The position numbers and the translations under genes are program-made. From an uncultured Campylobacterales bacterium (lineage in GTDB: Bacteria > Campylobacterota > Campylobacteria > Campylobacterales > CACVAW01), in contig CACVAW010000004.1 of NCBI GenBank assembly GCA_902727925.1, positions 1 to 48,126 of the forward strand: DNA of 48,126 nt. Direction: 5' to 3'. The notes beneath the pieces are model-generated. The model saw only the letters and a program-made list of their open reading frames with translations, did not search any database and was not told where the DNA came from. Below, in pieces: positions 1 through 48,126 of the stretch. Within the stretch, counting starts at the first letter, position 1, and each line of letters opens with the position of its first letter.

Positions 1-67
1 CATCAATCTATATTTGAGCCGAAATTATAGAATATTTTTATTCATTTGTCAAGAGTTATTTATAAAT

Positions 68-2092
68 TTATAAAATTTTCGCTTCTTCTAAGAAAATAGA
101 GGGTTTAAAGGTCTGTTTTTTGATTTTATCGTATTTAGCGTAGCTAAGACTAAGCTTACTCATAGCCCTAGTAACAGCTACATAAAACAGACGTCTTTCT
201 TCTTCTATACTACCACTCTGACTAGCTAGCTTTGTATTAGGAAAACGTCCATCCATTAAGTCTATGATATACACTTCTTCAAACTCTAAACCTTTACTAG
301 AATGTACAGTAAGAAGATTAACCCCCTCACCTTCATTTATTTCACTATTAACTAAATTTAATGCATTTAAGAAGTTTTGAGTATTTTTATAGTTTTTTGA
401 TAATTCATAAATTAAATTTGCTTTTCTTTTAATTCTTTCTCTTGCTAATTGTTGATGATCTTCATCTACTGAACCATCTTTGTTTGTAGCTCTTTGTTTT
501 GCTAATGAAAATACTATTGTTTTAAAGACTTCAGAGTAGATAACATTATTAAGTAGTGTTGATGGTGACTTTATAGAGTGATTATTTTTGATGAACTTAT
601 ATACTTTATAAACAAACTTAGCACCATCGACATTCATCTTAGGATGTTTAAGAATAGGATTAGATAAAAACTTATCATCAAATTCAAGTCCTTTAAATCT
701 TGAAACACTTCCAACATCATCAAAATCATCAAAAAGACCAAGCTGATAATTTTGTACTTTTTTCTTAAAGAAGTTTTTATTTGAATCTACAGGGTTTAAA
801 AGTCCTTGTATCAAATCACCTTGTCCAATATCTTCTAATACTTCATATATCTCTTTTGATATAGAAGCTCCAACACCAGGAGCAAACTCAAATATAGAGA
901 TAAAGGACATTATATCTTTGGTATTAGCAATAATTGAAACTAATGCTAGTATAAACTTAACTTCACGAGAGTCAAAAAGGCTTCTTCCACCTTTTCTTTT
1001 ACATTCGATTCCAAGATTTCTTAGACTTGCTTCTATCCCATCAGCACTTGAGTTATTCCTAAATATAATTGCTATTTTATCTTTTGGGGTATTTGACTCT
1101 AGTATTGTTTGTGATATTGCATTGTATTGATCATATAATTCATCATATACAAGTAATTTTGGGTTTTCATTAAAGCTTTTTTTCATTACTTCGAGTTTTT
1201 TTGGATATAGTCTTGGATTGTTCTGTATCACTTGAGATGCAAGAAGAAGAATATTCTTACCAGAACGGTAATTTTTACTTAGATTATGAATATTTGCATC
1301 TGGATAGTTATCTTTAAAACTTGCTATTATATTTATGTTAGCACCATTAAATGCGTATATACTTTGATCATAGTCACCTACACAAAAAAGTGATTTATGA
1401 GGTATTTCCTCAATAAAAGAGTTTTGTAACAAATTTGTATCTTGAAACTCATCCACAAGTATTTCATAAAATCCATTTTGATTTTCTTTAAACAGTTCTC
1501 TTCCAAAAATTAAAACATCATTGAAATCACAATAATTATACTTCTTCTTAGTATCCTGAAATTCTAAATAAATATCTTCATATATATCAAGATAAGCATT
1601 ATGTTCTTGATTTCTCTTAGATAACCAGTCCGAAAATGAATGAATAAGTTCACTATTTTCATATAAACAAAATAAATCATATAAAAACAAAGCTTTATAA
1701 GGTGGGGTAACGTCCATCAAATGAGAAAAATTTCTTCTTTCTACTATAGTTTTTAATAGACCTTTTAGCTCTTTAGGCTGTTTTATACTTATTTTGTTAT
1801 TCTCAGCTTTAAGATACTTATAGGCTACAGAATGAAATGTACCTGAAATAATACTTGTAGTTATACTCTTAGGATAGTAGCGTTCAAGTCTACTTATCAT
1901 TTCAGCTGAAGCTTTGTTCGTAAATGTAAGAAGTAATATCTGTGAAGGGTCTATTCCTGATCTAAGTAAATGTGCAATTCTAGCAACTATAGTAGAAGTT
2001 TTACCTGTACCAGCACTTGCTATTATTAGATTTTGACCAATATCCGAAGTCGCAGCCTTATGTTGCTCTTCATTTAGATTTGAAAGAGGCAA
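68..2092 (-). CDS. UvrD/Rep-family ATP-dependent DNA helicase
   Basis: 674 aa ORF; Walker A 'ASAGTGKTSTIVARIAHLL', 'VDEFQDTN', 'VGDYDQSIYAFNGA', 'LTVHSSKGLEFEEVYI', 'VAVTRA' (SF1A helicase motifs). Confidence 0.95.
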   Translation of the reverse strand: MPLSNLNEEQHKAATSDIGQNLIIASAGTGKTSTIVARIAHLLRSGIDPSQILLLTFTNKASAEMISRLERYYPKSITTSIISGTFHSVAYKYLKAENNKISIKQPKELKGLLKTIVERRNFSHLMDVTPPYKALFLYDLFCLYENSELIHSFSDWLSKRNQEHNAYLDIYEDIYLEFQDTKKKYNYCDFNDVLIFGRELFKENQNGFYEILVDEFQDTNLLQNSFIEEIPHKSLFCVGDYDQSIYAFNGANINIIASFKDNYPDANIHNLSKNYRSGKNILLLASQVIQNNPRLYPKKLEVMKKSFNENPKLLVYDELYDQYNAISQTILESNTPKDKIAIIFRNNSSADGIEASLRNLGIECKRKGGRSLFDSREVKFILALVSIIANTKDIMSFISIFEFAPGVGASISKEIYEVLEDIGQGDLIQGLLNPVDSNKNFFKKKVQNYQLGLFDDFDDVGSVSRFKGLEFDDKFLSNPILKHPKMNVDGAKFVYKVYKFIKNNHSIKSPSTLLNNVIYSEVFKTIVFSLAKQRATNKDGSVDEDHQQLARERIKRKANLIYELSKNYKNTQNFLNALNLVNSEINEGEGVNLLTVHSSKGLEFEEVYIIDLMDGRFPNTKLASQSGSIEEERRLFYVAVTRAMSKLSLSYAKYDKIKKQTFKPSIFLEEAKIL

Positions 2093-2519
2093 AAGAGAGA
2101 AAGGTTGTTAAAGAAAGTTTTTTTTGATCTAAGTATAAAAAAAATAATAAAAGTAAAGATATTAGAATAACTAATACCTCAAACAGATAAGGATTTTCAA
2201 TTGTAAAAAACTTATTTATATGTTGAAGTAGTGTTAAACAATATATCGCCATAGCATTTACAAACATAGTACTTAATAATCTATCAAAAAAATTATTAAA
2301 AATATATATACTAAAAATAAATGATATCAAAAAAGAAAAGAAAAGAAGAAAAACACCAAGCTTGTGCGTTTGAAACATATGAGTATGTAAATTATGTGTA
2401 TTCACACCTATGTCATGTATATGAGCATTCATTTCATGTATATATGAAAAAGTAAATATACTTAACAATAAACATCCAAAAACAAATGAAAAAAGAAAAA
2501 CTCTTTGTATATTATTCAT
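2070..2519 (-). CDS. hypothetical membrane protein
   Basis: 149 aa ORF with several hydrophobic segments; 3' end overlaps the helicase start; fits the strand and spacing of its neighbours. Confidence 0.6.
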   Translation of the reverse strand: MNNIQRVFLFSFVFGCLLLSIFTFSYIHEMNAHIHDIGVNTHNLHTHMFQTHKLGVFLLFFSFLISFIFSIYIFNNFFDRLLSTMFVNAMAIYCLTLLQHINKFFTIENPYLFEVLVILISLLLLFFLYLDQKKLSLTTFLSFASFKSK

Positions 2520-2610
2520 CTTCTATGATACCTCTTTCTATTTACATAAGGTTTTATTTTACTATTTAAAACCTTAAATATATTATAAACAGTGAAATTT
2601 ACCAAAGACT

Positions 2611-3360
2611 TTAAGTATCTAAAATCTTTGGTACTTTTTGTAATTTCAAATTTTTCTGATTTTTTCTCATTTTAATGTTAATCATTTCTACAACTACAGA
2701 AAATGCCATAGCAAAGTATATATAGCCTTTTGGTACATGAGCATCAAAACCTTCTGCTATAAGTGTAACTCCTACTAAAATCAAAAACGAAAGTGCTAAT
2801 ATCTTAATAGTAGGGTTTGCATCAACAAAATCACTAATACTCTTTGAAGCTAAAAGCATAACACCTACTGATAGTATTATAGCTATGGCCATCACAGATA
2901 CATGATCAGCAAGTCCAACAGCAGTAATAACAGAATCAAACGAAAATACAACATCAAGTAAAGCTATTTGAATAAGGACAAGACTAAAACTATTATTGGT
3001 CTTTACCCCACTATCTCCATGATGATCTTCTAGACTATTGTGTATTTCATGCGTAGATTTTGCTAGTAAAAATAGGCCGCCTAAAACAAGAATGATATCT
3101 CTGCCAGAAATACCATAATTAAAGACCTCAAATATATCTTTAGTAAGCCCCATAATCCAAGATATAGAAAATAGTAGAACTAACCTTGAAACCATTGCTA
3201 AAATAAGCCCTATTCTTCTCGCGTTATCTCTTTTTTCTACTGGTAACTTTGCTACTAATATAGATATAAATATTATGTTATCAATACCAAGAACAATTTC
3301 AAGAGCACTTAGTGTTGCTAATGCAATCCAAGCTTCAGGTGAATATATCCATTCAAACAT
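2611..3360 (-). CDS. TerC family integral membrane protein
   Basis: 249 aa; 'ALATLSALEIVLGIDNIIFISILV' and 'LLDVVFSFDSVITAVGLA' are TerC signatures. Confidence 0.93.
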   Translation of the reverse strand: MFEWIYSPEAWIALATLSALEIVLGIDNIIFISILVAKLPVEKRDNARRIGLILAMVSRLVLLFSISWIMGLTKDIFEVFNYGISGRDIILVLGGLFLLAKSTHEIHNSLEDHHGDSGVKTNNSFSLVLIQIALLDVVFSFDSVITAVGLADHVSVMAIAIILSVGVMLLASKSISDFVDANPTIKILALSFLILVGVTLIAEGFDAHVPKGYIYFAMAFSVVVEMINIKMRKNQKNLKLQKVPKILDT

Positions 3361-3365
3361 AATAC

Positions 3366-4589
3366 TTATTCCTTAACTTCTGCTTCTGTTTCTGTTTCTT
3401 CTATCTTAGGAGGTAATACTTTATTGAGTATTACATATCCTACTATTCCAGAAAATAAAGACCCCACCATAACACCTACTCTTGGATCAAAAGAAATGTC
3501 ATTTGAAAAAGCAAGTCCACTAATAAAAAGACTCATAGTAAATCCAATACCACAAAGTGCAGCTGTAGCGTAAAGAATTTTATTATTCATACCTTTTGGC
3601 AAGTGAGTAAGTCCAAACTTAACTCCCAAATAACAAAATACAAAAATACCTATTTGCTTACCAAAAAATAGTCCAAGAGCAATACCTACAGGAACAGTAT
3701 GAAAAACATCATCAACACTCATATCTCCAAAATATATTCCAGAATTTGCAAAAGCAAATATTGGAAGTATTATAAAAGCAACTGTCTTATGTAAATCATG
3801 TTCCATATTTTTTAGAGGTGAATATCCAGGTTTCGCCCTTGAATACATAGGTATAAAAAGTGCAAGTATTACTCCTGCAAGAGTTGCATGAACACCTGAT
3901 TTTAATAATGCTACCCACATAATAAGACCAACAAAAACATACATTGTTCGCTCACTTATATTAAGTCTATTTAAAACCCAAAGTATACCTATACAAATAG
4001 CTGATACTCCAAGAGCCATCAACGAAATTTTATGTGTATAAAAAATTGCAATTATAACAATAGCTCCGATATCATCAAAAATAGCAAGTGAAGTTAAAAA
4101 TATCTTCACACTTACAGGAACTCTTGAACCAAGAAGTGCAAGTATTCCAAGAGCAAAAGCAATATCCGTTGCTGCTGGTATTGCCCACCCGTGAAGCGCT
4201 GAGGGGTCATCATAGTTAAGGGCCACATAAATAAGAGCAGGTACAACCATCCCCCCTATTGCTCCAATTGCTGGAAGCATCGCTTTTTTTAGACCATTTA
4301 ACTCACCTTCTACAATTTCACGCTTAAGCTCTAAGCCTACAAGAAAAAAGAAAATTGCCATCAATCCATCATTAACCCATAAAAGAAATGGTTTTGAAAG
4401 GCTAAATTCACCAAAGGCTATAGTGAAATGCGAATCAAAAAGAGTATGATAATACTCTTTTAAAGGAGAATTTGCAAATATCAAAGCAAGCATTGCAAAA
4501 ACAATTAAAAGTATTCCTCCAGCAGATTCAAACTTAAAGAAGTTTGACACAACTGGATTTTTATATAAATTCATTCTATAAAAGTTCAT
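3366..4589 (-). CDS. nhaA: Na+/H+ antiporter NhaA
   Basis: 407 aa; 'WVNDGLMAIFFFLVGLELKREI', 'AIPAATDIAFALGILALLG', 'FANSGI' NhaA motifs. Confidence 0.95.
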   Translation of the reverse strand: MNFYRMNLYKNPVVSNFFKFESAGGILLIVFAMLALIFANSPLKEYYHTLFDSHFTIAFGEFSLSKPFLLWVNDGLMAIFFFLVGLELKREIVEGELNGLKKAMLPAIGAIGGMVVPALIYVALNYDDPSALHGWAIPAATDIAFALGILALLGSRVPVSVKIFLTSLAIFDDIGAIVIIAIFYTHKISLMALGVSAICIGILWVLNRLNISERTMYVFVGLIMWVALLKSGVHATLAGVILALFIPMYSRAKPGYSPLKNMEHDLHKTVAFIILPIFAFANSGIYFGDMSVDDVFHTVPVGIALGLFFGKQIGIFVFCYLGVKFGLTHLPKGMNNKILYATAALCGIGFTMSLFISGLAFSNDISFDPRVGVMVGSLFSGIVGYVILNKVLPPKIEETETEAEVKE

Positions 4590-4668
4590 TCTTAATATCC
4601 TATTAAAGTTAGTTAGGAGAATTTTACCCTATAATACAAACAAAAATATTAAATATGAGATATATCTT

Positions 4669-6438
4669 ATGAATTTAGAAAAAAAAGTAAAATCACTACC
4701 TAATTCTCCTGGTATTTATAAATATTTAGATGCTAATGGAAGACTATTATATATAGGTAAAGCAAAAGACCTTAAAAAACGAGTAAAAAGCTATTTTGCG
4801 TTTACTCCTTTTGGTCCGTCGTCCAAACTAAGTACAAGAATATCTATAATGATTTCTAATACTTCATTTTTGGAATATATTATAGTTGAAAGTGAACAAG
4901 ACGCACTTATCCTAGAAAACTCTCTTATAAAACAACTAAAACCAAAATTCAATATACTCTTACGTGATGATAAAACATATCCTTATATATATATAGATAC
5001 AAAACAAGACTTTCCAAGACTAGAAATTACAAGAAAAGCAATCAAGCAAAAAGGAATTAAGTACTTTGGTCCATTTTCAAGTGGAGCGAATGAGCTTCTA
5101 TCCTGTATATATGATACTCATAACTTAATACAGAGAAAAAGCTGTATAAAAGGAACAAAAGCTTGTCTCTTTCATCAAATAAATAGATGTGAAGCTCCAT
5201 GTGAAGACAAAATTTTAAAAGAAGACTATAATGTAATTTTACAAAATGCAATTTCTGATCTACAAAATAAAAATAATTTAATAAATAAATTAAAAGAACA
5301 AATGAACAAATATTCAGAAGTACAAAAATATGAAGAAGCTATAAAAACAAGAGACAAAATAAACAAAATATCAAATATGAAAAACCATAGTAGTATAGAT
5401 CTTGCGAATAATGAAAACCTTGATGTTTTTAGCTTTGGGTTTAATGAAAATAGTTTTTGTGTAGTGAAGCTATTTATTCGTGATGGCAAAATAATATCAA
5501 GTGACTACATAAAAAATAGATTTCAAATAAATCATATAAAATCTAACATTTATTACAGAGTATTAATAGAACACTACTCAAAAGACATACCTATACTTCC
5601 ATCTCAAATACTAGTATCAAGTGAGTTTGAAGAGATAAATGAGATAGATGAATTTATTCACAAAAAATATGACAAAAAAATCAAAATAATAGTACCTCAA
5701 AAAGGAATCAAAAAAAAACTAATCGAACTAGGAATCAAAAATACCAAAGAACATCTAAAAACAAAACCTAGTGATACATTACTAACAAACATTCAAGAAA
5801 AATTTCAGCTACAAAACATCCCAGATACAATAGAGGTATTTGATAACTCTCACATGATGGGAAGTAGTCCAGTAGGGGCATGTGTATTTTGGAGTGATGG
5901 ATGGCAAAAAAGTCACTATAGACACTATAACCTAGAAAGTACAGATGAATACGCACAAATGAAAGAGACTCTAAAAAGAAGAATCGAAAGCTTCGAGAAG
6001 AATTCACCTCCAAGTCTTTGGGTACTTGATGGTGGGCTAACACTACTTAAGCTCGCCTTTAACTTACTCGAAAGTGCTGGTATATATATCGATCTTCTAG
6101 CCATATCAAAAGAAAAGGTGGACAATAAAGCAAATAGATCGAAATCAAAAGCAAATGACATAATCTATACTATAGAAAACAAATATAAACTTCAAACAAG
6201 AGATGAGAACCTCTTATTCATCCAAAGACTAAGAGACGAGGCTCATAGATTCGCTATAACCTTTCATAAAAAACAAAAACAAAAAGTAGATATGAATATA
6301 TCTTTACTTGAAAAAAAAGGTATTTCAAAAAAACGAATCCAAAAATTAATAAATTATTTTGGAACTTTTGAAAACATCAAAAAAGCGTCCCCAGAAGAGA
6401 TAAAATCAGTAATAGGGATAGAAATAAAAGAACTCTAA
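4669..6438 (+). CDS. uvrC: excinuclease ABC subunit UvrC
   Basis: 589 aa; N-terminal GIY-YIG 'SPGIYKYLDANGRLLYIGKAKDLKKRVKSYF', UvrC homology region 'EVFDNSHMMGSSPVGACVFW', C-terminal HhH. Confidence 0.96.
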   Translation: MNLEKKVKSLPNSPGIYKYLDANGRLLYIGKAKDLKKRVKSYFAFTPFGPSSKLSTRISIMISNTSFLEYIIVESEQDALILENSLIKQLKPKFNILLRDDKTYPYIYIDTKQDFPRLEITRKAIKQKGIKYFGPFSSGANELLSCIYDTHNLIQRKSCIKGTKACLFHQINRCEAPCEDKILKEDYNVILQNAISDLQNKNNLINKLKEQMNKYSEVQKYEEAIKTRDKINKISNMKNHSSIDLANNENLDVFSFGFNENSFCVVKLFIRDGKIISSDYIKNRFQINHIKSNIYYRVLIEHYSKDIPILPSQILVSSEFEEINEIDEFIHKKYDKKIKIIVPQKGIKKKLIELGIKNTKEHLKTKPSDTLLTNIQEKFQLQNIPDTIEVFDNSHMMGSSPVGACVFWSDGWQKSHYRHYNLESTDEYAQMKETLKRRIESFEKNSPPSLWVLDGGLTLLKLAFNLLESAGIYIDLLAISKEKVDNKANRSKSKANDIIYTIENKYKLQTRDENLLFIQRLRDEAHRFAITFHKKQKQKVDMNISLLEKKGISKKRIQKLINYFGTFENIKKASPEEIKSVIGIEIKEL

Positions 6439-6539
6439 AGCTTTTTATCTATTTGATTTGATTTGAATATTGAGTACTTTTTTAGTATGTCATTAATATA
6501 AATCTGCTAAAATTAACAAAAATTTTTAAGGAAAAAATA

Positions 6540-7103
6540 ATGAAAAAACTTTTAATTCTAGTAATAATAGGAGCTGCTATCGCAGGTGCAGGATATCTAT
6601 ATGTAGATAGATATGGTATGCCATCATCTGATGGTATAAAACAAGCTGAGGCATTCAAGCAACTTAGCATTGATGAAAAAAGAAAAAAGCTTCCAGCATA
6701 TGCTCTTAACTATATAAGTGGTGCAGATGTTGACAAAAATTTTGCAGAAGCTGTAAAACAAGCTCAAGCTCAAAAGAAAAATATTTTTCTTATTGCTGGT
6801 GGTAACTGGTGTAAATGGTGTGGGAACTTAGATGCATTTTTTGACAATAACCCTGATGCCTTTAACGCACTATATGACAACTATGTAGTTGTAAAAGCAT
6901 TTTATAGATTTGACAAAAACAAAGTTGATGTAGATTTCTTTGATAAGTTACCTTCAGTTAAAGCTACTCCACATTTCTATGTATTCAACAAAGATGGTAA
7001 ACTAGTAACTAATATAGGTTCAGCAAAATTTGAGCAAGGTTATGGTTATAACAAAAGAAAAATGATTCAACTATTAAATAAATATAATATAAAAGGTCTA
7101 TAA
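6540..7103 (+). CDS. thioredoxin-fold protein, exported or membrane-anchored
   Basis: 187 aa; N-terminal hydrophobic signal/anchor and 'GGNWCKWCGNLDAFF' CxxC motif. Confidence 0.85.
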   Translation: MKKLLILVIIGAAIAGAGYLYVDRYGMPSSDGIKQAEAFKQLSIDEKRKKLPAYALNYISGADVDKNFAEAVKQAQAQKKNIFLIAGGNWCKWCGNLDAFFDNNPDAFNALYDNYVVVKAFYRFDKNKVDVDFFDKLPSVKATPHFYVFNKDGKLVTNIGSAKFEQGYGYNKRKMIQLLNKYNIKGL

Positions 7104-7106
7104 AAA

Positions 7107-7937
7107 ATGGATAAATTTCAAGATATATTAGGCAAAGCACTACCATTTATAACGGAGTATGGACTAAAACTATTAACTGCTATAATAATATTTTTTATAG
7201 GTAGATATATTGCTAAGAAGCTTGTAAAAATTGTTGATGTAATTTTACAAAAATCTAATGTAGAAACAACTCTAAGCAGATTCCTTGAAAACATAGTTTA
7301 TTATGTTTTGATGATTGTTATACTTCTAGCTTGTGCTTCAAGTTTAGGTATTGATACTACTTCATTTTTAGCTATTCTTGGTACAGCTGGTCTTGCTGTT
7401 GGTCTTGCTCTTAAAGACTCACTAAGTAATTTTGCAGCTGGTGTTATGATAATCTTATTAAAGCCATTTAAGGTAGGTGATTTAATAGATGTGGCAGGAA
7501 AAACAGGTTCTGTAAAAAATATATCTATTTTTAACACTGAATTATGTTCAGCTGATAATAAAAAAGTACTCGTTCCAAATGGTAGTATCATAGGTGACAC
7601 TATCACAAATATAAATGCAAATGGAAGAAGAAGACTTGATATGGTATTTGGAGTGGGATATAATGATAACTTAGCAAAAGTGAAAGAAATCATAAAACAA
7701 ATACTTGCAAATGATTCTAGAATATTAACTGATGAAGAAGCTCCAAGAGTTGGAGTTTTAGAACTTGCTGACAATAGTGTGAATTTTGCTGTTAGACCAT
7801 GGGTAAATAGTGAAGATTACTGGGGTGTATATTTTGATACACATGAAAAAGTCAAAATAGAATTTGACAAAGCTGGTATATCTATACCTTATCCTCAAAG
7901 AGATATTCATATATTATCTCAACCTAAAGACTCTTAA
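7107..7937 (+). CDS. MscS-family small-conductance mechanosensitive channel
   Basis: 276 aa; TM3/beta-domain signature 'LGTAGLAVGLALKDSLSNFAAGVMIILLKPFKVGDLI'. Confidence 0.95.
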   Translation: MDKFQDILGKALPFITEYGLKLLTAIIIFFIGRYIAKKLVKIVDVILQKSNVETTLSRFLENIVYYVLMIVILLACASSLGIDTTSFLAILGTAGLAVGLALKDSLSNFAAGVMIILLKPFKVGDLIDVAGKTGSVKNISIFNTELCSADNKKVLVPNGSIIGDTITNINANGRRRLDMVFGVGYNDNLAKVKEIIKQILANDSRILTDEEAPRVGVLELADNSVNFAVRPWVNSEDYWGVYFDTHEKVKIEFDKAGISIPYPQRDIHILSQPKDS

Positions 7938-7948
7938 ACAATAATAAT

Positions 7949-7974
7949 ATTACCTCATCTAAAAATGAGGTAAT
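7949..7974. terminator. bidirectional rho-independent-like terminator between convergent genes
   Basis: 'attacctcat ctaaaa atgaggtaat', a perfect 10-bp stem with T-rich sequence after it, between a + and a - gene. Confidence 0.8.
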
Positions 7975-7992
7975 ATCGTTTTTATTCTAAAT

Positions 7993-8922
7993 CTAGCCTA
8001 AAAACTCTCTTATATTTTCTAATGTCAATTCCATAAGCTTTGTTCTAGCTTCAACACTTGCCCACGCAATATGTGGAGTGATTACTAGTCTATCTTGATT
8101 CTTCTTTACACTATAAAGTGGTGAACTTAGAGGCAAAGGTTCTACTTTGGTTACATCAAGACCAGCATATATCTCTTTTTCATCTAAGACACAAGCCAAA
8201 TCATCTTCATTTACTATACCACCTCTTCCAAGATTAAGTAATATTGATTTTTCATGCATTTTATTAAGCTCTTTACTTGTGATTAGATTATTAGTATTTT
8301 CATTCATAGGTGCATGAATTGATATAATATCACTGCTACTCATAAGCTCATCTAGACTTACTTGTTTGTATTCACTATTTGAGTTTTTGCCACTCGTAGA
8401 ATAGTATTGTATATTACACCCAAAACACTCAGCTATACTTGCTACTTTTTTACCAATATTTCCAAGTCCTATTATCCCCCAAGTCTTTCCACTAATCTCG
8501 TTAAAAGGTTTGTCAATATTAGTAAATATTCCACTTTTAGCCCAATTAGCACTTTTTACAAACTCATCGTAAAACTTCATTTTACCTAACAAATACAAAG
8601 CAAGTGAAAAAGTCATTTGAACAACAGAATTCGTAGAATATCCAGCTACATTCTTAACTTCAATTCCAAGTTCACGTGCTGCTATAAGATCTATATTATC
8701 AGTTCCTGTAGCAGTCTCACAGATAAGCTTAAAACTTGAATTACTCATAATCTCTTTTGTGATTACAACTTTATTTGTCAGTATAATATCAGCATCTTTA
8801 ACTCTACTTTGAGTCTGTTCTTTTGATGTAGTCTCATAAGTAACCACTTCACCAAACTCTTTTAATCCATCAAGAGATATATCACTTCCAAGTGTTTTAG
8901 CATCTAATACTACTATTTTCAT
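7993..8922 (-). CDS. D-2-hydroxyacid dehydrogenase (NAD-binding)
   Basis: 309 aa; 'WGIIGLGNIGKKVASIAECFG', 'ILLNLGRGGIVNEDDL', 'VITPHIAWAS' signatures. Confidence 0.93.
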   Translation of the reverse strand: MKIVVLDAKTLGSDISLDGLKEFGEVVTYETTSKEQTQSRVKDADIILTNKVVITKEIMSNSSFKLICETATGTDNIDLIAARELGIEVKNVAGYSTNSVVQMTFSLALYLLGKMKFYDEFVKSANWAKSGIFTNIDKPFNEISGKTWGIIGLGNIGKKVASIAECFGCNIQYYSTSGKNSNSEYKQVSLDELMSSSDIISIHAPMNENTNNLITSKELNKMHEKSILLNLGRGGIVNEDDLACVLDEKEIYAGLDVTKVEPLPLSSPLYSVKKNQDRLVITPHIAWASVEARTKLMELTLENIREFLG

Positions 8923-8954
8923 AATAATCCTTTTATTTGTTCAGAAGTTTGAAC

Positions 8955-10040
8955 TTATCTTATATTAACCTTCTTGAATACTTTTTTTGCAGTCGCTCTA
9001 AAAGATGTCAGCTTACCACCATATATAGAATATATATTTGGAGTATTTTTTTTATCATTATGAATTATAACTTCACGAGATTTTTTAAACTCATTTTTAC
9101 CCTTACTTGGTAATACTCTTGCTCCTGTAAACGAATCTATTACATTTTCTTTGCCAATCTTATTATTAAAGTAACTATTGAAATTATCTATTAAATACTC
9201 TGTATCACCCTCTGGCAGAGTTATATCAGATGGATTCCCTTTGTAAGGCACTTCTGTTGTACCGATGAGTGAACCTTTTTTGTATGGTCTTACAAATATT
9301 GCTCTACCATCATTTGCTTCTATATAATATATTTTGTCAATAACTACATCAATCAATATATGAGTACCAAGAACGAGACTAATATCTTTTGTACTTGTTT
9401 TTGGAATAGTATTTTCTAATACTTCATTTACCCAAGGTCCTCCTGTATTAATAACCATTTTTGTTTTTATTTGCTTTATCTCGTCTTCTTGTTTATATGT
9501 GATAACACAACAATCTTTTAAATCTTTTATTCGTAACACTTTACTATTATATTTTACTTCACAGCCACTTTTGTTTATGAAGTATTGAGTTAAAGCTTTA
9601 TCATCAGTTACTCCGTCTTTATACTTATATACTTTTACTAAGTTTTTTGTATCTATATCAAGACTATCCCAATCTTTTTTATCAACTGAGCTAAATCCTT
9701 TTTTACTGAATAATGAATACAAAATAAGCCCTATTCTCACAACCCAAGCTTTTCTTTTGCTATTTTTGTATATTGGTATATAGAATGACTCTAACTTTAC
9801 AAGTTCAGGAACATTTTTACATAAATACTCTCTTTCATCTAAACACTCTTTAACAAGAGAAAACTCAAAGTTCTCTAAATACCTCAGCCCACCATGAATA
9901 AGCTTTGAAGATTTACTAGATGTTCCTTGTGCACTTTGGTTAAATTGCTCTAATAAAACACAACTATATCCCTTATTAGAGAAAATCTCAGCTACCCCAG
10001 CCCCAGCTATACCAGCCCCAATAATAACTACGTCTTGCAT
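8955..10040 (-). CDS. FAD-dependent glycerol-3-phosphate dehydrogenase-like protein
   Basis: 361 aa; 'VVIIGAGIAGAGVAEIFSNKGYSCVLLEQ', 'GTSSKSSKLIHGGLRYLE', 'YSIYGGKLTSFRATA' GlpD motifs. Confidence 0.88.
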   Translation of the reverse strand: MQDVVIIGAGIAGAGVAEIFSNKGYSCVLLEQFNQSAQGTSSKSSKLIHGGLRYLENFEFSLVKECLDEREYLCKNVPELVKLESFYIPIYKNSKRKAWVVRIGLILYSLFSKKGFSSVDKKDWDSLDIDTKNLVKVYKYKDGVTDDKALTQYFINKSGCEVKYNSKVLRIKDLKDCCVITYKQEDEIKQIKTKMVINTGGPWVNEVLENTIPKTSTKDISLVLGTHILIDVVIDKIYYIEANDGRAIFVRPYKKGSLIGTTEVPYKGNPSDITLPEGDTEYLIDNFNSYFNNKIGKENVIDSFTGARVLPSKGKNEFKKSREVIIHNDKKNTPNIYSIYGGKLTSFRATAKKVFKKVNIR

Positions 10041-10102
10041 ATGTAAACCTATTTTTTTTTATATTGTGTATAATATCAAAATTTAATTACGAGGATAATC
10101 AC

Positions 10103-13100
10103 ATGCTTAAGAATTTAGTTAATTTTGCGATTAACAAACCTATACTTAATCACATATTACTAGTGTTTTTATTTGTATTATCTATTTTTGCATACATGAG
10201 TATTCCTAAAGAGATATTCCCACCTATAAGCTTAGAAAAAATATCAATCATAGGTTCATATCCAGGAAGTAGCGTAAATGCTATGAACAATATGGCAGTA
10301 TCTGTCATAGAAGAAGAAATTGAAAGTATCAATGGTATTGAAGAAATTGAAAGCGTAATCAAAAGTGGATTTTTTACAATCCTTGCAACTCTAAAAACAT
10401 CAGCAGATAAACAAAGTGTACTTGATGATGTAAAAGATGCTATTTCAAATATCAGAAAAGACCTACCCTCGGACATGAATGAACCCATAGCAAAGGCTGT
10501 ACAAAACAGCTATCCTCTTGTAGCAGTATCTATATCTGCAAGTGTATCTCAGGATGAGCTACTAGGAGTCGCAAAAAGAATCAAAAAAGATATATCAAAA
10601 ATAGAAAGCCTAAGCAATGTACTTATAAGAGGAGATGCTGAAACTGAGCTCATAATAACTCTAGATACCAAGAAGATTCAAGCACACGGGCTAAATCCAT
10701 CTTTAGTAGCTTCAGCAATATCAAGCCTAAGTGTTATATTCCCTATAGGTGAAACTAAAGAAAATGGAGTATTTACATATATATCAACACAAAGTGGCAA
10801 AAAAACTATAGAAGAATTAAAACAAACAAAATTAAACCTAGGCAAAATCATTTCTTTAGGAGATATATCAAACATAGAATACAAGCTCTCCGATATATCA
10901 ACTCTGTCTACATATAATTCAAGTCCTAGTATCGCCATAGATATAAACAAAGATAAATCAGGCAACGCAATAACACTAGTAAAAGAGATTAAACAAATAC
11001 TTAGCACCTATCAAAATGAATACAAAGACTATAAATTCGATGTATATTCAGATAGTTCTATATGGATAAGAAATAGACTAAATACAGTAGTATCAAATAT
11101 TATTTTTGGAATTATACTTGTGATTTTAGCTATGTATCTTCTTATTAATGGAAGAATTGCTTTTGTTGTAGGTCTTGGTATCCCTGTAAGCTTCATGATA
11201 GCACTTGTATTTACTCATCTTCTAGGATACTCTATAAATATGCTTTCACTCTTGGGCGCATTAATAGCTCTTGGTATGCTAGTAGACGAAGCCATAGTAG
11301 TATCAGAAAATATATACAAACATATAGAAAATGGCTTGCCACCTAAAGAAGCTGCAATAAAAGGAAGTTTAGAGATGTTCCCAGCAGTATTGACTGCTAC
11401 CATGACCACTATATTTGCATTTTTACCACTTCTTATTATGAGTGGTGAAATGGGACTATTTATGAAAATACTCCCTATAATGATAACTATACTACTTATA
11501 AGTTCACTCTTTGAAGCATTCTTTTTCTTACCACTTCATGCAAAAGAGATATTAAGAGCAAATACAAAACCAAAATATAGCGACAAAGTCTGGGCGTATC
11601 TCAAACCAAAATACAAAAATATACTAAATATGTTCTTCTCTAGGCCCAAAATATACTCTTGTCTTATGCTTACAAGTATCATAGCTCTTACATATCTATC
11701 TATGAAAAATACAAGATTTCAACTTTTTCCAACTTTTGATACTACGCAAGTTTTCATATCTGGTAAAGTCAAAATTGATAATGAAGTTCAAGATACCAAA
11801 GAAATACTTTCAAAACTAGAAAAAACACTACTAGAAAAACTAGATATGCAAAACGAAATATCATCTATCAGCTCGGTATACGGACTAAAACTTGATGCTC
11901 AGTACAAACCACAACTTGGCGAAAACTACTTTCAAATATTCATAGATCTATATGAAAGAGTCCCTCAAAATATATTTGACAAATACATCAATCCGTATCT
12001 TTCTCCATCTTATGATGACAAAAGAATGAGAAGAGAACAAAGTGCAAAACAAATAACTCAAAAGCTTTCAAAAATAGTAGCGAATATCAATCAATCAGAG
12101 TATGAAGAGATACAAGTAGTCTTACCTCAAGCAGGTATCGTAAAAAGTGATATTGAAATATCTTTAAGTGGATCAAATAAAGATATAAAACAAGCAATAT
12201 CAAGACTAGAACAAAACCTAAGCAACATCAAATCAGTATCAAACATCACAAACAACGCACAACTAGGCAAAAGCGAAATAAAACTACATATTAATGACTA
12301 CGCTGAAACTCTAGGTATCACAGAACAACATATATTTAACACCCTAAGAAGTATGTACTTCAAAACACAACAAGCAAGTATGTTCAAAAATAACGAATTA
12401 ATAGAAATCAAAACACAAATGCTAGACAAAAACAAGATAGAATCACTCAAAGAATTTCCAATACATATACCAAATACAAACCAGCTAATAGCTCTAAAAG
12501 AACTTGTAACATTCAAATACATTCAAAACTACGAGCAAATGATTAAGATAAACTCTCTAAGTGAACGTACAGTCTCAGCCTCTCTTGACAAAACACAAAA
12601 CACATCCGCCGAAATACTAACCCTACTAAAAGATGATATCAAATATATACAAGATAATCTAAATGTAAATATCCAAATAAAAGGTGAACAAAAAGAAAAT
12701 GACAAAATCCAAAAAGAAATGGGTCAAGCTGCACTTATTGCAATGTTTCTTATCTTTATAACTCTTGTTTGGATGTTTGACTCTATGTTGTTTTCTACTA
12801 TGGTACTACTTAATATCCCACTTTCTGTTTTAGGTGTACTTGTAGGGCACTTTATCATGGGTATCAATCTAACTATGCCTGGAGCTCTTGGTATAGTAGG
12901 ACTATGCGGAGTAGTAGTAAACGATGGAATTATAATGCTAAACTTCATAAAAGCAGCCACATCAAAAGATGAAGTTATAAAAATAGCGATAACAAGACTA
13001 AGACCTATACTAATAACCTCTATAACAACTGTACTAGGTCTATCATCACTTATATTCTTTGCCTCAGGTCAAGCTCTTATACTTCAACCTATGGCGATAT

Positions 13101-13183
13101 CTCTAGGGTTTGGTCTACTGTGGGCTACGGTTCTTAATCTTATACTACTACCCACCTTGTACTATGCTATTAAAGGGGAGTGA
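10103..13183 (+). CDS. RND-family efflux transporter permease (AcrB/MexB-like)
   Basis: ORF track starts at 10064; ATG at 10103 ('MLKNLVNFAINKPILNHILL') preceded by GAGG is the likelier start. RND TM4-like 'GALIALGMLVDEAIVVSENIYKHIE' and 'VVVNDGIIMLNFI' present. Confidence 0.93.
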   Translation: MLKNLVNFAINKPILNHILLVFLFVLSIFAYMSIPKEIFPPISLEKISIIGSYPGSSVNAMNNMAVSVIEEEIESINGIEEIESVIKSGFFTILATLKTSADKQSVLDDVKDAISNIRKDLPSDMNEPIAKAVQNSYPLVAVSISASVSQDELLGVAKRIKKDISKIESLSNVLIRGDAETELIITLDTKKIQAHGLNPSLVASAISSLSVIFPIGETKENGVFTYISTQSGKKTIEELKQTKLNLGKIISLGDISNIEYKLSDISTLSTYNSSPSIAIDINKDKSGNAITLVKEIKQILSTYQNEYKDYKFDVYSDSSIWIRNRLNTVVSNIIFGIILVILAMYLLINGRIAFVVGLGIPVSFMIALVFTHLLGYSINMLSLLGALIALGMLVDEAIVVSENIYKHIENGLPPKEAAIKGSLEMFPAVLTATMTTIFAFLPLLIMSGEMGLFMKILPIMITILLISSLFEAFFFLPLHAKEILRANTKPKYSDKVWAYLKPKYKNILNMFFSRPKIYSCLMLTSIIALTYLSMKNTRFQLFPTFDTTQVFISGKVKIDNEVQDTKEILSKLEKTLLEKLDMQNEISSISSVYGLKLDAQYKPQLGENYFQIFIDLYERVPQNIFDKYINPYLSPSYDDKRMRREQSAKQITQKLSKIVANINQSEYEEIQVVLPQAGIVKSDIEISLSGSNKDIKQAISRLEQNLSNIKSVSNITNNAQLGKSEIKLHINDYAETLGITEQHIFNTLRSMYFKTQQASMFKNNELIEIKTQMLDKNKIESLKEFPIHIPNTNQLIALKELVTFKYIQNYEQMIKINSLSERTVSASLDKTQNTSAEILTLLKDDIKYIQDNLNVNIQIKGEQKENDKIQKEMGQAALIAMFLIFITLVWMFDSMLFSTMVLLNIPLSVLGVLVGHFIMGINLTMPGALGIVGLCGVVVNDGIIMLNFIKAATSKDEVIKIAITRLRPILITSITTVLGLSSLIFFASGQALILQPMAISLGFGLLWATVLNLILLPTLYYAIKGE

Positions 13184-13216
13184 ATCCTCTGAGGCAGAAA
13201 TATACAAACTTTAAAC

Positions 13217-13537
13217 TTACCTCTTTAAAAGCCTTTGGAACAATATATCTTGGAGATTTCTTCTAGTATCAGCTACTAACAAAACATAAACTTTTGAACT
13301 ATCACTTTTATATACTATTCGCCATCTTTTATAAATATTTTCTCTGTAATTAATTACTCCAATTTGACCTAATTCAGGGACAATTCTTTTTCTATCTGTA
13401 AAAAAAGATACATTATTACACTCTTTCTTAATTTCAAAAAATATTCTTTTAGCTAGCTCCTTATTATCTATTTTAATATACTCTATAATAGATTTTAAGT
13501 CACTAACAGCACTTTTAGTCCATATAATTTTTTTCAA
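13217..13537 (-). CDS. type II toxin, RelE/ParE family
   Basis: 106 aa; 'IIWTKSAVSDLKSIIEYI...' ParE/RelE-like start and 'YKRWRIVYKSDSSKVYVLLVADTRRNL'; overlaps the upstream antitoxin ORF by 4 nt. Confidence 0.9.
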   Translation of the reverse strand: MKKIIWTKSAVSDLKSIIEYIKIDNKELAKRIFFEIKKECNNVSFFTDRKRIVPELGQIGVINYRENIYKRWRIVYKSDSSKVYVLLVADTRRNLQDILFQRLLKR

Positions 13538-13803
13538 AATAATTCTGTTTCTAAATCAGAAAACATTTTACTTTGTTCAATAATATTATTCTTTTCAATA
13601 TCACTTTCACTTTGTACAATAAGCTTTAACAAATTTAAAGAATTTTGTAATCCCTCATAACTCTTGATATCCTGAACTATAGCTTTTGCCTCACCGTTTT
13701 GAGTAATGATTACTGTTCTTTGGTTTTCACATACACTATTAATAACATCTGCTGTTTTAGCTTTTAAATAACTAATTGGTTTTATATCTTCACTTAAATA
13801 CAT
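13534..13803 (-). CDS. type II antitoxin, Phd/YefM family
   Basis: 89 aa; 'SYLKAKTADVINSVCENQRTVIITQNGEAKAIVQDIKSYE' is a Phd/YefM signature; directly upstream of the RelE/ParE ORF. Confidence 0.93.
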   Translation of the reverse strand: MYLSEDIKPISYLKAKTADVINSVCENQRTVIITQNGEAKAIVQDIKSYEGLQNSLNLLKLIVQSESDIEKNNIIEQSKMFSDLETELF

Positions 13804-13838
13804 AACTTAACCTTTAATTAATAGTACCCTATTAAATC

Positions 13839-14666
13839 TTAATTTAGTACTAAATTGTTGAACTTATCCATAAAATGAAGTGGAGATACACTAACCCCAT
13901 GTACCTTAAAAGACAAATGAAGATGAGGACCTGTGACTCTTCCACTCTTACCACTTCTTGCTATAATCTCTCCACGACGAACCACATCACCCACACTAAC
14001 ATCAAAACCACTCAAATGAAAATAACAACTATACACACCATACCCATGATCAACTATCACAGACCCTCCGGCATAATATCTATTATCCACAAGTACTACC
14101 TTACCATCATTTACAACTTTTACAATACTTCCCACCTTAGCACGAAAATCCACCCCACTATGATACCTAGCAATCTTACCGTTAAACACTCTTGCATTCC
14201 CATACTCACTTGTTGTTTTAGTACTCATTGGTAAAGCAAATTTCTTTTTTAGATAATTTTTTTTAGTAACCTTATTATATATTTTATATGCGTCAGCATA
14301 TTCTTTACTAGTTCTTTTTCTTAGTTCTTTTGAAGGTAGAGTTACATGTTTACTTGATACTGTTAGATTCTCTTCTTTGTATTTCCCTTTTTTGACATTA
14401 AAAACCAAAGTTTCAAGCTCTTTAGCCCCAGAAAAAACCTTAGCACAAACCTCACCTAAAGAAGACTTATAGTCAAAAGGTATTATTGCTAACATCTCAC
14501 TATCATTATATGGAATAAAAGCTATAGACTTTTTACCAATCTCAACTCTTCCATCAACAATTTTTTCTGTTTTCAAAAAATAAACTGTTCCATTCTCTAC
14601 ATTTATTTTTTTATCTACTGCATTTAGATAGTAACAAAATAATAGTATTAATAATAATTTATTCAA
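13839..14666 (-). CDS. M23 family metallopeptidase (LytM domain)
   Basis: 275 aa; 'HSGVDFRAKVGSIVKVVNDGKVVLVDNRYYAGGSVIVDHGYGVYSCYFHLS...GPHLHLSF'. Confidence 0.95.
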   Translation of the reverse strand: MNKLLLILLFCYYLNAVDKKINVENGTVYFLKTEKIVDGRVEIGKKSIAFIPYNDSEMLAIIPFDYKSSLGEVCAKVFSGAKELETLVFNVKKGKYKEENLTVSSKHVTLPSKELRKRTSKEYADAYKIYNKVTKKNYLKKKFALPMSTKTTSEYGNARVFNGKIARYHSGVDFRAKVGSIVKVVNDGKVVLVDNRYYAGGSVIVDHGYGVYSCYFHLSGFDVSVGDVVRRGEIIARSGKSGRVTGPHLHLSFKVHGVSVSPLHFMDKFNNLVLN

Positions 14667-14894
14667 TCTCTTTTCCTTTAATTAATAATTGAAATCTCTG
14701 AATAAACATAGTATTTATAGAGTGAGTAAAGTAACCAAAATAGTCAATATAGTGTCAAAATACATATTAAAATACTTTAAGTTTAAGAGATGGAAATAAA
14801 TCTTGCCTAAAACCTGTCTCGAAAAATCAAAGTATTATAGTTATATTTTTATTTAAAAAACCGAATTTTATATTATGAAGCTTTAAAAAATATA

Positions 14895-16106
14895 CTACAA
14901 AATACTTGCTGAAATAATAAATGCACTTGCAAATGCAAAGTGTATATTATACCCTCCTCTTTGCCCTACAACATCAAGTACCTCACCGCCAAAATAAAGC
15001 CCTTTTGATTTTAGTGACTCCAAGGTATTAGATATTTCATTTGAGTTTATACCACCATTACTAACTTCTGAGTGTTTAAATCCATGTGTATTATCAATAT
15101 CAACTCTAAACCTATATAATAAATCTATAATTTTATCTATTAAGTACTCTTTAATATCTTTGTTTTTAGATTCACTATTGATATTAAATTTTTTTATAAT
15201 CATTTTTATTAACTTTTTGTGTAGTACACCACTTAGGGTTAATTCAAAAGAAGCATCTTTATTAATAACTATGATATTTGAAATCATACTTTTAAACTCT
15301 TCTTTTTTTATTTCAGGAAAGAGGTTTATTTCAAAGTGATTTTTATGCTTTAAGTCCATATATTGAGTTATATCAAATACTCCAAATCCAGATAACCCGT
15401 AATTTGTAAAAAGTACGTCTGCTGTCATAGTTTTTGAAAGTTTATTATTTACAAATAGTTTGATTTCTGATTTTTGTTTAAACCCACTAAGTAGTTTTAG
15501 ATATTCAATATTAGCTTCGATACCTACGAGTGATGGCATAGTGTTTTTTATAGTATGACCAAAACTTTTGGCTATTTCGTAACCTGAGCTATTACCCCCA
15601 AGAACTGGATAGGCGTTTGAACCGTTTGCTAGTATTACATTATCAAAGGTATATTTTTTGTTGTTATCATCTTTTAGTTCGTAAGTTTTATTTTTTTTGA
15701 TATTTGTTATTTTGGTTTCTAGGATTGTTTTTATGTTTGGTTTATTTAGAGCATTCATAAATACATTTACTACTGAAGCACTTGAATCACTAAGAGGATA
15801 ACTTTGTCCATTTTCTTTACTATGGATATATAGACCTAGTGTTTCTAAATGACTTTTTAGCTCTTGAAAGCTTAGTTTATTTAGAACATTTTTTATAAGA
15901 TTTTGGTTTGAGCCTTGATAGTTATCTATACTTATGTATTTATTCGTGATGTTACATTTACCATTACCTGAAATGAGTATCTTTTTACCGATTTTGTCAT
16001 TTTGCTCGAAGAGTGTTATATCAAAGTTTGGATTCTTTGATAGCAAAATAGCACTCATAATACCGCATGGTCCGGCACCTATGATTGCTATTTTTTTGTT
16101 TGGCAT
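14895..16106 (-). CDS. NAD(P)/FAD-dependent oxidoreductase, HI0933/BaiN-like flavoprotein
   Basis: 403 aa; 'IAIIGAGPCGIMSAILLSKNPNFDITLFEQNDKIGKKILISGNGKCNITN', 'LYFGGEVLDVVGQRGGYNIHFAFASA'. Confidence 0.93.
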   Translation of the reverse strand: MPNKKIAIIGAGPCGIMSAILLSKNPNFDITLFEQNDKIGKKILISGNGKCNITNKYISIDNYQGSNQNLIKNVLNKLSFQELKSHLETLGLYIHSKENGQSYPLSDSSASVVNVFMNALNKPNIKTILETKITNIKKNKTYELKDDNNKKYTFDNVILANGSNAYPVLGGNSSGYEIAKSFGHTIKNTMPSLVGIEANIEYLKLLSGFKQKSEIKLFVNNKLSKTMTADVLFTNYGLSGFGVFDITQYMDLKHKNHFEINLFPEIKKEEFKSMISNIIVINKDASFELTLSGVLHKKLIKMIIKKFNINSESKNKDIKEYLIDKIIDLLYRFRVDIDNTHGFKHSEVSNGGINSNEISNTLESLKSKGLYFGGEVLDVVGQRGGYNIHFAFASAFIISASIL

Positions 16107-16113
16107 AATCCCT

Positions 16114-17385
16114 TTAGCTTTTTAGTGCTTTTGCTATAAGTTCTATTGGGTTACGGAATTTTGTTTTAAGTTCAGCTCTGTCCATTGAATCGTTTATCTG
16201 CATTCTACATGCACTACACTCTGCACTTACAACATCAGCGTTTGTTTCTTCTATCATGTCTGCTTTTATTTTACCAACTACTTTTGCATATTCGTGGTTT
16301 TCAACTTGTGTTGTCACTCCACCAAATCCACAACAAGCATTTGAATTACTCATATTTTTCATTACATAGTTTTGACTTATTAGGTCTCTTGGCTCTTGGT
16401 ATATACCTTGCATTTTTCTAGCGTGACAAGGATCATGATAAGTTACTATATCACTACTTTTGCCTTTTTGTTCTAATATACTTTTAATCTCTGTATTTGC
16501 ATGTAACCATTCTGTCGCCATAAATATTTTTTTGTTTATATTCTCAGCTCTAGCTTTCCACTCAGGATTTTGTTCAAAGAAGTGTGGATAGTCTACTTTT
16601 ATCATAGCTGAACATGTTGCTTCTGGGATAATTACAGCGTCAAGATCTTTTGTTTGCTTTTCTAGATACTCGATATTGTATTTGGCTAGATATTCTGTAG
16701 TTTTAAAGTCTCCTGTAAAGTACGCTGGAGCTGAACAACAAAGCTGAGCTTTCATAAGATGAGCATCAATTTGAAGTTCTTTAAATATATCAAGTAGACT
16801 TTCACCTATTGATGTGTAGCTGTAATTTGCCATACAGCCTATAAATATTCCTACTTTTTGTTTTCCGCCATTTTCTATTATCTCAGGATGAGAATTCAAA
16901 AAGCTTTTTTTCATAGCACTTGGAAGTAATCTATTCTTTTTTATAAGTGGAAATGAAAATCTAGGCTTCATTCCAGCTTCTTTTATCTTAAATCCACATG
17001 TTTGGAATACATATCCAAGTTTTGACATAAAGTCCATTATTTTTCTATGTCTTAATAAGAAGAAAAATAACTTTTTGTACCATGCAAGACCGAATTTTTC
17101 TCGTAAATCATTTCTTACGTTTTCTATCATTCTGTCTACTGGAAGATCATTTGGACAAACTTCTACACAATTTGTACATAAGAAGCAACTTTCAAATATT
17201 TTTTTAGTATTTTTATCAAGTTCAAGTTCACCTCTATCGTATGCACCGATAAGATCCAAAAATCCTCTTGGACTTGTGGCTTCATCACCGTTGGCTATGT
17301 GTATTGTACAAGTAGGAATACATTTAGCACACTTCACACAAGCTTGACTTATATCTTGATAATCAAATTTAACTGAATATTCCAT
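16114..17385 (-). CDS. (Fe-S)-binding protein, glycolate oxidase GlcF/LutA-like
   Basis: 423 aa; 'CVKCAKCIPTC', 'CFLCTNCVEVCP' and two CCG-type motifs ('LCCSAPAYF', 'ACCGFGG'). Confidence 0.9.
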   Translation of the reverse strand: MEYSVKFDYQDISQACVKCAKCIPTCTIHIANGDEATSPRGFLDLIGAYDRGELELDKNTKKIFESCFLCTNCVEVCPNDLPVDRMIENVRNDLREKFGLAWYKKLFFFLLRHRKIMDFMSKLGYVFQTCGFKIKEAGMKPRFSFPLIKKNRLLPSAMKKSFLNSHPEIIENGGKQKVGIFIGCMANYSYTSIGESLLDIFKELQIDAHLMKAQLCCSAPAYFTGDFKTTEYLAKYNIEYLEKQTKDLDAVIIPEATCSAMIKVDYPHFFEQNPEWKARAENINKKIFMATEWLHANTEIKSILEQKGKSSDIVTYHDPCHARKMQGIYQEPRDLISQNYVMKNMSNSNACCGFGGVTTQVENHEYAKVVGKIKADMIEETNADVVSAECSACRMQINDSMDRAELKTKFRNPIELIAKALKS

Positions 17386-17393
17386 ATTATTTC

Positions 17394-18752
17394 CTATATC
17401 GTTTTACTAAATGTATTTTTTGTTTTGTTTGCGTAATATGCATCAAAAACCATCACTATATTTCTTATTAGCATAACCCCTGTTTGTTTTACATTTATAA
17501 ATTCAGGCGTTATTTCTACTAAGTTTTCTTCTTCAAGCTCTCTTAACTGCTTAATTCCATCTTTAAAATAATCAAAAAACTTTATATCAAACTTAGCTTC
17601 AAATGAGATAATATCTAAATGAAAATTACTCATAAGTTTCATTATAACTTCTTTTCTAATAACATCATCAACGCTTAGTGATACTCCTCTATGAAGAGGT
17701 AGTTTTCCACTATCTATTGCATTTTCATATTCTGGTATTGTTTTATAGTTTTGAGCGTAGTAATCATCTCCATTACCGATACTACTCAGCCCTATTCCTA
17801 TTAGGTTACTACCTGATTTTGTACTATATCCTTGAAAATTACGGTGAAGTGAGTGGTTTTGAAGAGATTTAAAAAGCTCATCATCCACTTTTGCAAAGTG
17901 ATCCATCCCTATCATTTTATAGCCATTATTACTTAAATGATTTATTGTATATTTTAGTATTTCAAGCTTGACTGCTGTTTTAGGTAGGTCATCTTCATTT
18001 ATCTTATTCATAGTCTTTCTAATCCAAGGAACATGAGCATAATTAAACACTGCTATTCGTTCAGGATCAAGCTCAAGTATAAGGTCAATCGTATTTGCAA
18101 ATGACTCTACACTCTGAAGGGGAAGACCATAAATCAAATCAACATTAATAGAATTAATACCATTACCACGAGCTAGCTTCATTACATTTGATACAAGTTC
18201 GAAGCTTTGTACTCTATTTACTGCTTTTTGTACTCTTATATCAAAGTCTTGAACTCCAAAACTGATTCTATTAAATCCATTATCTGCAAGTATCTTAGCT
18301 TGTGCTTCATCAAAATATCTTGGATCAACTTCACAACTAAGCTCCGCATCATCTTCGAAATTACTAAATGTATCTTTAATATCTTTGATGACAGTATTAA
18401 GTTGTTCAGCACTAAAGTATGTTGGTGTTCCACCACCAAAATGAAGTTGCGTTATACCTTTTGAAGTGTCAATATTTTCTTTTAATAAAGCTAGCTCTTT
18501 TTTCAAGTAATCTAAATATCTACTTTTTGTATCTTCTCTTGAAGTATATACTACATTACATCCACAAAAATAACATACACTTTTACAAAACGGTAAATGT
18601 ACATATAAAGAGAGCTTATCATTTTCAAGAGATTCAAGCTTGGTTTTATAATCATTTAATGTAAACGCTTCGCTAAACTCAACTGCTGTTGGATAGCTAG
18701 TGTATCTTGGACCTGGCTTGGAATATTTTATAAATTTATCAAAATCAATCAA
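17394..18752 (-). CDS. hemN: oxygen-independent coproporphyrinogen III oxidase HemN
   Basis: 452 aa radical SAM; 'GPRYTSYPTAVEF', 'YVHLPFCKSVCYFCGCNV', 'LHFGGGTPTYF'. Confidence 0.95.
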   Translation of the reverse strand: MIDFDKFIKYSKPGPRYTSYPTAVEFSEAFTLNDYKTKLESLENDKLSLYVHLPFCKSVCYFCGCNVVYTSREDTKSRYLDYLKKELALLKENIDTSKGITQLHFGGGTPTYFSAEQLNTVIKDIKDTFSNFEDDAELSCEVDPRYFDEAQAKILADNGFNRISFGVQDFDIRVQKAVNRVQSFELVSNVMKLARGNGINSINVDLIYGLPLQSVESFANTIDLILELDPERIAVFNYAHVPWIRKTMNKINEDDLPKTAVKLEILKYTINHLSNNGYKMIGMDHFAKVDDELFKSLQNHSLHRNFQGYSTKSGSNLIGIGLSSIGNGDDYYAQNYKTIPEYENAIDSGKLPLHRGVSLSVDDVIRKEVIMKLMSNFHLDIISFEAKFDIKFFDYFKDGIKQLRELEEENLVEITPEFINVKQTGVMLIRNIVMVFDAYYANKTKNTFSKTI

Positions 18753-18772
18753 ACTAAACCTTAATTTAAATT

Positions 18773-19216
18773 CTACGCATGAACTATATCGTTCATATCA
18801 ATGAAAAGATTTGAATACTCTTTTTTGACATCTTTTAAAATGTCATCTAACTCATCTGAACTTAAATCTAAATTATCAGAAAGTTTGCTACTAACTACTG
18901 TATATACATCATCAAAATCTTTTGGCAAAAACTTCCAAATAGACTTTTCAAGCTTTAGTTCAAATATCTCTTTATGTAGCTTTCTCATATCATCTAATAC
19001 TATAGAAAAAACATCAAAAGGGATAATAGTCTTTATCTGATCATCATTATCAACTGTATACCATATATCACTATTTTGAGGTTGACCATCTCTTAACTCT
19101 AAAACTTTAAATCCATTACTCTCAGTCATCTTAAAAAAAGAAAAATCACCTAAATTAAATTTATAATTAAGTGCATTTATTCTTTGCTCTGGGGAAAGTT
19201 GTTGTTCTTGTGACAT
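18773..19216 (-). CDS. DUF2603-like conserved protein
   Basis: 147 aa; resembles the DUF2603 family of Campylobacterota; sits between hemN and argF. Confidence 0.75.
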   Translation of the reverse strand: MSQEQQLSPEQRINALNYKFNLGDFSFFKMTESNGFKVLELRDGQPQNSDIWYTVDNDDQIKTIIPFDVFSIVLDDMRKLHKEIFELKLEKSIWKFLPKDFDDVYTVVSSKLSDNLDLSSDELDDILKDVKKEYSNLFIDMNDIVHA

Positions 19217-19225
19217 TCTACTTCC

Positions 19226-20149
19226 TTAATTAAAGTTTTTTAGCCATACCATTAGGCCTTTTTGTGCATGAAGACGGTTTTCAGCTTCTGTGAAAACAGT
19301 TTTAGCATGTTTTTCAAGAATTTCATCACTTACTTCTTGTCCTCTGTATGCGGGGAGACAATGTAAGAATATAGCATCTTTATGAGCTAAACTCATCATC
19401 TTATCATCTACTAAATATCCAGCAAAATCATTTATTCTTTTTTGCTTTTCTTCTTCTTGTCCCATTGATACCCAAGTATCAGTTGTGACAACATCTACGC
19501 CTCGAACAGCCTCTCTTGGATCATTAAATATTTTGATATTTGATCCTGAGCTTTTAGCAAAACTATATGCCATATCTAATACATCACTATCCACTTCATA
19601 GCCTTTAGGAGTAGCCACATTTAAGTCAAATCCAAGCTTAGAAGCTAGAAGTAGCCAAGAATGAGTCATATTATTTCCATCACCTACATAAGCTACTTTT
19701 GGATTATCTGTTTTATCAAACTCCACCATAGTCATATAATCAGCAAGGAGCTGGCAAGGATGATAAGAATCACTAAGAGCATTAATAACAGGAACACTTG
19801 AATACTTTGCAAACTCTTCAAGCTTGCTCTGTTCATAAGTTCTAATCATCACAAGATCACACATAGATGATATCACTCTAGCAGTATCTTTTATAGGTTC
19901 GCCTCTACTTATTTGAATATCATTTGATGATAAAAAAAGTCCACTTCCGCCTAGCTGAGAAATACCTACTTCAAAACTTACTCTAGTTCTAGTACTACTT
20001 TTTTCAAAAATCATTGCTAGAGTTTTATTCTCTAGTTCTTTATTAAAAATTTTATTTTTTGTATTTTTCTTAATTTCAAGACCAAGACTCACAATATTAA
20101 GAATCTGTTCTTTTGTAAAATCTTTTAAACTTAAAAAATGAGTTGCCAT
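19226..20149 (-). CDS. argF: ornithine carbamoyltransferase
   Basis: 307 aa; '[21 protein letters not shown]', '[12 protein letters not shown]', '[11 protein letters not shown]'. Confidence 0.96.
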
Positions 20150-21117
20150 TATTTTCTCCTCATAATATCTGCTACTTCTTTTGCATGATAACTAATAATT
20201 ATATCAGCACCTGCTCTTTTGAAGCTATACATTAATTCCATCATAGTTCTTTCGTATACTTCTATACTATTTTTCATCAATGATTTCATCATCATATATT
20301 CACCACTTACATTATATACAGCAAGTGGAAGTGATGAACTATTTTTTATCTTACTTACAATATCAAGATAAGTCATAGCAGGCTTTACCATCAGTATATC
20401 AGCCCCATCTTCTTCGTCACTTATACTTCTTGATATTGCTTGTTTTGAATCTCTAAAATCCATTTGATAAGACTTCCTATCACCAAAACTAGGAGACGAA
20501 TCAGCCAAATCTCTAAACGGATCATAAAAAGCACTTGCAAACTTAGTAGAATAACTCATAATAGGAAGATTCTCAAATCCATTTGCATCAAGTATATTTC
20601 TAAGTGCTTTTATCGTGCCATCAATCACACCACTTGGAGCTATCATATCTACTCCACTCTTTGCGTGCACGAGAGCTTGTTTTGCTAAGAGTTCTAATGT
20701 CTTATCATTATTTAATATATCATTACAATCAAGTACCCCACAATGACCATGATCTGTATATTCACAAAAACAAAGGTCACTTACTACCATTATTTCAGGA
20801 TATTTCTCTTTTATACTTTTAATACATTTGGCTATTAAGCTATTACTATCAAGTGCTGAACTTCCTATACTATCTTTTATATCCACAACACCAAAAAGAA
20901 TAACATTATAAATTCCTAGAGATATAAGCTCTTCACACTCATCCAAGATCTTATCTATACTCATTTGATAAATACCTTCAAGAACCTCAGACTCTTTTTT
21001 GATATTTTTACCAGGTACTACAAAAAGAGGATAAATAAAATCTTTTACATCAAGATATACATCTTGTACAAGATTCCGTATTCTAGGATTAATCTTAGTT
21101 CTTCTAAATCTTTTCAT
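20149..21117 (-). CDS. hemB: delta-aminolevulinic acid dehydratase (porphobilinogen synthase)
   Basis: 322 aa; '[15 protein letters not shown]', '[19 protein letters not shown]', '[15 protein letters not shown]'. Confidence 0.96.
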
Positions 21118-21286
21118 GTGTAGAGGCTTACTTTATCTTAGGATTTTTAAGTCGCGATTTTAGCATATTAATATAATGATTAATACAAAGCCAAGATATT
21201 GAATCTAAGGAAATAATTTACTTTCAAGATTTTGCAAGCTTTAAGAAAAATTTAATCTAAATTAAATAGAATACTACTCTTGAAAC

Positions 21287-21362
21287 GGCTTGGTAGCTCA
21301 GTTGGTAGAGCAGAAGACTGAAAATCTTTGTGTCGGGAGTTCAATTCTCTCCCAAGCCACCA
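21287..21362 (+). tRNA. tRNA-Phe (GAA)
   Basis: Cloverleaf: acceptor ggcttgg/ccaagcc, anticodon loop 'ctGAAaa', T-arm 'gggagTTCAATtctccc', encoded CCA. Confidence 0.95.
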
Positions 21363-21487
21363 CTTCATAATAATTTATCTCTCATAGCCACATCAACTAT
21401 ACCTACAATTTTAAAAAATATTTTTTGGATTAAAGTATAGATTAAAAAATCATATTAGTTCAGACTAAAAGAATAGTTCACTACCAC

Positions 21488-21561
21488 AAAAGGCACTAGT
21501 GCCGCGAGCAGTGCGCTGAGCACAGCGAAGAAGGATTTATTCCTTCGAGCGTATAAAAAGG
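21488..21561 (+). repeat. three-hairpin structured intergenic repeat, copy A (tRNA-Phe/rnpB intergene)
   Basis: Hairpin 1 GGCA-CTAG-TGCC (21492-21503); hairpin 2 GCAGTGC-GCTGA-GCACAGC (21508-21526); hairpin 3 GAAGGA-TTTAT-TCCTTC; ends 'GCGTATAAAAAGG'. Same architecture as copies B-F. Confidence 0.8.
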
Positions 21562-21880
21562 TATAGCTGTAAGCTGGATTCTGTATTTGACGATTATTTA
21601 TCTATGTCAGTATCTTACGATAAGACTTATGCGAAAAGCTAAAATATAAAACATTAACCAAACTTTTCTTGCTGCAGATTGGGTTTACATAACAACCTAT
21701 ATTACTATAGGCTTTGGTGAGCTTTTACCTCGCCGTTTCACCTGTATATCATAAATGATATAGTTTACTTTCTGTTGCACTGTCCCTTGGGTTACCCCAG
21801 CCATCTGTTAGATGGAATCTTGTTTTATAGCAGCCCAGACTTTCCTCTTCTTAAAAGAAGCAATCATCTACTATACCTTC
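21555..21880 (-). ncRNA. rnpB: RNase P RNA (bacterial class A-like)
   Basis: Minus strand: 'GAGGAAAGTCTGGGCTGC' near the 5' end, '...ACAGAATCCAGCTTACAG' near the 3' end, internal 'GGTGAAACGGCGAGGTAAAAGCTCACC'; P1 GGTATAG (5') pairs with CTATACC (3'). Exact ends approximate. Confidence 0.93.
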
Positions 21881-21929
21881 GAAGTGTATCAAGAGGAATC
21901 AAATCCCTCTTGACTATTTTGTTTATAAG

Positions 21930-21955
21930 ACTTTATTTAAAAGTTTAAATAAAGT
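21930..21955 (-). terminator. terminator-like hairpin downstream of rplT
   Basis: 'actttatttaa aagt ttaaataaagt', an 11-bp inverted repeat immediately 3' of rplT. Confidence 0.6.
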
Positions 21956-21958
21956 TAT

Positions 21959-22309
21959 TTAGATTTTTGCTTTTACTGAATCAATTACTGCTTTAAAAGC
22001 ACTTGCATCGTTCATTGCCATATCAGCAAGTATTTTTCTATCTAATTCTATATTTGCTAGTTTAAGCCCATGTATGAATTTTGAATAACTTATTTCGTTT
22101 AGTCTACAAGCAGCATTTATTCTAGTGATCCAAAGTCTTCTGAAATCTCTTTTCTTTTGCTTTCTATCTCTGTATGCGTATACTAAACTTCTTTCTACTT
22201 GCTCTTTAGCTTTTCTAAAGTGTTTTCTTCTACCACTAAAGAAACCTCTAGCTAGTTTTAGCATTTTTTTATGTCTTCTTCTTCTAACAATACCTGTTTT
22301 TACTCTCAT
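21959..22309 (-). CDS. rplT: 50S ribosomal protein L20
   Basis: 116 aa; '[38 protein letters not shown]'. Confidence 0.98.
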
Positions 22310-22403
22310 ATTTTTCCTTCTTAACCTCTTGAGGTGTCTATTTAGAACTTTTCCTATTAAATAGGGGGATTAATACTATTATTTTTTAGTACAACTATTT
22401 GGA

Positions 22404-22598
22404 TTAAGCTTTACAAAGCATCTTTTTTACAGCTTTCATATTTGTAGCTGATACATATTGTGGTGCTCTTAATCCTCTTTTTCTCTTTTGATCTTTTTTA
22501 GTAAGTATATGACTTCTAAAAGCAGATCCTCTTTTTATTTTGTTTTTTGAAGCTTTGAATCTCTTTGCAGCTCCTCTAACGCTCTTCATTTTGGGCAT
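22404..22598 (-). CDS. rpmI: 50S ribosomal protein L35
   Basis: 64 aa; '[15 protein letters not shown]...[23 protein letters not shown]'. Confidence 0.97.
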
Positions 22599-22674
22599 AG
22601 ATGTCCTTTTGAATACTTTCTAATTTCACTTATTCTAAAACTAGAGGCGATATTATATATAAAAGTGATTAAAT

Positions 22675-23550
22675 TTAGAGTGATTCTTCACTCTTTAGAC
22701 TAAAGGTTGTATCTTTGAAGTCAAAGTCAAGTTGTTTTGCATGAAGCATTAGTCTATTCGCACCCAGATATTTAATCTTATCTTCATTAGTGAGTTTATT
22801 ATCCAAGTACTTATCAGATATCTCAAAACTCACTCCATACAGTGGATCACCTACTATTCTATGTCCTATACTGTTTAGATGTACTCTTATTTGATGCATC
22901 CTACCTGTCTTTGGTTTGGCGTAGATTTTAGTAGTATTTGATAGCTTATCATACTTTATGGGTGATATATCGGTAATTGCTACCCTACCATACTTGTGAA
23001 CTATTACTTTTTCTTTTGAGTTTATATCACTGTTCTTTTTGAGTGGTTTATTTATAGTAATTTTCTCTTTTATTTCGCCTTCTACAACTACTTCATAAGT
23101 TTTTTGAATAGTTCTTTCTTCAAATAGCTCTTTTATTTCTTGTTCGTATTTTTTGGCTTTAGAAACAAGGACTAATCCACTTGTGGCGAAATCTATTCTA
23201 TGAGCAAGACAAGCTTCTTTGCCTAAGTAATATTTTATTTCGTCAAGTAATGAGTACTCTGTGAATATATTTTTAGGATGAACAAGTAAATCATTGGGCT
23301 TCTCAAACAGTGCAAAATATTTATTTTCATATATTGGCTTAAGACCTCTTGTAACTCCTTTGAATACTACTATAGTTATATCTCCAGATATAATCTGTGA
23401 TGGCTTTGTAATATACTCATCATTTTCATAAAACCGTGATTTGGCTATTAGTCTTTGTGCAGTTTTGGGAGTGTAGTGCAAATACCTCATAAGAAATATT
23501 TGCGCACGGATAGGAGTATGTACAAAATATCTTTGTTTTATAAAAGGCAT
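22675..23550 (-). CDS. RluA/RluD-family pseudouridine synthase
   Basis: 291 aa; 'CLAHRIDFATSGLVLVSK' (HRLD-type catalytic motif) and 'GRMHQIRVHLNSIGHRIVGDPLYG'. Confidence 0.95.
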   Translation of the reverse strand: MPFIKQRYFVHTPIRAQIFLMRYLHYTPKTAQRLIAKSRFYENDEYITKPSQIISGDITIVVFKGVTRGLKPIYENKYFALFEKPNDLLVHPKNIFTEYSLLDEIKYYLGKEACLAHRIDFATSGLVLVSKAKKYEQEIKELFEERTIQKTYEVVVEGEIKEKITINKPLKKNSDINSKEKVIVHKYGRVAITDISPIKYDKLSNTTKIYAKPKTGRMHQIRVHLNSIGHRIVGDPLYGVSFEISDKYLDNKLTNEDKIKYLGANRLMLHAKQLDFDFKDTTFSLKSEESL

Positions 23551-23556
23551 ATAGTC

Positions 23557-24087
23557 TTAAGAATTAGCTAGTCTTTTTTCAATATCAGCTTTAGCCATAC
23601 CCACAAGACCTCCGCCAAGAAGAATATTAAGGTCAGTCTCTTTGATATCAAAGTTATAAGTTTTGTTTTTTGTATGGTTTATTACTTTTTGTTCTTTTAA
23701 TTGAAGTTCAAGCTCATCGTCGTAATCAAATCCACTTATATCTTCAAGTGCAACACAAACAAATCCATTAAGTACTGAGTTTCTATAGAATATATCAGGG
23801 TATGCTTCGCCTGAAGTCTTGTTAATCTCAGTAATCATAAACTTCACATTATTAAACTGCAATGCATAAACAGCTTGTTCACGTGAACTACCACAACCAA
23901 AGTTGCTTCCAGCAATTACAATATTTGCTTCACTTGTATTACATCTATTGACAAATTCTTCATCAAATTTTTCAAAAGCAAACTGAGCAAACTTATCTTT
24001 TTCCCAATGTTCTTGGAGTACATCAGCTCTTATTATATCGTCGGTATTTATGTTTGGTGGGAATATTGTTGTTATCTTGCCTCTCAT
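23557..24087 (-). CDS. leuD: 3-isopropylmalate dehydratase small subunit
   Basis: 176 aa; 'PPNINTDDIIRADVL', 'VIAGSNFGCGSSREQAVYAL', 'NSVLNGF'. Confidence 0.9.
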   Translation of the reverse strand: MRGKITTIFPPNINTDDIIRADVLQEHWEKDKFAQFAFEKFDEEFVNRCNTSEANIVIAGSNFGCGSSREQAVYALQFNNVKFMITEINKTSGEAYPDIFYRNSVLNGFVCVALEDISGFDYDDELELQLKEQKVINHTKNKTYNFDIKETDLNILLGGGLVGMAKADIEKRLANS

Positions 24088-24148
24088 TTGTTTAAATCCT
24101 TAATTTACTATCTATATAATTCGTAATCATAGCAAATAAAGGTTATTA

Positions 24149-24550
24149 ATTATAGATACTGAATTTAATAAATGGAATGAAATTAAAAAGTCAACTCAAA
24201 AAGAAAATATAATAGTAGGATTTAAAAATAGAGATATTTTTTATATCAAAATGGGACAAAATATTGGATTTGAACAAAATGGAAAAGGAAAAGATTTTGT
24301 TAGACCTATTATTATATTAAAAAAATTCAATAAATATATGTTTTTTGGTATCCCTCTATCTACAAAGATGAAAGAAGGAAGGTTTTACTATACATTTGAT
24401 TTTATTAAAGCTAATAAAAAAGTAACTAATATTGCACTACTATCCCAAATGAAATTATATAACACAAATAGATTGTTAAATAAAATTGGAGTTATAAACA
24501 AAGAAGATTTCAAAAATTTAGTTGATAGTTTTAAAAATCTTTTAAATTAA
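24149..24550 (+). CDS. PemK/MazF-like toxin; canonical start codon apparently missing
   Basis: Track ORF starts at ATG 24251, but the reading frame is open upstream and encodes '(I)IDTEFNKWNEIKKSTQKENIIVGFKNRDIFYIKMGQNIGFEQNGKGKDFVRPIIILKKF...'. RBS-like AAAGG at 24138-24142 precedes ATT (24149)/ATA (24152). Start uncertain. Confidence 0.65.
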   Translation: MIDTEFNKWNEIKKSTQKENIIVGFKNRDIFYIKMGQNIGFEQNGKGKDFVRPIIILKKFNKYMFFGIPLSTKMKEGRFYYTFDFIKANKKVTNIALLSQMKLYNTNRLLNKIGVINKEDFKNLVDSFKNLLN

Positions 24551-24551
24551 C

Positions 24552-24575
24552 CCCGCCAAAAGACGGGTCGTCCCG
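24552..24575 (+). promoter_or_regulatory. GC-rich overlapping hairpins, possible terminator or attenuator
   Basis: 'cccgccaaaagacgggtcgtcccg': CGGG at 24564-24567 can pair with CCCG 24552-24555 or CCCG 24572-24575 (mutually exclusive); an isolated GC-rich patch. Confidence 0.4.
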
Positions 24576-24630
24576 AAGGATATTTATACCTGTATTATAT
24601 CACAAACAAAACTAAAGGTCAAATCTACAT

Positions 24631-25632
24631 ATGAAAATAGTTATTATTAAAACATCAGCACTTGGTGATATCCTCCATACTTCATTTATACTTCAGTTCA
24701 TAAAATCACACATCCCAAATGCCCATATCTCATGGGTAATTGAATCTAGGTTTGCTGGTATATTATCTAATCACAAAGATATAGATGAACTAATCACTAT
24801 AAATACAAAAAACAAAAGTATAAAAAACATACTAAAAACTATAAAAGACCTAAGAGCTCTTAAAAAGCAGAATAACTACGATATAGCTATAGACTTTCAA
24901 GGATTACTCAAATCTGCAATAACATCTAAAATACTTTGTAAAAATAATAACGGCTATGACAAAAACTCTATAAGAGAAAAAGTAGCTTCATATCTATATA
25001 AAAATAGCTTTGACATCGCATACCATAGTAATACCATAGATAGATATAGAGAATTACTCAATAAGTCTCTTAATATAAATGTTTCAAAAGAAGATGTCTT
25101 AGCTAAGAAAAACTCTTGCTTTTATAGCCAAGAATCAACTAATAGCATAAAACCTTTCTTATCAGATGAGAAAAAAAATATCATATTCATAGTGGGTTCA
25201 ACTTGGGAAAGTAGAATTTATCCAAAAGAAAGGTTTTTAAATATTGCTAAAAATCTTGAAAATACTAATATATTAGTACCATATGGAAATACCGAAGAAA
25301 AAAAATTTGGAGAGTATTTACAAAGAAACAGTCATAATGTAAAAGTACTACCAAAGCTATCTCTTGATAAACTCAAAGCTATTATTTCAAGTGCTGACTT
25401 GTTAATAGGTAACGATACAGGTCCTAGCTATATTGCATGGGCTAATAATATTCCTAGTATAACTATCTTTGGTCCTACTCCAGCTTCTAGGATATATGAG
25501 AGTAATATTCATAAACTAATAAAATCAAGCTCTATAGTAGACCACTATAACCTTAATAAAAATGATTTTTCTATTAATGAAATTAGTGAAGATAAAATAA
25601 TAAAAATTGCACAAGAACTGCTAAATCAATAA
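24631..25632 (+). CDS. waaC: lipopolysaccharide heptosyltransferase I
   Basis: 333 aa; 'MKIVIIKTSALGDILHTSFILQFIK', 'FIVGSTWESRIYPKERF', 'LLIGNDTGPSYIAWANNIPSITIFGPTPASR' (GT9 family). Confidence 0.93.
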   Translation: MKIVIIKTSALGDILHTSFILQFIKSHIPNAHISWVIESRFAGILSNHKDIDELITINTKNKSIKNILKTIKDLRALKKQNNYDIAIDFQGLLKSAITSKILCKNNNGYDKNSIREKVASYLYKNSFDIAYHSNTIDRYRELLNKSLNINVSKEDVLAKKNSCFYSQESTNSIKPFLSDEKKNIIFIVGSTWESRIYPKERFLNIAKNLENTNILVPYGNTEEKKFGEYLQRNSHNVKVLPKLSLDKLKAIISSADLLIGNDTGPSYIAWANNIPSITIFGPTPASRIYESNIHKLIKSSSIVDHYNLNKNDFSINEISEDKIIKIAQELLNQ

Positions 25633-25685
25633 TTAAAGGATTTTATGGTATTTTATAAGGAAATACATTACGAGGAGATACCTAT

Positions 25686-27122
25686 TTGAGACTATTATAT
25701 GACTTTAAAAAACAGGGTACGAGAACAAATTTAAAACTTTCCCATATCGGTGGATTTTTGATGTTAAGTGAGAGACAAAACTTAGATTCATTTTTCCAGT
25801 GGCAACGAAATTCTTTGGTATATAGCTCATTTTTAAGACACTATCCAATAATTTTTACAAAAAGTACTATACATTCGAATAAATATTTAAGTACACATAA
25901 AGATGTCAATTCTAAAATCAAAAAAATATCTAAGTTCATAGATATAAAACTACCAAGTGTAAAAACACCCATAACAATAAAATGTAAAATCGAAAATAAT
26001 GAAATACAAAAAGTAATCTTTGATAAAGAGCAAAAACACTTATTTGATAACAACACTATTTATACGAACCAAGTATCACCTATGGCAGAAATAATTTTTG
26101 ATAAAATCCTAGAAGCAAATAAAAATACTATTATAAATAGGTATCAATATAAATTTGCGTCAAAATTAGCAGTTGAGTTTAACAACAAAGTTAATTATGT
26201 AAATTTAATTCAAAATAGCCATAAATATGACTTACCATATCATACACCTACAATAATAGTATCTTTTGAAAAACTACAAAAATTAGACTGGACAAAACTA
26301 AAAAATCTTTTTGAGACTAAGACTTCAGTTCTAGCTAATACTTTCTACGTAAAACTAGCTATTAACTCAGGTGGCGAAATCAATGTAATGATGAATGAAG
26401 AAAACTTCAAAAGAAAATTAAATATTTTAATAGATGGTACATTAAAAGCAAATATCCAAGATGCAAACTTCTTAATACAAAAAAAAGTGAACTTTAATAA
26501 GAATGAAGAGTTAACACACCTAGGGTTTATATACTACATAAAAAATCCCAAAAATATAAAAAGAATAGATATTCATGCTCAAATATACTCTGATGTTAAT
26601 CAAACTACTTTTTTAGGAAGTTATATATCTAAGAAATTAGAAAATAAAGTACTATCACTAATAGATGAAGAAAAGATAATAAACCTATGTAAAATATTTG
26701 CTAAGGCTGGATACGAAGGTCCTATTAATTTTGACGCTATTATCAATGATAAAGAACAGTTAGAATTCATCTATGACTGTAATCCTAGAATGACTGGAAC
26801 ACTGCCAAGTATTGCTATATATGATTACTTCAAGAAGAAACACGATATCAATATAGATGTAATAGTTCCTATTGGGTATAGGGGCAATTTATATTATCCA
26901 GATATTGATGCAAAATTAGAAGAACTAGACTCAAAAAACTTACTTTTTACTAAAAAAAATAATAAAGGTGTACTATTAATTCCAAGTTTTGTAAGAAGTG
27001 ATTCTTATGATATGTGGTTTATAAATATGGGTAAAACAGAGATAAAAGCATTTGCAAAAGAAGGACTTGTTGAGTCCTTCTCAATTAAAGAAAAGAATTT
27101 TCATACTGGTATCTATTTTTAG
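25686..27122 (+). CDS. ATP-grasp-like protein of unknown function
   Basis: 478 aa, TTG start with GGAG upstream; C-terminal 'GYEGPINFDAIINDKEQLEFIYDCNPRMTGTLPSIAIYDYF' resembles the ATP-grasp metal-binding/catalytic region. Confidence 0.6.
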   Translation: MRLLYDFKKQGTRTNLKLSHIGGFLMLSERQNLDSFFQWQRNSLVYSSFLRHYPIIFTKSTIHSNKYLSTHKDVNSKIKKISKFIDIKLPSVKTPITIKCKIENNEIQKVIFDKEQKHLFDNNTIYTNQVSPMAEIIFDKILEANKNTIINRYQYKFASKLAVEFNNKVNYVNLIQNSHKYDLPYHTPTIIVSFEKLQKLDWTKLKNLFETKTSVLANTFYVKLAINSGGEINVMMNEENFKRKLNILIDGTLKANIQDANFLIQKKVNFNKNEELTHLGFIYYIKNPKNIKRIDIHAQIYSDVNQTTFLGSYISKKLENKVLSLIDEEKIINLCKIFAKAGYEGPINFDAIINDKEQLEFIYDCNPRMTGTLPSIAIYDYFKKKHDINIDVIVPIGYRGNLYYPDIDAKLEELDSKNLLFTKKNNKGVLLIPSFVRSDSYDMWFINMGKTEIKAFAKEGLVESFSIKEKNFHTGIYF

Positions 27123-27958
27123 ATTTCTTCTAAAGATAGATCAAAGTTGTTTGATATTTTAATTATATGGTTATCTGGTACTTTATTCCAGTTACTAGTC
27201 ACTTCATTAAGTTTTTCGGATACCACCAAAATAGATTTTGATTCCCCAAGAATACTAAATATATTATTTATAAATGAGAACTTACCCATTTTAGAATAAT
27301 AAAGACTAAGTGGTTCTCCACCATTGTTAGAGTATCTTGAAGCAACTACAAATTTTCCATCACTTATATTTACGTTTATATTAGCAGGCTCTTTCTCCCC
27401 TATTTCTTCTAATAGCGTATTTATTACTTCTATAGTTTTTTTTATTGCCTTTGCTACATTTTCTTCATCATATTTATCATACTTATGTAAAAAGTCTAGG
27501 AACAGAGCAAAAAAATGTTCACTATCTGTTGAACCTTTTATCCAGTTATAAGACTCATCGATTAAAAAAGATCTTAGTTTTCTTTTGATTTTATGAAAGC
27601 TTGGAATATTTCCATTATGCATCATAAGCAAGTTTTTATAGATAAAAGGATGTGTATTTGATCTACTTATATGACCGACACTTGCATCTCTAATATGTGC
27701 AGAAAAACAATTACTTGAAATCTTTGAAAGAATCGACTGTATATTTCTGTCATTCCAAGCAGGTCTTATAGTTAAATAAAGTCCTGGCTCAGCACTAATA
27801 CTATCATCATACCAACCTACTCCAAAACCATCTCCATTTGTAGGTATTAATCTCTCTTTTGATCTTTGACTTTGTACAACTAAAGAATTTGTAGGACGCG
27901 AAATCAAGTCCCATAATACTTCTTTATTATGACCTTTGTAGCACATAAATCTACACAT
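27119..27958 (-). CDS. class II glutamine amidotransferase (YafJ/EgtC-like)
   Basis: 279 aa; 'MCRFMCYKGHNKEVLWDLISRPTNSLVVQS', 'GDGFGVGWY', 'AHIRDASVGHISRSNTHPF', 'MMHNGNIPSF'. Confidence 0.92.
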   Translation of the reverse strand: MCRFMCYKGHNKEVLWDLISRPTNSLVVQSQRSKERLIPTNGDGFGVGWYDDSISAEPGLYLTIRPAWNDRNIQSILSKISSNCFSAHIRDASVGHISRSNTHPFIYKNLLMMHNGNIPSFHKIKRKLRSFLIDESYNWIKGSTDSEHFFALFLDFLHKYDKYDEENVAKAIKKTIEVINTLLEEIGEKEPANINVNISDGKFVVASRYSNNGGEPLSLYYSKMGKFSFINNIFSILGESKSILVVSEKLNEVTSNWNKVPDNHIIKISNNFDLSLEEI

Positions 27959-28328
27959 TAATTATTCCTTTTAGGTATGATGAATGATGTTGGACAATAA
28001 GCCAATTATTGTCTATTTTTTTATATACATATGTATATCTTGCTTTTATTTCAATTTTTTGTTTATTTGTAAATTTATACACACCTGAATTAATAGCTAT
28101 ATCCCCATGGTTTTGTATGTTATAAGTTTCCAAAACAACAGTATAGTTTTTCATCAAAAATGGTTTAAAATAATTTCTTTTTGTTTCAGGATTTGGACAT
28201 ACGTCGAAACTAAAAGTGGGTAATAATACAGAATCTTTTGCATATAACGAAATCATATCGTCTAAATTTTGAGTGGAAAGTGCGTTACTCCATTTATCAA
28301 AAAGTCCTAATATCTCTTCTTCATTCAT
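27951..28328 (-). CDS. SnoaL/DUF4440-like (SgcJ/EcaC-type) NTF2-fold protein
   Basis: 125 aa; 'ILGLFDKWSNALSTQNLDDMISLYAKDSVLLPTFS...YTYVYKKIDNNWLIVQHHSS'. Confidence 0.85.
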   Translation of the reverse strand: MNEEEILGLFDKWSNALSTQNLDDMISLYAKDSVLLPTFSFDVCPNPETKRNYFKPFLMKNYTVVLETYNIQNHGDIAINSGVYKFTNKQKIEIKARYTYVYKKIDNNWLIVQHHSSYLKGIINV

Positions 28329-28710
28329 TGTTTTTCCTATATATATAGTTTTCTAAAATCACTTTGGCACTAAGACTATCTATCTTACCATCTCTAGTAT
28401 TTCTAAATACACCTTTAGCTAACTCTTTTGCATCACGACTAGAAAAATCTTCATCTTGAAATTCAACACTTTTAAAGTCAAGTAACCCAGTAAAATGGTT
28501 TATTCTATTTTCCGTATCTGGTGAGTTTGTAGGAAGACCAATTATAAGCTTATCTATATTCCACTCTTTTAATATACTTAACACATCATTTGCTGCTTGA
28601 TTTCTATTACGTCTTAGCACTGGATTTTGAGGTAATACAAGTGAGTTATCAAAGCAAAAAGCAAGACCTATTCTTTTAAGACCCACATCAATACAGGCTA
28701 GTTTTTCCAA
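28321..28710 (-). CDS. ruvX: YqgF/RuvX-family pre-16S rRNA nuclease / Holliday junction resolvase-like
   Basis: 129 aa; 'LACIDVGLKRIGLAF', 'KLIIGLPTNSPDTENRINHF', 'DEDFSSRDAKEL'. Confidence 0.9.
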   Translation of the reverse strand: MEKLACIDVGLKRIGLAFCFDNSLVLPQNPVLRRNRNQAANDVLSILKEWNIDKLIIGLPTNSPDTENRINHFTGLLDFKSVEFQDEDFSSRDAKELAKGVFRNTRDGKIDSLSAKVILENYIYRKNNE

Positions 28711-28712
28711 GA

Positions 28713-30065
28713 CTATCTACTTTTTGCTTTTGATATGATATCGTTTAAAGATTCTTCATAAAACTTCAAATCTTTTTCATTTGTACTTTCAAACCTTGTT
28801 ACAAGTACTGGTGTCGTATTACTAGCACGAACTAGCGCCCAACCATTTTCAAAAACAACTCTTAATCCATCAACTTTTATAATATCTTTAATGTCAAGAG
28901 TATTTTCTTTTAGTTCTAATTCAATTTTATCCATAAGTGAAAACTTCTCTTCTTCTGTTGTTTTTACTTTAATTTCTTCAGTATTATAAATAAGTGGTAA
29001 TTTAGCTATTTGTTGGTCTAAGTCTATTTTTTTATACAATAATTCTAAAACCTTCATAGTTGCATATAAAGCATCATCAAAACCATAGTTTTCTTTAAAG
29101 AATATATGACCACTCACTTCAGCTGCAAGATCTGCGCCTGTTTCTTTCATTTTTACTTTTAAGTTACTATGACCTGTTTTGTACATTATTGATTTGCCAA
29201 CTTTATCTATTTCATCGTACATTACTAATGAACACTTCACTTCACCTATAACAGTAGGATTCTTTATTTGTGAGCTATAAAGGACTGCTAAGATATCGCC
29301 TTTGATATTATTTTTTTGTGTTAGTACTGCTATTCTATCAGCATCTCCATCATAAGCAAATGCTACATCATAACCTTTGCTTAATTCATCTTTAACATCT
29401 ATTAGGTTTTCCTCTACACTAGGATCTGGATGATGATTAGGGAAAGTTCCATCTGGAGTTTCATACATAGCTTTGTAATTAAGATTAAGTCTATCAAATA
29501 TATCAAGTATTGCTGTTCCAGCTACACCATTACCACAATCAATAACTATTTTTGTATCTAGGTTTTTCAAATATGAAAACTTATCTACTATATAATCAAT
29601 ATATTTTGACTTCATATCTACTGAAGTATAATTTATATTATCTAAAATCTCTATGTGTGTGTTATCTACTATTTTGTCACCTAAAGCATATATGTCATCA
29701 CCAAAAAAAGGTAGCTTATTTATAGTGATTTTAAAGCCATTATATTCAGGAGGATTATGTGAACCTGTAATCATAACAGACCCACCAACCTTGTATCCAA
29801 AGTCTATGAAGTTTGCAAAATAATTTGTGGGAGTTGCCACCATACCTATATTAATGACTTTTACGTTTGCTTTATTAAACCCACTACAAAGATACTCAAA
29901 GAGCTTTGGTGAGTGGGTTCTTGCATCATATCCAATAACTACATATTCACCATGTTTTTTTACTTCTTGACCAAGATAATAACCAATAAGTTTAACACTA
30001 GTTTCGTTTAACTCTTTTTCGTAAATTCCTCTTATATCATATTCTCTAAATATTGTTTTTGTCAT
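28713..30065 (-). CDS. phosphomannomutase/phosphoglucomutase
   Basis: 450 aa; 'FREYDIRGIYEKELN', 'VMITGSHNPPEYNGFK', 'AFAYDGDADRIAVL', 'GEVSGHIFF'-like 'AEVSGHIFF'. Confidence 0.95.
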   Translation of the reverse strand: MTKTIFREYDIRGIYEKELNETSVKLIGYYLGQEVKKHGEYVVIGYDARTHSPKLFEYLCSGFNKANVKVINIGMVATPTNYFANFIDFGYKVGGSVMITGSHNPPEYNGFKITINKLPFFGDDIYALGDKIVDNTHIEILDNINYTSVDMKSKYIDYIVDKFSYLKNLDTKIVIDCGNGVAGTAILDIFDRLNLNYKAMYETPDGTFPNHHPDPSVEENLIDVKDELSKGYDVAFAYDGDADRIAVLTQKNNIKGDILAVLYSSQIKNPTVIGEVKCSLVMYDEIDKVGKSIMYKTGHSNLKVKMKETGADLAAEVSGHIFFKENYGFDDALYATMKVLELLYKKIDLDQQIAKLPLIYNTEEIKVKTTEEEKFSLMDKIELELKENTLDIKDIIKVDGLRVVFENGWALVRASNTTPVLVTRFESTNEKDLKFYEESLNDIISKAKSR

Positions 30066-30072
30066 AAATTTC

Positions 30073-30771
30073 CTAATCTGATAAATAATATTCTATTGTC
30101 GAAACTACTCGCACATTTTTAATCTCTGGAGTATAATAATCTTTAGAATATATTGAAAAAGTACCTTGATTTGCTTTTTTGATTTTACCTAATGTACTTT
30201 GAGAATCTTTTGCAAACTTTTCGGCTACTTTTCTTGCATTTTTTGTAGCTTCTTCTATCATTTCTGGTTTAATGTCATTAAGTTTTGTAAAAGAGTATGA
30301 AGTTCTGTGTTCATAATCTCTTACTATAGTTACACCTTGTTGACCAAGTTCAGATAGTAGTTCCATTATACTTTTGATTTTGAGTACATTTGATGAGTGA
30401 ACTGTGATACTTTGTTTTCCTGAATATCTAAAATTTGCTTTATTATTTCCATAAGAATTTATATATTTATCTTCAATTATTGGAGCACTTGAAGAAATCT
30501 CTTTTTCATTAACACCATTTTTAATTAAAAAAGTTTTGATCTTTTTGGCATTTGATTTTAAAGATATATAAAGCTCATTTAAGTCATTATTTACAACATT
30601 GTAACTTATCGGCCAAGTAATTACATTAGCATCATATTCACGTTCAGATAGACCTTTTACTACAACTGTTCTTTCTTTTTCTTTTATTTCAAGAAGTGCC
30701 GAAGATAGTATGAATGCTCCCAAAGATATAAAAATACCAAGTACAAAAAGTCCAATAAAATTATTTTTCAT
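30073..30771 (-). CDS. SIMPL domain-containing protein
   Basis: 232 aa; 'RTVVVKGLSEREYDANVITWPISY' and a C-terminal domain typical of SIMPL (DUF541). Confidence 0.88.
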   Translation of the reverse strand: MKNNFIGLFVLGIFISLGAFILSSALLEIKEKERTVVVKGLSEREYDANVITWPISYNVVNNDLNELYISLKSNAKKIKTFLIKNGVNEKEISSSAPIIEDKYINSYGNNKANFRYSGKQSITVHSSNVLKIKSIMELLSELGQQGVTIVRDYEHRTSYSFTKLNDIKPEMIEEATKNARKVAEKFAKDSQSTLGKIKKANQGTFSIYSKDYYTPEIKNVRVVSTIEYYLSD

Positions 30772-30777
30772 TTATAT

Positions 30778-32010
30778 TTACCAATCTATTGATTGAAGTT
30801 TACCAACACTTAATGGAAACATAAATGATCTATTTGTAGCAATATCTATTATCATAAGAGCTGATTGGTTTTTGAGATGTTTTATATGTAATATATGAGT
30901 TCCAGTATAACTAAACCTTGGATACATATTTTGTCCTACAGTTGTAAGTGGTCTTATAAAATCTGTATTAGTAGAAATCATATATAGATTAAATGTATTT
31001 GCACCAAACTCACTATACTTATCACGACTAGCATATACTATATAGTTTTTGAAGCTATCACATGAACTGTTGTTTCTACTATGATGCACCATTTGTTCAA
31101 GTTCTTCCCCGTCTTGTTTTATCGAAAATATATTTGGATACCCTAATAAATCCGATACAAATACAATTCTATCGTTATCAATAAAGTGTCCACTTACATC
31201 AGTTCCTCTATGAGTTGTGATTTTTGTATTCATTTTTGTTTCAATATCATACATATAGATATCAGGCTGATCATCAGGAGCCATACTAAGAAGTAGTTTT
31301 TTACCATCACTACTTACATCTGAGCATATTATCATTCCATCAGATGCCATGATTTTTGTTCTTTTACCTGTTTTTAATTCATACTTTATAAGAGTTGGTC
31401 TATCATCTATATATGAAGTATAATAAAAAGCATCTTGCTCACTACTAGCCCACTTAGGAAAGATATTAAGACCTCCATTTTTTACAAGAGTTTGTGAATA
31501 TGTAAGAGTATAATCAGAGATTATTATATCTGCACCTTTACCTTTAGTATACTTGGAAAAAATCACATATCTATTAATAAAACCTATACTATCATATCCA
31601 AGGAAATCATTAATATCACTTACTATTTTATGAATCAAGAATGGATATTTCTTTATATTTGAAGTTTTATAAGTTTTTTGTAAGACCACTTCCATGTCAT
31701 TCTTAACTAAGCTTATATCACAAATAAGAATACTATTTTCTAAATAAACTTTATATTCTAATAAATAATCAATCTCTTTTAAATCATTATTTATACTTTT
31801 TATAGGTTCAAAGTGAGAGCTTACAGCAAAATCACCTATTAATAACTTATCTATTTTTTCTACTGTTTTATTTTCTAATTCTGATTTGTTTATGATTTTG
31901 ATTTTTGTTTTTTTGTCTATCTTTTTTACAATCTCTAATGTTGCATCATAAGCAAAAACAAAATTTATTACTACTAAAAAACTAATTATTTTTTTAATCA
32001 TTTTCTTCAT
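30778..32010 (-). CDS. tolB: Tol-Pal system protein TolB
   Basis: 410 aa; signal peptide, N-terminal TolB domain, WD40-like PD repeats ('DGKKLLLSMAPDDQPDIYMYDIETK'). Confidence 0.9.
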   Translation of the reverse strand: MKKMIKKIISFLVVINFVFAYDATLEIVKKIDKKTKIKIINKSELENKTVEKIDKLLIGDFAVSSHFEPIKSINNDLKEIDYLLEYKVYLENSILICDISLVKNDMEVVLQKTYKTSNIKKYPFLIHKIVSDINDFLGYDSIGFINRYVIFSKYTKGKGADIIISDYTLTYSQTLVKNGGLNIFPKWASSEQDAFYYTSYIDDRPTLIKYELKTGKRTKIMASDGMIICSDVSSDGKKLLLSMAPDDQPDIYMYDIETKMNTKITTHRGTDVSGHFIDNDRIVFVSDLLGYPNIFSIKQDGEELEQMVHHSRNNSSCDSFKNYIVYASRDKYSEFGANTFNLYMISTNTDFIRPLTTVGQNMYPRFSYTGTHILHIKHLKNQSALMIIDIATNRSFMFPLSVGKLQSIDW

Positions 32011-32746
32011 CCTTTAATATAATTTGCATCGAAACTTTATTATTAGGTTTATTAAAAGTAACATTCTGCATATCTTTTAAAAATTTCTCTAATTTCTGAT
32101 TAAACAACTCGCTATTTGAGAACTCAAGTACCTTATAATTCATCTTAGCATCTTCATTTATATTAACTGATATTGTAGCTTCGTTACCTGAAGCAGTGGC
32201 TATTGTATTTGTCCAATGAAACTTAAAAATATCTTTAATATAACCTGAATATTTATCTGTATATTTCTTGTTATTTGTATCTTTGGAACTAATAGTTTTA
32301 TTACCATCTAAAAGATCTGATAACTCTTTAGATATACTTTTTATATCTTTTTCGGGAATTTTTATTACTTCAAGTTTTTTAGGAACTTCTTCTTTAGGAG
32401 CTTGCTTAATTACTTTTGTAACTTTTGGTTTCTCTATTTTTTTTAACTTCACATCATCAAAGATATTCTCAAGCTTTACTCTTTTGATTTTTTCTTTTGT
32501 AATTTCTGGTTGTTTTGGCTTCTCTTTTTCAGCTTTTATAGGCTGAGTTTTTTTTATAGGTGGAACTGAATTAGTTTTCTTCTTAGCTTGTGATATTATT
32601 GATATTTCTATAGATTTTTCTTTCTTTGAAGTAAAATCTTCATTTTTAGGTTTAAAATCATTTTTAAAAATCAAAACCAAAATAAATATATATAAACTGA
32701 CACTGAGTGTAGAAGCAATTATCATATAAATTTTATTATCACTCAT
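31994..32746 (-). CDS. TonB/TolA C-terminal domain energy-transduction protein
   Basis: 250 aa; single N-terminal TM, Lys/Pro-rich linker, TolA/TonB-like C-terminus; overlaps tolB start. Confidence 0.85.
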   Translation of the reverse strand: MSDNKIYMIIASTLSVSLYIFILVLIFKNDFKPKNEDFTSKKEKSIEISIISQAKKKTNSVPPIKKTQPIKAEKEKPKQPEITKEKIKRVKLENIFDDVKLKKIEKPKVTKVIKQAPKEEVPKKLEVIKIPEKDIKSISKELSDLLDGNKTISSKDTNNKKYTDKYSGYIKDIFKFHWTNTIATASGNEATISVNINEDAKMNYKVLEFSNSELFNQKLEKFLKDMQNVTFNKPNNKVSMQIILKDEEND

Positions 32747-32829
32747 ATATCACCTTCATTTTCTTCATATAACCAAGGGGATTGTATCAACCCAACTTTA
32801 ATATATTTTAAATCTATAAAAAGCTCATT

Positions 32830-33525
32830 TTATTTACATAAAAATACTACAAAGTTTCCCCACTTGAATATTATGTCCACATTATTGAAACCACATTCAA
32901 GTAATAGCTCTTCGTTTTGTTTTAAAGTAAGTGGCACAAGTACATTTTCTAAAGCTTCTTTTTTATTAGCAATTTCAAGTTCACTATAACCATTTTGTTT
33001 TTTAAACTCATAATATATTTCAGTTATATCTTTGTTAATATTTTCATCTTCAAAAACTATTTTTTCACTCATTATGAAAAATCCATTTTCACTTAAGTTT
33101 CTACTTATCTTTGAAAGTAATTGTTTTCTTTTTTCTAATTGTATAAACTGCATAGTGTAGTTGCACACTATAAAATCAAATTCTACAAAAGCATACTCTA
33201 AACAATCTTTATGAATGAATTCACATTTAATACCATATGCGTCTGCTTTTTGTCTTGCTCTTTGTATCATAGGAAGTGAACTATCAATACCTGTTAAACT
33301 TAACTCTTTATTTCCAACCAAATTCAAAAGCATATTACCAGTGGAACACCCAATATCAAGTACTTTTGAATTTTTACTTGCATTTTTCAAAATAAGTTTA
33401 GATATTAACTCCATTGTCTCTTTATAAAATGGAATTGATCGTACAAGCATATCATCAAATACACTAGCTACTTCACTATCAAATTCAAACTTTTTGGGGG
33501 TTACAAATACATTATCTCTCATCAA
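32830..33525 (-). CDS. cmoA: carboxy-S-adenosyl-L-methionine synthase
   Basis: 231 aa; 'MRDNVFVTPKKFEFDSEVASVFDDMLVRSIPFY', 'VLDIGCSTGNML'. Confidence 0.94.
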   Translation of the reverse strand: MMRDNVFVTPKKFEFDSEVASVFDDMLVRSIPFYKETMELISKLILKNASKNSKVLDIGCSTGNMLLNLVGNKELSLTGIDSSLPMIQRARQKADAYGIKCEFIHKDCLEYAFVEFDFIVCNYTMQFIQLEKRKQLLSKISRNLSENGFFIMSEKIVFEDENINKDITEIYYEFKKQNGYSELEIANKKEALENVLVPLTLKQNEELLLECGFNNVDIIFKWGNFVVFLCK

Positions 33526-34330
33526 AGTAACTCAAAGCTTTTTCTTTATCTTGTGATATTTGAGATTTAAGCTCATCTAAAATCTCAAATTTTTTATTCT
33601 CACGTAAAAATTTCATAAAGTATATTTCACTCTCTAAACTTACAGGTTCTTCAAACTCTTCTAAAATATGTGACTCAATACTATATTCATTGTCTACACT
33701 TAACCTATTCCCTACAAAAGATATACTATTATAACTTTTATTATCAAGAACCGTTTTTGTTATATAAACTCCATTCTTAGGTTTAAGATGTGTATTATTT
33801 GATAAGTTAAAAGTAGCAAAAAGTTCTTTAGATCCAAGTCCATTACCCTTGATAATATTTGCTTTAAACCCATAATATCTACTAAGATATTCTTTTACTA
33901 GATTAACTTGTCCATCACTAATAAGTTCTCTTATATATCCAGAATGTACTGAAACACCTAGATGTTTTTTCTCCTTTACTATTACAGTATTAGTGAAAAG
34001 TTTCTTTAGATTATTCATACTATATTTTCGGTCTTTACCAAAATAAAAGTCATAACCAACAACAATTTTTTTTAAGTTTGGAAAATATTTCTTTAAAAAC
34101 TGAACAAAAGAAATATCATTTAAGCCTCTAATTTCATTAAACTCTAGCTCAATAACTTCTTTTTTAGAATACTTTTTTTTATCGTTATATAATGTCAAGT
34201 TCGGTATTTTCTTGCCAACGACAATTAAAGCAGAATTATGACAAAGCTGTTCAATAAGCGCTTGATGGCCTAAATGGATTCCATCAAAGCTACCCAAAGC
34301 AATAGAATTAATATTCTTATATGTTTTCAT
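33512..34330 (-). CDS. ribF: bifunctional riboflavin kinase/FAD synthetase
   Basis: 272 aa; 'IALGSFDGIHLGHQALIEQL', 'VVGYDFYFGKDRK', 'YYGFKANIIKGNGLGSKELFATFNL'. Confidence 0.92.
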   Translation of the reverse strand: MKTYKNINSIALGSFDGIHLGHQALIEQLCHNSALIVVGKKIPNLTLYNDKKKYSKKEVIELEFNEIRGLNDISFVQFLKKYFPNLKKIVVGYDFYFGKDRKYSMNNLKKLFTNTVIVKEKKHLGVSVHSGYIRELISDGQVNLVKEYLSRYYGFKANIIKGNGLGSKELFATFNLSNNTHLKPKNGVYITKTVLDNKSYNSISFVGNRLSVDNEYSIESHILEEFEEPVSLESEIYFMKFLRENKKFEILDELKSQISQDKEKALSYFDER

Positions 34331-35403
34331 AATTTTGCGCTTCTTTTATTAATTGAATATAATTTAAAGGCATAAAGCCCAAGAAAGAGTATAGGAAGAA
34401 CAATAGCAATTTCAGGGTTTACCACACTATTACTAGCCATTTCTATAAGAATAAACAATATTGCCCAAACAACTAAAGAAACAGAAATAAGTAAAAATGA
34501 CAACAAACTAGTATTAAAAAAGCGTCCACTAATAGGTATATAATAAAAAAATATCAGCAATAAAAAACAAGCAAAAAATGGAAATATTACACTACTATAA
34601 AGAATGGTCTTTAATCTACTGTTATCAAAGTTTTGCTCACTAAAGATTTTTATTATTTTAACAGCTTCAACAATAGATGTAGTATCACTATTTGAAAAAA
34701 TATTATCAATTATCTTAGGGTCAAAATTATGTAAAGTTTTAAAAGTTGGTAAGTTTTTGATTATGATAGCTTTTTTATTTATTGACATTTTACTTTTTTT
34801 ATACATAACTTCTACATCTTCAAGTAACCAATAAGAGTCTTTAAAAACAGCACTATTAGCTTTGACAATCTTACTTAAATCAGAGTCTTGCAACTCATAA
34901 ATAATTACATTATATGCTTTTTTGTCATATATAGAAAGCTTTTGTATATAAATATAGCTATCAAAATGTTTAATAAAAATATCTTTTGTATTTGTAGTTG
35001 CTTTTGAATATTTTAATATATTTTTAGCATACTGGCCAGAATATACTAAATTTGTAAAACCAATACTTAAATGTGCAAATATCATTAGTATAGAAAACAA
35101 AAAGATAGGTTTAATCGCCTTATTTCTAGATATTCCAAGTGCAAACATAGCAACAAGCTCAGAACTTCTAATCAAACTAAGTTTAGTAAAAACCATAGCA
35201 AAGATAAGTGAAATAGGTAATGTAAGACCTGAAGCTTCAATAAATTTATAAAAGATATATAGTATTTGTAAATTTGCTGAATTAGGTAAATCTTTATAAT
35301 TACTAAGTAAATCTAGACCAACGTAAAAAAGCTCTAAAGCAAAAAAAACTATCACTAGAAACTTTATGTATCTTAATAAAATATATCGGTTAAATAACTT
35401 CAT
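34327..35403 (-). CDS. LptF/LptG family LPS export permease
   Basis: Track ORF starts at 35451; Met at 35403 ('MKLFNRYILLRYIKFLVIVFFALELFYVG') is the likelier start. YjgP/YjgQ features 'SSELVAMFALGISRNKAIKPI'. Confidence 0.9.
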   Translation of the reverse strand: MKLFNRYILLRYIKFLVIVFFALELFYVGLDLLSNYKDLPNSANLQILYIFYKFIEASGLTLPISLIFAMVFTKLSLIRSSELVAMFALGISRNKAIKPIFLFSILMIFAHLSIGFTNLVYSGQYAKNILKYSKATTNTKDIFIKHFDSYIYIQKLSIYDKKAYNVIIYELQDSDLSKIVKANSAVFKDSYWLLEDVEVMYKKSKMSINKKAIIIKNLPTFKTLHNFDPKIIDNIFSNSDTTSIVEAVKIIKIFSEQNFDNSRLKTILYSSVIFPFFACFLLLIFFYYIPISGRFFNTSLLSFLLISVSLVVWAILFILIEMASNSVVNPEIAIVLPILFLGLYAFKLYSINKRSAKL

Positions 35404-35959
35404 CACAAATGTTTTTTCTCGTATGTTTTGAAGAGATAATATTGATATCATCTTTTATAAGCGTACTTAGTAAGGAAAAGCTATGTTTTTTTATTTTTTC
35501 TAAACACTGGATTTGAGATTTTGGAAAATCATTTAATACATAATTAGCAACTTGTTCATTAATTGGTTTTGATATTCCAATTCTTACTCTTGTGTATTTA
35601 TTGCCTATGTGATTATCTATAGATTTAAGTCCATTATGACCACCTGTTCCACCACCTAGTTTAAACCTAATAGCTCCAAAGTCCAGATCTAAATCATCTT
35701 GATAAACAACAACTTTATCTATATTATAATAGTTAACAACACTAGCTACACTTTTACCTGAATCATTCATATAAGTAGTCGGTTTTAAAAAATATAGATC
35801 GCCAAATTTATAAAGATCACCGAAAAATTTAGATTTTGAAATATTGTTATAAGCAGGAAGATTTTCTAAAATATAATCTATTATCAAAAATCCAATATTA
35901 TGTCTATTGTTTTGATATTTAGATCCAGGATTCCCCAACCCCACAAAAAGACAAGACAT
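35390..35959 (-). CDS. pth: peptidyl-tRNA hydrolase
   Basis: 189 aa; 'FVGLGNPGSKYQNNRHNIGF', 'FLKPTTYMNDSGKSV', 'DDLDLDFGAIRFKLGGGTGGHNGLKSI'. Confidence 0.97.
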   Translation of the reverse strand: MSCLFVGLGNPGSKYQNNRHNIGFLIIDYILENLPAYNNISKSKFFGDLYKFGDLYFLKPTTYMNDSGKSVASVVNYYNIDKVVVYQDDLDLDFGAIRFKLGGGTGGHNGLKSIDNHIGNKYTRVRIGISKPINEQVANYVLNDFPKSQIQCLEKIKKHSFSLLSTLIKDDINIISSKHTRKNICDEVI

Positions 35960-36495
35960 TACTTAGAGCTAATTACTCCAGTAACAGAAACACTTGGTTG
36001 TTCCATTATAGTAACACCTTTAGGTATTTCTAAATCTCTTATTAGAATAGAATCTCCAACATCTAATTTAGAAACATCTACATCAAAACTATTTGGAAGA
36101 TTTTTATCATCACATTTGATTTTTAATCTTCTTTTATTAGTCATTAAAATACCCTTGTTCTTAAGACCGATTGGAGTTCCAGTTAATTTAACAGGTACTA
36201 AGTATTTTGAAACTAATCCAGGTACTACAATTCTTAAGTCAACATGTAAAAATTCATTTTTTACAGGATGTCTTTGATAGTCTTGAATTATAACTTTTAG
36301 GTTATCATTACCTATTTTAATATCAAATGCAAGAGTTTCTTTATTTTTAATAAACTTTAAAAATTCATTATATTTGAATGCAATATTCAAATTATCTTGT
36401 CCTTTTGCATATACATTAGCAATTAGATAACCATCTTGTCTAAGCTTTTTAGTTTCGCTTTTTGCAATACTCTCTCTAACTATACCTTCAATCAC
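35959..36495 (-). CDS. rplY: 50S ribosomal protein L25/Ctc
   Basis: 178 aa with GTG start; 'ESIAKSETKKLRQDGYLIANVYAKGQ', 'DYQRHPVKNEFLHVDLRIV'. Confidence 0.95.
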   Translation of the reverse strand: MIEGIVRESIAKSETKKLRQDGYLIANVYAKGQDNLNIAFKYNEFLKFIKNKETLAFDIKIGNDNLKVIIQDYQRHPVKNEFLHVDLRIVVPGLVSKYLVPVKLTGTPIGLKNKGILMTNKRRLKIKCDDKNLPNSFDVDVSKLDVGDSILIRDLEIPKGVTIMEQPSVSVTGVISSK

Positions 36496-36501
36496 GATAT
36501 T

Positions 36502-36583
36502 TTTCCTTTTTTATATGTTTGAGAAAATAAATTCCTCTTCACAGTCTTGAGCAGACAGTTCAAAGCACTGGTGCTTTTATTAC
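36502..36583 (-). repeat. three-hairpin structured intergenic repeat, copy D (rplY leader)
   Basis: Minus strand: AAAGCA-CCAG-TGCTTT (36562-36577), ACTGTCT-GCTCA-AGACTGT (36541-36559), GAGGAA-TTTAT-TTTCTC (36521-36537), then 'CATATAAAAAAGGAAAAATATCGTG'. Confidence 0.72.
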
Positions 36584-36594
36584 ACACTGTTACT

Positions 36595-36621
36595 TAAAGA
36601 TTTGGGTAAATTAAATCTTTA
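36595..36621 (-). terminator. stem-loop between the tRNA cluster and the rplY leader
   Basis: taaagattt / aaatcttta 9-bp stem, 9-nt loop; no strong U-run, so terminator function is uncertain. Confidence 0.4.
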
Positions 36622-36695
36622 GAAAATCAATCATTAAATAACTTTCTAAAAATCTATGTATTTAATAAAAAAATATTTGAAGAGAGTAAAAAAGA

Positions 36696-36783
36696 TGGCC
36701 GGGAGAGGGAGATTCGAACTCCCGGAGGTATGACCCTCACCGGTTTTCAAGACCGGCACATTCGACCACTCTGACATCTCCCG
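36696..36783 (-). tRNA. tRNA-Ser (TGA)
   Basis: Minus strand 'cgggagatgtcagagtggtcgaatgtgccggtctTGAaaaccggtgagggtcatacctccgggagttcgaatctccctctcccggcca'; variable arm, encoded CCA. Confidence 0.95.
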
Positions 36784-36788
36784 GTAAA

Positions 36789-36863
36789 TGGAGGCGACAC
36801 CCGGATTCGAACCGGGGATCAGAGCTTTGCAGGCTCCTGCCTTAGCCACTTGGCTATATCGCC
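36789..36863 (-). tRNA. tRNA-Cys (GCA)
   Basis: Minus strand 'ggcgatatagccaagtggctaaggcaggagcctGCAaagctctgatccccggttcgaatccgggtgtcgcctcca'; U73 and CCA. Confidence 0.95.
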
Positions 36864-36898
36864 TCAAAACTCTTCTCCAAATTAATAAACTTATTTGG

Positions 36899-36986
36899 TG
36901 GTGCCCGGGGCCGGACTTGAACCGGCACGAACAAAATGTTCGAGGGATTTTAAGTCCCTTGTGTCTACCAATTTCACCACCCGGGC
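36899..36986 (-). tRNA. tRNA-Leu (TAA)
   Basis: Minus strand 'gcccgggtggtgaaattggtagacacaagggactTAAaatccctcgaacattttgttcgtgccggttcaagtccggccccgggcacca'. Confidence 0.95.
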
Positions 36987-37011
36987 AAATATTCAAACAA
37001 TCAAAATCAAA

Positions 37012-37086
37012 TGGAGCGGGAAACGAGATTCGAACTCGCGACCCCAACCTTGGCAAGGTTGTGCTCTACCACTGAGCTATTCCCGC
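37012..37086 (-). tRNA. tRNA-Gly (GCC)
   Basis: Minus strand 'gcgggaatagctcagtggtagagcacaaccttGCCaaggttggggtcgcgagttcgaatctcgtttcccgctcca'. Confidence 0.95.
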
Positions 37087-37181
37087 AATTAAATATATTC
37101 TGACGATTTGAAGCCGTAATTATAACAAACAAAAACCTGTTTGTCAAAGAAAAAAATTGTTTTTTTTGAATTTAAAAACAA

Positions 37182-37212
37182 AGTATTCATAAAACTTAAC
37201 TTTATGAATACT
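37182..37212 (-). terminator. terminator-like hairpin after porB
   Basis: agtattcataaa / tttatgaatact 12-bp inverted repeat with T-rich sequence on the minus strand afterwards ('TTTGTTTTTAAA'). Confidence 0.7.
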
Positions 37213-37238
37213 TGCTTCTTATTTAGAGCAACAAATAC

Positions 37239-38189
37239 CTAGCTATTTGTCATCTCTTCCATTTTTTGAAGTTGTACCCACTTCTTATCTACTCTCTTTT
37301 GCCATTCTTCGATAATATGTTCATTACCTGGTTTAAACAGATGTTTAAATCTACCTTGAATCGCTAAATAGTCTTTTATAGGAACAATATTTTTAGGTCT
37401 ATAGTTAATAGTATATACTCCATTTTCTATTTCATATAATGGAAATGCTAATGAATCAGTAGCAAGATCAGATACTGTTATAGTCTGATGAGATGGAAAT
37501 CTCCATTCAGTTGTACAAGCACTCATAGCATTAACAAATGTAGGACCATTTATTTCTAAAGCTTTTTGAAACTTCATTATCATATCTTTCCACTTATTAG
37601 GAGCTACTTGAGCTACATAAGGAGCTCCATGAGCTGCCATAATACCTATCATGTCTTTTTTTGTAGTTTTATTACCAATACTTTGACTACCTGCTGGAGT
37701 TGTAGTTGTTGACGCTCCAACTGGTGTAGAAGAACTTCTTTGACCTCCAGTATTTGCATAAACTTCATTATCAAGACATACATAAGTAAAGTCATGACCT
37801 CTTTCAACTGCACCACTTAAAAACTGAAAACCTATATCATAAGTAGCACCATCACCACCAATTGCAAGTACCTTTGTATTTTCAGCATTCTTATTAAGTC
37901 TACCTTTTCTCTCAAGTACTTTATAAGTTTCGGCTATCGCACCAGCAGAAGTTGCTGCATTTTCAAATCCAATATGTATCCAAGATGTATCCCAAGCAGT
38001 ATATGGATAGACTGCTGTACAAACTTCCATACAACCAGTTGCATTTGCAATCACAAGGTTATGATCAGTACAGTTAACTAGTTCTCTAACGATAATTGAG
38101 TGAGCACAACCTGGACATAAAAGATGAGCACCTTCAAGTCTTTCATTAGCTGTTGAAAATTGTTTTAAATTTTTTATTATTTTACTCAT
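37239..38189 (-). CDS. porB: pyruvate:ferredoxin oxidoreductase beta subunit
   Basis: 316 aa; 'LLCPGCAHSIIVREL', 'AIGGDGATYDIGFQFLSGAVERGHDFTYVCLDNEVYANTGGQRSSSTPVGA' (TPP domain). Confidence 0.94.
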   Translation of the reverse strand: MSKIIKNLKQFSTANERLEGAHLLCPGCAHSIIVRELVNCTDHNLVIANATGCMEVCTAVYPYTAWDTSWIHIGFENAATSAGAIAETYKVLERKGRLNKNAENTKVLAIGGDGATYDIGFQFLSGAVERGHDFTYVCLDNEVYANTGGQRSSSTPVGASTTTTPAGSQSIGNKTTKKDMIGIMAAHGAPYVAQVAPNKWKDMIMKFQKALEINGPTFVNAMSACTTEWRFPSHQTITVSDLATDSLAFPLYEIENGVYTINYRPKNIVPIKDYLAIQGRFKHLFKPGNEHIIEEWQKRVDKKWVQLQKMEEMTNS

Positions 38190-39421
38190 TTTGAACTCTC
38201 CATATCAAAGAAACTAAGTTTTGGACCTCTAAGCCCACTGAACTGTTGAACTGGAGTTGTAAGTTTACCAGCATCAGCATTTGCCTGAATTTCTTTAGCT
38301 ATTTGTTTTAAATCTGCTATAGTAGTATCTCTGCCACCCAACCCATAGATATAATTATTTATTACTGGTTTAGTATCATTTGTATATATAGCTGCTGTAA
38401 CTTCGTTAAATAGCATACCAAGTGCTCCACCTGGAGAACTTCTATCAAGTATACCAATTGCTTTTACATTTTTAAGAGCGTCTGCTATTTTGTCATAAGG
38501 GAATGGTCTAAACACACGAGGAGCTACAATACCAACTTTAATTCCCTCTTCTCTAAGCTGTCTTGCTGCCTCAATTGAACTTTCTATAGTTGTTCCAAGT
38601 GCTACTATAGCAATTTCGGCGTCTTCCATCATATAAGATTCAACTGCGTTATATTTTCTTCCAGTTAGTTTTTCGAACTCTTCAAATGTATCTTCTATTA
38701 CATTTATAGAATCCATTATTGCTTTATGTTGTTTTGCTTTGTGTTCGAAATGCCAATCTTCTTCTGTTTGTGCACCATAAGTAACAGGTCTAGCAAAATC
38801 AAGTAATGAATCAACTGCTTCAAAGTCACCAACAAATTTTCTTGCAACATCATCTTGAAGTGGAGCTACATTTTGAGCTGTATGAGAACAGATAAATCCA
38901 TCTTGATGAACCATCACAGGAAGTCTTACATTCTTATGTTCACCAATCTTAAATGACATTAAAGTCATATCATAAACTTCTTGTTGGTTAAAAGTACAAA
39001 GATTAATCCATCCAGCATCACGGCCCAGATACAAGTCTGAATGATCGCCATTTACATTAAGTGGAGCTGCTAAAGCTCTATTTGCTACATTTAAAACTAC
39101 AGGTAGTCGCATGCCTGAAGCTTGATAAAGTACTTCGATCATAAGAGCAAAACCCTGTGAACTTGTTGCTGTTGTAACTCTTGCACCTGCTGCACTTGCT
39201 GCAACACAAGCACTCATAGCTGCATGTTCACTCTCAGTTCTTATATATTCACCATCAACATATCCATTAGATAAATAGTCTGCATAATTTTGAATAATAG
39301 GAGTTGATGGAGTTATAGGGTAAGCAGCCATAATATCAACTTCTGCTTGTCGTAAAGCTTGTGAACTAGCCATCGCCCCATCCCAAAACTCAACTTCTTT
39401 TAAAACATATTCTTTAGACAT
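38186..39421 (-). CDS. porA: pyruvate:ferredoxin oxidoreductase alpha subunit
   Basis: 411 aa; 'DIMAAYPITPSTPIIQNYADYLSNG', 'ESEHAAMSACVAASAAGARVTTATSSQGFALM'. Confidence 0.95.
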   Translation of the reverse strand: MSKEYVLKEVEFWDGAMASSQALRQAEVDIMAAYPITPSTPIIQNYADYLSNGYVDGEYIRTESEHAAMSACVAASAAGARVTTATSSQGFALMIEVLYQASGMRLPVVLNVANRALAAPLNVNGDHSDLYLGRDAGWINLCTFNQQEVYDMTLMSFKIGEHKNVRLPVMVHQDGFICSHTAQNVAPLQDDVARKFVGDFEAVDSLLDFARPVTYGAQTEEDWHFEHKAKQHKAIMDSINVIEDTFEEFEKLTGRKYNAVESYMMEDAEIAIVALGTTIESSIEAARQLREEGIKVGIVAPRVFRPFPYDKIADALKNVKAIGILDRSSPGGALGMLFNEVTAAIYTNDTKPVINNYIYGLGGRDTTIADLKQIAKEIQANADAGKLTTPVQQFSGLRGPKLSFFDMESSK

Positions 39422-39430
39422 TGTTTGTAT

Positions 39431-39511
39431 TCCTTTTTATACGCTTTTTGGAAATGAATTCCAAAAAGCTGCCCTCAGCGGACAGCTTACGGTGCTAGCA
39501 CCTTTTATTCG
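39431..39511 (-). repeat. three-hairpin structured intergenic repeat, copy B (porA leader)
   Basis: Minus strand: GGTG-CTAG-CACC (39491-39502), GCTGTCC-GCTGA-GGGCAGC (39468-39486), CTTTTTGGAA..TTCCAAAAAG (39444-39468), then 'CGTATAAAAAGGAATACAAACAATG'. Confidence 0.85.
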
Positions 39512-39540
39512 TTAGTATTTTTTAATTTTTCATTCTGTAT

Positions 39541-39568
39541 TAGTTAAAGTCTAAAAAGACTTTAACTA
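39541..39568 (-). terminator. intercistronic stem-loop between porD and porA
   Basis: tagttaaagtc-taaaaa-gactttaacta, 11-bp perfect stem; no strong U-tract on the minus strand, so it may be a processing or stability hairpin rather than a terminator. Confidence 0.5.
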
Positions 39569-39583
39569 TAGTTTACTTTTGAA

Positions 39584-39985
39584 CTATGCTTTTTTTTCTT
39601 TTTTCTTTTTTTCTGGCCATGATGCTAATGCTGAATCTTCAACTGTAGCTTCTTCGTACATTATTAGTGATTTTGGATTTGTAGGACAAACGTCTGCACA
39701 TATACCACATCCTTTACAATGATCATAATCAATACCTTGCATCTTCTTTTCTTCTGAAAGAATTGCACTATCTGGACAATACACCCAACAGTTTTGACAA
39801 TGAATACAAACATCACTATTATAAATAGGCTTAACAACTCTCCAAGAAGCTGTACTTGCGCTAAATGAACTAAAAAGCGAATAATCTCTATCCGATTGTG
39901 CTGTATTTACTAAATCTTGCATGCTATTTTCAAACGGATTTAAAAGTGCTGCGTCATTGACTTCATCCCAACCTACATTTGCCAT
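39584..39985 (-). CDS. porD: pyruvate:ferredoxin oxidoreductase delta subunit (2[4Fe-4S])
   Basis: 133 aa; 'CIHCQNCWVYCPDSAI', 'CKGCGICADVCPTNPKSL'. Confidence 0.93.
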   Translation of the reverse strand: MANVGWDEVNDAALLNPFENSMQDLVNTAQSDRDYSLFSSFSASTASWRVVKPIYNSDVCIHCQNCWVYCPDSAILSEEKKMQGIDYDHCKGCGICADVCPTNPKSLIMYEEATVEDSALASWPEKKKKEKKA

Positions 39986-39991
39986 TAAATA

Positions 39992-40074
39992 TCTCCTTTT
40001 TATACACTTTAAGGAAGTGAATTCCTTAAAGCTGTCCTCATCGGACTGCTCAAACGACTAGTCGTTTTATACGT
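39992..40074 (-). repeat. three-hairpin structured intergenic repeat, copy C (porD leader)
   Basis: Minus strand: AAACGA-CTAG-TCGTTT (40052-40067), GCAGTCC-GATGA-GGACAGC (40031-40049), CTTTAAGGAA-TTCAC-TTCCTTAAAG (40007-40031), then 'TGTATAAAAAGGAGATATTTAATG'. Confidence 0.85.
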
Positions 40075-40114
40075 TATTAATCAATATATTTCTAATTTAT
40101 ATAACTTTTTTACC

Positions 40115-40672
40115 TTAAACTACTTCTTCGTATGCTCTTTGAATTGCTTTTAAATTTGCGTCTACAATCTTTTGTGGGAATTTAGACAAAACTTTAATTA
40201 TCGCATTTTTAAAATAATCTATCTCAAACATACCAGAAACTTTCATCAAAGCCCCTAGCATAGGAGTATTTGGAATAGCTCTACCTATAGTTTCTTGAGA
40301 AATTTTCATACAATCAAGAGTATATACTCTTTTTTCATCTAAATTTGGTAATTTTTCTAATAACTCTTTTTTACTTAAATGAGTTGTAATTATATATTTT
40401 GTATCTTCTTTTTCATTTGCTGTAATATTACCAATGAATGCCAAAGCAGGATCAAGTACCAATACATAATCAGGTATCATAAACTTTTCATGATTAAGTA
40501 TAGGTTTATCATCTATTCTATTATAAGCACTCATAGCAGCACCTCTTTTAGCAGATCCATAAAAAGCAAAGGCTTGAACTTGCTTACCAGTATCAGATAC
40601 TATATCACCCAGACCTTTAGCTCCAGTTACGGCACCTTGACCGGCACGAGAATGCCATCTAATTTCTAACAT
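40115..40672 (-). CDS. porC: pyruvate:ferredoxin oxidoreductase gamma subunit
   Basis: 185 aa; 'MLEIRWHSRAGQGAVTGAKGLGDIV', 'FAFYGSAKRGAAMSAYNRI'. Confidence 0.94.
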   Translation of the reverse strand: MLEIRWHSRAGQGAVTGAKGLGDIVSDTGKQVQAFAFYGSAKRGAAMSAYNRIDDKPILNHEKFMIPDYVLVLDPALAFIGNITANEKEDTKYIITTHLSKKELLEKLPNLDEKRVYTLDCMKISQETIGRAIPNTPMLGALMKVSGMFEIDYFKNAIIKVLSKFPQKIVDANLKAIQRAYEEVV

Positions 40673-40761
40673 AAAGTCTCCTTAGGACACAAAAATTTCC
40701 ATATTATAACAAATAAGTTTATGTTTTTTTCTTTATTTATATAACTTATATTAATAAATAT

Positions 40762-41379
40762 TTAGAGACCTAAATATTTTTCTTTAATAATTTCTCTCAT
40801 AGCTTTAAATATTAGATATTTATCAACCAAGATATCTTCAAAATACTCTTTTAATATGTTAGCATCTCCACCAGTAAGGTATATTTTCTTTTTACCTAAA
40901 CTTTTAATTAATAAGACTATAGATTTTATTACTCCACAGCTAAGAGCTTCATCTGTATTTTGAGGTATAATATCAATATTAGTAGGTTTTAATTTGGTTT
41001 GAAGTTTATTTGATACTGTCAAAAAGCTTTTTTGATAAGCAGTTAATCCTGGCAGTATATATCCACCCTTATGCTCACCCTTATCCATTAAGTCTATAGT
41101 GATAGCACTTCCAGCATCAACTATAATACCATCTTCAAGATAATTACAAAGAACTTGTCTATCAATCCCAAGTCCTTTATATTTAGTCTTGATATTAATA
41201 TAAGGAGACAAATTTATTGCATTCAAATTTTTTTCAAAAATAGAATCTAAAGATGAGTTTACATTAACATAAAAGAATTTTTCATCAGGGAAGTTCAGTT
41301 TTTCTGATACTTCCTCAGTACGTAATATATTAAAGTCATAAAACTTTATATTTGTATTTCCACAGTCACAAAGTATCAA
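40762..41379 (-). CDS. coaX: type III pantothenate kinase
   Basis: 205 aa; 'MILCDCGNTNIKFY', 'GLGIDRQVLC', 'DGIIVDAGSAITIDLMDKGEHKGGYILPGL'. Confidence 0.93.
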   Translation of the reverse strand: MILCDCGNTNIKFYDFNILRTEEVSEKLNFPDEKFFYVNVNSSLDSIFEKNLNAINLSPYINIKTKYKGLGIDRQVLCNYLEDGIIVDAGSAITIDLMDKGEHKGGYILPGLTAYQKSFLTVSNKLQTKLKPTNIDIIPQNTDEALSCGVIKSIVLLIKSLGKKKIYLTGGDANILKEYFEDILVDKYLIFKAMREIIKEKYLGL

Positions 41380-41384
41380 ACAAA

Positions 41385-42332
41385 CTACTTAAATAAAAAT
41401 GATTTATCTTCCACATAAAGAGTATCGTTAGAAAAGAAACTTTTACCTTCTATCTCACCAAAAAGTTTCATAGTTTTATTATTATCGTAATCTATTAAAA
41501 ATCCTGATTTCTCCAAGATATATAATTTATTATTTACCATAGATGCATTAATGAAATTTGCAAATTCATATTTTTTCTCATATATTTTTTTTAAGTTATC
41601 ATTTAACTCGACAATTCTTGAATCTCTTGTTAGAATATAAGTTTTATTTAGTGTTGATATCACTTTTTTTACTTCATCACTGTATTCACTTATGTAGTTT
41701 TGATTTAGTGCAATTACTTTGTGTCTTGAAGCAACAATTATTTTATCATTTACTAATTCTAAATGAATAATATTGTTAAAAAAGTCCTCATTTGATAAAG
41801 ATATTTGATTTTTAATTTGTCTGTTTCTACTATCCAAAAACACTATTTCTCCATTAAGTGTTGGATAAATGACAATACTGCCCAAGAATAATGGTTTTGG
41901 TATATCTTTTGTACCACTAATAGCTTCTTTATACGACTCTTTAAATAATCGTTTTTTATTTTGTATACTATACAAAGTTATTGAATTATCTACAAATAGT
42001 ACTGCTAGTTTATCTTCTTTGACACTAAGACTAATGATTTTAGTGTCAAAGTTAAATGCACTAATCGTAGTATTCTTATCTTTTATAGCAATACTTTTAA
42101 AGTCTCTTGTAAGGACTTGTAAGTCACCATCAGCAAATATTAATTTCTCGTCTTCTTCTATATTATATTTTTTATTTTTAGTTAGAGCAAAACCGTCAAA
42201 CGTAGCACTTTGCAAATCAGTGTAAAGAACTTCTAAAAAACCTATACTAGATATTTTGTCATCAACTATAGGATTAAAAGATTGTTTACAGCCAATAAGC
42301 AGTAATGCAAATAAAAATACAATATTTTTCAT
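41385..42332 (-). CDS. putative lipoprotein, beta-propeller-like
   Basis: 315 aa; lipobox-like 'FALLLIGCKQ' and repeated propeller-like segments. Confidence 0.65.
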   Translation of the reverse strand: MKNIVFLFALLLIGCKQSFNPIVDDKISSIGFLEVLYTDLQSATFDGFALTKNKKYNIEEDEKLIFADGDLQVLTRDFKSIAIKDKNTTISAFNFDTKIISLSVKEDKLAVLFVDNSITLYSIQNKKRLFKESYKEAISGTKDIPKPLFLGSIVIYPTLNGEIVFLDSRNRQIKNQISLSNEDFFNNIIHLELVNDKIIVASRHKVIALNQNYISEYSDEVKKVISTLNKTYILTRDSRIVELNDNLKKIYEKKYEFANFINASMVNNKLYILEKSGFLIDYDNNKTMKLFGEIEGKSFFSNDTLYVEDKSFLFK

Positions 42333-42337
42333 AAATA

Positions 42338-42928
42338 CTACTTGTAGTGCTTAAGCATATTTGTATACTCACTCAGAGTCGAATCAAAACCAAAACTTTC
42401 AAGTTTTCTTTTTGCTTTTTCGATTTCACCTGATTTAAGAAGCAATACTACTTCATTCAGTCTTGCATATTCAGGAAAAATCTTTCCGTCTTTTGTATAT
42501 TTATTTATTTTCTTGTCGTCACCTGAAGATAATGCTACATAAAATGAACTAAGATCTTTAATTACTTTATTAGAAGAATTACTAGCAAGATTTGAAAGTG
42601 TTGCTATATCATTATTTTTCATTGCATTTTGATACAAATAAAGACTATAAAGAGATTTATTATTATTTTTAAAAACTTCAACATCAGCAGTAGAATTTGC
42701 ATCATTTAATAAATTCAAGTAAGCTACATTTGCTTTTTCTAGTTTAGCTTTACTCATATAGTCATTTATCAAATACCCAGCAACTCCAACAACTATTAAT
42801 ATAAGTATTGCAAAAAGATACTTTCTATATTTTCTAAAAATCCTCTCACCTCTAATAAATCCTTCTAAAAATTGCTCTTCAGTTGAGATTCCTTTTTTAA
42901 TTGCATTTAAGTTTTCTTTTATTGACAT
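42338..42928 (-). CDS. membrane-anchored hypothetical protein (YfgM/TPR-like)
   Basis: 196 aa; one TM near the N-terminus followed by a helical repeat-like domain. Confidence 0.65.
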   Translation of the reverse strand: MSIKENLNAIKKGISTEEQFLEGFIRGERIFRKYRKYLFAILILIVVGVAGYLINDYMSKAKLEKANVAYLNLLNDANSTADVEVFKNNNKSLYSLYLYQNAMKNNDIATLSNLASNSSNKVIKDLSSFYVALSSGDDKKINKYTKDGKIFPEYARLNEVVLLLKSGEIEKAKRKLESFGFDSTLSEYTNMLKHYK

Positions 42929-42968
42929 TTATAATCCTAAGTTTTTTATTACGCAGTATGATATCAAA

Positions 42969-43766
42969 TCAAATTAAAACATCAATCTCTTCTTGCGTGA
43001 ATCCTGACTTTAATCTAGCACTTACATTAACATAAGGCTTTTTTTTCTTTGCACCTGGCAAAACAGTCTCAACTATATCAAAATAGCTTTTAGGGTCAAT
43101 CCCCTTTTGTTCACAAAAGTACTTAAACCAAAAGTCACCCTTTTTTACATGTGAAACTTCCTCTTTCAATATAATCTCTATACTTTGCTTTAGCTCTTTT
43201 GCAAATTCATCATTTATATTTCCAAGCTTTGCAATCACTTTTGGACTAGAATCAAGTCCTGAGGCTTCAAGATATCTTGGGACTACTGCTATTCTTGAAA
43301 CAATATCCAGACACCTCATCGATGTTTCAAACAAAAATGAATGAACATCAAAAGAGCCGTATGTATATCCATACTTAACAAGAAGTTTTTCTAGTGATAA
43401 GAAATGTCTTATCTCATCATTTGCCACATCAATCCAATCATCATAAAACTCTTTTGGCTGATTTTTGAATCTATAAGCTGTATCAAGAGCTAAGTCTATA
43501 GCTGAGTATTCTATGTGAGCTACTGAATGACATAAGTAAGCTTTACCTTCAATTGAACCTAATTTTGATCTTTTAGAAAGTTTTTTAGCATGTACCACAT
43601 TAAGATGTTCACTATAAGAAGGTGAACTAAATACTACACTCTCTTGATTATGCTTAAAAGTAGTTTTGTTAGTTTTATAACACTCAAAGAATTCATTAAA
43701 TTTAGCTATTTTAATCTCAGGTTTGACTGATGTTAAAATAGCTTCTAAAGATGAAAAAAACTCCAC
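42969..43766 (-). CDS. DUF455 ferritin-like domain protein
   Basis: 265 aa; 'HSVAHIEYSAIDLALDTAYRF', 'DDWIDVANDEIRHFLSLEKLL', 'ILKEEVSHVKKGDFWFKYFCEQKG' metal-binding E/H motifs. Confidence 0.88.
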   Translation of the reverse strand: MEFFSSLEAILTSVKPEIKIAKFNEFFECYKTNKTTFKHNQESVVFSSPSYSEHLNVVHAKKLSKRSKLGSIEGKAYLCHSVAHIEYSAIDLALDTAYRFKNQPKEFYDDWIDVANDEIRHFLSLEKLLVKYGYTYGSFDVHSFLFETSMRCLDIVSRIAVVPRYLEASGLDSSPKVIAKLGNINDEFAKELKQSIEIILKEEVSHVKKGDFWFKYFCEQKGIDPKSYFDIVETVLPGAKKKKPYVNVSARLKSGFTQEEIDVLI

Positions 43767-43769
43767 TTA

Positions 43770-44036
43770 TTAATCTATACTTGTCACTATCATCATTCCA
43801 GATGTATAACTATACCCATACCCATATCTTTTTGCTGAGCTATATCCACTTGAGCCTGAAGTTATCGGTATAACATCAATTATGTTATACCCCTTAGAAA
43901 TAAGCTCATTACAAGTATCTTCTACCTTTTTAGCTAACTCTTCTCCATCAACTTTATCAGTAGGCTTAGCACCTGAAATTAAACTTTTTTTTACCTGTTT
44001 ATTAGAGTCAATAAAAAATGTTTTAATCTCTTTCAT
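43770..44036 (-). CDS. conserved hypothetical protein
   Basis: 88 aa; tightly packed with dapD (adjoining start/stop); Gly/Tyr/Ser-rich C-terminus 'SGSSGYSSAKRYGYGYSYTSG'. Confidence 0.6.
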   Translation of the reverse strand: MKEIKTFFIDSNKQVKKSLISGAKPTDKVDGEELAKKVEDTCNELISKGYNIIDVIPITSGSSGYSSAKRYGYGYSYTSGMMIVTSID

Positions 44037-45214
44037 TAATGAAGCTCACTATTTAATTTTACTTCTTTAGTACTTCTTCTTGCTATTATTTGACCTGTTT
44101 GAGAATTTTGTCTAAAATGTATACCATTTAATCCAGATATATCAAGACCTTTTACTATCTCTTTATATTCATTGATATCTTTGTTTACTTCTTTGATTTT
44201 GTTATATTCATCCTGTGAAAGATATATCTTTGTACCCTCAAGTAAAGACAATCCAGCATCAATAATACAACCACTTCCTAGAGGTATACCTGTAACTGAG
44301 TTTGCACCAAGAAGAGTGTTCTCTCCTATTGTTATAGGGTTTCCATTAGTACCACTAAGCACTCCAAGTATACTTGCACCACCACCAACATCTGCACCTG
44401 CTTTTACTACAGCTGAACTACTTATTCGTCCCTCAACCATTACAGCTCCAGTTGTCCCTGCATTGAAGTTAATATAGCTAGCTCCTGGCATTACAGTAGT
44501 CCCTGCCGCAAGGGCAGCTCCAAATCTTACTCTTGATGTATCTAGTACTCTTGTATTATCAGCTGGAATTATATGTTGTAAGAATCTTGGAAACTTATCT
44601 ACAAAATCAATACTAGGATATTCCCCTCTAAGCTTTAGCTCTATCTCTTCAACTCTAAGCCATTCAAGATCGATTGGATAATTACCACTCCAAGCAACAT
44701 TTTGAAGTAACCCAAAAGCACCATCAAGATTAAGACTTCTTAATTCTGCTTTATTCTGTGACAAGGCATAAAGTTTTAAATATACACTCTCTACACTTTT
44801 TGGTTTTTCATTTTCGAATATAAATACTATTTTATAATCATCACAAAGCTCGTATTTTTCTTTATATAAGCCCTGAAGTATTTTGAACAAATCAATATTA
44901 CTATGACCCTCTTCTCCCTCAAATGGTTCAAAATACTCTAGCACTTTATTAACTATCTTAAAATTAAGTGCTAATACAACTTCGCTAGCATTAAAGTCTA
45001 TTTTAGTTCCTAATTTTGCAAATGCATCAATTATAACAGCTGCACTACCAAAGTTTTCATCCCAATTAACTAATGGAAATGTAGCTTGAAGTGTTTTATT
45101 CTCATCTATTTGAGATCTATCTACTCTACATACTCCAAACCCTAAAGGCTTTTTATAGTTATTTGAGCTTTGTATCGTTTGTATTGTTTTTTTAAATTCT
45201 TCTTTTGATTTCAT
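44036..45214 (-). CDS. dapD: tetrahydrodipicolinate N-succinyltransferase
   Basis: 392 aa; left-handed beta-helix; 'RVRFGAALAAGTTVMPGASYINFNAGTTGAVMVEGRISSSAVVKAGADVGGGASILG'. Confidence 0.93.
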   Translation of the reverse strand: MKSKEEFKKTIQTIQSSNNYKKPLGFGVCRVDRSQIDENKTLQATFPLVNWDENFGSAAVIIDAFAKLGTKIDFNASEVVLALNFKIVNKVLEYFEPFEGEEGHSNIDLFKILQGLYKEKYELCDDYKIVFIFENEKPKSVESVYLKLYALSQNKAELRSLNLDGAFGLLQNVAWSGNYPIDLEWLRVEEIELKLRGEYPSIDFVDKFPRFLQHIIPADNTRVLDTSRVRFGAALAAGTTVMPGASYINFNAGTTGAVMVEGRISSSAVVKAGADVGGGASILGVLSGTNGNPITIGENTLLGANSVTGIPLGSGCIIDAGLSLLEGTKIYLSQDEYNKIKEVNKDINEYKEIVKGLDISGLNGIHFRQNSQTGQIIARRSTKEVKLNSELH

Positions 45215-45239
45215 TTATATATTTCCTTTAAAGTATTAT

Positions 45240-46544
45240 TTATTTTGACAAGTCATTTTTGAGTATTATTGTTGTTGATTTATTTGCCTTAAGATATTTT
45301 TTTGCTACATCTACGATATCTTTTTTTGTTATTTTTTTGATATCATCTTCATAGTCAAGTATCACACTTACATCACCCTTAGCAAAATACTCTCCATAAA
45401 GATTAACTACACCTGAAGAGCTTTGAATAGAATGAATAAAGTCTAATTTCACATTAATTTTGATTTTTTCTAATTCTTTCTCGTCAAACTTCGCACTCTT
45501 AATGGAATCTAGAATTTTGAGTATCTCTATCTCAGCGTCTTTTGCTTCAACGCCAGTATTACAAACCCCAAGAAGCATAAACACACCAGCACTCTTAGTA
45601 TCCATAGGATATGCATATATCTTAGAGAGTAGTTTCTTCTCATCTATTAACACTCTATTTAATATACTGCTTTTACCACTACTAAGAAGTTCACCTAGCA
45701 TAGAAAGAGCTATCTGATCTTTATGGTTAAACTCAGGTATTTTATATGCAACAGCTACCATCTCTACTTCACTGGACTTATATATTACTGATCTTTTTTC
45801 TTCGTTTTGAGGTATTTCTTTTGTGTGATTTCTTTTGATTTCTACACTATTGTTGATCTTACCAAAATATTTTTGAGTACTTTTAAAAACTTCATCTTTA
45901 TTTATATCACCAGCTACCATTACTATAGCATTACTTGGTTGATAGAATTTCTTATGAAACTCTCTTATGTCCTCTATAGTCCAAGTCTGAATATCACCCA
46001 TGAATCCTATAGGTGTCCAGTGATAAGAGTGATACTCATAAGCCAAATTAAACAGCTTAAAATACAAATAACCTATAGGTGAATTATCAGTTCGCCAACG
46101 TCTCTCTTCAGCTACCACATCTCTTTCACTTTGAAACTCATCATCTTTTAAGTTAAGATTACTCATAAGCTCCGCAAAAAGTTCTAATGACTTGTCCATA
46201 TTTGATGATGAACTCTTGATATAATAATGAGTATAATCAAACCCAGTACTAGCATTATTTACTCCACCAAAACCTTTAACTATTTTGTCAAACTCTCCAG
46301 CTTTTAGATTTTTAGTAGATTTAAAATTCAGATGTTCAAGCATATGAGCGATCCCACTCTTACCCATAATCTCATCACCTGAGCCTACTTGATAAAACAC
46401 ATCTGTAGTTATTACATTTGAGCCTTCATTCATAGGAATGGCTATGACCTTAAGCCCATTTTCTTGTGTCTGTTCATAATACTTTGGTAATACACTACTC
46501 ATCAAAACTCCCATTATCGATATAAATACAAAAATAATCTTCAA
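45240..46544 (-). CDS. M16 family zinc metallopeptidase
   Basis: 434 aa; 'GKSGIAHMLEHLNFKSTKN' (HxxEH) and downstream 'ERDVVAEERRWRTDN'. Confidence 0.95.
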   Translation of the reverse strand: MKIIFVFISIMGVLMSSVLPKYYEQTQENGLKVIAIPMNEGSNVITTDVFYQVGSGDEIMGKSGIAHMLEHLNFKSTKNLKAGEFDKIVKGFGGVNNASTGFDYTHYYIKSSSSNMDKSLELFAELMSNLNLKDDEFQSERDVVAEERRWRTDNSPIGYLYFKLFNLAYEYHSYHWTPIGFMGDIQTWTIEDIREFHKKFYQPSNAIVMVAGDINKDEVFKSTQKYFGKINNSVEIKRNHTKEIPQNEEKRSVIYKSSEVEMVAVAYKIPEFNHKDQIALSMLGELLSSGKSSILNRVLIDEKKLLSKIYAYPMDTKSAGVFMLLGVCNTGVEAKDAEIEILKILDSIKSAKFDEKELEKIKINVKLDFIHSIQSSSGVVNLYGEYFAKGDVSVILDYEDDIKKITKKDIVDVAKKYLKANKSTTIILKNDLSK

Positions 46545-46665
46545 AATATTTCCTAAATTAAATGTTGAAAGTATAACACAATCATATTGATAGAGACCTC
46601 TAAAAACTTGTGCTATAATCCCAACTCAAAAAATTTTAACATTAAAAATGAAATAATCTAAAAAA

Positions 46666-46733
46666 GAGCGACAAGTCGCGAGAGCCCTGCGCTGAGCAGT
46701 TCTTTCTAGGCTTTTGCCTAGAAAGAAGTAAAA
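46666..46733 (+). repeat. three-hairpin structured intergenic repeat, copy E (DHH gene leader)
   Basis: GCGA-CAAG-TCGC (46668-46679), CTGC-GCTGA-GCAG (46687-46699), TTCTTTCTAGGC-TTTT-GCCTAGAAAGAA (46700-46727, 12-bp perfect stem), then 'GTAAAAATG'. Confidence 0.82.
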
Positions 46734-47750
46734 ATGAAACTATACCATTTATCACACATTGATTTAGACGGATATTCTTGTCAATATATCACAAAACAAT
46801 ACTTCAAAGATGCAAAATACTATAATTCAAACTATGGTGATGAGATAGATGAAAAACTAAGACAAATATTCAGAGACATAGAAAAAAATATGTATGAAGA
46901 CAATCTTGTACTAATAACTGATGTAAACCTAACAGGCGCACAAGCAAACAGAGTAGAAGACCTAAAGTCAAATTCATCAAAAAGAGTAGAAATACTTCTT
47001 TTAGATCATCATCAAAGCGGCGAAGCTCAAGCCAATTTATTTGATTGGTATCATCTTGATATTACAAAATGTGCTACAAAAATTACTTATGAATATTTTG
47101 GCAAAATACTTGGCGAAAAACCTGAACTCAAACATTTTGTAGATATTGTCAATAGTATAGATATATGGCTTGATTATGAAGATACATTTGAACTTGGTAA
47201 AGTACTACTAAAACTTTTAGCTGACTCAAACGAAATAAACAGAATAATGTTTCCAGCTGATAATAACAAATATATGTTTAAGCTCCTAGATGCCGTACAA
47301 TCATACTTTGAAAAAGCTGATGCCCATATAGTACTTGATGAAAGCATTCACAAAATAAAAAAACAGATTTTTAATTCTGCTAAAAACGACACACTAGATA
47401 ACCTAATAGCATCTTATATAGTAGACCTACTATCACTCCAAGCAAACAAACTCGAAGTTGTATACAAAGGTCAAAAGGGAGTATTTACATATTCCCTAAG
47501 AGGAGTATCTGTGATAGGTAATATGTTCTTGAAACACAACCCTCAATATGACTTCTTTATGAACCTCTCAGGTGGCAAAAATATAAGCTTTAGAGCCAAC
47601 GACAAACTTGATGTAAGTAAGCTTGCATCCGATGTATTTGGTGGAGGTGGACACAAGAATGCCAGTGGAGCTAGATACAAAGAATTCAAAGATAGCTTCA
47701 TATATCAAAAAATGAGAACCCAAATAAATGAAGTGTTTAGTAAATTTTGA
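46734..47750 (+). CDS. DHH-family phosphoesterase
   Basis: 338 aa; 'HLSHIDLDGYSCQYI', 'LLLDHHQSGE', 'FGGGGHKNASGARY' (DHH/DHHA1). Confidence 0.93.
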   Translation: MKLYHLSHIDLDGYSCQYITKQYFKDAKYYNSNYGDEIDEKLRQIFRDIEKNMYEDNLVLITDVNLTGAQANRVEDLKSNSSKRVEILLLDHHQSGEAQANLFDWYHLDITKCATKITYEYFGKILGEKPELKHFVDIVNSIDIWLDYEDTFELGKVLLKLLADSNEINRIMFPADNNKYMFKLLDAVQSYFEKADAHIVLDESIHKIKKQIFNSAKNDTLDNLIASYIVDLLSLQANKLEVVYKGQKGVFTYSLRGVSVIGNMFLKHNPQYDFFMNLSGGKNISFRANDKLDVSKLASDVFGGGGHKNASGARYKEFKDSFIYQKMRTQINEVFSKF

Positions 47751-47845
47751 TAAAATTTCAAGATTAAAAATAGTTAAAAGTAAATAAAGACAATAATAAC
47801 TTTTTTTGGGTTAAAACCAAAGAAAATGAAAATAACTCAAATCCC

Positions 47846-47915
47846 AGAGCAACAAGTTGCGAGAGCACTGCGCTGAGCAGTTCTTTTCTTGGCTTTTGCC
47901 AAAAAAGAAGTAAAA
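47846..47915 (+). repeat. three-hairpin structured intergenic repeat, copy F (bioB leader)
   Basis: GCAA-CAAG-TTGC (47849-47860), ACTGC-GCTGA-GCAGT (47867-47881), TTCTTTTcTTGGC-TTTT-GCCAAAAAAGAA (47881-47909, one bulge), then 'GTAAAAATG'; close relative of copy E. Confidence 0.82.
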
Positions 47916-48126
47916 ATGACTCAAATGACTCAAATGCAAAAAAAAATATTCTTATGTGCAATATCAAACGTATCAAGTGGAAACTGTGGTGAAGATTGTA
48001 AATTCTGTACACAAAGTGCATATTTTGATACTGATATAAACAAATACAAATACAAAGATGAAAACGATGTACTTAATGAAGCAAAACTAGCATACAAAAA
48101 CAAATCAGTAGGATTTTGTCTAGTAA
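47916..48126 (+). CDS. bioB: biotin synthase (5' part, truncated by window end)
   Basis: 'MTQMTQMQKKIFLCAISNVSSGNCGEDCKFCTQSAYFDTDINKYKYKDENDVLNEAKLAYKNKSVGFCLV'; radical SAM CxxxCxxC typical of BioB; no stop in window. Confidence 0.92.
   Translation, partial: MTQMTQMQKKIFLCAISNVSSGNCGEDCKFCTQSAYFDTDINKYKYKDENDVLNEAKLAYKNKSVGFCLV

Follow-up and report, generated by a model that had tools for sequence, protein, structure and literature searches.

Bacterial genomes often contain small interspersed repeats, and to our knowledge few of these have a fold, pseudoknot included, that is conserved by covariation over as many as 29 genera. Several described families offer a basis for comparison. BOX elements of Streptococcus pneumoniae are short modular intergenic repeats with strong predicted RNA structure and many copies, judged to be parasitic and non-autonomous and sometimes co-transcribed with genes (PMC3049150). 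ERIC and Correia elements are structured repeats found within operons, where they alter the transcript after insertion (as cited in PMC3049150), and the bcr1-bcr18 repeats of the Bacillus cereus group are MITE-like, interspersed, often located in UTRs or operon gaps and in some cases endowed with a conserved RNA structure (PMC3446304). REPs are described as single hairpins of 20-40 bp, and Sulfurovum NBC37-1 is listed with both GTAG- and CGTC-tagged REPs (PMC3733652).

The element described here, found in a window of 48,126 nucleotides (contig CACVAW010000004.1 of an uncultured Campylobacterales bacterium, GCA_902727925.1), resembles BOX by description in being short, intergenic, modular, structured, multi-copy and non-autonomous. 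By the same kind of comparison it differs in that BOX comes from streptococci whereas this element is order-wide in Campylobacterota, with a central covarying H-type pseudoknot and a tail that can carry a Shine-Dalgarno sequence. Likewise, it shares with bcr1-bcr18 an interspersed, structured and intergenic nature in a different phylum, the folds being compared by description, and with ERIC and Correia the presence of structured repeats inside operons, a likeness of description and not of sequence. The resemblance to REPs and REPINs lies in palindromic intergenic repeats and in a GTAG followed by a hairpin inside many copies of the element; however, the element has three to four helices, a pseudoknot and no link to a RAYT, and the Sulfurovum REPs may partly overlap it. 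By analogy, we regard the element as working like BOX, bcr and ERIC-type repeats, and as unusual in having a pseudoknot that covaries and in how widely it is distributed.

Six copies in the window

The features of the window referred to below are the following.

Copy A, 21487..21563, + strand: convergent with rnpB, tail GTATAAAAA, delimited with model R1
Copy A, H1, 21492-21503, + strand: GGCA-CTAG-TGCC
Copy A, pseudoknot, + strand: AGC at 21507-21509 with loop GCT at 21515-21517
Copy A, H2, 21511-21523, + strand
Copy A, H3, 21530-21546, + strand
rnpB, 21554..21879, - strand: RNase P RNA class A, Rfam scan, 231 bits (context only, outside the element)
Copy D, 36504..36580, - strand: before rplY (ribosomal L25), GTG start
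Copy B, 39430..39507, - strand: before porA, tail AAAAAGGA 9 nt from the ATG
Copy C, 39993..40070, - strand: before a porD-like ferredoxin gene
Copy E, 46663..46738, + strand: before a DHH-type gene, AAAAATGAAA on either side as candidate target duplication
Copy F, 47844..47920, + strand: before bioB, ACTCAAAT on either side as candidate target duplication

All six segments proposed in an earlier sequence-only reading are present, with matching H1 sequences and positions (chance expectation 0.00-0.01 per motif). Each scores 80-90 bits with R1, a covariance model trained on the alignment of these same copies A-F, and the next match in the window reaches at most 13 bits. As had been stated, five of the six stand in sense before genes, namely rplY (D), porA (B), a porD-like gene (C), a DHH-type gene (E) whose protein scores just under the Pfam cut-off, and a gene start judged by eye to be BioB-like (CGEDCKFCTQS; F). 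Copy A is the exception: it is convergent with rnpB and, by the rnpB boundaries from the Rfam scan of the window, extends 10 nt into the 3' end of that gene. The account given of the copy tails holds in part: the tail AAGAAGTAAAAATGA ascribed to E and F is not element throughout, as AAAAATGAAA (E) and ACTCAAAT (F) also occur upstream of the copy, and since each flanks its copy on both sides, the apparent ATG tail of E and F is probably host target sequence that was duplicated.

A conserved fold with a pseudoknot

The element is ~75-105 bases long and consists, in this order, of H1, a linker, H2, H3 and an A-rich tail. In copies of several genomes the consensus core reads WAARAG - H1 - GNR - RGC - N - H2 (4 bp) - GCYGA loop - H2', with an H1 stem of 4-6 bp closed by a C-NN(N)-G loop. 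A 3-bp H-type pseudoknot, overlooked in the sequence-only reading, joins the linker RGC directly 5' of H2 to bases 1-3 of the H2 loop, and its AGC/GCU pairing is replaced in other copies by GGC/GCC, AAC/GUU or AUC/GAU, pairing being preserved. In 42 distinct cores, 92.9% of the cells of H1, 95.2% of those of the pseudoknot and 98.8% of those of H2 are paired, against only 26-50% for slid structures used as a control, and changes on both sides of these three helices amount to 88 cells versus 22 +/- 5 in shuffles. In line with the remark that the H1 stem varies in sequence while keeping its pairing, all three helices (H1, H2 and the pseudoknot) show strong covariation. The mismatch-bearing pairing that had been drawn below H2 (AGC/GCT) is not the conserved one: in copies E and F and in those of the type found in genome G034, the linker AGC does not keep a pairing with the GCT 3' of H2, whereas its pairing with the H2 loop is retained.

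In many copies and lineages, including one copy in the genome of the window (L025), a mini-hairpin AGY-GNNA-RC is located 3' of H2. These mini-hairpin copies (n=51) are 99.8% paired, with 75 both-side changes versus 22 expected, and in 15 of the 51 the first pseudoknot pair is changed from A-U to G-C. The H1-H2 core was found upstream of 19 of 29 mini-hairpin copies by a strict script and of most of the remaining ones by eye, and since nearly every such copy is preceded by the core, the mini-hairpin belongs to the unit. The H3 stem, of 6-15 bp, is variable in sequence (94 distinct stems), and the tail is GTATAAAAA in the genome of the window and in some other lineages, and TGAGAATTAATCA in G034-like lineages. 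The stems contain 26 G-T against 6 A-C pairs, an excess which identifies the annotated strand as the one that folds and which RNA and folded DNA fit alike. Each copy can fold, as predicted from its sequence, on one strand into H1, an H-type pseudoknot, H2, often the mini-hairpin, and a long H3, and compensatory changes maintain the pairing.

Copy number and distribution

The family proposed from six copies extends through the whole genome of origin and into other Campylobacterota. In the former (G000, 1.5 Mb, 69 contigs) there are ~28 copies, 26 with E<=0.004 and a further two that score weakly but were judged by eye to fit; about 20 copies besides A-F, at E<=0.004, are independent of the training of the model. 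Matches to R1 were obtained in 11 of 60 Campylobacterales genomes, with 64 places in G034, and matches to R2, a model of the core, in 130 of 399 Campylobacterales genomes and 29 of 87 genera, many genomes holding at least 16 candidates. A pattern scan of named genomes returned at least 117 stretches; among the matches listed, 115 of 117 belong to Campylobacterota (Sulfurovum, Sulfurimonas, Sulfuricurvum, Sulfurospirillum, Nitratifractor and MAGs) and two are chance matches. The copies are short, dispersed and without coding capacity. None was found in viral contigs and phages, nor in plasmids except for one partial match in a plasmid of Sulfurovum mangrovi.

In agreement with the earlier suspicion that the layout corresponds to no named RNA family, the scan of the window with Rfam 15, known ribozymes and riboswitches included, gave no match to the element at or above the gathering threshold, nor at relaxed settings, and when copies B, C, E and F were compared with Rfam by E-value the best match over an element was of 17 bits, which is chance level. 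A literature search by topic and by four core sequences returned no earlier description in the papers covered, and the family is apparently undescribed. With more copies in the genome, covariation and no Rfam match, the outcomes named beforehand as refuting the sequence-only reading did not occur.

Placement relative to genes

In the genome of the window nearly all copies stand just 5' of genes, and 21 of the 22 placed copies are sense to the next gene versus 54 of 93 in named genomes (Fisher p=0.0008), a figure that refers to the placed copies of one genome under crude ORF calling. The genes behind copies, named from their N-termini, include rplL, rpsG, atpD, recA, fabG, argB, thrC, trpS, slyD, a peptidyl-prolyl isomerase, hslV, nifU, pdxJ, porA, porD and rplY; they are functionally unrelated, and for rplL and nifU a copy is present in two or more families. 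In many copies the tail ends 6-9 nt 5' of the start codon. Many Sulfurimonas copies have, 3' of the element, a module GGTTCCCTT-AAATTTATGAAATAAATT-AAAGGA and then the start codon, nifU and rplL being among these cases. Sense copies thus carry or abut a Shine-Dalgarno sequence in two lineages, and orientation is mixed elsewhere: about 40% of copies there have an antisense or convergent arrangement with respect to the next gene, and divergent copies also occur. The proposal that the element brings its own ribosome-binding site accordingly stands for the genome of the window and the Sulfurimonas variant and falls as a property of the family. Sense placement abutting start codons is real in the genome of the window and not general.

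Evidence for mobility

Exact head-to-tail tandem arrays of the element occur with periods of 96 and 75. In the nifS-nifU gap of 30 species of one genus, a full copy is present in three and a 5'-truncated remnant in one, most species having a gap of 20-50 bp without it. In Sulfurovum sp. SulCav_GS09_5 (G361) a copy is located at the overlap of a gene identified by eye as pelG with the one that follows, flanked on both sides by the same 30 bp (TTAGACTATGAAACATTTATGTTGCGGTAA), and owing to this duplication both genes stay intact; in a second genome (G223) the same overlap is plain, representing the empty site. This is the one clear case of a long target duplication with an empty relative, other duplications being short or within arrays. 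Flanking repeats of at least 10 bp were found for 21 of 186 copies, tandem arrays included, versus about 3 in re-paired flanks, and target duplications range from 8 to 30 bp. Lineage-specific insertion, tandem arrays, the 30-bp duplication with its empty site and the occurrence of both orientations outside the genome of the window all favor the mobile-repeat option of the sequence-only reading, and judging from these sequence patterns we consider the element to be mobile, or recently so. The elements standing at nifU, rplK and rplL of different species may, however, be old conserved leaders and not repeated insertions. A GCTTTATGTCAATAAAAC-like sequence lies between the copies of a triple at pdxJ in the genome of the window, and a flanking inverted repeat is seen only in some copies of G034 and G049.

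Regarding a putative mobilizing partner, none of RAYT, TnpB and reverse transcriptase tracks the element, each being absent from several element-rich genomes. Among the copies without a detected H3, which are mostly detection failures or decayed copies, no autonomous parent carrying an internal ORF was found. An origin as a relic of a TnpB/IscB guide RNA (omega RNA) was rejected, a TnpB domain being present in just 1 of 17 element-bearing genomes and the Rfam scan of the window giving no HEARO hit.

Discussion

A host cis-regulatory RNA, such as a leader, attenuator or riboswitch-like structure that responds to some signal by controlling the gene behind each copy, would account for a pseudoknot and loops conserved over 29 genera, for the sense orientation of 21 of the 22 placed copies in the genome of the window and for the recurrence at rplL and nifU in more than one family. 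Conserved structure with covariation is indeed what such a leader should display, but consistent sense placement 5' of genes across species is seen in the genome of the window only. The frequent antisense, divergent or convergent copies elsewhere, which tell against the general cis-regulatory option raised earlier, the convergence of copy A with rnpB, the unrelated functions of the target genes, the exact tandem arrays and the absence of the nifU copy from most relatives in the genus examined make this explanation unlikely.

Two other readings accept mobility and differ in the machinery. The 30-bp target duplication around one copy is not expected of Y1 transposition, and it weighs against a REP/REPIN, that is, a palindromic unit moved by a Y1 RAYT, for which the GTAG found 5' of H3 in copies with a mini-hairpin would act as the tag. 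Although GTAG and a hairpin are found in many copies, Y1 proteins are present in many element-rich genomes, and GTAG and CGTC repeats are reported from Sulfurovum NBC37-1 (PMC3733652), no Y1 protein was found in six element-bearing genomes and the Y1/RAYT genes examined have no flanking copies. In addition, GTAG is absent from the common type of the genome of the window and from the G034 type, and the unit exceeds a REP in size and has a conserved pseudoknot; hence we consider this assignment quite unlikely, and REPIN membership, as suggested before, is not upheld. A SINE-like retroelement, whose RNA would be reverse transcribed and inserted by target priming through a reverse transcriptase of the host or of a group II intron, fits the RNA-like fold, the variable length of the target duplications (8-30 bp), the head-to-tail arrays and the 5'-truncated remnant. 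Nevertheless, roughly half of the element-rich genomes yielded no reverse transcriptase match, no defined poly-A is present and a long-duplication copy (L199) is truncated at its 3' end, so that this origin appears very unlikely. There is an outside chance that the family is an order-wide pseudoknotted SINE-like RNA, copied into DNA in trans with long and variable duplications, often at translation starts, its ribosome-binding tail sparing the genes.

The element is best explained, and with fair likelihood, as a non-autonomous structured mobile repeat of Campylobacterota that is kept in the lineage of the window as mRNA leaders. We hypothesize that a machinery acting in trans recognizes the fold, either as RNA or as single-stranded DNA. 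Sense copies inside operons, as in the genome of the window and in the Sulfurimonas composite, would become the leader of the next cistron and, judging from its position, the unpaired A-rich tail that holds or abuts a Shine-Dalgarno sequence may allow downstream translation to survive the insertion. The leader role would then be secondary, operon insertions persisting where translation of the next gene is preserved. Since host cis function leaves the antisense and convergent copies, the arrays and the empty sites unexplained, selection on the fold most simply serves the spread of the element itself.

A structured RNA stands before central genes (rplL, rpsG, atpD, porA, recA, nifU), a placement that makes an effect on translation or mRNA processing likely in Sulfurovum, Sulfurimonas and Sulfurospirillum, some of which are cultured. 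Two questions become testable, namely which machinery mobilizes repeats of this type and by what means their arrival in an operon is rendered harmless or useful.

Variant copies and flanking sequences of the mobile repeat

In copies E and F of the pseudoknotted mobile repeat, AGAAAGAAG/AAAAGAAG falls within the 3' arm of hairpin 3 (window 46720-46729 and 47900-47910), which places the likely Shine-Dalgarno sequence inside a stem and makes these copies candidates for a temperature- or ribosome-sensitive switch.

Features in extracted loci (L-numbers, own coordinates) and in the source genome (G000)
L026 1501-1619, L029 1501-1618: two copies forming a separate subfamily, extra hairpin between hairpins 2 and 3
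L024 1501-1619, L028 1061-1217: copies with long insertions in hairpin 3 or 2
Flanks of L042, L033, L050, L060, L070: flanking inverted repeat, genomes G034 and G049
G000 contig C43:12454-12747 (L005, L016, L018): three tandem copies before pdxJ
L036 1501-1650; L113 about 7579-7720; L230, L234, L243, L255, L267, L277: second Sulfurimonas module

The extra hairpin of the subfamily, AAACCTTATRC...GYATAAGGAAGTT, is common to both copies. The long insertions themselves fold as hairpins, and the copies that contain them precede hslV and a gene for a peptidyl-prolyl isomerase. Several copies in G034 and G049 are enclosed by a longer inverted repeat, AATTGAACCCTCTGATTAA...TTAATCAGAGGGTTCAATT, which varies in sequence while pairing is largely kept. 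Between the tandem copies, the opening bases of pdxJ, ATGTCAATAAAAC, recur.

Insertions in the nifS-nifU gap and a second module

In other species the nifS-nifU gap holds an insert unrelated to the repeat (GACACGCCAGTGTCAAGC...AAAAGGGACGAGTTCCTTTTGC; L243, L244, L255), which suggests that this gap is an insertion hot spot.

Sulfurimonas also carries a second repeated module, in which a hairpin, AGGGAA...GGTTCCCTT, is followed by AAATTTATGAAATAAATTAAAGGA and the start codon. Preceding nifU, rplL and other genes, both with and without the mobile repeat, it looks like a portable translation-start module.
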